Position numbers and translations under genes: made by a program. From positions 47,532,992 through 47,596,991 of the forward strand of contig OX031065.1 in the NCBI GenBank assembly GCA_943736015.1: a DNA stretch of 64,000 bases, in the 5' to 3' direction. Of this stretch, positions 1-64,000 are shown piece by piece (the stretch's first letter is position 1; every line of letters begins with the position of its first letter). The stretch comes from Tridacna crocea. Taxonomy: Eukaryota; Mollusca; Bivalvia; Cardiida; Cardiidae. The notes below the pieces were generated by a model. That model saw only the letters and a list, made by a program, of their open reading frames with translations. It was not told the DNA's origin and made no database searches.

Positions 1-436
1 AATGGCACATAACTGTATGTGAAGAGTTATTGCTCATAATAATATATGTACATGAACACAAAGGTTTAAATGTTGGTGTGGAAATGTCCACCTTTTCCCA
101 CAATCTTTTTCTCGCCTTTCGGAAACCGATACAATCACTTTAGCTACACTGAATTCATTGTCTACATAAATTTTCAAAATTGATGAGTCTAAAATTTTGT
201 TGTGTGGTAAAAGGTTTACCAAATGACTAATTTAACCCTTACATTGCTAAATAACTAAAACGACATTTTCGACTCGATAGTAAAAACCCATGTGTCGCTA
301 TTTCAAAAGTATGTTTTGGGGAATAAAATCCCCTTATTGGACAGTGCAGATTCAAGATCAGACTGCACATTCTGTTGAAAGTATTTTCTCCATTTCCCAT
401 GATATTTTCACAAGCCTTCCCGCTAGGGGTGATTAA

Positions 437-662
437 CCTTTTCCCAAATGACAAATTTTATACTCTTCCAAACAGAAAGAGTTTGCAGATGACAATCTTA
501 ACTTTCATAACAATGGCAGAAAATCATCTGAAGGGCAGAAAACACTGTGGGAAAAGGAGAAATTGCTCATTACGAGCAATTTCTCCTTTTCTCACAGGGT
601 TTTCAAAAGACTTGTATTGCAGACACGTAAAAACAAGGGCTTGTTTGGGAAAGAGGAAAAAG
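437..662 (+). mobile_element. Hairpin MITE T3
   Basis: TTAA at 433-436 and 663-666. The core GGAGAAATTGCTCATTACGA pairs with its complement. Confidence 0.85.
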
Positions 663-720
663 TTAAAACTCAGGGCTGTGTGGTAATTTTAGAGTAAATT
701 TACTATAAATTTTACAGAAC

Positions 721-957
721 CTTTATCAAGGGGGTTTTGAATTCTGCAATGAAGCCATAGTTCAGTAAATTCGGCCACAGGAAATGTATCAGGTTGATAA
801 TCAATCCTTTGATATGGGACCCGTCTTCGTCCTGGTCTGCCATAATCATGATTTTACCGTAACGTAACTGTTGGGCAGATTCTTCTGATTCATATTTCTC
901 CAAGAGATGTAAACCAAGGATTTTAATGATGTTCTGTACTTGAGCATTACTGACAAT
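721..957 (-). CDS. TOP2: TOP2-like exon: TOPRIM DxDxD
   Basis: 79 codons include IVSNAQVQNIIKILGL, LRYGKIMIMADQDEDGSHIK, GLIINLIHFLWPNLL and the ending FKTPLIK. DQDED holds the magnesium-binding acids of the cleavage site. Animal TOP2 usually has IMTDQDQDG, so MADQDEDG is a departure. The acceptor is TTGTTTACAG and the donor is AAG|GTTCTG. No further exon was found in 1-720. Confidence 0.97.
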
Positions 958-3900
958 CTGTAAACAAGAAAGTATATAGAAAGTAACCTGTGTGTGGCAG
1001 CAATGGGTGTTAGGCAGCCACTTGCATAAGGCAACCATCACATTTAACCCTTTCCCAAACAACAAAATTTTAGACTGATCCAAGTGAAAGTAGTTGCAGA
1101 TGACAAAACAAAATGCAAGTCAAAAATTAAAATTTGTTTCCAGTAGGGTAGAAAACATTGTGGGAAAAGGAGAAAATGCTGGTTACCAGCATTTTCTCCT
1201 TTTCCCACAGTGTTTTCAAAAGGCTTCTTTTTCAGGGCCGTAAAAAACAGGGGTTGTTTGTTAAAGGGTTACGTTCCAAAATCTTGTTTTAAATATAGAT
1301 GAGGCTGTGTTACCCACTTATTAACCGTTTACCAAACAATCCCTGGTTTTACAACCCCGAGATGGAAGCCTTTTGAAAACATCGTGGGAAAAGGATAAAA
1401 TGCTGGTAACCAGCATTTTCTCCTTTTCCCACAATGTTTTCTAACCTGCTTGAAACAAATTTCACTTTTTGAGTTACGTTTATTTTGTCGTCTGCAAATG
1501 CTTTCAATTTGGACCAGTCTAAAATTTTGTCGTTTGGTAAAGAGTTAAACAATCATGTGACATAAGAACCCTTAGCCTTATTTGCAGTCTGTTCTTTTTT
1601 TTCCTTTTCTGCCATTTGAACATTACTGTGTCAAAATTGACAGTCTGCAGACATTTGAAATCTGATCATTTTAAAATCCGCATTATCCCATTTCACAGTG
1701 GGTTAACTCTTTACCAGACAATCCCGACTTTTAACGACCCTGAGAAAGACACCTTTTGAAAACATTGTGGGAAAAGAAGAAAATGCTGGTAACCAGCATT
1801 TTCTTCTTTTCCCACAATGTTTTCTACCCTTCCCATACCAAATTTCAATTTTTGAGTCGCATTTATTGTCATCTGCAAGTGCTTTCAACTTGGACAAGTC
1901 TACAATTTTGTCGTTTGGTATAGAGTTAAAGTAGATGTAGCTGTAATCTGTAAAATCAGACGTAAATGACTAAAAATAAATACAGAAATCTGAATAGCGT
2001 CAATTTAATCACAACCTGTTTGTGTGAAAACTTTGAAAGTATTGACAATAAAATTTCAAACAATTTATTTACAATTACTTTGGTGAATAACAATCACATA
2101 TTATATACAGTTAAACCTGTGTTAGAGACCATCTGTTTTAAGAGACCACCTGCTTTAAGAGACCACTGTTCTGATGCAAAACCCCTTTTTACATTAACCT
2201 AATATAACCTGTATTTAAAGACCACCTGCTGTAAGAGACCAATTTCAGTACTTCCCTTGAGTGGTCTCTGAATACAGGTTGTACAGTACATGGAAATTTT
2301 TTAAATGTGAACATTTTTACAATTTAAAAAAGTTCACAAACTTTTCTGTCTGTGAATTTTACAAGTATACAGACAAAAAATGAGTGTGTTGATTTCAAAA
2401 ACAGTTCCGTACACACATTTTCTGTAATTGGTAATTTGCAAATTGTTCATCACTCGCATATATCCACTTAAACAGTGTTTGAAAGCGACTTACTTGATTC
2501 ATGCTGGTTTGCCGAACATTAAGTAATTTCCCAGTCACTGGAAACACGCCAAAATGTTTTCGTCCAATTACACTTAGACCTACAAAACCCCAAAGATAAA
2601 TATCTCAACAGTCATCTATTTAACCTTTTACCAAACAACAAAATTTTAGACTGGTCCAAATTGAAAGTACTTGCAGATGACAAATTAAATGTAAATTGAA
2701 AATTAAAGTTTGTTTCCAGCAGGATAGAAAACAGTGGGAAAAGGAGAAAATGTGGGTTACCAGCATTTTCTCCTTTTCCCACATTTTCAAAGGGCTTCTA
2801 TTTCAGGGATGTCAAAACCAGGGATTAGCCATTTAACCCTTTCCCAAACAGCAAATTTTGGACCAGACCAAATTGAAAGCATTTTGCAGATGACAAATTA
2901 ACATTTGCTAAAAAGATGCTTTTTCTATATGATAGGGTAGAAAACATTGTGGGAAAAGGAGAAAATGCTGGTTACCAGCATTTTCTCCTTTTCCCAAAAT
3001 GTTTTCAAAAGGCTTCTATTCCTGACCCGTAAAAAGCAGGGATTGTTTGGGAAAGGGTTAACTCTTTCCCAAACAGCAAAATTTTAGACTGGTTTAAACT
3101 GAAAGCATTTGCCGATAAAAAATTGAAGGTGGCTCAAATAAAAGGATTTGTCCTTGATAGGGAAGAAAACACTGCGGGAAATGGAGAAAATGCTGGTTAC
3201 CAGCATTTTCTCCATTTTCCACAATGTTTTGCAAAGCTCTTGACAGTAAAGTGATAAAAAGTAGTTCCAAAGAGGCTTACATTAGACTGACCAGACTCTA
3301 CAAGACTACAACTATTTTTTATTCAAGTCTAAGAATTTAACCCTTTCCAAAACCATCCCTGGTTTTTACGGGTCTGGAAAAGTAGCCTTTTGAAAACATT
3401 GTGGAAAAAGAAGAAAATGCTGGTGACCAGCATTTTCTCCTTTTCCCACAATGTTTTCTACCCTATCATAAAGAAATCATCTTTTCAGCAAGAGTTGAAT
3501 TGTCATCTGCAAATGCTTTCAATTTGGTCTAGTCCAAAAGTTCGTCGTTTGGGAAAGGGTTAAACACTTTTTAAAGGTCATTTGATCACCAGAAGAACAT
3601 AAATCATCCTGTTACAGATAAATAAATGTTTAAGACAAATATATTTTGTGGTGTCCCTGGTATTGGAGTTGAGCGTCGGCCTCATAACCATAAGGTCCCA
3701 AGTTCGATACAGCTGAGAGGGTGTCAACTTTGGGATTTTTCATTGGCCCAAACAGTCGGCGTGAATACTGGTGTAGTTCCCAGGAAGCAGAATCGAGAGA
3801 GATTAGCGTAAGTCGTAAGAACTTTTTTCTCAATCGATGTTAAAGTATGGTATGCCGATGTGTCTCCTGCGTGCATTAACTCTTTACCACACAATCCTGA

Positions 3901-6900
3901 CTTTTAACACCCCTGTGAAGAAGCCTTTTGAAAACATTTTGGGAAAAGGAGAAAATGATGGTAACCATCATTTTCTCCTTTTTCCCACAATGTTTTCTTC
4001 CCATTCTAAAACAAATTTCAATTCTTTAGTCACATTCATTTTGTCGTCTGCAAATGCTTTCAATTTGGACCAACCTAAAATTTTGTCATCCTCGGATACC
4101 CCGGGGTCTCCCTATTTGCTATGCTACATCGACCCCTGTGACAATTAATTTAATTTCCCTTGCTTTACCACTGGCCGAATGCTGGCTTTTCATTGGTTCC
4201 ATCATCATTTTGTGATGGGCGAGTGGACTGTACGCTATGACGTTTCGTATCGATTTTCGGCGGCTGATTCAAAGTTTTATTAGTCAATTGTCCCAGGGGT
4301 CGATGTAGTGTAGCAAATAGAGAGACCTTGGGGTATCCGAGGATGAAATTTTGTCATTTGGTAAAGAGTTAAGCATGCATGGGTTTGCAGTTGGATTGGT
4401 CAAAATGTTACGCTGTAATATTAATCCGCAATTCATAAAAACAGAGTTACTACCATCCACGCTATGGATTGTCTCTTTTTGATTGCCATTTTTCAATAAA
4501 ATGGCATCAATTTCAAAATGGTGTCATTGAAAGTCATAGACCTACAACAAAAGGAATATAATGTTGTAGTAACTTTCCTGGTGTGTGTATTCACCTTGGC
4601 TGAATAAGAAAATTTTGGCATCGTGCTTGACCTTCGGCCTCACCCAATACCAAATTTTCTCACACTGCTCAAAGTAAATAAAAGTACCAGGAAAGTTAAC
4701 CCTTTCCCAAACAAGCCCTTGCTTTTATGTGTCTGCAATACAAGTCTTTTGAAAACACTGTGGGAAAAGGAGAAATTGCTCGTTATGAGCAATTTCTCCT
4801 TTTCCCACAGTGTTTTCTGCCCGTTTGGATAATTTTCTGCCATTTTTATGAAAGTTGAAATTGTCGTCTGCAAGCTCTTTCAGTTTGGAAGAGTCTACAA
4901 TTTGTTGTTTGGGAAAGAGTTAATACAACATGATATTCCGTATGTACATGTGTATATCATACCAGCAAGTGCCGTTGCCTTGGCTGAATCCCCTTCTGTA
5001 ATAATAAGAGTACATTTGTGAGACTGTTTGGTTCCCGCATCTGTGGCATCCTCTAGTTTGGTGATTCCCTTTATTCTACCACTTGATTTTATAGGAGCTA
5101 CTTTTCTTCTTAAAGTCTTCTCAACAGATTCAATGATACGTTGAACAAGGCCAGTTTTTTCAATCTGAAATAGAATTAATCCACTATGATAAACGGTTTG
5201 GGAAAACTGCTTGATGGAATATAGGATTACATTTTTGGTTACCAAGCAACCCTTTATCCTTTATATCAGCGTTTATGTATTATCATCTTTATCCATGAGA
5301 TGACTAAAATTGTATGAGGTGAGCCTTGGCGAGCGTCAAATACATTTTAGTCAATGAGTTTGACAAAAATGATTTAAAATCAACAAAATGTGAGATCCTA
5401 TTTATCTCAAAAAACAAATGACAGACAGAACTAGAGCTGTCACTGAATGTGACTTAATATCCCGGCCAGCACTTTAACAGAAACAGGCAATTACTAGTAT
5501 TTTGTACACAGACGGACACATCGACACACCAACAGAAACACAGAATGATGGACATATGGATGGACAGACAGGCTGATTCCAGTATATTCCCTGAAAACAT
5601 TTCGTTTTGCGGGGGTATAAAAATATCCCACACCTTTCACACGTCCATGTCTACGTTGTAGTTTGGTTTCAAATATGTACATACACAAGTAGAAAGTTAT
5701 GTTTCATTTACACTGAAGGAATAGTGAAATATTTTAGAGAGGGAATAAGCACACCTATTCCTGAGATAATACTGATTTTTAGAGACTTTCACCGCATTTC
5801 TTGGTTTTTATTTAACATGAAAATCAAAAACTTTCCATGTGTACATGTCATAGCAACAGTGACCTCATTTTTCCTCGAAACCGTGTAACAGTACAAATTC
5901 CTGCACAAAGTGTGGTTGGTTTTTTATGGTTTCACAGACCAATGACTGGAAAGTGACCAGAACAATTTTAGACTGGTTCAAATTGCACTTGCAGACGGCA
6001 AAATAAGCGTATCTCAAAAATTGAAATGTGTTTCCAGCCGGGTGGAAAACATTGTGGGAAAAGGCGAAAATGCTGGTTACAAGCATTTTCTCCTATTCCC
6101 ACAATGTTTTCAAAAGGCTTCTATCTCTGGGACATAAAAACCATGATTTGTTTGGTAAAGGGGTTTAATACACTGCCCTAGGAGGTTTTCTGAAAGTGAC
6201 AAACAACTTTATGCAAAAGGACCTTTAACCCTTTCACGCACAATGACAACTTTTGACGACCCTTGGAAAGAAGCCTTTTGAATACAATGTGAGAAAAGGA
6301 GAAAATGCTGGTAACAAGCATTTTCTCCTTTTCCCACAATGTTTTCTACCCTATCAATAAAAAATTGCACCATTTGATCCCCACTGATATTGTCATCTGC
6401 AAATACTTTCAATTTGGACAAGGCTAAAATTTTGTCGTCTGGTAAAGGGTTAACAAAATTTTTTGATATGGAGAAAGGTTTCACCCTTTTACAGACAAAC
6501 CAAAGCATTGGTGCAACATGTTATTAGTGGTCTACAAATGATCTAGATGTAAACAGGCCTAAAATTTTGTTTTGAATTCAGACTTGAGTGAAATCTTGTT
6601 ATTTGGTAAAACGTTAAACCTTTACTAGATAATTAAATTGTAAACTTGTCAAAATCTGAAACAGTTTCAGATGTCTTGTTAACCCTTTACAATCCCGACT
6701 TTTAACGACTGTCCCAAAGGACAAATTTCAGAATGTCTGTACTTCACACAGGTACATCTGGCCATAAGTTCATCGATGCGATAGATGACATTGAAGAATA
6801 AAGGAGAAAGCCCTGATTATAAACATTTTTATCTCAATTATTTTGTTAGAAAACAAAAGTTGTAGGGAATAACTTAAAGAAAGCATGAGGAAAAGTTGCA

Positions 6901-9900
6901 ATTCTTGCGCACTGCATTTCCAAATTTTGCAACAAATAAGTGCACCATATTTCACGTCATTCCTACTTAAGATGACAAAGTTACGTCCGGACAAGGATGA
7001 AATACTATAAAACTGAAGATCAAAGGGCAAATAACTCAAAATTCTTGCCAGGAAGAATTATGGTTCTTGTGCACTGCACTGCGTAATTTTTCAACAACAA
7101 TGCATATCAAGTATGAAGTTGTTCAGGCAAGAGATGACAAATTTATATTCCAGAAAAGCAGAAAATGCTGTAAAAATGACCATCAAAGGGAAATAACTAT
7201 AAGACAGCACGAGGTAGAGTTATGGTCCTTTTGCACTGCACTCTGTATTATTGCAGCAAACATAAAAGCTAAGTTTCGAGACAATCTGACTGGACATGAC
7301 AATGCTCTGGACAAGCATGAAATGCTATAAAAGTAGAGATTAAAGGGTAAATTACTCAAAATTCATGCTAGGAAGCGTTATGGTTCTTTCGCACTACTCA
7401 GTGTTATTGCAACAAACACAAACGCCAAGTTTCAAGTCAATTGAACTGGAGATGACAAAGCTAAGCTCCAGACAAAGAACTGGACACCACCCACCTGTAA
7501 TAATAACATCTAGTCCATCATCTAGCTAAATTGAATAGATCCATTTCTTTGAAAAATACACATATTTGTTGTGATGGGCAAAACTTAGTAATGGAAAGGA
7601 AAGTTAGAGTAAAGAGCAAAAAATAAATAGGACAAATTGTTTGTTTCAGTATGTGATCAAAGTTTCTTTCATCGAGTGGAAAGCGAATACCGTATTTTAA
7701 CTTGTGGCTTTGCCACTCATGAAAATACATGTATAGCCATGCAGTTCACTCAAAAGAAATTTCAAACATACACCAAAAAAGACAATTATCCTCTATGTCA
7801 ATTACCTCATCAATAAAACTTTTTGTAAATTTACAGGTCGATCCAAAGTGGGCTGGTTGAAGAGTCAATGTTTCCTTGGTCTGCATGTCAAATTTCGGGT
7901 TCTCTATCAGGCAGTTCACAAACACCCAAACCTGATTTTTTATCTGTAGAGGCAAATATATCAACTCTTAACCCTTGACCCCATAAGGCATTTCTATGGT
8001 ATCTAAAATTGACCCTAAATAACAGCAAGGATGAAGCAGTTTCTTATACGTATATAAGACCTTTTGAAAGCACAGAAAACATTGTGACAAAAGGTGAAAT
8101 TGCTCGTGACGACAATGTTTTCCAAAGGCTTCTACAAGCAATGCGTAGAAATGAGTATCTATGGAGTAAGGGGTCAACCCTTTCCTAAACAATGAATTTT
8201 GGACTCTTCCAAACCAAAACAGTTTGCAGACGACAGTTTTAGATATTGAGAAAATGGCAGAAAGTTCTCAAAAAGGGTAGAAAACACTGTGGGAAAAGGA
8301 GAAATTGCTCGTTTTCACACAGTGTTTTCAAATGATTTTTACTGCAGACACGTAAAAACCAGGGTTTGTTTGGGAAAGGGTTAAAGCACCAATAACACTC
8401 AAAAGATATTTTCAGTTTAAAAATAAGACCCAAACAAGTGTAATATCAAGGTTGATTTTTGACCAAACTGTCTCAGCAAAGCTGACAGTGTAGATCAAGG
8501 ATTCATCTACAAGAGCTGATTTACTCGGGCCCTAAAACTATCAAAAGTTGTGAAAGGTCCTAAATTGTTCTCCTTCTCCCACAATGCTTATCCCCTTTTC
8601 AAAAGAAATTTCAATTTTGGAATAACTTTTATTTTAAAAAAGCTTTCCATTTGGACAAGTCGAAAAATATGACATTTGGTAAATGATTAACTAAAGTGTG
8701 TTTTATTCTATTTTCCACTTCACTTACCACAGATGGTTTTATTGTTTCACTAAAATTGGATTTTTTCATGATAATTGGTGTTAGGGACTCCACCAGATTA
8801 TCCGTAACCAATTTTACATGCGTCCCTCCCTGAAAGAAAATTATATAAAGATATGGTCAGATAAATAATATGTCAAGATTCAAACTGCCAATTGAGTTGT
8901 CCTATAAAACCTGAAATTTTAGAACAAATTCAGTTTAAACTTATTAATTCTACATCTATTGAGAAACTATTGGTAAGATTACAAATTCTTTAAGTTTCAT
9001 GGAAATCTGACAATAAAATGCAGACTTTATCGCGTAAACAAGAAATGCAAATTTTTAATTTTGAAATGGCTACTTTTCCAATACTGTTTGATAGATGTTT
9101 TTTTCAAAATCAATAGGATTGAAGGTATTGATGAGATAAACAAACTGTGCAAGTTTCATGGAAAATTGACCACAAATGTAGACTTCATCGCGTAAACAAG
9201 AAATGAAAATTTTCAACTTAAAATCGCTACTGTTTCCATACTGTTTGTTGGGTTTTTCTCAAAATCAATAGGATTCAAGGTATTGATGAGATAAACTGTG
9301 CAAATTTCATGGAAAACTGACCACAAATGCAGGCTTTATAGTGTAAACAAGAAATGAAAATTTTCAACTTGAAATCGCTACTTTTTCCATACTGTTTTTT
9401 GGGTTTTTCTCAAAATCGGTAGGGTTGAAGGTATTGATGAGGTAAATAAACTCTGCAAGTTTCATGGAAAACTGACCCCGAATGTAGGCTTTATCATGTA
9501 AACAAGAAAGAAACCAACAGATGGACAGACAGACGAAAGGACAGGCGGTGTAAACCATGCCATGACATAAGCTCTGCTGGCTTTCAGCTAGTAGAGCTAA
9601 AAGATTATGCCATGTTGACAAAAAGCTTCAGGGGAGGTTAGACTAAAAAATGTAAAAGAGTAACAACTACATCCACTCTGTAAGTATGAAATCAGTCAAA
9701 CTTACCCTTTCAGTATAAATACTGTTTACAAAACTTGTTTGTCTGAAGCCATCATCACTTGGGGTCACTGCCACCTCCCATCTACCATTGATTACTTTGT
9801 GAGCCACCACTGGGTTAGAGTCTTCACCTGATTCCGGACCGATGTACATATTGACATAATCTTTGAAATTACTGATCTGAAGCCGAAAACAAAACAAAAA

Positions 9901-12900
9901 TCCTGTAAAACAAAATTTCCCAACTTTTGTTATTTTACACTACATTTATCTGCCAACAACTGGTATATACCAGTTTTCCAAAATTGTTAAAATAAAAAAA
10001 ATTTGTAGGAAAAAATTCAGTATGGTTAAAATGGTACCAGCTGGCTACCAGCATTTTCTCCTTTTCCCACAACGTTTTCAAAAGGTTTCTTTCTCAGGGG
10101 CGTCAAAAGTAGGGATTGTGTGATAATGGGTTAAATCATATGACATGAGCTATTGCAATTTTCATAAACATTCTGGTCAAAAAGTATGGCAAATCAAGTA
10201 TGAGATTCCCTTTTCACTAAAAGCAAATGACTAAAAATATTGCAGTTTTGTAAAAGAGTTAATTAACTCATTACCAAACGACAATATCTTAGGCTTGTCC
10301 AAATCGAAAGCATTTGCAGATGACAAAATAAAAGTGACTGAAAATTTGAACTTTGTTTTGTGAAGGGTAGAAAACACTGTGGGAAAAGGAGAAAATGCTG
10401 TTTAGGGATTGTGTGGAAATGTGTTAACTGAAACCGATACTTCTAAATAGGGCAACAGAAATTTTGTTTCATCAATCAGTCTGGTGGAATGAACGCTGGC
10501 ATTCACTACTTTCTTTTTCAGTGAAACCTCTGTGAGTCAAAACAGGCAAGTAACTGTGTAAAATGTAAAAAAGAATTTAAGCTATCTGTTACAGACTACC
10601 CCTATCATAGCTAAGTTTGAAGTAAATATATTTTAGTTGTAACACAGCTTTCATGCATTGTCAAAAATTTTGCATAACAATGACAACAATGCTATTAAAA
10701 CACATCTACCGCCTCAATGTTTCCTTCCAAACCATCCAAGCATAAAAACTAACAGAATTAAACTAACAGGCAAAGTCTTTCCATTCAGAATAACTTGAAT
10801 TCCATTGACTGTGGCTGAAACATCATAAGCTCTTCTTGTAAATAATGCCAGTAAATCCTTATTTATTTTCTTCACTCCAAATTTGGCAAGATCTGGATAA
10901 AATGTCACACAAGTAAAGTCAGGTCCACTGTGTTCTTTAATCACTGGTTCTTCTTCCTGAGTCATATTGGAAGTCCATGTCTACAATGAAAAAAAATACC
11001 AACGTTCATAATTATTCAGCTAGCAGTCTTGACCCTTTACCACACAATCCGATGTTTTAATGACCTTGCAGTTGGCTTCTGAAAACATTGTGAAACTAGA
11101 GCTATCACTAAACATGATTATAACCCGCACCAGCTCCTTGTCACATAACAAGTCTTGGTCACAGAATGCAGAATGGTTTAGTATAAAAGTAAGAGTTGAA
11201 AAAAGTTCAAGGGCAAATAATTCCATAACAAATAGCAGCAGGGTCATGAAAATCACACATGCAAGACTTCATATATATAGGAATCGTGGGTATGAATTTA
11301 AGTTCACTCCCTGAACAACTGTTGGAGTATTTCTCCGTACATATTTCTGTTTCCGGACAGACTGACGGATAGACAGACAGCCAAGGTGATTCCAGTATAC
11401 CCCCTCCACTTCTTTGAGGGGGAGGGGGGTATATAAAGGAGAAAATGCTGGATTTGAATTAGGACACATTTTGGTAAAGACTTTACTCTTTTAAATATCT
11501 AATATTGTGGGAAAAAAAGAAATTGATGGAAAACAGCATTTTCCCCTTTTCGCACAATGTTTTCATAAGTTGACCGGATATGGGTTTTTAAAATTCAGGA
11601 TTGTTCGGTCAAGGTTTAAATCAACTCTTATTCTGAATTCCAAGACTGGCCATCCCATTGGCTAAAACATTCTATTTCAGCCAATCAGAATCCTTGTCAT
11701 AAGATACAGAAATAAGAGAAAACTACTATTTATAAAGTGAATACCACTGAAGAAAGTAGTACCAATGATAATTAATTTGTTGTTCAGTTATTCACACAGC
11801 AAGCTACATGTACTTCCTAATCAACCCTTGACTGAGTAATATTGATTTTAATGTCCATAATGACTTTTTCAAATCTGTGCATTTAGGAAAGAAAGGGCTA
11901 GTAAATAAACCAGTATTTTCTCCCTTCACCACAATGTTTTCTACCATTTCTGGACAAAATTCATGAATTTAGCTGAAATATATTGGCTGCCGACTTTGAA
12001 TTTGGACAAGTCTGTAATTTTGCTGATTGGTACAGAATTAACCTTATACCAAATAATCTCTGGTTTTCACAACTCTTAGAAAGAAACCTTTTGAATACAT
12101 TGTGGGAAAAAGAAAAAATACTGGTAACAAGCATTTTCTCCTTTTCCCACAATGTTTTTTACCCTCCCAGAAAAAATACAAGTAAAATCAATTTTTGTGT
12201 CACATTAATTTTGTCATCTGCAAATGCTTTCAATTTATTTTAACAAATTAAATTCAAAAGATTTGGCATTGATTGATTGATTGATTGATTGATTGCACTG
12301 TATTTGATGCTGTTTTCGACGTTATTTCTGTTATATACCTGTGGCCAGTACACCTATTTATGCTTTTTGGAAGTTTCTTTTTCCAGTTTTCCACACAATA
12401 TTCCTTCCAAGCCACTAGCTGCTCTTCCACTTTACTACTGTCGGAACAATAGTCAGTGGTGAGAGAAGAATGAATTCTGTTAACTCACTACCAAACGACA
12501 ATATTTTAGACTGGTCCGAATTGAAAACATTTGCAGACGACAAAATAAAAGTGACTGAAAATTCGAAATTTGTTTTGTGAAGGGTAGAAAACATTGTGGG
12601 AAAAGGAGAAAATGCTGGTTACCAGCATTTTCTCCTTTTCCCACAATGTTTTCTAAAAGGCTTCTTTCTCAGGCGCATCAAAAGTAGGGATTGTGTGGTA
12701 ATGGGTTAAAATGTCTATCATCAATCCTCAGATAGCAATTAGCCGACCTGGGGATTGAACCAGCAACCCCTTAAGTCCCAGCGTTCCACAATGCTCCATT
12801 TACATATATCTCGCTGAAAATCCCAAGGCCATCAATTTATAGAAAAAACAAAAAAAGGTATAAATTTGTAGAATTTGTCAAACCTGTTGAAAATGTAGTC

Positions 12901-15900
12901 CTTCTTTCTTTGATGATGTTTCTACCACAAACTTCGATGAGAAGATATTGCACAATTTGGCACCAAATCCATGTCTGCCACCTGATTTTGATGAAAACAG
13001 AAATGTGTAAAAATGTTAATCCTTTACTCCATAGATACTCATTTCTACCCATTGCTTGTAGGAGCCTTTGGAAAACATTGTGGCAAAAGGTGAAATTGCT
13101 CGTGACGAGCAATTTCACCTTTTGCCACAATGTTTTCTATGCTATCAAAAGGTGTCATATACACATAAGAAATGGCTGTCATTTAGGGTCAGTTACAGAC
13201 ACCATAGAAATGCCTTATGGGGTAAAGGGTTAAACCTTATGCAATTTCCATGTTAACATATCAAATCTTACAGATGCAAGTCATTCACTAGAAGAATGAC
13301 AAAATAAAATACTTTTGCCACCAAACACAAATTGAAAGCATGCAACGGACGAATCAAATTATGAGATCTGTCTTCAAAAAGGTACAATAATTGCATTGGA
13401 GTTTGACGCTGTCTGAACAGCTTAGGTTATATCAAAAGTAAGTGCATCTAGGCATGTGTTTCCTGGCTTTCTAGCACCAGTACTGACATAACATTCTTTC
13501 CAAGTCACTCACTATTTTTTTTCACATGCATCGGAAAAAGAGAGGCAAAAATTCACCAAAAAGTTTACCTCAACCAGGTAACAAACACACAACTACAAGG
13601 TGACAAGTTGAGGTACACGGGCAGGCTGGAAAGGTAGAAAACACTGCAGGAAAGGCAGAAAAGCTTGTGACGAGCGGTTTCTCCTTTTCTATAAGCTTTC
13701 TTTTCTCAATTGTTAAAAGACAGAATAGTTTGGAAGATAGATAAAAGGACACTAACCTGTTATTCTTTTCATCGTATCATCGTAATTACTGGACGTCAAT
13801 AAATGGCCAAATATCAGTGTAGGTATATACATCTTGTACTTTTTATGCTTCACAACCGGAATTCCTTTACCATCGTTCCATATTCGTATCATGTTTTCTG
13901 ATCTGAACGAAATAAAGTTCTAATCTTAACTTTTTAAGGCACAATTCAAAATTTTAGCAACCTTGAGGAAAGAGTCTTTTAAAAACATGTTAATGACCCT
14001 GAAAAAGAAGCCTTTTAAAAACACTGTAGGAAAAGGAGGAAATGCTGGTAACCAGCATTTCCTCCTTTTCCCACAATGTTTTCTACCCTACCCAAAGCCA
14101 ACTGCCAAATTTGAATCATTTTATTTTGCTGTCTCGAAATGCTTTCAATTTGGACCAATCTAAAATTTTGTCCTTTGGTGATGAGTTAATACTAGTAGTT
14201 AAAAACTAGGGCAAGTTTGAAGTAAATATCTTTTCTAGCGAACAAAATATCATCAATTGTTTAATTAACCCATTACCACACAATCCCTACTTTTGACGCC
14301 CCTGAGAAAGAAGCCTTTTGAAAACACTGTGGGAAAAGAAGAAAATGCTGGTAACCAGCATTTTCTCCTTTTACCTCAGTGTTTTCTACGCTTCCCAGAA
14401 CAAATTTCAAATTTTCAGTCTCCTATATTTTGTCGCCTGCAAATGCTTTCAATTTGGACCAGTCTAAAATTTTCTTGGGTGGTAAAGAGTTAAAGTTTCT
14501 GTACAACAACAATATAGTGTGGATGCAGCAGACTACCACAGTGCCATTGCAATACAATGAATGTCGAAAATGACTAAACCCTTTCCCAAACGACAAATTT
14601 TAGATTCTTTGAAACTGAAAGAGTTTGCAGACGACAATTTCAAATTTGATAAAAATGACAGGAAGTTCTCCAAACAGGTAGAAAACACTGTGGGAAAAGA
14701 AGAAATTGCTCGTTATGAGCAAATTTCTCCTTTTCCCACAGTGTTTTCAAAAGACTTGTACTTCAGACACGTAAAAACAAGGGTTTGTTTGGGAAAGGGC
14801 TAAAAAGGCCAGCCCGCATAGCTCAGTTGATAGAGCAATAGGACTTGTGAACATGATGTTTGGGGTTACTTGAGGGTGTGGGTTTGATTCCCATGACTAG
14901 CCATCTAAAATAACCACTAGTATTTAAAATATGAGGTTAAACTGAGATCCCATGTGATGATGCTATACACCAAGCATGTTAACCCTTTACCAAACGACAA
15001 AATTTTAGACTCGACCAAACTGAAAGCATTTGCAGACAACAAAATAAATGTAGCCCAAATGATGATTTTGTCTTTAACAGGATAGTAAACATTGAGGGAA
15101 AAGGAGAAAATGCTGGTCACCAGCATTTTCTCCTTTTCCCACAATGTTTTCAAAAGGCCTTTTTGTTAGGGTCGTTAAAGATATTAAAATTATTTGGTAA
15201 AGGGTTAAAGAACCTGACATAATTTAGGATAAGTTTTGTCTTGTACCTGCACTATCCTCTAAAACAATACTAGCAGCCTTCAGGGGATATACCCATATGG
15301 GCAACCAGCGGCAATGATAAAGAAAAGCAAATTTGATTATAGACATAAACATAGACATCCTTTCTTGACGTAAGTTAACCCTTTACTCCATAGATAGTCA
15401 TTTCTACGCATTGCTTGCAGGAGCCTTTGGAAAATATTGTGGCAAAAGGTGAAATTGCTCGTGACGAGCAATTTCACCTTTTGCCACAATGTTTTCTATG
15501 CTATCAAAAGGTGTCATATACACATAAGAAACAGCTGTTATTTAGGGTCAGCTAGAGATACCATAGAAATACCTTATGGGGTAAAGAGTTACTACAGCTT
15601 CTCGTCATTGATACATAATATATACATGATACATTTACACACAGCAGTTACGTAAGGTTGAAAATATTCTCGCTGGAAGAAAGCATACACATATAAAAAT
15701 CGTGTTCATGGCTATAGACCTTGCCTAATCAAAATGAAAAATAAAATTTTTCATTGATAACTGTTTACCAAATTACCCAAATTTAGACTGGTCCAAAATG
15801 GGAAAACATATGACAATTAAAAATTACTTCAACCCATTACCTCATAAGGTATTTCTATGGTATCTCCAACTGACCCAAAATAACAGCAAGAATGAAGCTG

Positions 15901-18900
15901 TTTCTTATGTGTATATGACACATTTTGATAGCATATAAAACAATGTGACAAAAGGTGAAATTGCTCGTCACCAGCAATTTCACCTTTTGCCACAGTGTTT
16001 TCCAAAGGCTCCTACAAGCAATGCGTAGAAATTAGTATCTATGGAGTAAAGGGTTAAGAAACAAAAAGGAAAAGCTTCTCTCTTTCAAAGAATGAAAAAC
16101 ATTGCCTGAAAAGAAGAAAACACTGGTTACCAGTATTTTCTTAATTTCCAACAAGACTTCTGGGTATTTCCTCAATCAAAACAGCTAAAATTGTGTATTT
16201 CATCAGGTGTCTTATATGAAAATGTGAAAAATATAATTTTCGATAAATCACTTACGGATCAATGTCTATCTTTATGCATGTCATCTTTTTGTCATTGATT
16301 TTGTTGTCTGCTGCGTTAACTGTCAAATACAAAGATTGACTGTTTACCAAATAAAACAATTTCATACTTGTTAAAATGTTAATTATTTGCAAACAACAAA
16401 TAAAAAGTCTCTCAACGAATATAAGTTGTCCATGAAAAGGTATAAAACATGTGGAAAATGGATGAAATAAAAATTGTAATACTAGCATTTTCTACTTTTC
16501 CAACAGTGTTTACAAATTCAAAAGCTTTCTTTCTCTAGGTCATTAAATATTTGGGATTGTGTGGTGAAGGCATAACTGTTTCCCATGTGACAAAATTTTA
16601 ACTTTATCTACATTCAAACTATTTCCAGAAAACAAACTAAATGTATCTTTAAAAACCAAAATATGATCTGGAAGGGCAACAACATTTCCTCTTATTCCCA
16701 AAATGTTTTAACTCATTACCACACAATCCCTACTTTTGACGCCTCTGAGAAAGAAGCCTTTAGAAAACAATGTGGGAAAAGGAGAAAATGCTGGTAACCA
16801 GCATTTTCTCCTTTTTCAACAATGTTTTCTTCCCTTCACAAAACAAATTTCAAATTTTCAGTCACTTTTATCTTTTCATCTGCAACTGCTTTTGATTTGG
16901 ACGTTTGTCCTAAAATTTTGTCGTTTGGTAACCAGTTAAAAAGTTTTTTTCCCCCAAGGTTTTTAAATTTCATCATCAAGTGGTAACAGTTGAAAGGTCT
17001 TCTAACAAGCCTGATAAGCTATTGCAAATTTACACACAAATTTTCTTTTCCATTTTCTTCTTTTCCCACAATATTTTCAAACGCTGTAATATCTTTGTAA
17101 ATTAATCCTTTACCACACAATCCCGACTTTTAAGGACCCTGAGAAAGGTGCCTTTAGAAAACATTGTGGCAAAAGGAGAAAATGCTGGTAACCAGCATTT
17201 TCTCCTTTTCCCACTATGTTTTTTTACTCTTCCCAACATAAATTTCATTTTTTGAGTCATGTTTAGTTTGTTGTCTGCAAGTGCTTTCAATTTGGACCAG
17301 TTTAAGATCTGTTGCTTGGCAAAGAGTTAAAACATGGGATTATTTGAAAAATTTTAAACCCTTACCTAAAATTTCATCGAAGATTTTATACAGCCCAGGG
17401 ACGTAGGAGATTTCCTTTTGAATCATCTTCTTCCCTTGATTGTCCAGCACCCACATCCACTGAAAATACAGCAGTTAATTCTATACCAGAGGTACGGAGA
17501 CAGACGGACGGACCGACTGATTGATTGGTGTTAAACACTGTTTTCAGCATTATTTCAGTTATATCATGGCAACCATTGCACCTATCTATGCTTTCCTGAG
17601 CTTATTTCACCAGAGCTCTGCACAATATTCTTTCAAAGCCACTGGCTGCTTTCCCACATAACCATGGTCAACACAATGATCAGCAGTGATAGAGGAATGA
17701 ACCCTATTACAATGATTACCATGAATCATTGGAAAGAAATTGGCCAAGCAGTGGATCCAATTGAACCAGCGACCTATTCTCAAGTCTTGCATGCTATATA
17801 GACTGAGAGATAAAGAATTGGTACTGAAGGTTCAAAGAGTTACATCCCTTTATTTAATTTCATGACCAAGATTACAATTCTCATAAGAGTTTTTTTTTGT
17901 CAAAAAAGCCTTTATTTAACTCTTGAATTTAACTCTTCCAAACTATCTCTATCTTTCATGACTCTGTGAAAGAGGCCTTTTGAAAACATTGTGGGAAAAG
18001 AAGAAAATGCTGGTAACCAGCATTTTCTCTTTTTCCCACCATGTTTTCTATCCTTCCCAAAAGAAATTTTTATTTTTTTTAAGAATCATTTTAATTTTTG
18101 GCGTCTGCTAAGGCTTTCAATTTGGAACAGTCTAAAATTCCTTTATCTGGTAAAGAGTTCAGAGAAGAAACAACAGAAGTATAGATAAAAGAGTAAAACA
18201 GTAGTCTTTTCACTAGTAGACAAATTTTGGACTTGTTTAAATTGAAAGCATTTGCCGATGACAAATTATATGTTGCTCACATAATTTTTTTTTTAATTGA
18301 ATAGGAGTTAAACACTATTTCAACAGCTTAGATCACATCATGGCGGTCAGTTAGTCTCAATAATGAGACGCCCCAGTGATCTTTTTCATATTTGGACATT
18401 TACTGTACACTGGAGGCGACCAGTCGAAAAGTAACATTGCCTTTGGGGACAGTTATCCGTACTAGGCGGTCAGTGCACCTATAAATATGTTTCCTGGCTT
18501 TCTCACACAACTTTCTTTCCAAGTCATTGACAACTGTCCTGACATGCATTAGAGGTGTGACAGCTGCTGCTGAATGCAGAATAAAAAGTTTCCTGGTTTT
18601 CGCAGATCTAAGCATTTTGAAAAGCCTAAAATATTCGAAGCAAGATACAAAAAAAATCTTGACCATCACACTCTTATAATGATGCTACCTTTGTATCTTT
18701 TTCTACAGAACTAATATAGGTATCTGGACGGAGTAAAATATGTTCCAACTGAGTCTTCATCTGATATATATCCTCGACTGTTGTCTTCCAGCGTACATGT
18801 GAACAGGCATGTGGAGACTCCAATTGTGCATGTAAAGGTAAAATCAGCCATGGCAAATTCTGAAAATGATGCAGAGTAAGATTTTTTTTTTTCCCTTAGA

Positions 18901-20569
18901 TCTAGTATCACAAAAATCCTTTTGAACTCTTTACCACACGATCCTGACTTTTAATGATCCTGAAAGAGGAGGCTTTTGAAAACATTGTGGGAAAAGGAGA
19001 AAATGCAGGTTACCAGCATTTTCTCCTTTTCCCAAAATGTTTTCTACCCTTTCCAAACCAAATTTCAACTTTTCAGTCAAATGTATTTTGTTGTCTGCAA
19101 ATGCTTTCAATGTGGACCAGTCGATAATTTTGTTGTTTGGTTAAAGAGTTAAAAAACTACAGGCTTCATTAAACCTTTCACAACACAATCCTGTATTTGG
19201 ACCACGCTTCAAATACATCCTGAGAAAAAGGAAAATGCATGCCACCAGCCTTTTCTTTTTTGCCGACATCAGACACAAATCCAATTATCTGACTGAGGCA
19301 ATTTCAATTTTTTGTCTGCAAATGATTAGTGATTTGGATTAATTTAGCCCTTTCCCAAACAATCCCTGGTTTTCTTGACCCTGAGAAGGAAGCCTTCTGA
19401 AAACATTGTCGGAAAAAGAGAAAATGCTGGTACCCAGCATTTTCTCCTTTTCCTACAATGTTTTCTTCCCTTCCCAAAAGAAATTTCAATTTTTGAGTAA
19501 CATTCATCTGCAATTTTTTAAGCTTTCAATTTGCACTCTAAAATCATGTTGTTTTGGTGATTTACGGATGTTTCGGTAACAGACGAGTTCTGTAACATAG
19601 ACTTATAGTGTAAATCAATTGGATGTTTCGGTAACAAAGCAATTATATATGTGACATTCTTTACACCCGATGCATGGCTGTATTTTTATCAAACCTTCGT
19701 TATTTCAAACCTTAATTTGTAATTTCGATTATGTTTCATAAATAATATCTTTGTTATGTACCCAATTTCATGCTGTATTTATTGACCATGTGGAAATGCC
19801 TATTAAGCGAAAATGGGTAGAGAATGAAAAAATAAAAGGTTGGAACCTATCTATCAATGGGTAAAAAGTGTAAAAGTAAAAGGTGTGAACAAAACAAAGC
19901 CATACATTAGGTGTAAAGAACGTCACAGAACATAAATACAATATAATTGCTTTGTTACCGAAACATCCAATCGATTTACTCTATAAGTCTATGTTACCGA
20001 ACTTGTCTGTTACCGAAACATCTGTCACCTGTTTTGGTAAAAAGAGTTAATTGAAATTTTTGTAGTCTGATGAAGAGTTAAAGTAATCTTATCTTAGGGT
20101 CGAAAACTATGTCTCTTGAATACAACTGTTCTTATCAATAACCTTATTTAAATAAATAAATAAATAAATAATGATTCCTAATGATTTCAATAAGTGACGA
20201 AAAATCACCTAAAGAACAACATTCATATTTTGCCTAAATCGCTTGCAGAAGAAAAGTCTTTGATCATTATCATCTCAATAAAAAAAAATGTCTTTCTTGC
20301 TAAAAAAAAAAATTACTTCTAAATGTGATTTTTGAAATTGGTCGATTTTCGTATGAACATTTATTCTCTTGTAATTTACTAGTTGGTGAAAAGACCTGGG
20401 GCCGAATGAAGACTTTAAAGTATACGTAACATTGAAGACGTGACCATACCGGATTTTTTAAAAGTTGGGAGTAACATCGAGCAAGCGCCAATGACTGGCA
20501 ATATCTCAGTTTATAATGATTGCCAAACAATGATATGTAACGTTTCTGTAAAGTAAGAATATTCCTCAT
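721..20569 (-). CDS. TOP2: DNA topoisomerase II-like gene, 13 exons, 3' part outside window
   Basis: Type IIA topoisomerases pass one DNA duplex through a transient double-strand break using ATP. Read on the minus strand, thirteen exons join in phase with AG/GT boundaries: 20569-20380 (tentative), 18777-18689, 17459-17366, 16319-16256, 13902-13757, 12981-12884, 10980-10768, 9876-9706, 8829-8728, 7943-7806, 5164-4963, 2579-2494 and 957-721. They total 1830 bp, or 610 codons. Seen in order are the GHKL ATPase motifs (EILVNAADNK, NDGKGIP, GGRHGFGAK), the transducer QTK lysine (FDMQTKE), TOPRIM EGDSA and DxDxD (DQDED). Breakage-reunion and C-terminal parts lie left of the window. Several near-invariant positions differ from animal TOP2, so I read it as a divergent paralogue, possibly mitochondrial. 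Whether it is expressed is unknown, but no stop or frameshift breaks the exons. Confidence 0.93.
1048..1268 (+). mobile_element. Hairpin MITE T1
   Basis: Left TTAA 1044-1047, right TTAC. Core palindrome intact. Confidence 0.85.
1325..1544 (-). mobile_element. Hairpin MITE T1
   Basis: TTAA at 1321-1324 and 1545-1548. Confidence 0.87.
1707..1925 (-). mobile_element. Hairpin MITE T1
   Basis: TTAA at 1703-1706 and 1926-1929. Both core arms carry the matched change to AAGAAG / CTTCTT. Confidence 0.87.
2105..2285 (+). repeat. Degenerate tandem AAGAGACCACCTG repeat
   Basis: Short imperfect units around AAGAGACCACCTGCT recur four to five times, with an inverted ending (GTGGTCTCTGAATACAGG). Confidence 0.6.
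2494..2579 (-). CDS. TOP2: TOP2-like exon: TOPRIM, altered PLRGK motif
   Basis: This short exon completes Gly from the exon above, then reads LSVIGRKHFGVFPVTGKLL and NVRQTSMNQ. It matches the TOP2 segment GLxVxGRDxYGxxPLRGKxLNV, but with PVTGK in place of PLRGK and RKHFG in place of RDxYG. The acceptor is TTTTGTAG and the donor is CAA|GTAAGT. The phase fits both neighbours, which is strong support for a real exon. Confidence 0.93.
2624..2832 (+). mobile_element. Hairpin MITE T1
   Basis: Left TTAA 2620-2623. The right end is decayed and runs into the next copy. Confidence 0.8.
2837..3057 (+). mobile_element. Hairpin MITE T1
   Basis: TTAA at 2833-2836 and 3058-3061. The right TTAA is shared with the next element. 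Confidence 0.86.
3062..3245 (+). mobile_element. Hairpin MITE T1, 3' truncated
   Basis: Starts at the shared TTAA (3058-3061). The core has matched A-to-T changes in both arms. The right terminus is missing. Confidence 0.75.
3341..3559 (-). mobile_element. Hairpin MITE T1
   Basis: TTAA at 3337-3340 and 3560-3563. Confidence 0.86.
3640..3840 (+). mobile_element. SINE-like repeat family E
   Basis: tRNA-like boxes (TATTGGAGTTGAGCGTCGG, AAGTTCGATACAG) are followed by a body ending CTCAATCGATGTTAAAG. The same tail recurs at 28945-28993. Confidence 0.6.
3880..4368 (-). mobile_element. Hairpin MITE T1 carrying a Mutator-like MITE
   Basis: TTAA at 3876-3879 and 4369-4372. Interrupted by 4087-4345. 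The core arms carry the matched change to ATGAT / ATCAT. Confidence 0.86.
4087..4345 (+). mobile_element. Mutator-like MITE, 9-bp target duplication
   Basis: Terminal repeats start CATCCTCGGATACCCC. The target AAATTTTGT is at 4078-4086 and 4346-4354. 259 bp, noncoding. The superfamily is inferred from the 9-bp duplication only. Confidence 0.85.
4700..4919 (-). mobile_element. Hairpin MITE T3
   Basis: TTAA at 4696-4699 and 4920-4923. It ends 43 bp from the TOP2 exon at 4963. Confidence 0.87.
4963..5164 (-). CDS. TOP2: TOP2-like exon: start of TOPRIM, EGDSA
   Basis: 67 codons include IEKTGLVQRIIESVEKT, GRIKGITKLEDATDAG and CTLIITEGDSAKATALA. The Glu of EGDSA is the catalytic TOPRIM acid. The linker before GRIKG looks slightly shorter than in vertebrate TOP2 by eye. 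The acceptor is CTATTTCAG and the donor is GCTG|GTATGA, leaving one base. Confidence 0.97.
5429..5621 (+). mobile_element. Pearl-like element family F, short copy
   Basis: Begins AACTAGAGCTGTCACTGA and ends near GACAGACAGGCTGATTCCAG and GGGGGTATAAA. It shares both ends with copies at 11.1 and 41.8 kb. Confidence 0.65.
5940..6165 (+). mobile_element. Hairpin MITE T1, decayed
   Basis: The left terminus is lost. The core and right end (GGTAAAGGGG) are visible. Confidence 0.7.
6229..6449 (-). mobile_element. Hairpin MITE T1
   Basis: TTAA at 6225-6228 and 6450-6453. Confidence 0.86.
6735..7490. repeat. Pearl-like tandem core repeats, about 160 bp
   Basis: GGGCAAATAACTCAAAATTC-type blocks followed by TTATGGTTCTTGTGCACTGC recur near 6870, 7025, 7185 and 7345. 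Termini are not resolved. A truncated MITE start (ACCCTTTACAATCCCGAC, 6683 on) precedes it. Confidence 0.65.
7806..7943 (-). CDS. TOP2: TOP2-like exon: transducer with QTK loop
   Basis: 46 codons include IKNQVWVFVNCLIENPKF and DMQTKETLTLQPAHFGSTC. The QTK lysine contacts the ATP gamma-phosphate in this family. The acceptor is CCTCTACAG and the donor is GAG|GTAATT. Confidence 0.97.
7972..8173 (-). mobile_element. Hairpin MITE T2
   Basis: TTAA 7968-7971, right TCAA 8174-8177. The second half of the core is deleted. It starts 25 bp from the TOP2 exon acceptor at 7944. Confidence 0.8.
8178..8380 (+). mobile_element. Hairpin MITE T3, core shortened
   Basis: Right TTAA 8381-8384. The palindrome is collapsed at GCTCGTTTTCACACAGTG. 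Confidence 0.78.
8555..8687 (-). mobile_element. Hairpin MITE T1, right half only
   Basis: TTAA 8688-8691 follows GACATTTGGTAAATGA. It lies next to the TOP2 exon 8728-8829. Confidence 0.6.
8728..8829 (-). CDS. TOP2: TOP2-like exon: transducer
   Basis: 34 codons begin GGTHVKLVTDNLVESLTPII and end TIKPSV. The segment follows FVNSIxT in all TOP2. The acceptor is TTTCTTTCAG and the donor is GTG|GTAAGT, phase 0. Confidence 0.96.
8930..9625 (-). mobile_element. Pearl-like element with four ~155-bp tandem cores
   Basis: TTTCATGGAAAACTGACC and TAAACAAGAAATGAAAATTT blocks recur near 8990, 9150, 9300 and 9455. Then come a decayed ACAGACAG microsatellite and the end block GGCTTTCAGCTAGTAGAGCT. That block is the reverse of the start of the 46.4-kb element. 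Confidence 0.75.
9706..9876 (-). CDS. TOP2: TOP2-like exon: transducer
   Basis: 57 codons run from ISNFKDYVNMYI through VINGRWEVAVTPSDDGF to QTSFVNSIYTER. The HRWEV-FVNSI block is a TOP2 signature. The acceptor is GCTTCAG and the donor is AGG|GTAAGT, phase 0. Confidence 0.97.
9990..10130 (+). mobile_element. Hairpin MITE T1, left part decayed
   Basis: TTAA 10131-10134. It keeps the right half of the core and arm. Confidence 0.7.
10267..10423 (+). mobile_element. Hairpin MITE T1, right core arm deleted
   Basis: TTAA at 10263-10266 and 10424-10427. Deleted from the centre of the hairpin to the right terminus region. Confidence 0.8.
10768..10980 (-). CDS. TOP2: TOP2-like exon: end of GHKL, start of transducer
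   Basis: 71 codons include TWTSNMTQ, GPDFTCVTFYPDLAKFGV, INKDLLALFTRRAYDVSA and the ending LNGKTLP. They align with the TOP2 segment that starts TWxNNM. The acceptor is TTCATTGTAG and the donor is CCT|GTTAGT, both phase 0. Confidence 0.97.
11033..11479 (-). mobile_element. Hairpin MITE T1 hosting a pearl-like F element
   Basis: The left end CCCTTTACCACAC runs to CATTGTGA. After 11434 it resumes with AAGGAGAAAATGCTGG and a decayed right end. Confidence 0.75.
11094..11434 (+). mobile_element. Pearl-like element family F
   Basis: AACTAGAGCTATCACTAAAC opens it. A GACGGATAGACAGACAG microsatellite-like run and GTATACCCCCTCCACTTC close it. 341 bp, noncoding. Confidence 0.78.
11500..11620 (+). mobile_element. 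Hairpin MITE T1 fragment
   Basis: The core (GTGGGAAAAAAAGAAATTGA) and decayed right arm only. Confidence 0.55.
11910..12037 (-). mobile_element. Hairpin MITE T1, right half
   Basis: Ends at the TTAA 12038-12041, which also starts the next copy. Confidence 0.65.
12042..12242 (-). mobile_element. Hairpin MITE T1, right end lost
   Basis: Left TTAA 12038-12041. Stops at the CTTTCAATTT block. Confidence 0.75.
12270..12295 (+). repeat. (ATTG)n microsatellite
   Basis: Six to seven units form the tail of the minus-strand SINE C copy. Confidence 0.85.
12484..12705 (+). mobile_element. Hairpin MITE T1 inside a SINE
   Basis: TTAA at 12480-12483 and 12706-12709. 222 bp. Host is the SINE C of 12265-12800. 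Confidence 0.9.
12884..12981 (-). CDS. TOP2: TOP2-like exon: ATP lid
   Basis: Encodes GGRHGFGAKLCNIFSSKF, then VVETSSKKEGLHFQQ. The glycine-rich ATP lid is kept (GxxGxGxK), but the usual GGRNGYGAK is GGRHGFGAK. The acceptor is AAATCAG and the donor is CAG|GTTTGA. A T2 hairpin MITE ends 39 bp upstream of the acceptor. Confidence 0.96.
13020..13229 (+). mobile_element. Hairpin MITE T2
   Basis: TTAA at 13016-13019 and 13230-13233. The core GCTCGTGACGAGC is perfect. Confidence 0.9.
13385..13570 (-). mobile_element. SINE family B, partial
   Basis: The body block (GCATGTGTTTCCTGGCTTTC) and TTTACCTCAACC are present. The tRNA-like head is missing. Confidence 0.65.
13757..13902 (-). CDS. TOP2: TOP2-like exon: GHKL G1 box
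   Basis: Encodes SENMIRIWNDGKGIPVV, then KYKMYIPTLIFGHLLTSSNY and DDTMKRITG. NDGKGIP is the ATP-binding G1 box. LLTSSNYDD is a TOP2 signature. The acceptor is CGTTCAG and the donor is ACAG|GTTAGT. Phases agree with both neighbours. Confidence 0.96.
13930..14185 (-). mobile_element. Hairpin MITE T1 with a small internal duplication
   Basis: TTAA at 13926-13929 and 14186-14189. The CCTTGAGGAAAGAGTC block is repeated as CCCTGAAAAAGAAGCC. Matched arm change GAGGAAAT / ATTTCCTC. Confidence 0.8.
14269..14489 (-). mobile_element. Hairpin MITE T1
   Basis: TTAA at 14265-14268 and 14490-14493. Confidence 0.88.
14579..14799 (+). mobile_element. Hairpin MITE T3
   Basis: Flanks read CTAA on both sides rather than TTAA. 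Confidence 0.82.
14813..15330 (+). mobile_element. SINE family A, split by a hairpin MITE
   Basis: The head carries an A-box (TAGCTCAGTTGATAGAGC) and a B-box (GGGTTTGATTCCC). Then come the AACTGAGATCCCATGTGATG central domain and, after the MITE 14983-15204, the tail domain to CAACCAGCGGCAATGA. Confidence 0.85.
14983..15204 (+). mobile_element. Hairpin MITE T1 inside a SINE
   Basis: TTAA at 14979-14982 and 15205-15208. 222 bp. Host is the SINE A of 14813-15330, and uninterrupted SINE A copies show the single TTAA. Confidence 0.92.
15379..15588 (+). mobile_element. Hairpin MITE T2
   Basis: TTAA 15375-15378, right TTAC 15589-15592. Core perfect. Confidence 0.87.
15833..16053 (-). mobile_element. 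Hairpin MITE T2
   Basis: TCAA 15829-15832 and TTAA 16054-16057. Confidence 0.85.
16256..16319 (-). CDS. TOP2: TOP2-like exon: GHKL N-box
   Basis: Encodes VNAADNKINDKKMTC then IKIDIDP. This is the Bergerat-fold N-box, where the Glu and Asn that activate water and bind magnesium lie at the joint with the previous exon. The acceptor is TTTGACAG and the donor is GATCC|GTAAGT. A decayed hairpin MITE begins about 20 bp upstream of the acceptor. Confidence 0.96.
16340..16570 (+). mobile_element. Hairpin MITE T1, strongly decayed
   Basis: GTTTACCAAATAAAAC and GGGATTGTGTGGTGAAGG mark the ends. The core has lost most pairing. Confidence 0.6.
16712..16935 (-). mobile_element. Hairpin MITE T1
   Basis: TTAA at 16708-16711 and 16936-16939. 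Confidence 0.86.
17106..17326 (-). mobile_element. Hairpin MITE T1
   Basis: TTAA at 17102-17105 and 17327-17330. Confidence 0.87.
17366..17459 (-). CDS. TOP2: TOP2-like exon: ATPase domain
   Basis: Encodes WMWVLDNQGKK and YVPGLYKIFDEIL, matching the TOP2 strand-loop and the helix leading to the catalytic EILVNAADN motif. The acceptor is TTTTCAG and the donor is TTTTAG|GTAAGG. It ends with one base that completes Val with the next exon. A hairpin MITE lies 39 bp beyond the donor. Confidence 0.96.
17515..17815 (-). mobile_element. SINE family C copy
   Basis: Has the tail (ATTG)n, body and reversed tRNA-like head as at 45.5 kb. It lies just upstream of the TOP2 exon 17366-17459, inside the intron. 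Confidence 0.8.
17933..18157 (-). mobile_element. Hairpin MITE T1
   Basis: Left TTAA 17929-17932, right TTCA. Confidence 0.82.
18205..18308 (+). mobile_element. Hairpin MITE T1, left part
   Basis: Has the arm AAATTTTGGACTTGTTTAAA to the GATAGG position, then SINE B sequence. Confidence 0.6.
18308..18560 (-). mobile_element. SINE family B, partial
   Basis: Contains GTTTCCTGGCTTTCTCACAC and the CATGCATTAGAGG stretch. The head is missing. It starts inside a truncated hairpin MITE (18205-18308). Confidence 0.6.
18689..18777 (-). CDS. TOP2: TOP2-like exon: ATPase domain start
   Basis: Encodes EDIYQMKTQLEHILLRPD then TYISSVEKDTK, the conserved opening of the TOP2 ATPase domain. The usual TYIGSVE is TYISSVE here. 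The donor after 18689 is AAG|GTAGCA. The acceptor CAG at 18778-18780 has a poor pyrimidine tract. The exon could instead begin at 18784 (ACA ACA GTC) or further upstream. The reading frame stays open upstream, so the left boundary is the least certain part. Confidence 0.9.
18927..19148 (-). mobile_element. Hairpin MITE T1
   Basis: Right TTAA 19149-19152, left TGAA. Confidence 0.84.
19174..19345 (-). mobile_element. Hairpin MITE T1, decayed
   Basis: The ends and a CATGCCACCAG core are recognisable. Confidence 0.55.
19348..20046 (-). mobile_element. Hairpin MITE T1 hosting foldback element I
   Basis: The left end CCCTTTCCCAAAC is intact. The right end AAAAAGAG and TTAA (20047-20050) resume after the 471-bp insertion. 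Confidence 0.8.
19559..20029. mobile_element. Foldback element I, 9-bp target duplication
   Basis: TGTTTTGGT at 19550-19558 and 20030-20038. Long terminal inverted repeats hold GGATGTTTCGGTAACA twice per arm and CTTTACACC further in. The middle is AT-rich and noncoding. Confidence 0.85.
20050..20379. other. No gene recognised; (AATA)n at 20150-20170
   Basis: AT-rich intron sequence of the TOP2-like gene if the candidate first exon is right. Contains a short AATA run and nothing else recognised. Confidence 0.5.
20380..20569 (-). CDS. TOP2: Candidate first coding exon of TOP2-like gene, mitochondrial-type leader
   Basis: The ATG is at 20569-20567. The 63 codons contain many Arg and Lys, many Tyr, Leu and Ser, and no Asp or Glu (begins MRNILTLQKRYISLFGNHYK). 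This is the usual composition of a mitochondrial targeting presequence. The donor after 20380 reads ACTA|GTAAAT and leaves one base. The next exon starts with two bases, so the phase fits and the joint reads SPT-I-EDIYQ. An alternative donor at CCCCAG|GTC would pair with an acceptor at 18785. Linking this ORF to the gene is an inference: no transcript evidence, and other first exons are possible. Confidence 0.5.
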
Positions 20570-20980
20570 GGTGTAAACATGTGTATCATTTATTTATGGC
20601 ATTATGAGCCGGAAAATAAACAATATTTCAATTAGCCTTTGAGTAATCACCCCAATACACCCAAAGATACATATAATCCTCAATTGCTTCAATAGACGTG
20701 TATATTTACTTTAAGAAACAACAATTAAAAACTAAATTCTTAGTCATTTCCTTTATCATACTGTATATAGATCTATCTATTGCAATGAATTCATCTACAA
20801 CAGCCACCGAGTTACGAATCGGCCTTTGTTTATTGGAGCTTTTCTTGTAAGCCAAGAAAGACAGTCAGCCTTGCATGCATTACTTTTTAACAGCTTTCGA
20901 CAATGATATTATCAGGATGAACGAATGAATGCCTACATAGTTTTGAGGACAAAAACCGCTATGTATTTCCACCAGTCCGT
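20570..20980. promoter_or_regulatory. Possible 5' flank of the TOP2-like gene
   Basis: Lies upstream of the candidate start codon on the minus strand. No convincing core promoter motif was seen. Listed only because its position would make it the promoter region. Confidence 0.25.
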
Positions 20981-20984
20981 TTAA

Positions 20985-21186
20985 CCCTTTACCAAACCAC
21001 ACAGTTTTAGACTGGTCCAAATTGAAAGCACTTGCAGACGACAAAATTAATGTGACCCAAAATTCAAAATCTCCAGTGGGAAGGATAGAAAACATTGTGG
21101 TTACCAGCATTTTCTCCTTTGCCTAAAGTGTTTTCAAAAGGCTTCTATCTCAGGGTCGTAAAAACTAGGGATTGTTTGGGAAAGGG
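20985..21186 (+). mobile_element. Hairpin MITE T1, left core arm deleted
   Basis: TTAA at 20981-20984 and 21187-21190. The core reads ACATTGTGGTTACCAGCATT. Confidence 0.84.
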
Positions 21187-21395
21187 TTAAATATGCATCT
21201 CGGGACGGTATAAAACGCAGATAAAAGTGCTTTATGGAAAGTGACTGAAACGGATTTTCAAAAATACTTGTTGAAGTCCCATGTATTTCAAACTAGTGTA
21301 CACCAGTTTGAGGATAACTATATCTCATTTCACGTGGTCCAGATACAGAGTACGAGCATGAGTAACTGAAGTAAGACTAAAGTTGAGGCGTTCAA

Positions 21396-21613
21396 CCCTT
21401 AACCACATGACAAAATTTTAGGCCTGTTCAAATCCAAAGCATGTGCAGACACAAAAATTAATGTTGGTAAAATTGTGGAAGATTTAGAAAAAGGGTAGAA
21501 AACATTGTGAGAAGGAGAAAATGCTGGTTCCCAGCATTTTTTCCTTTTCCCACAATGTTTTCAAAAGTCCTGTTTCTCAAGGTCGTCAAAAGTCGGCATT
21601 GTGTGAGGAAGAG
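21396..21613 (+). mobile_element. Hairpin MITE T1
   Basis: TCAA 21392-21395 and TTAA 21614-21617. Confidence 0.83.
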
Positions 21614-21701
21614 TTAATTTTTTCTAGCAGACAGAATTTTTAAAAAAGTATCACGGTGGAGAAAACAAGAAAAACACAGAAAGAAAATTAAACACTAAGT
21701 T

Positions 21702-21703
21702 GA

Positions 21704-21755
<52 letters not shown>

Positions 21756-21757
21756 AA
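21702..21757 (+). repeat. (GAAA)n microsatellite
   Basis: About 13 perfect units immediately before the SINE A copy. Confidence 0.95.
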
Positions 21758-21761
21758 AACA

Positions 21762-22012
21762 ATGTCATTTCGGAGTCCTTGGTGATTTGATGGGTTGGGT
21801 TCGAGTCCCAAAGCTGGCCATCATAAATTACTAATAGTCTTTCGGATGAGACATTAAACCGAGGTCCCGTGTGACGGTGCTATACACCGAACACGTTAAA
21901 GATCCAGGGAGACTTAGGATACGTTTCGTCTTAAGGCTTCTCTATCCCCGTAGCAGTACTAACCAGTTTTAAAGGGGCGTAGCCCATATGGGCGACCGGT
22001 GGCAGCGATGAA
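21762..22012 (+). mobile_element. SINE family A, head truncated
   Basis: The B-box (GGGTTCGAGTCCC) is present, followed by CTTTCGGATGAGACATTAAA, CACGTTAAAGATCCAGGGAG and the end block ATGGGCGACCGGTGGCAGCG. A (GAAA)n run sits where the head should begin. Confidence 0.85.
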
Positions 22013-22016
22013 TTAA

Positions 22017-22243
22017 CCCTTTAAAATACCCAACAGCAAAATTTTGGACTCTACCATACTCAAAGCATTTGCAGATGCAAAACTATGGTATGTAGTTCAA
22101 GTGATGGTTTCTGACTCCGATAGGGTAGAAACATTGTGAGAAAAGGAGAGAATGCTGGTTATCAGCATTTTCTCCTTTTCCCACAATGTTTAAAAAGCCT
22201 TCTTCTGCAGGGTCGTTAAAACTCGGGATTGTGTGGTAAAGGG
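22017..22243 (+). mobile_element. Hairpin MITE T1
   Basis: TTAA 22013-22016, at the very end of SINE A. Right ATAA. Confidence 0.83.
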
Positions 22244-22534
22244 ATAAAAGCAAATTCAGTCTATCGATTCGACCGTTTGTGCTTTTGTTCCACAGATCTA
22301 TCCTCGATCGTTTGGTACCCTTTCTGCGAAAATAATCAAAGCCTTTTGTTTTATGTATCATTCCCCACCATTTTTTTAAGTACGTACGTTATTGTCGATT
22401 TTTATCGGAACCTAAATAAAAATGAAATCGATTTTTTTTTTTTTGTGCGATACTGCAAATGTGCAACCTTTAATGGAAATAAGCCTTCATTTTATCATGA
22501 GCATAGCGTTGTATTATTCGCTTTTTATCGTTAA

Positions 22535-22755
22535 CCCATTACCACACAATCCCTACTTTTGACGCCCCTGAGAAAGAAACCTTTTGAAAACACTGTGAGA
22601 AAAGGAGAAAATGCTGGTAACCAGCATTTTCTCCTTTTCCCACAATGTTTTCTAACCTTCACAAAACAAATTGCAAATTTTCAGTCACTTTTATTTTGTC
22701 GTCTGCATATGCTTTCGATTTGGACAAGCCTAAAATATTGTCGTTTGGTAATGAG
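22535..22755 (-). mobile_element. Hairpin MITE T1
   Basis: TTAA at 22531-22534 and 22756-22759. Confidence 0.88.
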
Positions 22756-23392
22756 TTAATTAAGGTAGTGGGCCCGTAATAGGCCTAGTGCAGCATTGCA
22801 TAAAATTTCTTGACAGTTGATTAAGATAGGTTTATACAGATGTGATACTTTTGTACATTTCTAACCGACCAGAAATTCCTTTGATTTCTGTCTTGAACTA
22901 ATTTACTTATTTGTTGATACTTTTGTTGGTTTCCAGAAAGGGGAGGTAATTATCATAGCCATTTGTTTATAAATGATAATTCTAGGAAAAACAAAACGGA
23001 AAAAGTGGCTCGGTAAAAGTAGTACAGTAAAACTCATTTTTAATCTTAGCAAATTTTCTAGGACAATATTGTAGTGGAAATAGCTGTTTTTCTATTGTCG
23101 GGTCCACTAGGATAACACCACGCCGTTTCAGACATCTTGAGAATAGGGGTTCGCTGGCTTGAAACCACAGCTCGTCCGAAAAATGAATGAGGATCAATGA
23201 CAAGCTATTTGGGTATTTTTGAGTATTTCTTTGAGTTAACCCCCCCTCCCCCTCCCCAAACACACACACGTTGTATAGCATCCAGGGAGCGAGAGAGATT
23301 TTATAACACCATACACACTGCCCAAACAATAAAGGCATGTGTCTCATCTTTCAACCGTCAATTAGCAAAAAGTAGTGAGTTTTCTTTTTTAA

Positions 23393-23613
23393 CCCTTTAC
23401 TCCATAGATACTCATTTCTACGTAATACCTTGTAGGAGCCTTTAGAAAACATTGTGGCAAAAGGTGGAATTGCTCGTTACGAGCAATTTCACCTTTTGCC
23501 GCAATGTTTTTACACTATCAAAACATGTCATATACAGATAAGAAACGGCTTCATCCCTGCTGTTATTTAGGGTCAATTAAAGATACCATAGAAATGCCTT
23601 ATGGGGTAAAGGG
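23393..23613 (+). mobile_element. Hairpin MITE T2
   Basis: TTAA at 23389-23392 and 23614-23617. Confidence 0.88.
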
Positions 23614-24990
23614 TTAAGGCATCAAAAATATTCTTAAACTTACGAAAACAAAAGACAAGATGAACTGCAGTAATTACAATAAACACACCACTTGCACCCA
23701 TGCCCTTTCCTTCAGCCTTATCCCGCTGAATAATTAAAATAAAATTTCAATCCGATAGCGAAAACCCAAAGATTGCTATTTAAAAGTTATGATTAAGGGA
23801 ATAGTATTTCCTTATTGCACAGTGTAGATGCAAGATCAGACTGCATGCTGTCCGCAAAAGGTCAGTAAGTCGCGCTTAGAAACCAAAGGGTTAACTAAAG
23901 ATAGACGTACTTTTAGTCGTTTTCATGCAGCCCTTTAAAGGTGGCACTTCAGATTCTGGGACGAAAATTTTACATAAGTACAATAAATAATCCCTATACT
24001 CCCTAAGCCTTATAATTTTCTTTCATAAAACCCCAGCAGTCGAAACCATCCGACAACAAGAGAAATTAAAGATATACTACAGCTTAGGTGGACACCGACG
24101 GGAAGCACGATCTATTTATACATGAGCAACTTGCTCATTTATATACCGGAAATACGCATACGAACATACAAACATAGCGTCCGAAGAGGACATTATGGAA
24201 AATAATTACATGTTTGTTATGTAATGGAATTTAAGCGTCATTAGTAACGTGCCAGTCACTTAACACTCCCACATTTTTTCTAATTTTATCTTTGGCACGA
24301 AATCTAAAAATAGCTTAATAAGCTACGTAGCCTTTTAAGGGAATACCATCAATTTTTTTTTTAACAATTTTGATTATCTTAATTATTGATGATCTGTATT
24401 GTTTTTCCATATAAATTTCAGTGATATATATATTTTTCAATTTGGTGTGATGTGAAAAATCTAAATACCCACCTTTAACTAGTACAAAAAGTACATGCAC
24501 GTTTCGAAGAAATAAATGCGGAATAAATGGTATATTCATACTTCAATAAACGCACTGAACTTTCAAACTGATTCATAATTGAATTACGTAAGACAAAGGT
24601 CACGCGATATTGTCTTACTGTTTGCGAGTGCTTCTTCGTCCTCTTTACATACATACATTGAAACTATACTCCTCACAAAAAGTTAAGCGACAATTGATAA
24701 CCGCTGCAGCAAAATTTTAATATAACAGATATATTGACAATTTTATTGTACAAATGTAATGATATTGAGTTCCAAACCAGTCCAAGCCATTCTGTACTTC
24801 TAATAGATTATGTTTCTCACTTTGAGGCTTTTGACGTACGGTACTGTCTAAATCAGGATGCAAAAAAGTGGTTCTGCACTACCCAGATTTTTTTTAGATC
24901 TCTAAAATCTGTTCAGTCTGCAGCCAGAACATAGTCAATACTCGTTATGGCCACCATTAGCAAAAATACAAGCTTAAACTCTCCCGAGCA
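23614..24990. other. No gene or clear element recognised
   Basis: AT-rich. A diverged copy of the AGATCAGACTGCA palindromic repeat lies at about 23745-23895. The rest shows no long ORF and no repeat I could name. Confidence 0.5.
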
Positions 24991-24995
24991 ATGAC

Positions 24996-25410
24996 CAGGG
25001 CCCGTGTTCACCAACCTTTCTTAAGAACTTTCTTTGTCTTATTCTCCACTCTCCAGAATTTTCTACATTTGTAAGTAATACAACATCTGATTGGCTAAAC
25101 CATTCGGTTGAGCCAATCAGAAGTTGTGTTACTTACAAATTTAGAAAATCATGGAGAATAAGACTGAGAATATGCTCAAGAATGTACAAGAATGGTTTGT
25201 AAATACGGGACCAGGGCCCGTATTCACCAAAAATTCTTAAGAATGTTCTTGTCTTATTCTCCAGATTTTTCTGCATTTGTAAGTACCACAACTTCTGATT
25301 GGCTAAACCATTCCGTTTAGCCAATCAGAAGTTGTGTTTCTTACAAACTTAGAAAATCTTGGAGAATAAGACTAAGAATATTCTCAAGAATGGTTGGTGG
25401 ATACGGGACC
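24996..25410. mobile_element. Two palindromic MITEs in tandem
   Basis: Unit 1 is 24996-25212 and unit 2 is 25213-25410. Each opens with GGGCCCGTRTTCACCAA and closes with the inverse (TGGATACGGGACC). Each has inner arms CTTATTCTCCA and CTGATTGGCTAAACCATTC. The outer ends abut directly. Confidence 0.85.
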
Positions 25411-25985
25411 AGATCTTACTGTCCGAGTGTTGTTGTGGAATATCGATGTGGGACATTCTCGGTAGACGTGTCAGTGATGGAAATGTGAGGTCTCTAAACC
25501 TCCACCACCTTGAGCAACTCTTGAGACAAGAATAGTAGGATACAGACATGCTTGTACCGGTTCATATACATGTCAACACTCATTTTATACAGTCAGACAT
25601 AAGTTAAGCATCACCCGAACAAATTTAGTCAAAATTTTTTTCATGGATAACCTTTTATTTGTTATATTTTCAAGCTATGCACGGACCCACTAGACAAGTA
25701 ACAGGCTGCTTTATGAGCCAAGTGAAAGGATGGCAACGAGAAAACTTTCTGAAATCCTGAAATGGCAAATGGTGGGCTGTGTAACGCTAATCTAAGCACA
25801 TGGGCCATATTGCTGATCAGTTTTGGTTATGCTTACCTTTTGTCTATTTATACTGTGAAATTGTCTATATGTGTAATTATAGAATTCTGGTGCAGCGGTA
25901 ATTCATTAATTGTTTCTTAATTGTTTTGTGAGTAGTATATAAAAATGTAGATCTTTGTAAACTTTTGTTTCATATTCGTCATACT
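25411..25985. other. No gene or clear element recognised
   Basis: AT-rich single-copy-looking sequence within this window. Short ORFs only. Confidence 0.5.
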
Positions 25986-25989
25986 TTAA

Positions 25990-26210
25990 GCCTTTACCAA
26001 ACAATGCCTATTTTTTACGACCCTGGGATAGTACCTTTTTGAAGATATTGTGGGAAAAGGAGAAAATGCTAGTTACCAGCATTTTCTCCTTTTCTCACAA
26101 TGTTTTCAACCCTGCTGGAGATAAATTTCAATTTTTGAATTACGTCTTTTTTGTTGTGTGCAAGTGCTTTCAATTTGGACCTGCCTGAAATTTTGTCGTT
26201 TGGTAAAGGG
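25990..26210 (-). mobile_element. Hairpin MITE T1
   Basis: TTAA at 25986-25989 and 26211-26214. Confidence 0.86.
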
Positions 26211-26299
26211 TTAAGTGAATCATCAGTGATAATTTCGTTTGTGATTAATAAGCCGTGCTCTGTGAAAAGGGGGCTTAATGCCCTCTGCATGAAGAATCG

Positions 26300-26920
26300 A
26301 TCTATGCATCCATCATCACCCGCTAGACGGCATTCTATAAATACTCATCTATCTAATATGGGCATCCTGGGTACAGAACCGAACCACTTTCTACGCGACA
26401 ACCGTTACTTTGAATTTAATTTGTTTGTTTGAATGGTGTTTTACGCCGCTTTCAACAGTATTTCAGTCATATCACGGCGACAGTTCACATATTCATGTTT
26501 CCTGGGTTTCACCAGTACTAGGCTAGGCTCTGAAGTGTCTTGCCCAAGGACACTCCTGTGAAAAAAACCCAGTGGAGCCAGCGAGGCTCGAACCTGGGAC
26601 CTCCAGGTTACGAGTCCTACACTTTACCATTGAGCCACACAGGACCCACTTTGAATTTAAAACTAAAATAAAGATTTACTCAATAAAACGCCACCTCGTG
26701 CAATTCACTCAGCTATGATCAGCAGTTTAGAGACATCTGAAGCTAAAGCAGGTCTCATTTCTCCTCAAACGTATTGATAAAAGCTATTTTAAACATTGCT
26801 ACTTTATAGAGCGTAATATTACAGTCAGCCCGCTTTCGGGGCTAGTGATGCGTCATTTAAGACAGTCGAATCTTCGAAGAATATGACATACGCAGACAAC
26901 GTCCATGCATCCACAAAACG
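26300..26920 (+). repeat. Repeat D, copy 1 (interrupted by a SINE)
   Basis: Runs from CCCGCTAGACGGCATTCTAT through CTCCTCAAACGTATTGATAA to CAGCCCGCTTTCGGGGC. Without the SINE it matches copies at 28.1-28.8 (reverse) and 34.1-34.4 kb. Confidence 0.85.
26420..26647 (-). mobile_element. SINE related to family C, with 13-bp target duplication
   Basis: ACTTTGAATTTAA at 26407-26419 is repeated at 26648-26660. The reversed B-box (GGCTCGAACCTGGGACC) and A-box region (CATTGAGCCACACAGG) are visible. It is inserted into the repeat D copy of 26.3-26.9 kb. Confidence 0.85.
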
Positions 26921-27104
26921 TATCGACCCATGTCAGCCTGCGCAGGCCGCCGCACGGGATGATATGGGTCGATATATTTCGCTGTTGATCAATTTTCCGA
27001 TTGTAGATTTAGCCGTTCCTTGGACAAAGCGGATTTTGTAGATCCATGATTAAAATGGGGTTTTCTGATTGTTATGATACACCCTAGAGATTCATCGATT
27101 AGTT

Positions 27105-27372
27105 GTAGTTGGTTGTATTGGAGTTTAACGCCACTTTAACAGCTAAGTAAGGTCATATCATGGCGGTCCGGTCGGTAACATGTGTTTCCTGGCTTTCTTA
27201 CACCGGTACTTAGTACTTACACTACTTTCTTTCCTAAGCCACCGACTACTTTTCTCACATGCTTCAGCAGAGGCGAAAATACGCCGGGCAGAAAGTTCGC
27301 CTCAACCGGGTATCGAACTCACAACCACCAGGTCATGAGTCCGACACGCTCACCACTGAGCCACCCGGGCGG
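27105..27372 (-). mobile_element. SINE family B copy
   Basis: Contains GTTTAACGCCACTTTAACAG, the GTTTCCTGGCTTTC block, the reversed B-box (GGGTATCGAACTCAC) and the reversed A-box (CACCACTGAGCCACCC). Confidence 0.85.
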
Positions 27373-27415
27373 GCGGAGATTCATTGAACCTCCTTTTGCC
27401 AGAGTGTGGTTCATT

Positions 27416-27436
27416 TATTATTATTATTATTATTAA
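27416..27436 (+). repeat. (TTA)n microsatellite
   Basis: Seven units. Confidence 0.9.
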
Positions 27437-27458
27437 ATTTATTAAATGTAGATTATCT

Positions 27459-27732
27459 GGCTTGCAACACGGGAAAAGGGGCATTCGGACATTTGCGTAA
27501 AGCGTCGTCTCGGATCAGCCTGCGCAGTCCGCGCAGGTTGATCCGAGACGTCACTTTACGACTAAATTAGATTTTGTTCTATAGAGTCTAGTAACGTTAG
27601 ACTTGCGTGAAACAGAAAATTACATAAAAACGGAAAGTGCCGCCTCGGATTAATCCGCGCGGACTGCACAGGTTGATTCGAGGCGACGCTTTACGCAAAT
27701 GTCCGAATGCCCCTTTTAGCGTGTTGCATGCC
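27459..27732. mobile_element. Palindromic MITE H, 274 bp
   Basis: Inverted ends GGCWTGCAACACG, CATTCGGACATTTGCGTAAA and CTCGGATCAGCCTGCGCAG pair across an AT-rich middle. Confidence 0.8.
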
Positions 27733-27764
27733 ATTATTCTATAAAGAAGCTAATATCATTCACT

Positions 27765-27988
27765 CGCTACCAAACCACACAAAAATAGTCTCAACTAAGT
27801 TCTAAGCGTCTGCAGACGACAAATTCATTTTAGCCTGAAAGATAATTCTGTCGTAAAAACGGTATAATATACTGCTGGAAAAGGAGAAAAAGCTGTTTTT
27901 TCCTCCCATCATCAATTTCCTTTTTCCACAATATTTCGAAAAGCGTTCTTTTTCAGGGTTGTTAAAACTCGGAATTATGTGATTAAGG
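27765..27988 (+). mobile_element. Hairpin MITE T1, decayed
   Basis: CTACCAAACCACAC and TTATGTGATTAAGGGTTA mark the ends. Confidence 0.65.
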
Positions 27989-28104
27989 GTTATCTTTATG
28001 TCATGATAAAACCGCCCACTCATTTCCTTGTACCAGATCGTTATTCAATGTGTACATGTACATTAGTCATCATGCCCTTTACTCTGTACCGCAAAGCAAA
28101 ATTA

Positions 28105-28805
28105 TGAATCCTTGTCTGCGCATGTCATATTCTTCGAAGATTCGACCTGTCTTATATGACGCGTCACTCTCCCCGCTGCCGGGAATACTGTAATATTACT
28201 CGCTTTAAAGTAGCAATGGAGAAAATGGCTTTTATTAATACGTTTGAGGAAAAATCTGGCCTGTTTTAGCTTCAGATTTCTTTAAACTGCTGATCATAGC
28301 TGAGTGAATCGCACCAGGTAGCGTTTAGTAGAGTAAACGTTTATTTTAGTTTGAAATTCCAAGTAACGGTTGTTTGTTTGTTATTTCTGTTTATTTATCA
28401 TCGCTACCGGTTGCCCATCTGAGCGACTCTCCCAGAAGACGGTTAGTTGGTACGGGGGATAGTGCAAGGATACAGGTCGAAATTACTGAGAGCTTCGCCT
28501 AGTTCTTTAACGTGCACGGCGTACAGCACCGTCACACAGGACCTCGGTTTAATGTCTCATCCGAAAGACTATTAGTAATTTTAGTTAGCCAGCCGGGGAT
28601 TCGAACCCACAACCTGTAGTGAAACTGTAGTGACCCGAAACATTATGTTCACGGGTCCTACGCTCTACCTATTGAGCTATATCGGCTGGGACGTAACAGT
28701 TGTCGCGTAGAAATGTGGTCCGGTCCTGTATACCCAGGATGCCCAAATGAGATAGATGAGTATTTGTAGAATGCCATCTAGCGGGAGATAATGAATTTAT
28801 TATCT
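28105..28805 (-). repeat. Repeat D, copy 2 (interrupted by SINE A)
   Basis: Inverted relative to copy 1. Shares CATATTCTTCGAAGATTCGA and the flank beyond it with copy 1, so the two may be arms of one 2.5-kb foldback. Confidence 0.83.
28374..28692 (-). mobile_element. SINE family A, full length, 11-bp target duplication
   Basis: GTAACGGTTGT (28363-28373) and GTAACAGTTGT (28693-28703) flank it. Read in reverse it has an A-box (TAGCTCAATAGGTAGAGC), a B-box (GGGTTCGAATCCCC) and the central domain shared with the 21.8-kb copy. It is inserted in repeat D. Confidence 0.88.
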
Positions 28806-28815
28806 GGTCCGTTGA

Positions 28816-28940
28816 ACTCTTTACCAAACGACAAATTTTTGGATTGGTCCAAATTGAAAGCATATGCAGACGACGAAATAAATGTGACTGAAAAGTTAAA
28901 ATTTGTGATGGGAAGGAAAGAAAACACTGTGGGAAAAGGA
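28816..28940 (+). mobile_element. Hairpin MITE T1, left half
   Basis: Breaks off at GTGGGAAAAGGA, inside the core, into the family E tail and minisatellite. Confidence 0.7.
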
Positions 28941-28944
28941 AAGA

Positions 28945-28993
28945 GCTTAGTATAAGTTGTAAGAACTTGTTTCTCAATCGATGTAAAATAAAA
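28945..28993 (+). mobile_element. Tail fragment of SINE-like family E
   Basis: GTAAGAACTTGTTTCTCAATC followed by GATGTAAAATAAA matches the 3' end of the 3.6-kb copy. It interrupts a truncated hairpin MITE. Confidence 0.5.
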
Positions 28994-29036
28994 TTAATAT
29001 GCTTAGGCTGCTAGGCGAGTCTCGCCGATGTTCTGC

Positions 29037-29543
29037 GGACAGTGTAAATCAAGATCAGACGGCACAGAACGTATAGAGTGTAGAACGTGACCGTGTAGAT
29101 CAAGATCAGACTGCACAGAACGTGTAGAGTGTAGAACGTGACAGTGTAGATCAAGATCAGACTGCACAGAACGTGTAGAGTGTAGAACGTGACAGTGTAG
29201 ATCAAGATCAGACTGCACAGAACGTGTAGAGTGTAGAACGTGACAGTGTAGATTAAAATAAGACTGCACAGAACGTGTAGAGTGTAGAACGTGACAGTGT
29301 AGATCAAGATCAGACTGCACAGAACGTGTAGAGTGTAGAACGTGACAGTGTAGATCAAGATCAGACTGCACAGGACGTGTAGAGTGTAGAACGTGACAGT
29401 GTAGATCAAGATCAGACGGCACAAAACGTGTAGAGTGTATAGTGTAGAACGTGACAGTGTAGATCAAGATCAGACTGCACAGAACGTGTAGAGTGTAGAA
29501 CGTGACAGTGTAGATCAAGATCAGACTGCACAGAACGTTCAGT
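29037..29543. repeat. 51-bp minisatellite, about 10 units
   Basis: The unit contains CAGTGTAGATCAAGATCAGA, CTGCACAGAACG and TGTAGAGTGTAGAACGTGA. Units are nearly identical. One carries an extra AGTGTAT. The length is a multiple of 3, so two minus-strand frames stay open (171 and 137 codons); I do not call them genes. Confidence 0.95.
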
Positions 29544-29678
29544 CTGATCTTTGATCTACACTGTCCGATAAGGAGGTGTATCTTTCTCTCAAAAATACCT
29601 AAGTTACACTTGCAATATTTGGGTTTTCACGGTCGAACTGAAAATTTTATTTTAGTTATTTAGCAAGACAAGAGTTAA

Positions 29679-29902
29679 CCCTTTACCAGACGACAAGGTT
29701 ATAGGCTGGGCCAAATTGATAGCAATTACAGACGACAACATTAAAGTAACTGAAAAAAAATGAAATTTGTTTCTACTAGGATAGAAAACATTGTGGGAAA
29801 AGGAGAAAATGCTGGTTACCAGCATTTTCTCCTTTCCCCACAATGTTTTCAAAAAGGCTTCTATCTTAGGTTTGTGAAAACCAGGGATTGTTTGGGAAAG
29901 GG
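29679..29902 (+). mobile_element. Hairpin MITE T1
   Basis: TTAA at 29675-29678 and 29903-29906. Confidence 0.87.
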
Positions 29903-30039
29903 TTAAGTAAAAATCTGAAGGAAAACGTTTGAACGTAGTTTATTTGACAGTAAAATTGTCAAATTTTGATTATTTTTATCAAAGTTTACTCATAATATTA
30001 ACTTTCAATAATTAATTTACTATCACTTTAGATCTACCT

Positions 30040-30264
30040 CTATAATACAAAATTTAAGACTGGTCCAAATTCAAAACATTTTCAGACGACAAATTATAGG
30101 TAGATCTAAGCCAAAATGATAAAAATTGTCCTTGATAGGATAAAAAAAAAAACATTGTGGGAAAAGGAGAAATGCTAGTTACCAGCATTTTCTTCTTTTC
30201 CCATGATGTTTTGAAATGCTTTCTTTCTCAGGGTCGTCAACAGTCGGCATTATGTGGTAAAGGG
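30040..30264 (+). mobile_element. Hairpin MITE T1, left end decayed
   Basis: Right TTAA 30265-30268. Confidence 0.75.
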
Positions 30265-30649
30265 TTAACTGGTAGACTTGAAAATGTGCCTTTCAAAACG
30301 CAATTTCAACGAACAACGTATTTGTAGATCAAGATCAGACTGCGTGAAATGTGTATTCTAACCGATACAATCAGATCCCGAAAAAAAGAATTGGAAATAG
30401 AAATGAGCCAATACTCTCCGAAAAGAGTCTTTATGCTATTAAAGTGTTGACTCAGGTCAGTCTGCCCCGTCAGTACATTCTAACCTAAATCTCGTACTTT
30501 ATGCTACAGGTCAATATGTCTAAGGATCATTGTCTAGATCTTTCTCAATACTTCAGTCTGACGTAATATAGACCTACAACTGAATGAATTTTCAGGGATC
30601 CATAATTATGTTGGATCTATAATGTTGAATCTATAATTATGTGACGAGC

Positions 30650-30675
30650 CCCCCCCCCCCTCCCCCCCTCCCCCA
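30650..30675 (+). repeat. C-rich low-complexity tract
   Basis: A run of C with few T. Confidence 0.9.
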
Positions 30676-30715
30676 CTTTATATAGAGCATTACTCACAGT
30701 TTTGAGGTTGTTTAA

Positions 30716-30939
30716 TCCTTTACCAAACATTTCCTGGTTTTTACGATCCTGATATAGAACCCCTGTGAAAACATTGTGGGAAAAGGAGAAAATGCTGGTT
30801 ACCAGCATTTTCTCCTTTTCCCACAAGGTTTTCTACCCAGCTGTAAACAAATTTCCATTTTTGAGATATGTTTATTTTGTCATTTGCAAAAGTCTTCAAT
30901 TTGGACCAGTCTTACATATTATTGTCTTTCGGTAAAGAG
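30716..30939 (-). mobile_element. Hairpin MITE T1
   Basis: Left TTAA 30712-30715, right TTTAA. Confidence 0.85.
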
Positions 30940-30949
30940 TTTAAACGAA

Positions 30950-31482
30950 ACTTTTATGCAGATGATAGTACAAACCGGTTACCTGATTGGTGACATTTCA
31001 AATTTTATAGACTCTAATTGGGAGAAAAAAATCTCCTTATCAGACAATGTAGATCTCAAATCAGATTGTCCGTTCCTTGCTGATCCCTCTGATCTCGATC
31101 TACACAGTCTGCAAAAGATCAGTCGAGTTCAGTATGGTCAGGATTATTGGAGAAAAGGGTACGGGTTCATGCAACGGGCAAGGAAATAAACGAAAATAGA
31201 CCATTATAGCAGTCCAAGCCGGTTCTAGCTAGTATTTTCGTATCGATTTTAAAGGCTCATTCGGTGCGCTTTGTTCATCTGATATAAGCACTGCACATGC
31301 GCCGCGAACTCCATTACGCAGGGTCAAGCGAGGGTTGTTCAATATCATTCTAGATATTATTCTTCGTGAAGCCACAAGCGGAATTTCGCTGTTGAATGTC
31401 CGTAACTGTGATCCTAACGCCGCTCTCTTCTGTCTATACACAAAATAAACGTCGTAAATTTAGAAATTCATGTTTTGTTTAA
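30950..31482. other. No gene; diverged AGATCAGA palindromic repeat
   Basis: 30990-31140 holds GATCTCAAATCAGATTGTCC and its inverse GATCTCGATCTACACAGTCT, related to the minisatellite unit. The rest is unrecognised. Confidence 0.45.
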
Positions 31483-31692
31483 CTCTTTACCAAACGACAA
31501 AATTGAAAAGCATTTGCAGACGACAAAACAAACGTGACTAAAAAATTGAAACTTGACTGTAGAAGAGTAGAAAACATTGTGGAAAAAGGAGAAAATACTG
31601 GTTTCCAGCAATTTTGTCCTTTTCCTACAAGTTTTTCAAAAGGCTTCTATATCAGGGTCATAAAAAAACCAGTGATTGTCTGGTAAAGGCCG
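31483..31692 (+). mobile_element. Hairpin MITE T1
   Basis: TTAA at 31479-31482 and 31693-31696. Right end altered. Confidence 0.82.
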
Positions 31693-32183
31693 TTAAGAAA
31701 TATTATTCTTCCTATCGTGGTTTATCGTTCAATAAACCACAGTTGTGAGTTATGAGGCACAATAAATAATCCACGAGGGCGATTTCGTTGAAATGATATT
31801 TCCCGCCGAAAAAAAAAAATCTTATTAACATCGCTCCCAGTCGGCTATTTTGCATAGAATAATAAAAAAAAGTGTCTCGGCAGAATGGGTTATTGTACAC
31901 ATGTACATGTATAAAGTTTCACGAAATTCCGTCTAATGGTATTGGAGAATTCACTGGGACGGACGGAAGGACGGACGTACAATGCTAAAAACTATATCCC
32001 TCCACTTATGGCGGGGGTGATAAAATAAGGATGAGATGGTTCAAAAACTAGAAAAAACGTGTAGAAATTCATCTTTAAAGGTGGGTATTTAGAATTTTCA
32101 CACTGATACTCGTAAGCTGACGATCATAATCTCTCACTGTATCACTGCAACAGAAATCTATCAAACCTTTTACAACAGAAAAC

Positions 32184-32185
<2 letters not shown>

Positions 32186-32250
<65 letters not shown>
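32186..32250 (+). repeat. (GA)n microsatellite
   Basis: About 32 perfect dinucleotides. Confidence 0.97.
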
Positions 32251-32254
<4 letters not shown>

Positions 32255-32407
32255 AACGTCAATAAATTATGGTCTCTTGGAGAGGTAGCTCCAAATTTCA
32301 AAAGAAATGCTCGTACACAATTACCCCAGTACTAGATCCAGTTTCGACGTATCGTGCATTGCCTGAATTACATGTTAGAGGCTTTCATTGGAATAAGGCG
32401 GTATTAA

Positions 32408-32632
32408 CTCTTTATCAGACAATCCCTGAGGTTTTTACGACCCTGAGATAGAAGCCTTTTGAAAACATTTTGAAGAGGAGAAAATGCTGGTAACCAGCAT
32501 TTTCTCCTTTTCCCACAATGTTTTCTACCCTGCTGGAAACAAAGTTCAATTTTTGAGTTACGTTTATTCTGTCGTCTGCAAGTGCTTGAAATAAATTTGG
32601 ACCGGTCTAAAACTTTATCATTTCGTAAAGGG
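32408..32632 (-). mobile_element. Hairpin MITE T1
   Basis: TTAA 32404-32407, right TTAT. The GTGGGAAAA arm of the core is partly lost. Confidence 0.84.
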
Positions 32633-32823
32633 TTATGTATGACTGTTTAGTAATGCATTACACCAAACCATTCGTCACATTATTTCCGTCTTTATTGTCA
32701 AAAATAAAGTCGTGGTAAAGTCGTTCACTGACATGAAGAAAATTCACCAGCAACAGATTTCGACTCTGGTTCAGCCAGCCAGGTCTGCATAAACTGATAT
32801 AGTCTTTAGAATTTGCAGAAACA

Positions 32824-33314
32824 TTTACACCTTTTTCATAGAACATGACGTACAAGTATTATCAAAGTTTTACTGGACATAGGTCATTCGGCATACCTCG
32901 GGTGATGGGAGATGGTTAGATGTAGGTATGGAATCGGCCGAGTTGTGACGAGTGGTAGGCTACATAGAACTTTATCATTAGCCGGACCACAGGAATTTGA
33001 CATTCTATCACCAAAATAAATGATCAAATATGAAAAAAAAAAAAATCTCCCCTATATAATATAAACACAAGTGTGTTTATATTATATAGGGGAGATTTTT
33101 TTTTTTAAATTTGATTATTTACTTCGGTTATAGAATGTCAAATTCCTGTGGTCCGGCTAATGATAAAGTTCTATGTAGCCTACCACTCGTCACAACTCGG
33201 CCGATTCCATACCTACATCTAACCATCTCCCATCACCCGAGGTATGCCGAATGACCTATGTCCAGTAAAACTTTGATAATACTTGTACGTCATGTTCTAT
33301 GAAAAAGGTGTAAA
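32824..33314. repeat. Near-perfect palindrome, about 245-bp arms
   Basis: The left arm opens TTTACACCTTTTTCATAGAA and the right arm closes with its complement. The centre is ATAAACAC-AAGT-GTGTTTAT (33061-33080). Mismatches are few outside the A/T runs. Confidence 0.95.
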
Positions 33315-33462
33315 ATAAATGATCAAATATGAAAAAAAAAAAATCTCCCCTATATAATATAAACACAAGTGTGTTTATATTATATAGGGGAGATTTTTTT
33401 TTTTAAATTTGATTATTTACTTCGGTTATAGAATGTCAAATTCCTGTGGCCGGACATTCACT
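33315..33462 (+). repeat. Direct second copy of the palindrome centre
   Basis: Repeats about 33016-33150 including ATAAATGATCAAATATG, the inner hairpin and TAGAATGTCAAATTCCTGTG. Confidence 0.93.
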
Positions 33463-33469
33463 GCCACTA

Positions 33470-34100
33470 TATTGAAAGTTATTGGAGACCGCGCCGTACA
33501 ATTGAAACACCCCTCAGTAAATTACATATTCTTTAGAAATCGTCAGCTTCAGGAAAAACTAGTGAAATCTGGACCTGTTTGGCTTGGTAAATCGCGTAAC
33601 GTTACGTAGGAAGAGGTATGTTGTATTTACTCGCTTCTGGCGAAATATTTTTTTTTTTGTTTCTATTATTATAATAAAGATCAAGGTATCATATTAGGCT
33701 GATTCAGGGAGATTTTGTTCTGTTCAATTAATCGATCAATTCTGCTAGTCTGTGAAATTATAAGTAACATTTGGAAATTATAAGTAACATTTGGTGAAGA
33801 GTAAAAATTTACATTAAAGAAGTCCGTATTTATTAGAGAAACAGGGTAAAAAATTGTGGTGTAATTATGAACAAAACGTACATGTATTCATGTTTTCATT
33901 TAACTCTACATGTATGCAAAACAATATCGAAAGTAGGCCATTGAAGGTGTAAATCAGCTGACGATCAGCTGTTAGGTGCATGCGAAAACTGTCGATAATT
34001 TCCGCTCTAAATGGCGGACAATGCCGTACTAATTCGTCATACCTCGACCCCTTCACTTTTTTTGGGCGGTCAGAACGGAGACGGAGATTCGGTTGCGCGT
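33470..34100. other. No gene or clear element recognised
   Basis: AT-rich. AAATTATAAGTAACATTTGG is repeated in tandem near 33755-33795. Nothing else named. Confidence 0.5.
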
Positions 34101-34104
34101 TCGT

Positions 34105-34430
34105 TCCCATTATCTCCCGTTAGATGGCATTCTATAAATAATCATCTATCTAATTTGGGCATCCTGGGTGCAGAGCCAAACCACTTTCCAACGCGACAAC
34201 CGTCATTTTGAATTTCAAACTGAAATAAACGTTTACTCAATAAAACGCTACCTCGTGCAATTCACTCAGCAGTTTAGAGAAATATGGAGCTAAAGCAGGT
34301 CTCGATCGTTTCTCCTCAAACGTATTGATAAAAGCTATTTTCTGCATTGCTACTTTATAGTGCGTAATATTACAGTCAGCCCGCTTTTGGGGCTAGTGAT
34401 GCGTCATATAAGACAGTCTTCGCGTTTATT
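34105..34430 (+). repeat. Repeat D, copy 3 (uninterrupted)
   Basis: Contains ACAACCGTCATTTTGAATTT, the empty version of both SINE insertion sites seen in copies 1 and 2. Confidence 0.87.
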
Positions 34431-34768
34431 CCCAACATGATGCCCTTTGCCCCGTTTGCTCTACCTGAGAAAAAAACACCATAGGTGCATTAGGGAGCTC
34501 AAGATAAGATTGTAAATAATGTGAAGTCTGATCTTGGATAGATCTATACCCCTCCTTACTTACTGTACGCTTAGAGTGAAATCATGTTTGCCCGCCAGGG
34601 GGAAAAGAGCGCCAAAATCTGAGTAATGGAACAGTTACCCTAACCGATCGAAATAGATCTAATTTTATAAATTTCACGGAGATTATGCAGACACAAACTG
34701 TGCAGGCCTAACGTTCAGTCAGATGTGTGGACCCAGATATTCCGTAAGAAATATCTTATTCAAAGTGA

Positions 34769-34987
34769 TCTTTACCATACGACAATATTTTAGGGTTGTC
34801 CACATCCAAAGCATCTGCAGACGACAAAATAAAAGTGACAGAAAAATTCAAATTTGTTTTGTGAAGGGTAGAAAACATTGTGGGAAAACGAGAAAATGCT
34901 GGTTACCAGCATTTTCTCCTTTTCCCACAATGTTTTTAGAGGCCTCATTCTCAGGGTCGTCAAAAGTAGGGATTGTGTGGTCATGGG
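34769..34987 (+). mobile_element. Hairpin MITE T1
   Basis: Right TTAA 34988-34991. Left end altered to GATCTTTACCATAC. Confidence 0.82.
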
Positions 34988-35023
34988 TTAAGCGAGTCCA
35001 GGGATCTTATATACGATCCCTGG

Positions 35024-35199
35024 CCAGTCCAAATTAAAAGTGAGTGCAGATAACAAAACAAATGTCAATCAAGGGTAGAAAATATGGTGGGTAAACGAAA
35101 AAAATGTTGGCCACCAGCAATTTCTTCTTTTCCGACAATGTTTTAAACAGCTTTTTCGAAAGGATTGATAAAATTCTAGATAATGTGTAAAGGGTAAAA
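35024..35199 (+). mobile_element. Hairpin MITE T1, decayed
   Basis: The arm TCCAAATTAAAAGTGAGTGC and the core GGCCACCAGC remain. Confidence 0.6.
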
Positions 35200-35200
35200 C

Positions 35201-35633
35201 CATTACCACACCAGAACTCCAGACAGAGGGAGTGAATTTGATTTCATAATTAAGAATATTTCTTATTCTCCACTAAACCCTATATTGTAGGTACTCATTA
35301 GAATTGTCTCATCGAGACAATTCTAATGAGTACCCAGAACATACGGTTTGGAAGAGAAATAATGGATTTATAATACCATCACTCCCTCATATCTGGAGCT
35401 CTTCCAGTGTGTAGTCCCGACTTTTCATGACCCTGGGAAATTTGACATTTGAAAACATTGTGGGAAAAAGACAAAATCTTGTTACAGTTGGTAACTAGCA
35501 TTTTCATCTTTTCCCACCATGTTTTCTATCCTCCGGATACAAATTTAAAATTTTCAGTCACTTTTAATTTATTATGTTGTCTGGAAATGCTTTCAATTTT
35601 GACCAGTCCAAAAATTTGTCTTTTGATATAGAG
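35201..35633 (-). mobile_element. Hairpin MITE T1 hosting palindromic element G
   Basis: CCATTACCACAC is cut, then resumes near 35408 with AGTCCCGACTTTTCATGACC. Right TTAA 35634-35637. Confidence 0.75.
35207..35405. mobile_element. Palindromic MITE G
   Basis: Inverted ends AGAACTCCAGACAGAGGGAG and CTCCCTCATATCTGGAGCTC. The centre is AGAATTGTCTCATCGAGACA plus its inverse. A sister copy is at 63.1 kb. Confidence 0.8.
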
Positions 35634-35801
35634 TTAAAAGGCTAATGCCCTTATCTACATTGCTGTGTAGTTAGTCCCCAAAGTGGAAGTTATCACTCTG
35701 TTACACTAAAACACTGAAAGTGAAATTCATCAAATGAGATTTTGAACAATGACCAAAAGGCATAGTTCAGTTACCTAAAAATAGAGTCCATCTAAATCTT
35801 T

Positions 35802-35990
35802 AACCATCCATACAATCTCTAGTTTTAATGACCCAAATGAAGATGCTTGTTGAAAATATTGTAGGAAAAGGAGAAAATGCTGGTAACCAGCATTTTCTAC
35901 TTTTCCTACAATGTTTTCTAAGGTATAATGGACAAATTCTGTCATTGAGGCCACATGTAAATTGTATTCTGCATTTTTTTTGTGTGGAAA
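35802..35990 (-). mobile_element. Hairpin MITE T1, right end lost
   Basis: Core arms carry the matched change TAGGAAAAG / CTTTTCCTA. Confidence 0.68.
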
Positions 35991-36500
35991 GTTATAAAAT
36001 AAAGAAATTCCTACCTATCCTACCTACAGGGTCTCGGACTGAAACCATTAACACAAATATTTTTCCCCATGTATTCTAAGCTATGTTGTTGGTTGGTTGT
36101 ATTGGGGTTTAACGCCACTTTAACAGCTAAGGTCATATGGCGGTCGGTGATGCACATTTGTTTCTTGGCTTTCTCACACCAGTACTAAAACAGCTTTCTT
36201 TTCAAAGCCACCGACTACTTTTCTCATATGCTTCAGCAAAGGTGGGAGACGAAAAAACACTGGAAAGAAAGTTCGCCTCAACCGGGTATTGAACTCACAA
36301 CCACAAGGTCATGAGTTTGACATGCTTACCACTGAGCCATCCCGGCGGGCTCTAAGCTATGAAAGACAAATTCTGTCATTTGAGTCACATCACTCACATG
36401 TAAATTGTTTTCTGCAATTTCTTTCTGGGAACCTAAAATAAAATATTCCTACCAGCCCAACCTACAGCATCTCATACCGAAACCCTAAACACAGATATTT
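35930..36500. repeat. Local ~135-bp duplication flanking a SINE
   Basis: GACAAATTCTGTCATT through TACCTACAGGGTCTC (35930-36070) recurs with changes at 36362-36500. The SINE B 36086-36350 lies between them. Confidence 0.7.
36086..36350 (-). mobile_element. SINE family B copy with 11-bp target duplication
   Basis: TCTAAGCTATG at 36075-36085 is repeated at 36351-36361. The body and reversed tRNA-like head are intact by eye. It sits between two copies of a locally duplicated segment. Confidence 0.88.
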
Positions 36501-36522
36501 TTTTTGACAGGCCTTGTTTGAA

Positions 36523-37342
36523 AACTTTATCAGGTGAACAAATTTTAGACTGGTCCAAATTCAAACTATTTCAAGCCTACAGATTAAACATGGCTCAAAT
36601 GATTAATGAAGTCTTTGAAACATTAGAAAACATAGTTGGAAAAGAAATTTCCTCCTTACAAGCATCTTCAAACTTGGTCAGAATGTTTGTTTCGGTGATA
36701 TCTCAAAAGAGTTTGATAATGGGTAATGCTGGGTCAAAAACTAGGTCACTTGGACAAATATTAGAAAAACCTTTTTGTATGCACTACAGGCCACATTTTC
36801 AGTCTAATACTCATGAAACTTGGTCAGAATGTTTGACTTAGTGATATCCCAAAATTGTTTGATAATGGAAAATGTCTGATAAAAAATTAGGTCACTAAGT
36901 CAAATTTTAGAAAATGCTCTAGAGGCCAAATTTTTGGCCCAAAACTCATGAAAGTTCGTCAGAATGTTTGTCTTGATGATATCTTGAAAGAGTTTGAAAA
37001 TGGGTAATTTCGGATTAGAAACTAGGTCACCAGGTCAAATCTTCAAAAACTTTGTTTACTTTCTGTAGGCCTCATTGTTAATGCAATACTCATGAAACTT
37101 GGTCAGAATGTTGGTCTTGCACCAGTTTGTAAGTTGGTCATTGCCGTCAATAACTTATAAAAATCTTGGTAGAATGTTTGTCAGAATAACTCAAAAGAGA
37201 TAGAAAACGGGTTGTGTTAGGTCAAAAGACTCAAGTGAACAATTTCATTGCCATGATGGCTCTCTTGTCTTCTTTTCCCACAATGTTTTCAAAGACCGTT
37301 TTCAGATTGGTTGTTAAAACTTCCGATTGTTTGGTAAAGTTC
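36523..37342 (+). mobile_element. Hairpin MITE T1 hosting a tandem-repeat element
   Basis: The left arm AAATTTTAGACTGGTCCAAA runs to the core at about 36657. CTTCTTTTCCCACAATG resumes at 37269, to GGTAAAGTTCTAA. Confidence 0.72.
36658..37268 (+). mobile_element. Pearl-like element with four ~143-bp tandem cores
   Basis: CATGAAACTTGGTCAGAATG recurs near 36665, 36811, 36949 and 37089. It ends GCCATGATGGCTCTCTTGT, the same terminal hairpin as the 46.4-kb element. No ACGG microsatellite was seen. Confidence 0.75.
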
Positions 37343-37389
37343 TAATTTTAAATAGTTATTATTAAGAACATTTGAAGAATGATAATTTT

Positions 37390-37577
37390 ATCTTTCTACA
37401 ACACAAGCCTGAGTGTTAACAACCCTGAAGAAAAAGCCTGGTAAAGCATTTTCTCCTTTTCCCACAATGTTTTCTATCCTTCCCAAAACAGATTTCAACG
37501 TTTCAGTCAAATTTATTTTGTCATCTGCAGATGCTTTCAATTTGGGCAAGTCTAAAATTTTGTCGTTTGGTAATGAG
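37390..37577 (-). mobile_element. Hairpin MITE T1, left core arm deleted
   Basis: Right TTAA 37578-37581. Confidence 0.75.
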
Positions 37578-37617
37578 TTAAACAATGACGCCTATCTTTA
37601 AATGAGAAGAAAACATA

Positions 37618-37890
37618 GATTGATTGACTGACTGTAAGGTGTTTAATGCTGTTTTCAGCATTATTTCAGTTATATTGCAGCAGCCTGCGCACCTATCCCT
37701 GCTTTCCTAGGGTTTCTTTTATCAGTATGCGGCACAGTTTTCTTTCCAAGCCACTGGCTGCTTTCCCAATGAAACACTGTCAAAACAATGGTCAGCAGTG
37801 GGAAAGAAATGAATCCTGTCAAAATGACTATCATCGATCCTCGGAAAGAAATTGGCCAAGCCAGGGATCACAGGGGCTCAGAGAAGAAAA
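37618..37890 (-). mobile_element. SINE family C copy, head damaged
   Basis: Starts GATTGATTGACTG and contains the TTTCAGCATTATTTCAGTT block. It runs into a MITE fragment (37885-37990) before the tRNA-like head is complete. Confidence 0.7.
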
Positions 37891-37995
37891 CATTGTAGAT
37901 CAGTAGAAAATGCTGGTTACAGATTTTTTCATGTAATATGTTTTCATAATCCTTCATTGTAAGAGTTGAAAAAACAGTGAATTATTAAGGGTTAA

Positions 37996-38218
37996 CTCTT
38001 TACCAAATGACATGATATTAGACTTGCCCAAATTCGAAGCATTTGCAGACGACAGATTAAAAAGTTATCCTGTACATGAAATTTTTCTTTGAAGGGGAAG
38101 AAAACATTTGGGGAAAAAGGACAAAATGCTGGTTATCAGCATTTTCTCCTTTTCCCACAATTTTTTCAAAAGGCTTTGCCCTCAAGGTCATTAAAACCTG
38201 AGATTGAATGGTAAAGGT
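37996..38218 (+). mobile_element. Hairpin MITE T1
   Basis: TTAA 37992-37995. The right TTAA 38219-38222 is shared with the next copy. Confidence 0.85.
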
Positions 38219-38222
38219 TTAA

Positions 38223-38438
38223 TCCATTACCACACAAGCCCTACTTTTGACGTCCCCGAGAAAGAAGCCTTTTGAAAACATTGTTGGAAAAGGAGAAAAT
38301 GCTGGTAACCAGCATTTTCTCCTTTTCCCACAATGTTTTCTACTCTTCTCTACTCAAATTTCAAATTTTCAGTCACTTTTGTCTTCTGCAAATGCTTTCA
38401 ATTTGGACCAGTCTAAAAAAAAATTGTTTAGTAATGGG
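38223..38438 (-). mobile_element. Hairpin MITE T1
   Basis: TTAA at 38219-38222 (shared) and 38439-38442. Confidence 0.86.
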
Positions 38439-38539
38439 TTAATGTTACATAAATGCACTAAATGCCAGTAATTTATTCTTTGTTATGAATCTGATCATAA
38501 GAAAATGGGTATTGATCTTTATCCTGCTGACTAAGTTAA

Positions 38540-38728
38540 CCCATTACCAAACAATAAAGTTTTAGACTGGTCCAAATTGAAAGAACTTGCAGAGGAGAAA
38601 ATAAACGTGACTCAAAAATCGAAATTTCAGGAGGGTAGAAAACTTACCAGCATTTCTCCTTTTCCGATGATATTTTCAAAAGGTTTCTTTTTCAGGGTCG
38701 TGAAAACCAGGTATTGTTTGGGAAAGAG
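38540..38728 (+). mobile_element. Hairpin MITE T1, core shortened
   Basis: TTAA 38536-38539. The right TTAA 38729-38732 is shared with the next copy. Confidence 0.84.
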
Positions 38729-38732
38729 TTAA

Positions 38733-38954
38733 CTCTTTACCACACAAGGAAATTTTAGACTGGTCTAAATTGAAACCATTTGCAGATGACTAAATAAATG
38801 TGATTGAAAAATTGAAATTTGGTTCGGGAAGGGGAGAAAACATTGCAGGAAAAGGAGAAAATGCTGGTTACCAGCATTTTCTCCTTTTCCCACAATGTTT
38901 TCAAAAGGCTCCTTTTTTCAGGGACATTGAAAGTCGGGATTGTGTGGTAAAGAG
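38733..38954 (+). mobile_element. Hairpin MITE T1
   Basis: TTAA at 38729-38732 (shared) and 38955-38958. Confidence 0.87.
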
Positions 38955-38964
38955 TTAAATGATT

Positions 38965-39730
38965 TTTTTTTTTTCAAGCCGATAGTAAAAACTAGATTGA
39001 TGATTGTTGAAATTCAATGTTCTGGAGAAAAGAATTTCATTATTGGACAATGTAGATTATTCTGTGCAGTCTGATCGTGATCTCCACCATCCGCTAAAGG
39101 TCTGTAAGTCATGCTTAGCTGCCTAAGGCTTAGCAATCACAACAACATAAGTTTTGTACATTTACATAGCTTGTCAGAGGTGGCAAACTGAGCTTAGAAA
39201 ACATTTTGGGAAAGGCAGAAAATGCTGGTTACTTTAATTTTTGGCTTTACTTATTCTTACTCTTACTTATTCTGCAATGTTTTAATCCCTTTTAATGATA
39301 AATTTCAATTTACATGTAGATGAGTTGAAAATTGTGGCCTATGATATGTAAGAACAAAAAAAGCCTCAAAGGGAATATTGAATTTGTTCACTGTGTTTTA
39401 ATACAAAAACTTCTGGCATTTAAGTATCAAACTTGATAAAATTAAGATAACAAGAGAGAAAATGAAAGTCATTACCCTTACAAAACTCACATGGAAAAGC
39501 AGACACCTGCTACAATGAAAGGCCATGGTGAATGCTAGTTTTCCCAAGATACAATACAATTTCTAGAGAAAGTGACCCCAAAGTAAAATGGATAATGCCT
39601 GGGAAGCCAAGGATATTTTCAGCTCTTTCACTACCAATGACAACTTGAGCAGTTTTGCAGACAGTTTGGATCAAGATCAGACTGCATGGAATGTGAAGTC
39701 TGATCTTGGTCTACACCGTCTTCTACCCTT
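38965..39730. repeat. Diverged AGATCAGACTGCA palindromic repeats; no gene
   Basis: 38965-39130 and 39645-39735 carry ATCAAGATCAGACTGCAT with inverse GAAGTCTGATCTTGGTCTAC. The sequence between is unrecognised apart from a short MITE core remnant near 39200. Confidence 0.55.
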
Positions 39731-39737
39731 TCTTTAA

Positions 39738-39958
39738 CCCATTACCACACAATCCCTACTTTTGACGCCCCTGAGAAAAAAGGCTTTAGAAAACATCGTG
39801 GGAAAAGGAGAAAATGCTGGTAACCAGCATTTTCTCCTTTTCCCACAATGTTTTCTACCTTTCACAATACAAATTTCAAAATTTCAGTCACTTTTATTTT
39901 GTCGTCTGCAAGTGCTTTCAATTTGGACCAGTCTAAAATATTGTTGTTTGGTAATGAT
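39738..39958 (-). mobile_element. Hairpin MITE T1
   Basis: TTAA at 39734-39737 and 39959-39962. Confidence 0.88.
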
Positions 39959-39984
39959 TTAAAGTATGTCAGAAATTGTAATTT

Positions 39985-40310
39985 TGTCTAGCAGATAATA
40001 TAATTTTAGACTCATTCAATTGACCTTTCTGTAAACACGAGTTTGGCATGCCCCCCCTTAGTAACGTGCTATATTGGTTGTCAAGCCTGACAAGCTAACC
40101 AGAAACATGATGCCCAATGCTGCATTTTCATTGGCCGATAAGACATTGGTAGACCTGTCAATCAAGATCAGCAGAAAGGTCATTTGATAGCATTTGCAGA
40201 AGACAGATTATAATTATGAGGTTCAAAATGATAGTATGCATTTCTCCTGTTACGGCAATGTTTTCAAACACCTTGTTTTTCAGAGTAGTTTGTCAGATTA
40301 TGTGGTAAAT
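39985..40310 (+). mobile_element. Decayed hairpin MITE with a small insertion
   Basis: MITE arm blocks at 40000-40022 and 40190-40310 flank a piece with inverted ends GACCTTTCTG / CAGAAAGGTC (40022-40183). Confidence 0.5.
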
Positions 40311-40471
40311 GGTTAGTGAATAAAAAATGAAGCAATAGAAATAAGAGATTTGAGAGTAGAGAATGGTCTGACAAATAGCAAAACTGTAGCAAGTGCACAA
40401 ATGTATATTGTTATTACAAATTTCTCCATTTTGCGTACTGTTTCCAATTGAAATCTATAGAAGCCATGTCA

Positions 40472-40657
40472 TTATAATTGTATTAGAGTTTAACACTGTT
40501 TTAAGAGCTTATGTCAAATCGTAACAGACAGTGCACATATGCATGTGTTTCTCAGCAGTCTTTCACAATTTTTTTTTTTTTTCAAATCACTGCCTATTTT
40601 TTTCACATGCATCAGAGGTAAGAGGCAAAAAAAAACTGTAAGGAAAGTTTGCCTTAA
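40472..40657 (-). mobile_element. SINE family B, partial
   Basis: The body ends at AGTTTGCCTTAA. The expected GCCTCAACCGGG is cut by a hairpin MITE that starts in its TTAA. Confidence 0.6.
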
Positions 40658-40757
40658 CCCATTACCAAACAATTCCTGGTTGTCACAACCCTGCAGAAGA
40701 AGCCTTTTGAAATAATTTTCTCCTTTTCCCACAATGTTTTCTACCCATCCTAAAATA
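40658..40757 (-). mobile_element. Hairpin MITE T1, internally deleted, in SINE B
   Basis: Begins in TTAA at the end of the SINE B fragment. Lacks half the core. Confidence 0.65.
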
Positions 40758-40763
40758 AACTAA

Positions 40764-40984
40764 CTCTTTACCAAACGACAAAATTTTAGATTTGTCCAAA
40801 TTAAAAGCATTTTCAGACAACAAAATAAAAGTGACTGAAAAATTGAAATTTGTTTAGTGAAGAGTAGAAAACATTGTGGGAAAAGGGGAAAATGCTGGTT
40901 TCCAGCATTTTCTCCGTTGCCCACAATGTTTTCTAAAGGCTTCTTTCTCAGGGTCATCAAAAGTAGGGATTGTGTGGAAATGGG
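40764..40984 (+). mobile_element. Hairpin MITE T1
   Basis: Left CTAA, right TGAA. A right-half fragment follows (40985-41068). Confidence 0.8.
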
Positions 40985-41204
40985 TGAATATTTGAGTCAC
41001 TTTCATTTTGTCATCTGCAAATGCTTTCATTTTGGGCGAGTCCAAAATGGTGTCATTTGGTAGAGTTGATCAGATATCAAACTTACAACCACCAGGTCAT
41101 AAGTCATGTACACCAACCTCAGGGCTACCCAGACGGCCTGGTCATTATGAGGAAATAGACTTTGGGTCATTCAACTCTCTGTAAGCCATTAATAATGTAT
41201 CTTA

Positions 41205-41412
41205 CCCTGCACAAAATAGTCCCTTGGTTATACAACCAAAACGAAAAAGGCTTTTGAAAACAATATCAGATACCCAACACTTTTCTTTTTCTTTTTTCTA
41301 GAATGTATTCAACTCTTTTGCGGTTCCTTGAACAACATCAATAAATTTTGTCTTCTGCAGATGCTTTCTGGGTTGATAAGTTCATTTCTTTTGTGTTATC
41401 ATGTAGTAAAAG
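41205..41412 (-). mobile_element. Hairpin MITE T1, strongly decayed
   Basis: Arm blocks TTGTCTTCTGCAGATGCTTT and GTAGTAAAAGG remain. Confidence 0.5.
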
Positions 41413-41416
41413 GTCA

Positions 41417-41641
41417 ATCCTTTAACAAACAGACTCTGGTTTTAATGACCCTTGCAGGAGAAGACTTTTGAAAACATTGCAGAAAAAGGAGAAAATGATG
41501 GCAAATAGCATTTTCTCCTTTCCCACTATATTTTTTACCCTTCCAAAATCAAACTTCATAATTTTAAATGATGTCTTATTTGATATCTGCAAATGCTCTT
41601 CAAATTTGGACAAGTCTAAAATTTTGTCACATGGGAAAGGG
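41417..41641 (-). mobile_element. Hairpin MITE T1
   Basis: Left TCAA, right TTAA 41642-41645. Confidence 0.82.
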
Positions 41642-41831
41642 TTAAGTAGCCATTGATAATATATATAAGCAGCCATAATTAAATATAAGACTCCTGCAGA
41701 TAAAACAAAATCAGCATGTGAACTTGTGGCCATGTTGGAGTGTTTAAGTTTTTCTGGTTGATCTATTGTACCTCCCCACAGTAAGTGCATTTGTAACACA
41801 TCTGTATTTTTTGTGACCCTGCCACATTTAA

Positions 41832-42164
41832 ACGTAGTGGAGGGGGGTATACTGGAATTGCCATGTTTGTCTGTCGGTCTGTCGGTCTGTCTGTCTATAG
41901 ACACAAATTTGTCCTGAGCAATACTACTACAGTTCTTCACTTACTGAACTCAAATTTACACACATGGTTCCTATATATATGAATTTCTGCATGTGCAATT
42001 TTCAAGACCCTGCTGCAATTTGTTACAGAATTACCTCCCCTTGAACTTTTTTTCAACTCTTACTTTTGTACTAAACCATACTGAATTCTGTGACAATGAC
42101 ATGTTTTAATGACAAGGAGCTATTGGGGAGGCGGGTATAATCGCGTCTCGTGATAGCTCTAGTT
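41832..42164 (-). mobile_element. Pearl-like element family F, inverted
   Basis: CGTAGTGGAGGGGGGTATAC, then TCTGTCGGTCTGTCGGTCTG, ending CGTGATAGCTCTAGTT. It is the reverse of the 11.1-kb copy. Confidence 0.78.
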
Positions 42165-42443
42165 AAAGCAGTTTTCAGCATTATGTCAGATATGTGTGAA
42201 TTAGCAGGTATTAAATCGTTTGTGAGACATTATGAACAATCTGGTTTTGAAACTACATATCATTATTTTTTTCCCCAAGGTCTGAAATCAAGACATTGAC
42301 TTTGTAGGCCTAAAAATCAAAATAAATCTATTGATGATGTTCGTAGGGTTCTAAAATCATTACATATCTCTTTCCAAATTGATCTGATAATGAGAATAAT
42401 ATATTACTCGCAAAAGTGGCAAAAAAGCTTATTGGATGATTAA

Positions 42444-42662
42444 CCCATTACCAAACGACAATATTATAGACTTGTCCAAATTGAAAGCATTTGCAGACAA
42501 CAAAATAAGTGTCTAAAAATTCAAGATTTGTTTTGTGAAGGGTAGAAATCATTGTGGGAAAAGGAGAAAATGCTGGTTACCAGCATTTTCTCCTTTTCCC
42601 ACAATGTTTTCTAAAGGCTTCTTTCTCAGGGGCGTCAAAAGTAGGGATTGTGTGGTAATGGG
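42444..42662 (+). mobile_element. Hairpin MITE T1
   Basis: TTAA at 42440-42443 and 42663-42666. Confidence 0.87.
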
Positions 42663-42699
42663 TTAAGCACCCAATTATGCACCTGTTTATCATGTATAA

Positions 42700-42902
42700 C
42701 CCTTTATCAAACAAAAAAGATTCAGACTGGTCTATATAGAAAGCATTTGCAGGCAACAAATTAGAGATGATTTTTTTTTCTTGGTACATGGGAAAAGGAG
42801 AAAATGCTTTTTATCTGTTGAACTGATCTCCTTTTCTAACAATGTTTTCAAAAGCTTTTTTTACCAGGGTCACGAAGAGTTGGAATTTTGTGGTAAGGAC
42901 GT
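42700..42902 (+). mobile_element. Hairpin MITE T1, decayed
   Basis: Left ATAA. The core is degraded. It ends about 30 bp before the UNC93A-like exon a acceptor. Confidence 0.68.
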
Positions 42903-42933
42903 CACTTTTTTGTAATTTGTTTTTTTTTTGCAG

Positions 42934-44594
42934 ATATTATTTCATTATCACCAGATTCATACAACAAAGACAGACCCCTGAAGTGGTCAGTAAGCCTTGC
43001 TGTTTAGTACAACATTCCACTGCCAACAGTGGATACAAACAAGATGGAGCAAGCATTAAATGAAAGTGATGATAGTATTCTACACGACTTAATAAACATG
43101 AATTATGATACACCTAGTGAAGCAAGTGATTCTAACAGTTATACCAGTGATACGCCTCTTATAAGAGACAAAATAGTCCAGGATTGTGTCGATATACCAT
43201 GTGACAACATGAGTAAAGATATAAACTCTGATGACCTTGAGATTAGAAGTGACAGAGACATATTGTCTAACCCCAAAGCAACATACTCTACACAAATAAG
43301 TAATGATTCAGGTCATCTACCAACTGCCGGAGATTCTCTTATTGATATAAATGACTTTCTGGAGGGAAGTGAAGAAGTTCAGGTCCATCTTCATCCATTA
43401 AACATCATCGGGGGTGGCTGGGAATGCGGAAGCGTTTCGAGTCTTTATCACATAGCTGCCTCCAAGGAAGGTTTCCACAGTCGACTCGGAACCATTGAAA
43501 GAGGTTCAAATCAAGGTTCTGTAACATTTCTTCCCCACAACAGATTACTGTCTCGAGTATTTGCTAATTCGCTTGGCAGCTTTCAGCTAAGCAAGAAAGG
43601 ATCCACTGTGGATGGGTTGAACTCGTCATTCATTCCTGACAAATTAGAACCACCACAAGAACTACTACACAATGTAGATGAAGCCAAACCAAAGAATTTC
43701 AAGAATCTGTGTGTTGTCAGTATTGGACTTACAATACTTTACTTTGCTATAGGAGGACTTCGCAATCTACAGAGCAGTTTGAACTCCGAGGGAGGTATTG
43801 GTGTTATTTCTCTGGCTGCTACTTTTGCAGCCTTCACCGTGAGCAGTCTGATCAGTCCATTTATAGTACAGATGTATCGACCAAAACTCTGTCTCATTGT
43901 TGGCTTTACAAGCCATATTTTCTATGTGATGGCCAATTATTGTCCACGACTGGTCTACTTTATTCCAGCATCAGTGATTCTGGGTTTTGGAAATGCTCTG
44001 ACATGGAACGCAGCATGCACTTATATTACTGAACTGGGTATAAATGAAGCTGATTGGAAGAGGAAGTTTCCATCACATGTTCTCAGTCGATATTTTGGCT
44101 TCTTTTTCTTAACTTACCAATCTTCCACTGTTTTTGGTAATCTTATATCGTCGTTAATTCTAGTACCAAAAAGTCACACTGCCATTCAGTCACATGATAT
44201 CGTGTTGAACACCAGTATATTGGAGACATTACAGATAAATGACACATATGTTCCACCTAATACAGCTTCCTCAACACTTTCACCTGTAGCAGTATGTGGT
44301 GTCGGGTTTTCAGATATAAATGGAAACAACTCTACACCTCTTTCGGTGGATGAGTTTGATAAATTGTTCCTTCTTGGAACATACGCTACATGTGTTATTG
44401 TAGCAATTCTAACAATTGTGATCTGTCTTGACCACTTGCCAAACTATATATCTAAAACTGCCTCCGCACGAGAGATTTTGGTGCAAGGCAAAGACGTGAT
44501 CTTGATGACGATGGATCGGAAGTTCATCTTTATAGTCGTACTATGCCTCTATACTGTAGTAGGAAATGGATTTGTCGTGGCTGATACCTTAAGG
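42934..44594 (+). CDS. UNC93A: UNC93A-like exon a (5' UTR + residues 1-517)
   Basis: The acceptor is a T-run followed by TTTTGCAG at 42933. ATG at 43044 is chosen because an in-frame TAG sits at 43005-43007 and no other ATG intervenes. The exon encodes the acidic tail and TM1 to TM7 (NLCVVSIGLTILYFAIGGL through VVGNGFVVADTLR). The donor is AGG|GTATGT, phase 0. Coding begins 110 bp inside this exon, so at least one noncoding exon must lie further left and was not identified. Confidence 0.93.
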
Positions 44595-47500
44595 GTATGT
44601 TCTTGTTTAGCTATAATTCCATTCTGTAAGAGACCCCTTTTTACTTAGAAAAGCTTTCATCCTTTTATGTTCAAATAGTCCATTGTTTAACTCTGTACTT
44701 AATGACAAAATTTTAGACTTTTCCAAATTGAAATCATTTGCAGACAACAAAATAAACTTGACTCAAAAAATAAAACATTACTTCAGAAGAGTAGAACACA
44801 TTGTGGTAAAAGGAGAAAATGCTGGTGGTTACCAGTATTTCTCCTTTTCCCACAATGTTTTCAGAAGGCTTCTTCCTCTGGGTTGTTAAACCAGGGATTG
44901 TTTGTTAAAAGGTTAAATGACCCTGAGGGTTAGAGCTTTTTCAAAATACAACAGAAAAATGTAAACATGCTGGAAACTGGCTTCCGTCCTTTTCCTCCCA
45001 TGAACATTCTCTACCTTTTACAGACATATGTAATCACATGATCCAGATTTAGGCAGTCATTATGCAAATAAGCCATTGTGTGGCAAAGGGGACTTGACTC
45101 TTTACCAAACAACAAAATTTTAGTCTGGTCCAATTGAAAGGATTTGCAGACAACTATAAAAAAGTGACTGAAAATTCGAAATTTGTTTGTGAAGGGCGGA
45201 AAACACCATTTTTCACTATGTTTCCAAAAGGCTTCTTTCTCATGGTTATTAAAAGTCAGGATTGTGCGGCAAACAGTTAAACAATCCTAACAAAGGCATT
45301 CTTGGAACCCAGGTTTGAAGCATTATGTTAACTGTAGTGTATCGAAACTGGGTCACCAATGATGAACAGAGGTGGCTTTTTCTCCTTTTTCAACAAGGTT
45401 TTCAAAGGCCTTCTTTTTCAAGGTTGTTAAAAGTTGGGTTGAGTAAAATAGAGTTAAAGTATTTCACAATACCAATTTTTATAGGCAGACGCATTATTGT
45501 ATAATTACGTAAGCTTCCTGTTATGTTTTTTGAGCTGACCCCTCTTAGCTCAGTCGGTAGTGTACTAGACTTGAGAACAGGAGGTTGCTGGTTCGATCCC
45601 TGGCTGTGCTGATTTTTTCCTGAGGATTGATGGTCATTGCATCTTGGATATCATTCATCTCTCACTGCTGACCATTGTTTTAACAAAGGTTATGTGGGAA
45701 AGCAGCGAGTGGCTTGGAAGGAATATCGAGCTCAGTACTTGCAACAGAAACCACAGGGAGGCTTAGATAGGTTCTGTGACTGCCACAATATAACTGAAAT
45801 AATGTTGAAAGTAGTGTTTAACACCATAAATCAATCAATGAATGAATTAATTAATTAATATTTTCAGGCGTATGTCACCTGTCCACTTGGTATATATATG
45901 GTAGGATACACTATGATCTGTTTTGGCGTGTGTGGTTCCATCAGCTCGTTCACATTTGGAAGGTTACAGAAGCATATTGGCAGGGTACCAATTTTTCTTC
46001 TTGGTAAGTAGTGCATGCTAGTTCATTTGTCACATTGTTTCTCTTTATAACTTCTTGTTACCAGATAAGATATATGAGCTTATTCAGAGTACGAGTAACT
46101 TTGCTAGGGCAGTAGTGGTTTGGGTAGACACTTAAATGTTGAACTGTTAATGTTTTATGCCCATTTCAAATTATTTAATTATTTTGTAGTTTTTTGTCAA
46201 GAAATGAAAAGAAAGAAAGTTCCAGTTATGATAAAATTCAATAGCATTTCTTCCTTCATTAACTAGTTACAAACCAATCTTATGTTTTAATAACCTTTAG
46301 GAAAAGACTTATGAAGAGCATTTTCTCCTTTGCCAACCATATTTTCCTCCCTTGAAGCTTTATAGGCAAACTCCATCTTTTGGGCCATTTTTATTATCTG
46401 TTTAAGCTTCAACCCTTTACCACACAATCCCATTTTTAGCTCCACTGGCCGAAGGCCAGCGGGCTTATGTCATGGCCCGTTGTCCGTCGTGCGTCCGTCC
46501 GTCCGTCAGTCCGTGCGTGCGTCCGTCCGTGCGTCCGTCCGTCCGTCCGTCCGTGCGTTAACTTTTTCTTTAAACATTTTCTTCTCTGAAACTACCCATC
46601 CAATTTTGATGAAACTTCACAGAAATGATCCTGCCATGGTCCTCTTCAGAATTTCTTGAAAGAATTTAATTCCTTCAAAAACTCTGGTTGCCATGGCAAC
46701 AAAACTGAAAATTTTTGAAAATTTTTGAAAATCTTCTTGTCTGAAACCGTAAGGCCTAGAGCTACCAAATTTGGCATGTAGCTGTATCTAGTGGACCTCT
46801 ACCAAGTTTCTTCAAATTATAGCCCTGGGGTCAAAATTGGCCCCGCCCCGGGGGTCACAAGTTTTACATGGGCTTATTTAGGGAGAACTTTAAAACTCCT
46901 CTTCTACCTAGGCATAGGGCCTAGGGCTACCGAATTTGGGATGTTGTTTTATTTAGTGGACCTCTACCAAGAGTGTCTATATTATAGCCCTGGGGTCAAA
47001 ATTGGCCCCAACTTGGGGGTAACAAGTTTTACATGGGCTTATATAGGGAGAACTTCAAAATTCTTCTTCCACCTAGCCATAGGGCCGAGGGCTACCAAAT
47101 TTGGCATGTAGCTTTATCTAGTGGACCTCTACCAAGGGTTTCCAACTTACAGCCCAGGGGTCAAATTTGGCCCCGTTCCCGGGGGGTAACAAATTTTACA
47201 TGGGCTTATATAGGGAAAACTTTCAAAATCTTGTTGCACCTAGCTATAAGGACTAGGGCTATCAAATTTTGCATGTAGCTTTATCTAGGGGGTCTCTACC
47301 AAGGGTGTCCAAAAGTATAGCCCTGGGGTTGAATTTAGCCCCCTTCACAGGGGATCACAAGTTTTGCATTGGCTTATATAGGGAAACTTTAATAATCTAC
47401 TTGTACATAGCCATAAGGCCTAGGGCTACCAAATTTTGCATGTAGCTGTATCTAATGGGCTTCTACCAAGAGGGCCAAAATTTTAACTTTGGGGGTCAAG

Positions 47501-50500
47501 TTTGACCCCATCCCAGGGGTCACAAGTTTTACATTGGCTTTATAAACCTGTTTCATGGGTCACATATTTTACAGGGCCTTTTATTGAGCAAACTTGTTTT
47601 ACAGGGCTTTTTATTGGGCAAGATTCAAAAAACTTCGTGTTTATAACCACACATTCTAGTTTCATATTGTAGGTCTGGGGTCAAAATTGGCTCCATCCAG
47701 GGATCACAAGTTTAACATGGGTCTCAAGATATAGTCACTTTAATTTATACATTAATCAAGGGAAATAACTCTTTTTATGAAAGCTAAAGTTTGGTACTAT
47801 TTACCTCCCTTGATTATCAAACTGCATTGATACATGATTGATGCTAGACATTAAGTTTTTTGATAGAAAATATTCTGTTTTCAAGTGTTATTCATTTTTT
47901 TGATGCTAATAGTTATGCTCACATGAGGTGAATAATAAATTCAGAGTAAGGTTTCTATCATTCACCTTATTTTTCCAAGAATTTTACCTTTAATGCTAAT
48001 GAATTAACCTGCTTGTACTGCCTGTCAGTGTTCATTGTTTTTGAAGGCCCTCTTTTTCATGGTCATGAACACTTCAATTTGTGTGGTAAAGGGTTAAAAA
48101 GCCAGTGGAGCGATACAGGGCCATCATGGCCCTCTTGTTTAAGCATCCTCGGATACCCCGGGGTCTCCCTATTTGCTACGCTACATCGACCCCTGGGACA
48201 ATTAGTTGAATTTCCTTCGCTTTACCGCTGGCCGAATGCTGGCTTTTCATTGGTTCCATCATCATTTTGTGATGGGCGAGTGTACTGTACGCTATGACGT
48301 TTCGTATCGATTTTCGGCGGCTCGCTTTACCGCTGGCCGAATGCTGGCTTTTCATTAGTTCTATCATCATTTTGTGATGGGCGAGTGGACTGTACGGTAT
48401 GACGTTTCGTATCGATTTTCGGCGGCTGATTCAAAGTTTTATTAGTCAATTGTCCCAGGGTCGATGTAGCGTAGCAAATAGGGAGACCCTGGGGTATCCG
48501 AGGATGTTGTTTAAGGATCCTATGCAAGAAGTCTTTTGAAAACACTGTGGGAAAAGGAGAAAATGCTTGTCACTAGCATTTTCTCCTTTTCCCACATTTT
48601 CAATCCTTCCAACAATACCGGTAAATTTCAATTTTTCATCCACATTTATTTTGTTACCTGCAAATGTTTTTGATTTGGGCCAGTCTAAATTTTGTTGTTT
48701 GGTAAAGAGATAATGTTTTACTTCATAATCCAGGAGAAATCTGAATTCTTTTCAAAATATCGAGGTAAAAGGTGAAAATGCCTTCATTTCAGCCATGTTT
48801 AATTTCTCTTCTACAAATGCTTTCGATTTGGACATATTTGAAACTTTGTCTTCTGGTAAAAATTTAAGTATGGGTTGGTCCATTTTTTCTCATCACAAGA
48901 TCTAAATGACCAGACTGATCCTGGATTCATGCTTTTGAACATCCAGTACCTGATGCTTTTTTCATGCATAATTTCCATCTCTAACTCTTTACCAGACAAC
49001 AAAATTTAACCCTTTCCCAAACAATTCCTGGTTTTTATGGGTCTGGAAAAATAACCTTTTGAAAACCTTGTGGGAAAAGGAGAAAATGTTGGTAACCAGC
49101 ATTTCTTCCTTTTCCCACAATGTTTTCTACCCTATCATAGACAGAAATCGTCTTTTCAGCAAGAGTTGAATTGTCGTCTGCAAATGCTTTCAATTTGGTC
49201 TAGTCCAAAAGTTTGTCGTTTGGGAAAGGGTTAAGCCTTGTTCAAATTGATAGCATTTGCAGATGACAATTACAACATGGTGTAAATGATGCAATTATTC
49301 TTTAATCCTTTCCCAAACAACAAACTTTTGGACTAAACCAAATTGAAAGCATTTGCAGACGACAATTCAGCTCTTGCTGAAGAGATGATATCTGTGTATG
49401 ATAGGATAGAAAACATTGTGGGAAAAGGAGAAAATGCTGGTTACCAGCATTTTCTCCTTTTCCCACAAGGTTTTCAAAAGGCTACTATTCCAGACCCATA
49501 AAAACCAGGGATTGTTTGGGAAAGGGTTAATAAGGTAGAAAACATTGTGTGAAAAGGAGAACAATTCGGTAGCCAGTATTTTCTCCTTTACCCACAATTA
49601 TTTCAAATGTGTCTTTCCTAGGGTCGTTAAAATTCAGCATTGTGTGGTAAAGAGTTAAATCCTTATCAGATGACAAAATTTCAGACTTGTCCAAATTTAA
49701 AGTATTTCCAGATGAGAAAATAAATATCACTCAAAAAATTGAACTTAGTTTTTGAAAAGGTAGGAGAAAAAATATGGGTTATAGAGAAGATAGCTGTCAC
49801 CAGCATTTTCCCCTTTTTTTCACAATCTTTTCAAAAACGTTTCTTCTCAGGGTTGTTAAAAGTCAGAATTGTGTGGGAAATATTTATATCTTTACCAGAC
49901 GACAAAATTTTGGACTTGTCCAAGTTGAAAGCATTTGTAGATGAAAAACTAATATAATAATGTCTTTAATGGACAGAAAACAGATGGTGCTGGTTATCAA
50001 CAGTTCCTCCTTTTCCAACAATGTTTTCCAAGACTTTTTCATCAAACTAGCAATTACTGTAGTTTGTAAAGAATTGAGTTTTAATTCTAGACTAAATAAT
50101 AAAGCATTTGATAAAAGAAAGCCAACAGAAACCTTTTACATGTTAAACAATGGAATTTTTTCTTTTAATTTAAACTTGAACTCTTTACCAAACAACAATA
50201 TATGAGACAGGTCCAGATTGGAGGCATTTGTAGACAGTAAATAAAATTATTGCTCAAATGGCAGGATTGTCCTCTGATAGGATAGAAAACCTTGTGGAAA
50301 AAGGAGAAAATGCTGGTTACCAGCATTTTCTCCTTTTCCTACAATGTTTCCAAAAGCTTTCTCTCTCAGGGATGTAAAAGTTTGGATTATGTGGTAAAAG
50401 GTAAATGTAGAGTAGATTTTATTTTTTGAAGCTATGAAGAAGATTGATTCAAAGCAAAATTTTTCTTAACTGTTTACGATATCCTATTGTCTTGTCATTA

Positions 50501-53500
50501 TGTATGCCACAACTATGAAAATGATGTTTTTGAAGCTATGAAGAAGATTGTTCATAGCAAAATTTTTCTTAACTGTTTACGATATCCTATTATCTTTTCA
50601 TTATTTACGCCATAACAATGAAAATGATGAATTAGAGAATAGGCTTGAAAGGATACAAGATTTGAAAGCTCTGCCAATGTTGTGTTTATGTCACAAAGAA
50701 AATGCACTTTATGTGCCAAATATGTGGTATTTATCACTCTTCAAAAAACATTTTGGTAAATAACCAAAACAGGATTTCATAAATGTCAAAATGCCAATGT
50801 CTATGATGAACTTTTTCAGTAACAACAAATTTAACTCTTTTACTGGACAAAAAAAAAATAGTTTTGCCTTGTCCAAATTCAAAGCATTTGCAGACGACAA
50901 TTTCAATCTGGCTCAAATGATGAAATTTTTCTTTGATAGGCTAGAAAATGTTACAAAAAGACTGCTTTCCCAGAGTCATGTATATATAAAGTGAGCAATG
51001 CGTGGTTAGTGGTTGAACATAGATGAATCCTGCAATTACCAAGCAACCCGGCCTTTAGATAACCTTGAGAAAGAAGCCGTTTGAATACATTAAGGCAAAA
51101 GGAGATAATGCCAGTATTAATCATTTTCTCCTTTTTCCACAATGATTTTTAGCAATTCAAAGATTAAATTCATTGTTTGAGCTTTATTAAATTAGTCGTT
51201 TGCAAACACATGCATTTTATATAAGTCTAAAACTTTGTCATTTGGTGAAGTGTTTAACAATTAGGCCATTACTGCCTGGTTTACACCCTTAGCCTGTGGC
51301 TGCTTTCATTGAAACAGCTACATAGGCAAAAGAATATCTAACTTACAACTGCATTTATGATTTTTTAATACAGACAATCAGAGAAAAGTGGTGTGAATGG
51401 AAGAAAATGTTCACCCCATGTTCTTTATTTAGATCTGAACAAGGTTAGAAAAGTTAGAATTCACCTCAACTTAGGGGTATTAAGGTAAAAGGAATTTTTA
51501 TAAAAAAAAACATTAAGCAATAGTTTACTTTAAGGTATATTTGTTTGCAATCTCAATAGGGAAAAGAATTTCACAATCAGAATTGGGGCAATATATTACT
51601 GAAATATGGGTGTTAAACCTGTTATTTTCTGGAGTATTTTATGGCATGTTAACAGTTAGTGCTGTGTGTAAATGGCATTTCTTTTATGGATTAGAAAATA
51701 TTTGTTTTTAACATGAAGCTGAAAACCATTTGCGAAAAGGACAATTGCTTGTAAAAGGCTGAGGAACTTTTCCCACAATGATTTCAAAAGACGTCTTGGA
51801 CTGAGAGGTACATACCATATGGTTATCGGTATATTGCTAGAATAGTTAGGATCTTTCTTATTCCCTTTCCCCAGCTTATAACATTTATCACCAATTGTTT
51901 CTGATCTATTCTCTCCACAGTTGATGACGATGCAGTCAGCAGATCGAGACACATTGTCACTTCTCATTCAAAATGATTTTTTTTCAGCCATCTTTATTCT
52001 TTGTTTTCAATTTTACACACCTTCTGCCTTTCAGTCATCTGACTTAGTAAATAAGTCAGAAAATCCAGAGAGAAAGCCAGTGGCAGAGAGAGGTACTGTG
52101 GAAATGTGTTGTGTATAACTTACACCATTCTTACACCTGCCAGCAAGAAAAAAGTTAACACATCTTTAATGATGAAATGCAATAAGATTATTCCTGACAG
52201 CTCTTAATAGAATGACCTTTAACAATAACCAACAGCACTGACCTTAGATGACCTTGTGGTGACCTTGACTTATGGTTAGTTGCCTAGAAACAAGGTGAGT
52301 TGTCAGGCAGGTACTTATAGTTTTTCCGGTGCAGCTATTCTGTGGTATGAATGGAGTTGTTGCACAAGTAATTATTGCTTATTTGTATTTATGCTTATCT
52401 GTAGAATGATGTTGATTTTAGATTCCAGTACACAGGTACTTAAAACTGTGTGGTAAATTAAACTTGCCAGCACAGATTCGAATAACTTTCATGCCTTGTA
52501 ACTTGGCTTGAATATCTCTGTAAACCGTTAGTTGAATATATGGAAACATTTCAAAGTCAAACTATCTTTTGTTGTTCAAACACAATAACTTAGAATGGAG
52601 CTTAAACAAGTAAAAGAATGATATTTGTCTCAGCCTATTTTTTCATCAACAGAAGGACAAAGTGTCTTTTCGAATTCAAGTAAGCTTTGCTATAATCACG
52701 TTATTGGCATTTTTGAAGATTTTTGCATTTATTTAGCCACCATGGATGACTATCACCTTTTTTGTCACAATCAGAACAGTACAAAGTTTTTATACAAAGT
52801 GCAAGTCCAAATTTGGAAATTAACGTACATGTACTAGTAAATTCAGATTGGCATAATCATTCATGGTTATAGGTGATCCTGCATGGCTAAGTGGCTTAGT
52901 GGGGTTCATAACCTGGAAGCCCCACATCTGCTGGGTTTTTTTTGCGGGAATGTCCTTAGGTAAAATAGTTCAGAGCCCATGCCTAGTACTGGTGAAAATT
53001 AGAAAATACATGAATATGAAAGCTGTTGCTATGATATCACTGAAATAATGTTGACAGTAGCATAAAACACCACTCAACCAATCATTGGTTATATAGAGTT
53101 ATTTGATTTAGAAGTGATGAAGGCAGGTGGTTGGTTGGTTGGTTGTATTGGGGTTTAACGCCACTTTAACACTAAGGTCATATCATGGCGGTCGGAGACG
53201 CACATGTGTTTCCTGGCTTTCTCACACCAGTACTTACACTACTTTCTTTCCAAAGCCACTGACTACTTTTCTCACATGCTTTCAGCAGAGGTGAGAGGCT
53301 AAAATACGCCGAAAAGAGAGTTTGCCTCAACCGGGTATCGAACTCACAACCACCAGGTCATGAGTCCGACACGCTCACCACTGAGCCACCCACGCTGGCA
53401 TGGAGGCAGGTGGACTGATTGATTTATATGATTTACATCTCTGGATAATCTTCAAGCTACATCACTGTGTGCACGCACAATGTACAGACCAGTACAGGGG

Positions 53501-56500
53501 TTATTTTATCCATATTTAGAGTGGACACATCTACTCTTTTGTGTGGAATGAAAAGAATGTTTTGATCTTTATGTAAATTGACTTTTTCCTCATATGAAAG
53601 AAAAAGCTCCTGTGAAAAGGCTTCTTATACAGGATCGTTTAACCTTTTCCCAAACAACAAATTTTGGACTCTTCCAAACTGAAAGAGTTTGCAGACGACA
53701 ATTTTAGATTTTGAGAAAATGTCAGAAAGTTCTCAAAAAGGGTAGAAAACACTGTGGGAAAAGGAGAAATTGCTCGTTACCAGCAATTCCTCCTTTTCCC
53801 ACAGTGTTTTCAAAAGACTTTTACTGCAGACACGTAAAATCCAGGGCTTGTTTGGGAAAGGGTGAAGCTGGGATTGTTTGGTAAATGGTGACACAAAATT
53901 TTCATTTTGTTTGGAAGTAGAATGCTGATTTTGTCATTTGTACTACCCATTCAATTTTAGGTTAAAAATGTTTTTGTAATTGCATTTTTTTCTCCCCTTT
54001 TATTCACAATGTTTCCGAAAATGGTCAGCATAAAGTGTTTTTAAAGCTTTTACTTGACAACAAAATTTTAGTTTGTCTAAATTGAAAGCATTTGCAGATG
54101 ACAATTTTAATTTGGCTCAACTTGTGCAATTTTTCTTTGATAGGGTAAAAAACAGTGTGGGAAAAAGAGAAAATGCTGGTTACTAGTATAGTCCCCTTTT
54201 CTCACAATGTTTTCAAATGCTTCTTTCCCAGGGTTAATAAAATTTGGCATGGATGGTAAAGGGTGTACACAGGGTTGAAATTGTCCATTTTATTGACCAA
54301 AAAATCATTTTAAACTGGGCTTTAAATCAGATTTTGACCAAACAGATTTTTGGGGGAGAAAATGGACAATTTGTCAGGAAAACTCATAAAGATATACTTA
54401 ACCCATTACCACACAATCCCTACTTTTGACGACCCTGAGAGAGAAGCCTTTAGAAAACATTGTGGGAAAAGGAGAAAATGCTGGTAACCAGCATTTTCTT
54501 CTTTTCCCACAGTGTTTTCTACCCTTCACAAAACAAATTTCAAATTTTCAGTCACTTTTATTTTGTCATCTGAAAATGGTTTGGATTTGAACCAACCTAA
54601 AATTTTGTTGTTTAGTAAATGAGTTAAGCAAGCCATCAATATATTGATGGCTCCATAAGATCCATTGTTGTCCAACAACCAGCAGGATCATAAGATAGAG
54701 TGGTCCTTAGACAAGCAGAAAATTTACCAAAAGCAAAGAGTTTTGATCCAGGTTAGCCTGCTTGAACTGATTAGGCTGACCGTGGTCGATACTTTTTCCA
54801 TATTCATGAAAGTCCCCTTTTTACAGAGCACATATTATTATACTGCAAAGAAATTTCTCGTGATCTGATTGGTTAACATGCCAGGAACATATATATCATG
54901 TACCCTGGCAAAAACCAAGTGAAGCCAGTTTCCCCTTTGAGTGCCCCGTAAACATTACTACACTTGCAACGCAACATCCACAACCGATCACGAGACTGCA
55001 TGTTTATGCACCAAACTGCACGTTTTAGTGATGTCAGTTTCCAGTGATGTCAGTTTTCATTGAATTGGGGCATTCATAAGGGAATTTCTATGTTGTCAGC
55101 ATACTCGATTGGTGAGATTGTAAAACAGGAAATTTTTGCTTAACACACTTTGAAATGGTAAAACTTTGCAGTATAATAAATTTGTTGTACGGTCAGGTGG
55201 TAAGGGACTTGGAAACTTGTTCATGGCTGTGTCTAATCATGTTGCCACCTTGCCTTGGGCAGGCCTCCTGACCGTACAACTAATAGAATAACCCTCTAGC
55301 AAGCAATCCCTAGTTTTACAACCATGAGAAAGAAGCCTTTGGAAAATGTTGTGGCAAAATGAGAAAATATTGGTAACCAGCAGTTTCTCCTTTTTCCACA
55401 ATGTTTTCATCTTTGTAATAATGATAACTCCTCATCTAATAACAAAATTTCAGGCTCCTCTATTTTGAAAGCATGAGGAAATGTGTCTGAAAAGAAAATC
55501 TCTGAAAAAAGGATTAATGCGTCTACAAAAAGTATAGAACCAGGTCAGCGCACACAGGCTGTGCAGGCTGACTACAGCGAAACTTTTTGCTATTGGTCAA
55601 TTTTATGTATGGCCAAGGACCAGTCTGCCTCAAGATTGAGTGAGTTGTTTAACCCTTTCCCAAACGACAAACTTTTGGACTAGACCAAATTGAAAGCATT
55701 TGCAGATGACAATTCAACTCTTGCTGAAAAGATGATTTCTGTCTATGATAGGGTAGAAAACATTGTGGGAAAAGGAGAAAATGCTGGTTACCAGCATTTT
55801 CTCCTTTTCCCACAATGTTTTCAAAAGGCTACTATTCCAGACCCGTAAAAACCAGGGATTGTTTGGGAAAGGGTTAAAAAAGGTGGGAAATTTGGATCCA
55901 TAACTATGTGATGGCTTGCTTGGTACCATTGGTCACAGAGATACATTCAGCCCCTTTTCCACAGAGCATGGCTTATAATTATGGTGTTTCTTAGAAACGA
56001 AACACAATTTTGTCGGGAAATGGTGGAAAAGGCCGGTTACCGGTACATCCATTTTTCCACAATGTTTTGAAAAAATGTCTTCCTCAGGGTAAACAAAACA
56101 CATGGATTGTTTGGTGATGTGATAAGAAAAGGGAAAATCTTCAAACATGCTAATTCATAAAAAAATAATTTACCTAATTCAGAAAATCATACAGAGAAAT
56201 TCGATATGAATGGAGCACATTTCTTGTGCTGCTCTATGACCATTACCGTCATTAAAAGAGTTCAAAATATTATGTTTCTGCTTTTGACCTATAAAAATCT
56301 CATCTTTGAGAGCCAAGGTTACGATCACTACGTGGATCTTACCTTGGCGGATTGAGCCCGATTTCGATATTCCTGCGATATGCCCCCTATTGGAATCTGG
56401 TTATTATCCCCCTTTACATCATATTTCTTATAGCCAATAGAATATCGTTTTATAAACCGCTTACAAATACAATAATTCAACATGAAGCAATAAGCACAAA

Positions 56501-59500
56501 CGTACTTCGACATTCTATAGTCAGGTGCTGGGATATAGCCTAAAACCTCTGATAATTTATTGGCGACACTGAAACTTTCTATAAATATTGCTTGTCTCTG
56601 TTTTTTTCTGTAATAAATCATTACAGATCCTGCTCACATCCACGGAGGTATCCGTGCTTACCTCCTATTTTTTTCCGAAAGGTCACAACCTTGTTCTACT
56701 TTTATCAAAGATGAAATGCTACGAGCGATTTGATATGGTGCAGTGAGAGCTAGCTGCAACCAATGATAATGCTTATCGTGGCAATGTTGAAATCAAGCTC
56801 GATCCGCCAAGAGTAGAGTAGCATAGTGGATCCTCACCCTTGGCTTGCGAAGATGATAAAATCATAACTGGAGATAGAAATTAATGTTCCATGGAGAATG
56901 TCTTAGATTTTCTGATTTTGTCATAATTATGTGATATTTTAAAATATTTGTAGGTATGTCAAAGAAGTTGATCTGAAATAATTTTTCTTCAACAGAAAAC
57001 TAAATAAATATACAGTACAATTAATTATACCATATAATTTGAAAATTAAAGGCTTTCAAAAGCCAAATATCATTCTCCTTGAAGAATTTGTTCAATATTA
57101 TCTTTTCCACAACATCTTCCATTCGGTGTCAAAAGTTGAAAAAGTAGTATACTTGATTTTAATAACTAAATGAAAACCGCATTGACTTGTGAAATACCAT
57201 ATACCCCTAACTCTTACCAAATCACAAAATATTGGGAAAATCCATATTCAGGGCAATAGCGGAAAGCAATTCAGATGTGGCTCAAATCTCAAATAAAGAA
57301 AAGAAAACATTGTGTAAAAAGGAGAATATGCTGGTTACCAGCATTTTCTTCTTTTTCCTCAATGTTTTCAAAAGCCATTCTCTGGATTAATAAAACTTGG
57401 GATTGTGTGGTGAAGGGTTTGAAGTATTGTATACTGGAAATGATAGGAACAACATCAATCTACAGAACATACTGTGCATGTAGCAATAGTGTAGTTATGA
57501 AACCCTTCTCTATCAACTGTTTCCTGTAATGAGATTTGTATGATATAACTTTTAAAAGCTGTCAGAAATGTTTAAGAAAGATAGATCTATATCCTAGCTG
57601 ACAATTTTTACTTTCTCTTTTCTTATTGTTTATCAAGGCTGTATTATTCAATTAACGTATAACTTGCCGAAAAAAAAAAATCAGACATTTTAATCCTAGA
57701 AATACAACCCAAATTGTATGCAATTTCATGTTTTCTTTTGTCTACACTGTTTCAGCAAAGTGGACAGGGTAGATCAAAGAACAGGATGCACATTTTGTGC
57801 AGCCTGATCTTGGTCTTCAATGGCCGGTCCAGCAGCTATAATCATGAAAGATGCTTTTAGGGCTAAATCATTTCTCACTCATCATTTTCCTTTCATTCTT
57901 TATTAACTCATTTCATAATCTCGCAAAATTTGCCGTTTGGTATTGAAAGACATGGAAAGGCGAACTAGAATATGATATAATCTGACACAGTTCATTGGAA
58001 TGTGAAGCTGTGAAAACACATTGACTTTTTGTTGAAATTTACAGTAAACCTTTTTTATCCAAAGGTTGCCAAATGCTTGTCTTTTTTTTTTCAGTTATAT
58101 CCAAAATATGCCTTTTAAAAAAACTTTTGTAGAGAAAACTAGTAACATTAGTTATATCATACTCAATACAGGAAATGGTATTTTGGAGATTGGTTCCTAT
58201 TTTCGTAGTAGCTAGATAAACCAGCATTATTGAATTTTTTCAGAATAGCTATACCAATCACTTTGTTGTTTCAGCTACATTGATCAATGTTGTGTCTCTG
58301 GTTGTCATGGTAACCTGGCACCCTGTGTCTGATGATGTTTACTACATTTTTGTGTTACTTGGTGCGTGGGGATTTGCAGACGGTATATGGCAATCTCAGA
58401 CTATAAGTAAGTGGCAATGATAAACTCTTTTTTCTGTTGTTATTTATACTTGATTATATAAAACTGACTTCATGCATCTTTGAGAGATATCTTTGAAAAA
58501 AAACTGTGGGAAAAAAAGAGTATAACGCTTGTAACATGCATCTGTTTTCCATATAATTGTGAAGACGTTTTTCATTTTCTTTGCATCATTATATTAGTTT
58601 TCTAACTCCATTATTTTGAAATTCAGGATTTTTATATTGTGGAATCGTCTTGAAGAGTTCTATCTCCCCATTAAATGGGTTTTGCATTATAGGCCCTAGT
58701 TAAAAAGATTTCAGTTTTAACTTCCTCTAATTCCACTAATGATTTTACTTCCCTAGCTTAAAAACTTTGGAACTTATTTTATCTAAAACATCCAAAATGG
58801 CGGTTAGAACACTGTTAATACTAATGTGATGACATGTTTATCTAGTGTTTGACTTGTGGTATCATTTGTAAGTTCCGCACTGGAAAATTAAATACAATGT
58901 CGATAATAGATGAAGCCTGTCGATATCACCCGACATACCCTTATGTAATGTTGGCGTTGTTTGCTACAATACGCAACTTTACATGATTATGTTATACATG
59001 TAGATCAGTAGAGTATCCGCAAAATAAACCACTGATAACTTCAGTTTGTATTTAAAGCGGCTGTTATTGACACCACACTTTCCGATCTCTTAAAATGTCG
59101 ATAATACCCGCCGCTGCTCTAAATCGGTTCATTTCAGTCTCCACTTCTTGTTAACAGATCAGAGTAAAATTAGAGATCCAAGTTTTAATGACCCTAAGGA
59201 TGAGGATTTGGTAGAAAACGAAGAAAATGCTGGTAACCAGCATTTTCTTCTTTTCCCACAACATTTTTTTAGCCTTTCAATGACAAGTTGCAGAACGTAT
59301 CATAAATTTTAATTAATTTTGTTGTCTGCAAATGCATCCAAATTGTACTAGTCTTCAATTGTGTTGTTTGGTAAAGAGTAAAGTTTTTCGTGAAACCGAG
59401 CCCAAATTAGATTTGTTATAGACGTTTGTGACATATTTAAACCATTACCACACAATCCCTTCTGTTGAGGCCTTGAGAAAGAAGCCTTTTGAAAACACTG

Positions 59501-60647
59501 TAGGAAAAGGAGAAAATGCTGGTAACCAGCAATTTCTCCTTTTCCCACAGTGTTTTCTACCCTTCCCCAGAACAAATTTCAATTTTTCAGTCACCTTTAT
59601 TTTGTCATCTGCAATTGCTTTCAATTTGAACCAGTCTAAAATTTTGTTGTGTGGTAAAGAGTTAAACAACACTTGTAACTCTTTGCCTTTTGTGCGGTTG
59701 TTCGTGGTTGTGAGGTAGAGAATTGGTCTTGTAACCATAAGTCCTGAGTTTGGTAAAAAGACTTTAAAAATATTTTTGAATATGTTAAGTCTCTGGTTTT
59801 TGTGGTAACGGGTTAAATGATTGATTGTTTGGCATTCAATGCAGTTTTCAACATTATTTCAGTTATATCGTGGTGGCCAGTTCACCTATCCATGCTTTTC
59901 TAGAGTTTCTACTTCCAGTACTCGACACAATATTCTTTCCTAGCCACTGACTGCCTTCCTACACAACCATTGGTGGTGAGAGAGGAATGAATTCTGTCGC
60001 AATAACTTATCAATCCTTTGAAAGAAATTGGCTAGCTGAGAATCAAATCCAAGAACTCCCTGTTTGCAAGTCCTGTACGTTACTGACTGAGCTACGAGGG
60101 GTTGCTTAACCCTTTATCCCATAAGGCATTTCTATGGTATCTCTAATTGACTGTAAATAACAGCAAGGACAAAGTCATTTCTTATGTGTATATGACAGCT
60201 TTTGATTGCATAGAAAACATTGTAACAAAAGGTGAAATTGCTCGTCACGAGCAATTTCACCTTTTGTCACAATGTTTTCCAAAGACTCCTACAAGCAATG
60301 TGTTGAAATGAGTATCTATGGAGTAAAGGGTTAAAGGAAAAATTTCGTTTTGTTTACTTAAGCTCACTTTCTCTGTTTTCACAGGTCTTATTTCTGCAGT
60401 ATTTTGTGATCAGTATGAGACTGCTCTTGGGTGTTGCCGATTCCTTCAGGGTATCGCTGGGATTGTTGTGTTTCTTTTGTCGGATACACTAGTCATGCGA
60501 TTGAAAATAACAGTCGTTCTCGGAACATGCCTGATGGCCTTCATTCTCTACATGATTATGGAAGTGTCAATAAAATGTCGTAGACAGGATCCTAATTGTT
60601 CGACACTGAAGCAGACCAATGAAATTGAAGTTGGAGTTAAAAGTTAA
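42934..60647 (+). CDS. UNC93A: UNC93A-like 12-TM protein, complete coding region in 4 exons
   Basis: The UNC93 branch of the major facilitator superfamily includes the worm potassium-channel regulator UNC-93, UNC93A of unclear function and the Toll-receptor chaperone UNC93B1. Coding exons 43044-44594, 45868-46003, 58275-58406 and 60385-60647 join in phase to 693 codons plus TAA. Residues 1-220 are a Ser/Asp-rich hydrophilic tail. TM1 starts near residue 222. There are about 12 TM segments, with a long loop (about 375-440) carrying NTS, NDT and NST glycosylation sites between TM5 and TM6. Family marks are GGLRNLQSSLNSEGGIG, YVTCPLGIYMVGYTMICFG and LGAWGFADGIWQSQ. Substrate or partner cannot be inferred. 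UNC93A is a closer match by eye than UNC93B1. Confidence 0.93.
44691..44912 (+). mobile_element. Hairpin MITE T1
   Basis: TTAA at 44687-44690 and 44913-44916. In the first intron between UNC93A-like coding exons. Confidence 0.84.
45097..45276 (+). mobile_element. Hairpin MITE T1, core deleted
   Basis: Right TTAA 45277-45280. Confidence 0.75.
45535..45858 (+). mobile_element. tRNA-derived SINE family C, full length
   Basis: The head has an A-box (TAGCTCAGTCGGTAGTG) and a B-box (GGTTCGATCCC), then a body and an (AATC/AATT)n tail. It is the most complete copy of family C and fixes the orientation of the others. It lies directly before UNC93A-like exon b. Confidence 0.85.
45868..46003 (+). CDS. 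UNC93A: UNC93A-like exon b (TM8)
   Basis: 45 codons plus one base: AYVTCPLGIYMVGYTMICFG, then VCGSISSFTFGRLQKHIGRV. It matches the YVTCxLGIxxVGYVMICF block of UNC93A. The donor is CTTG|GTAAGT. The acceptor TATTTTCAG lies about 10 bp after the tail of a SINE. Confidence 0.96.
46262..46408 (-). mobile_element. Hairpin MITE T1, left core arm deleted
   Basis: Decayed arms only. Confidence 0.55.
46438..48137 (+). mobile_element. Pearl-like (Helentron-associated type) element
   Basis: Starts AGCTCCACTGGCCGAAGGCC. It has a CGTC/CGTG microsatellite (46481-46558), five tandem cores of about 162 bp (46761-47560, GGCATGTAGCTTTATCTAG blocks) and an AT-rich region. It ends GGGCCATCATGGCCCTCTTG. The order matches the published bivalve pearl architecture as I recall it. 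Noncoding. Confidence 0.82.
48008..48093 (+). mobile_element. Degenerate hairpin MITE right end inside the pearl-like element
   Basis: TTAA at 48004-48007 and 48094-48097. Keeps only TTTTTCATGGTCATGAAC and the GTGTGGTAAAGGG end. Confidence 0.6.
48144..48506 (+). mobile_element. Mutator-like MITE with an internal tandem duplication
   Basis: Same ends as at 4.1 kb. The 9-bp target TTGTTTAAG is at 48135-48143 and 48507-48515. The block TCGCTTTACCGCTGGCCGAA to TTTTCGGCGGC is present twice, about 106 bp each. Confidence 0.9.
49010..49230 (-). mobile_element. Hairpin MITE T1, nested
   Basis: TTAA at 49006-49009 and 49231-49234. Confidence 0.9.
49306..49526 (+). mobile_element. Hairpin MITE T1, nested
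   Basis: TTAA at 49302-49305 and 49527-49530. Confidence 0.9.
49659..49886 (+). mobile_element. Hairpin MITE T1
   Basis: Left TTAA 49655-49658 is shared with the host element before it. Right end decayed. Confidence 0.75.
49892..50079 (+). mobile_element. Hairpin MITE T1, decayed
   Basis: CTTTACCAGACGACAAAATT is clear. Core and right end are weak. Confidence 0.65.
50181..50401 (+). mobile_element. Hairpin MITE T1
   Basis: Left TGAA, right GTAA. Core intact. Confidence 0.8.
50422..50636 (+). repeat. 107-bp tandem duplication
   Basis: GAAGCTATGAAGAAGATTG to ATGAAAATGATG occurs twice, with about 10 differences. Confidence 0.88.
50834..50985 (+). mobile_element. Hairpin MITE T1, right half lost
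   Basis: CTCTTTTACTGGACAA to the GATAGGCTAGAAAATG position. Confidence 0.65.
51037..51251 (-). mobile_element. Hairpin MITE T1, decayed
   Basis: The right end GGTGAAGTG and core TAATGCCAGTATTAATCATT remain. Confidence 0.65.
51255..52865. other. Intron sequence with no recognised feature
   Basis: Inside the 12-kb UNC93A-like intron. A short MITE core remnant lies near 51735-51800. No exon-like ORF with family similarity was found. Confidence 0.5.
52870..53090 (+). mobile_element. SINE copy, same type as at 26.4 kb
   Basis: The head (CATGGCTAAGTGGCTTAGTG) and the tail block (GATATCACTGAAATAATGTTG) match the 26420-26647 element in reverse. The B-box is damaged. Confidence 0.6.
53128..53400 (-). 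mobile_element. SINE family B copy
   Basis: Begins with (GGTT)n and GTATTGGGGTTTAACGCC. It ends at CACCACTGAGCCACCCACG. It lies next to the SINE at 52.9 kb. Confidence 0.85.
53643..53862 (+). mobile_element. Hairpin MITE T3 nested in another MITE
   Basis: TTAA 53639-53642, right TGAA. The host remnant AAAAGGCTTCTTATACAGGA lies left and GGGATTGTTTGGTAAATG right. Confidence 0.82.
54047..54264 (+). mobile_element. Hairpin MITE T1
   Basis: Ends are weak; arm and core are clear. Confidence 0.72.
54402..54623 (-). mobile_element. Hairpin MITE T1
   Basis: TTAA at 54398-54401 and 54624-54627. Confidence 0.87.
54628..55290. other. No gene; small inverted-end element at 55188-55282
   Basis: TTGTACGGTCAGGTGG and CCTCCTGACCGTACAA bracket about 95 bp. 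The remaining sequence is unrecognised. Confidence 0.5.
55290..55455 (-). mobile_element. Hairpin MITE T1, right end lost
   Basis: The core GAAAATATTGGTAACCAGCA is intact. Confidence 0.62.
55653..55873 (+). mobile_element. Hairpin MITE T1
   Basis: TTAA at 55649-55652 and 55874-55877. Confidence 0.9.
56305..56850. mobile_element. Element J with long terminal inverted repeats
   Basis: AGAGCCAAGGTTACGATCAC then CTTGGCGGATTGAGCCCGA on the left pairs with CTCGATCCGCCAAGAG then CACCCTTGGCTTGCG on the right. About 550 bp, no coding. Confidence 0.7.
57211..57418 (+). mobile_element. Hairpin MITE T1, decayed ends
   Basis: CTCTTACCAAATCAC to GTGTGGTGAAGGG. Confidence 0.72.
57420..58270. other. Intron sequence; one AGATCA-type palindromic repeat
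   Basis: 57755-57840 holds GGGTAGATCAAAGAACAGGA and inverse GCAGCCTGATCTTGGTCTTC. The rest is unrecognised. Confidence 0.45.
58275..58406 (+). CDS. UNC93A: UNC93A-like exon c (TM9-TM10)
   Basis: Encodes TLINVVSLVVMVTWHPVSDD, then YYIFVLLGAWGFADGIWQSQ and TI. The WGxADxxWQ motif is typical of UNC93A. The acceptor is TTGTTTCAG and the donor is ATAA|GTAAGT. The phase matches exon b across a 12.3-kb intron. Confidence 0.95.
58410..59170. other. Intron sequence with no recognised feature
   Basis: Between UNC93A-like exons c and d. No repeat or ORF I could name. Confidence 0.5.
59172..59383 (-). mobile_element. Hairpin MITE T1, left end lost
   Basis: Matched core arm change GAAGAAAAT / ATTTTCTTC. 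Confidence 0.75.
59441..59661 (-). mobile_element. Hairpin MITE T1
   Basis: TTAA at 59437-59440 and 59662-59665. Confidence 0.87.
59815..60105 (-). mobile_element. SINE family C copy
   Basis: Has the tail (ATTG) and body. The reversed head ends at CTGACTGAGCTACGAGGGGT. It abuts the TTAA of the T2 MITE at 60110. Confidence 0.75.
60110..60330 (-). mobile_element. Hairpin MITE T2
   Basis: TTAA at 60106-60109 and 60331-60334. Core GCTCGTCACGAGC perfect. 54 bp upstream of UNC93A-like exon d. Confidence 0.9.
60385..60647 (+). CDS. UNC93A: UNC93A-like exon d (TM11-TM12, stop)
   Basis: Encodes SLISAVFCDQYETALGCCRF, LQGIAGIVVFLLSDTL, the last TM segment VVLGTCLMAFILYMIM and a hydrophilic tail ending VGVKS-stop. 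The acceptor is TTTTCACAG. Two half hairpin MITEs (60697-60770, 60793-60890) follow the stop and may be part of the 3' UTR. No clear poly(A) signal was identified. Confidence 0.95.
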
Positions 60648-60696
60648 ATCCCTGTTAATGTTTATGTTGTAATAGTTATGTATGTCTTTTTTTAAG

Positions 60697-60890
60697 CCTT
60701 TCCTGAACAATCCCTGGTTTTTATGACCCTGAGATAGAAGTCTATTGAAAACATTGTGGGAAAAATGAAGTGAATAATTAAGTAGGTCTTTTTTAACCCT
60801 TTCCAAAATATTTCTTGGTTTTTACAGCCCTGAGATAGAAGCCTTTTTAAAACATTGTGGGAAAAGGAGAAAATGCTGGTTATCAAGCTC
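60697..60890 (-). mobile_element. Two left-half hairpin MITEs after the UNC93A-like stop
   Basis: 60697-60770 and 60793-60890 both stop within the core, giving a tandem of half elements. Confidence 0.65.
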
Positions 60891-60981
60891 CAACTGAGGT
60901 AAAATAATAACTCTGAAGCAGTACTATCCACCCTCTATTCTGAAATGCATTAAAAGTCTACTTCTAAAGGCTTTTCTTAAC

Positions 60982-61138
60982 TCTTTACCACAAAGTCTCA
61001 AAATTAAAGAACCGTGATGAACCAAATTGAAATTGAAAGCATTTTCTTACAGTAAATTAAACGTGACTCAAATGCTGGAGTTAGTCAGTGAAACAATAGA
61101 AAACATTCTGGGGAAAAGAGAAAATGCTGGTCAAAAGG
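60982..61138 (+). mobile_element. Hairpin MITE T1, left half
   Basis: CTCTTTACCACAAAG to GAGAAAATGCTGGTCAAAAGG. Confidence 0.65.
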
Positions 61139-61203
61139 TAATACATGTACTGTGCTTTATTACAAGAGACAACTCCTTCATGCATGGCTTCATCCTGGTT
61201 TAA

Positions 61204-61422
61204 ATCATTACCAAACGACAATATTTTAGGCTTGTCCAAATCAAAAGCATTTGCAGACGACAAAATGAGAGACTGAAAATTTGAAAGTTGTTTCGGGAAG
61301 GGTAGAAACCACTGTGGGAAAAGGAGAAAATGCCAGTAACCTGCATTTCCTCCTTTTCCCACTGTGTTTTCTAAAGGCTTCTTTCTCAGGGTCGTCAAAA
61401 GTAGGGATTGTGTGGTAATGGG
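61204..61422 (+). mobile_element. Hairpin MITE T1
   Basis: Left TTAA 61200-61203. The right end GGTAATGGG is fused directly to the next copy. Confidence 0.85.
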
Positions 61423-61620
61423 TTTGACGCCCCTGAGAAAGAAGCCTTTAGAAAACATTGTGGGAAAAGGAGAAAATGCTGGTAATCAGCATTTTCTCCT
61501 TTTCCCACAATGTTTTCTACCCTTTCCAAATCTATTTTCAAATTTTGATTCACATTTATTTTGTCGTCTGCAAATACTTTCAAATTGGACAAGTCCAAAA
61601 TTCTGTCAAATGTTAAAGAG
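61423..61620 (-). mobile_element. Hairpin MITE T1, first ~25 bp missing
   Basis: Begins TTTGACGCCCCTGAG. Right TTAA 61621-61624. The two copies are inverted relative to each other and fused. Confidence 0.82.
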
Positions 61621-61861
61621 TTAAATACAGTACAGGTCTAACAGCCACCTTGGGGAGAATTCTCTTTGGCTCCGTGATTACGGTGTTGGCTGTTGGTCTA
61701 CATTGGAACCCTGCTACGTTCAAATCCTGCCTGGACCCTGTATTTCTGCCCTGCATTTGTTTACTTGTTTCTTTGTTACAGACTTTGTTCGTAAGAACTT
61801 TACCAGTCAATAAGACAAGGTATCTACTATAGTAGATAATTCTTTAAGTCTTTATAATAAA

Positions 61862-62085
61862 CCCTTTACCAAACAACAAAATTTTAGCCATGTCCAAATT
61901 GAAAGCATTTGCAGACCTAAATTTCAGTGTGGCCCAGATGGTGGGGTTATATTCTATCATTGGGTAAAAAAACATTGCGGGAAAAAGAGAAAATGCTGGT
62001 TACCAGCATTTTCTCCTTTTCCCACAATGTTTTTCAAAAGTCTTCTTTTCAAGGGCCATTAAAGTGGGAATTGTGTGGGAAAGAG
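61862..62085 (+). mobile_element. Hairpin MITE T1
   Basis: Left ATAA, right TTAA 62086-62089. Confidence 0.85.
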
Positions 62086-62089
62086 TTAA

Positions 62090-62830
62090 CATGAAGTCTC
62101 ATTTTTCTTGAGATTCTTACAAGTTTATCTGTGTTTTTTTTTTTCATATTGAACTTTCACAGATATAAGTCGTGTCCTGGTTAAAAGGAATTCAGTGCAT
62201 CATGCAGAGCAAGTTATCATATGATAATAGATCCATACTATTTCATGCTTTCCGATAGGATATCAAGAAATAGCAGTGAAAATATTTTTCGATCTTACAC
62301 TGGTACCACCAGTGCAAATACCAATTTTCATGTTCTTGTTGCCTTGGTAAATTGCGCATGCCTCGCAACCAGATGGGAAATATGACGTCATAGACCTTAC
62401 ATTTCTTGCGCTTGACGTAATATTGTAATGCATTGCTATGCGGGAGGGGTACGCCACGGGGAATAACGAAAAAGAACTATACTGGATTTTGATAAAGCTC
62501 CTCCCAAGAAAAGGTTTAGAGCATGAAATAAACAGAATATTTGGGGTTTTTTGGTGAAAGATCGAAATTTATATCATCTCATGAACACCAATGGTAATAT
62601 TTTCACTCGTGGCTGTGCCACTCATGAAAAAATTACGATGGTGTTCACTTGATGAAATAAATTTTGATCTTTCACTGTAAAAAACAAATATCCTTTATAT
62701 ATCAGTTTTGTTGAACAATTCACTGGATTTGCAGGTAAATCTAGAATGGTCCTTTGCCATGCAGAAAATCTGCAAATAGCAGAAATGCGTACTGTGCATG
62801 TTTATATTGGTTAATACTTGCAGCAGATGC
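62090..62830. other. No gene; foldback K at about 62548-62690
   Basis: GTGAAAGATCGAAATTTATA and TAAATTTTGATCTTTCAC pair. The inner arms ATGAACACCA / TGGTGTTCA and the loop GTGGCTGTGCCAC also pair. A loop fragment like it is at 7705-7730. Confidence 0.6.
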
Positions 62831-62835
62831 ATTAA

Positions 62836-63056
62836 CCCTTTACCCCATAAGGCATGTCTATGGTATCTCTATTTGAGCCTAAATAACAGCAAGGATGAAG
62901 CCGTTTCTTATGTGTATATGACACCTTTTGATAGCATTGAAAACATTGTGGCAAAAGGTGAAATTGCTCGTCACGAGCAATTTCACCTTTTGCCACAATG
63001 TTTTCCAAAGGCTCCTACAGGCAATGCATAGAAATGAGTATCTATGGAGTACAGGG
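62836..63056 (-). mobile_element. Hairpin MITE T2
   Basis: TTAA at 62832-62835 and 63057-63060. Core perfect. Confidence 0.9.
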
Positions 63057-63134
63057 TTAAGTGCCCTTTTCACATGGTACGGCTTATAATTATGTTATAT
63101 GTACTTGCTTTTTGCGTCAGTATTTATTGACAAT

Positions 63135-63345
63135 GTACAGAGCTTCAGATAAGAGGGAGTGATGGTATTCTAAATCCATTGTTTCTCTTCCAAACCCTAT
63201 GTTGTTGGTACTCATTAGAATCATCTGGATGAGACAATTCTAATGACATCTATGTACATTGTATCTATAACATAGGGTTTAGTGGAGAATAATTAATATT
63301 TTCAATTTTGAAATCAAATCACTCCCTCTATCTGGAGCTCTGAAT
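63135..63345. mobile_element. Palindromic MITE G, second copy
   Basis: AGAGCTTCAGATAAGAGGGA and TCCCTCTATCTGGAGCTCT are the ends. The centre repeats the ACTCATTAGAATC / GACAATTCTAATGA pairing. Confidence 0.8.
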
Positions 63346-63563
63346 GTATTCAGTTGTGAAATTTGTTGTAAATGTTGTAATAAGGTAAGCTCTGTCCATG
63401 TAAATATCCCATTGACTAACAACCCGCAGCAAGATAAACGGTTTTGAAGGGTCAACAGGTTATAGAAAAAAATGAAAATATACCAGTTTTTCTAGCATTA
63501 TTTCTTTGTCCAGTCTTCAAAAACCGTTGGACTTGAGCATGAAAACAAAAGATTGTTTATTAA

Positions 63564-63599
63564 CCCTTTTCCCCCATAAAGCATTTCTATGGTAAAGGG
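63564..63599. mobile_element. 36-bp remnant of a T2 MITE with both ends
   Basis: TTAA flanks CCCTTTTCCCCCATAAAGCA to GGTAAAGGG. The whole interior, including the core, is missing. Confidence 0.75.
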
Positions 63600-63694
63600 T
63601 TAAGTGGATAATTAAATAACTGTGCTGTCTAACACTCTAGGGTTTTTATTTTACAGTGTAGATTTAGATCAGATTACATAGAAGATTGATTCAG

Positions 63695-63909
63695 ATGAAA
63701 CGACAAAATTTTAGGTTTGTCCAAATTGAAAGCATTTGCAGACGACAAAATAAAAGTAACTGAAAATTTGAAATTTGTTTTGTGAAGGGTAGAAAACATT
63801 GTGGGAAAAGGAGAAAATGCTGGTTACCAGCATTTTCTCCTTTTCTCACAATGTTTTCTAAAGGCCTCTTTCTAAGGGGCATCAAAAGTAGGGACTGTGT
63901 GGTAATGGG
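63695..63909 (+). mobile_element. Hairpin MITE T1, left end decayed
   Basis: Right TTAA 63910-63913. Confidence 0.82.
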
Positions 63910-64000
63910 TTAACCTACATGTAGTTACCATGCAGTATTTTCTCCTTTACTATCCTTGTTTTCTATCTTACCAGAGAGGAATGTCATCATTTCAGCCATG

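Follow-up and report, generated by a model that had tools for sequence, protein, structure and literature searches.

A divergent second topoisomerase II gene in the bivalve Tridacna crocea, with a candidate mitochondrial leader

Introduction

The use of type II topoisomerases by animal mitochondria is disputed. The available text of a 2019 review (PMC6514783) accepts TOP2A/B in mitochondria, with no targeting sequence identified, whereas that of a 2022 study (PMC9638942) reports no TOP2 in the mitochondria of human cells; PMC6163646, in its accessible part, refers to two reports that place Top2b in the organelle. A TOP2-like gene at the left edge of a 64,000-nucleotide stretch of the T. crocea genome (the window; C10:47532992-47596991, in an assembly of 1.05 Gb and 31 contigs) raises the question of whether a bivalve may carry a separate gene for such an enzyme. 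The initial annotation had proposed here a second, fast-evolving TOP2 for a special compartment such as mitochondria; an extra TOP2 of C. elegans bears the label "putative mitochondrial." If a gene exists apart from nuclear TOP2, carries a leader of its own, and lacks the nuclear tail, the dispute would become open to a genetic test.

Gene structure and domain content

The minus strand carries all four motifs with unusual residues that drew attention to the locus (TYISSVE starting at 18721, GGRHGFGAK at 12982, PVTGK at 2541, and MADQDEDG at 843). A tblastn search with a hand-typed human TOP2A sequence located TOP2 exons between window positions 18787 and 718 and more of them on C10 outside the window, as far as 47509941. 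A splice model based on GT-AG borders and homology, in which GC donors were permitted with a penalty, comprises 22 homology-supported exons and 1139 codons (amino acids) with 0 stops, and all 21 of its 21 introns are GT-AG. Twelve of the 22 exons lie inside the window (18787 to 721, minus strand, no stop) and are numbered 2 to 13, the numbering from 1 to 13 counting a candidate exon 1. The rest of the gene was located as ten more exons outside the window (C10:47531066-47509944), up to 23 kb beyond its left edge, which encode the end of the TOPRIM region, the DNA gate, the tower, and the coiled coil. What had been described as a complete run of TOP2 exons is therefore a run of 12 homology-supported exons of a gene that is incomplete in the window; of the span assigned to it, the left end, 721, coincides with the final base of exon 13, while the right end, 20569, marks the A of a candidate start codon in an exon that is only predicted. 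Exons 3 to 13 below follow the splice model, and residues listed as kept also follow the alignment.

20450..20569, minus strand: candidate exon 1, MRNILTLQKRYISLFGNHYKLRYCQSLALARCYSQLLKNP, predicted without homology support; donor CCG/GTATGG, phase 0; putative mitochondrial leader
18689..18859, minus strand: exon 2, with YISS (G52S); predicted acceptor TTTTCAG/AAT at 18859, phase 0
18787, minus strand: start of TOP2 homology in exon 2, at KTTVEDIYQ (tblastn and splice model)
17366..17459, minus strand: exon 3, ATPase domain, E87 kept
16256..16319, minus strand: exon 4, ATPase domain, N91 and N95 kept
13757..13902, minus strand: exon 5, ATPase domain, N120 and SSN148-150 kept
12884..12981, minus strand: exon 6, GGRHGFGAK ATP loop with N163H and Y165F, its first G completed across the intron
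10768..10980, minus strand: exon 7, end of the ATPase domain and start of the transducer, a boundary assumed from human numbering
9706..9876, minus strand: exon 8, transducer
8728..8829, minus strand: exon 9, transducer
7806..7943, minus strand: exon 10, transducer with the QTK loop, Q376 and K378 kept
4963..5164, minus strand: exon 11, start of TOPRIM with EGDSA, E461 and D463 kept
2494..2579, minus strand: exon 12, PVTGK with L486V and R487T, K489 kept
721..957, minus strand: exon 13, the final one inside the window, with the MADQDEDG metal site, D541/D543/D545 kept

Six Pfam models matched the spliced protein, five of them over their cut-offs (DNA_topoisoIV at 1.1e-106, TOPRIM_C at 9.1e-38, DNA_gyraseB, Toprim, and HATPase_c) and one, HATPase_c_3, under. 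GHKL ATPase, transducer, TOPRIM, TOPRIM_C, and DNA_topoisoIV regions are found in one chain, and a chance match of the predicted gene body to TOP2 is excluded. The core of the encoded enzyme, as read from the model, consists of ATPase, transducer, TOPRIM, winged helix with Tyr805, tower, and coiled coil; compared with canonical animal TOP2 (human TOP2A/TOP2B and the second T. crocea locus described below), all catalytic-core domains, Tyr805, and the metal site are kept.

A second TOP2 locus and the origin of the pair

Genome-wide, PF00521 (7 matches) and PF16898 (4 matches) detected only two loci, on contigs C10 and C18; the Toprim model matched an exon on C18 and one on C1 (TOP3A) and missed that of the window gene itself, and a divergent further copy could escape searches of this kind. 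By its sequence, the C18 gene is the canonical TOP2, being 71.6% identical to human TOP2A (822/1148), while the window gene is 52.2% identical to human TOP2A (593/1136) and 53.1% identical to the C18 gene (603/1135). Twenty of 21 introns are common to the two T. crocea genes in position and phase, the last one lying in a gapped linker; the simplest origin for the pair is therefore duplication of a gene that already contained introns.

The best tree (six sequences, 1029 columns: the window gene, C18, and human, fly, yeast, and Arabidopsis sequences, the last four typed by hand) placed the window gene as sister to C18, with support of 84.8/75, 87 with a mixture model, and an AU value of 0.899. 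The AU test, with the alternative placements set on a fly-outside backbone, also kept the window gene at the base of C18 plus human (0.305), with fly (0.159), and outside animals (0.0945). Placements as sister to human (AU 0.0169), yeast, or Arabidopsis were rejected, as were five trees uniting fly and C18. Viral contigs were scanned for outgroups twice: the first scan gave 108 stretches with 0 confirmed, and the second gave 61 stretches with 1 confirmed, at 28% identity, which was left out of the tree. The branch leading to the window gene is 0.82 long versus 0.165 for C18, and most of the change therefore occurred in the window gene. A second, fast-evolving TOP2, as initially annotated, is thus borne out, and the search for another TOP2 locus led to the canonical gene on C18; that the window gene is a true paralogue of it appears nearly certain.

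Between the window gene and C18, codon positions differ by 0.37/0.25/0.61 over 1135 codons, and 63 of 199 shared fourfold sites are identical, which is near saturation. Silent sites at this level could not be used to date the duplication. Together with the saturated fourfold sites, the codon-position asymmetry shows amino-acid constraint on the predicted protein over the history of the window gene, which is likely an intact functional gene.

Changes at conserved residues

An alignment in human numbering covered 32 sites taken as functional. At 28 of them all six enzymes are identical, and the kept sites include Y34, E87, N91, K168, Q376, K378, E461, D541/543/545, R804, Y805, and I856; the catalytic Tyr, the metal-binding acidic residues, the ATPase Glu/Asn, and the QTK loop of TOP2 are all found in the window gene. 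N163H, Y165F, and R487T are changed in the window gene alone among the six enzymes, and site 739 varies generally. G52S, N163H, Y165F, L486V, R487T, and T540A fall at sites invariant in the five other enzymes, four of which were typed by hand. The E at 544 is ordinary, and the typed yeast and Arabidopsis sequences carry H there. By motif, the changes lie in the ATP loop (N163H, Y165F), the PLRGK strand (L486V, R487T), and DGLKPGQRK (P724V, G725S). The H at position 163 is presumably the residue of gyrase, and N163H and R487T could lower the activity of the enzyme.

Of the 360 sites at which the other five sequences all agree, the window gene is changed at 49, P724V and G725S among them. Control counts, made at sites invariant in the other four sequences with the window gene excluded, were 16/376 for C18, 18/378 for human, 47/407 for fly, 50/410 for Arabidopsis, and 92/452 for yeast. 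The count is weak as proof of oddity, with fly and Arabidopsis comparable; in this alignment it is the kind of changed residues that is unusual, the number alone not being extreme. Even if the enzyme is nuclear, the locus offers a natural experiment in which N163, R487, P724, and G725, fixed in the five other TOP2s compared, are changed in an enzyme that retains the catalytic tyrosine and metal site.

The C terminus

Canonical animal TOP2 has a C-terminal domain (CTD), and none was recognized in the window gene. The hand-typed human C-terminal part matched the end of the coiled coil at both loci (1.4e-17 in C18 and 2.3e-7 in C10). Past that point it found three more stretches in C18 (E < 0.01; end of the last one, C18:1516780) and none in C10. 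Eight pieces of the C18 CTD, searched against the 27 kb downstream of the window gene, gave a best minus-strand match of E 0.057, 22 kb away; the best match overall, at E 0.001, was on the opposite strand and probably belongs to another gene, a shuffled control reached 0.57 at best, and no convincing exon of a hidden downstream CTD was seen. Reading past the GT of the last exon, the frame ends in EVRS and a stop, adding VRS. Four acceptor-plus-frame candidates of 30-39 amino acids, none CTD-like, lie within 12 kb downstream, and a very divergent or short last exon may exist.

A scan for K-K/R-x-K/R found one basic cluster (KKYKM) in the 1206-amino-acid window model that includes candidate exon 1, versus four in the C18 core without its CTD. 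The C-terminal domain with a nuclear localization signal that marks canonical nuclear TOP2 was not recognized for the window gene, and the predicted product is a core-only type IIA topoisomerase without a recognizable C-terminal nuclear domain.

The N terminus and a candidate leader

Upstream of KTTVEDIYQ the conserved frame is open to 18895 and contains no ATG. As exon 2 has no in-frame ATG before the conserved TVEDIYQ, an upstream exon is needed; conserved residues including Y34 precede the first in-frame Met, which suggests that translation begins further upstream. One of four AG sites has a good pyrimidine tract (10/13), that at 18859, and it requires a phase-0 donor. For C18, the simplest start of translation is MANAATGDGKQKKKAK in the homologous exon. 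The window gene has an ATG in a strong context (GCCATGGCT) at 18851 on the minus strand, 64 bases before the conserved frame and offset by one base from the reading frame of the TOP2 body, and its reading, CCATGGCT, resembles the C18 start, ACATGGCT.

Candidate exon 1 ends in a phase-0 donor with 6 of 9 consensus bases (5 to 8 in the 21 modeled donors). The 40-amino-acid reading, MRNILTLQKRYISLFGNHYKLRYCQSLALARCYSQLLKNP, has 7 K/R, 0 D/E, a helical moment of 0.50, and an R-3 motif, RCY/S. From the same ATG, a second phase-0 donor at 20396 gives 58 amino acids with 10 basic and 0 acidic residues. The 241 bases around the exon have a single match in the genome, which is the exon itself.

As a control, we collected 226 ATG starts with a phase-0 donor after 30-90 codons from 348 kb of strand at both loci. 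Leader-like starts were defined, after the candidate had been seen, as those whose first 40 residues include no acidic and six or more basic ones; they numbered 13 of 226, and 2 of the 13 had an R-3 motif, the candidate being included in both counts. The 13 correspond to 0.0374 per kb of strand, or 0.06 expected in the 1.7 kb upstream (0.01 with the R-3 motif); in 11 kb upstream, two were seen versus 0.4 expected, the other one at 27734. Helical moments of the 13 ranged from 0.34 to 0.59 and did not single out the candidate. By codon score, which rests on 40 codons and has little power, candidate exon 1 ranked 188 of 226, below all 28 coding pieces; on a synonymous-only score it ranked 162 of 226, with 2 of the 28 coding pieces at or below it. 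Its codon usage is not coding-like, which argues mildly against a leader, and positions 20569-20450 are a fair candidate for one and not a finding.

Where the enzyme may work

Our best explanation, to which we give a little less than an even chance, is a CTD-less core TOP2 paralogue directed by its leader to the mitochondrial matrix; that the product is mitochondrial we likewise put at somewhat under even odds. The enzyme would be translated from the upstream exon and use ATP for double-strand passage, in decatenation and relaxation, separately from the chromosomal role of its paralogue. It would most likely reside in the matrix, its leader being read from 20569-20450 and removed by cleavage at RCY/S. 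This reading is favored by the lack of a C-terminal nuclear domain, by a frame entered from an upstream exon, and by a presequence-like, phase-compatible leader; it is disfavored in that the leader could be chance and its codon usage is not coding-like. A TOP3A-like gene on C1 (first exon at ~33872285, minus strand) has an open frame before its MVKVLNVAEKNDAAK start, with two more in-frame ATGs, and reads MPMQLFCRRFFASVPT, a short, presequence-like leader; this upstream start resembles the alternative start described for TOP3A in the available text of PMC6514783. The animal thus seems to keep the known mitochondrial decatenase, so none is missing and the window enzyme would be an addition, a duplex decatenase beside the type I decatenase TOP3A. 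The fuller proposal, held a shade more tentatively, is a dedicated mitochondrial type IIA topoisomerase gene formed from a CTD-less TOP2 duplicate that gained its leader by recruiting an upstream exon, with the old nuclear start left out of frame and the product acting as a duplex decatenase beside TOP3A. Unusual mitochondrial inheritance, to which the initial annotation linked the gene, found no support here; COX1 has one match only in the assembly.

A nuclear or germ-line/meiosis-specific paralogue with another first exon, its divergence reflecting specialized expression and not an organelle, is a reading that we take seriously at appreciably under an even chance. The gene body and paralogy fit it, chromosomes can be reached by a protein without a CTD, the chance control and codon scores leave the candidate leader unproven, and the extra TOP2 genes of C. 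elegans (described in the available text of PMC12151872) are comparable; weighing on the other side are the C-terminal nuclear domain that was not recognized in C10 and the single basic cluster against four in the C18 core. The out-of-frame ATG 64 bases before the conserved frame and the codon usage of candidate exon 1 would also suit a gene in decay, with CCATGGCT as a possible ancestral start, the CTD lost, the 5' end broken, and the leader a product of chance; in a variant, a one-base assembly error near 18851 would restore an ordinary leaderless start. We consider decay unlikely, because 1139 codons without a stop or frameshift, GT-AG borders at 21/21 introns, and codon-position asymmetry, though most change lies on the gene's own 0.82 branch, mean that any decay can only be recent. 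That the window gene is the species' single canonical TOP2, an assembly duplicate, or a contaminant has a negligible probability, with nothing in its favor, and is refuted by the two loci: the canonical gene is separate, on another 40 Mb contig, and 53% identical, with the window copy on the longer branch, and the two genes share intron positions and, by eye, an intronic repeat.

Relation to known enzymes

Like the predicted window enzyme, the truncated TOP2B that Low et al. (2003) described in bovine heart mitochondria, according to the available text of PMC6514783, is of type IIA, lacks the CTD, and has been proposed to be mitochondrial; it is, however, a form of the nuclear TOP2B for which no targeting sequence has been identified, whereas the window gene is separate. 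C. elegans has three TOP2 genes (TOP2, CIN4, and R05D3.12) according to the accessible part of PMC12151872, and CIN4 and R05D3.12 are extra invertebrate TOP2 genes like the window gene, likened by description only. The mitochondrial TOP2s of kinetoplastids (the kinetoplast enzyme is treated in the available text of PMC10719067) and algae (in that of PMC6514783) are type IIA enzymes for mitochondrial DNA topology, as proposed here, but belong to other eukaryotic groups and are set apart by their descriptions; the window gene ties to animal TOP2 in the best tree, with an AU value of 0.0945 for a position outside animals. TOP1MT and TOP3A of animal mitochondria are nuclear-encoded topoisomerases too, but type I (PMC9638942, available text). 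No second mollusc TOP2 is described in the titles and shown abstracts of the freely accessible papers among the matches listed.

Other features of the window and assembly

About 48 sites in the window, from 1169 to 63840 and spaced by ~1.3 kb, carry a palindrome whose ~33-nt arms flank a single central base (GAAAACATTGTGGGAAAAGGAGAAAATGCTGGT plus its complement); with <=3 mismatches allowed, its core gave 94 strand matches, which make up 46 pairs and 2 single hits (mean of 0 in shuffled sequence). Folding of one typed copy gave -51.7 kcal/mol (z -15), and no Rfam family matched at gathering score. By eye, the palindrome lies within a longer unit with ends like TTAACCCTTTACC, which is also visible in translations around the C18 gene and is probably a non-autonomous mobile element. 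Contig C31 is mitochondrial, and its mitochondrial genes recognized by eye are all on one strand; its 29,009 bases are large for animal mitochondrial DNA. Elsewhere in the window, a long open frame at 43008-44648 on the plus strand contains an UNC-93-like transporter exon (PF05978, 4.3e-15), and a tandem repeat at 29003-29626 on the minus strand, open in two frames with units of about HSTRSVQSDLDLHCHVL, has the look of a minisatellite.
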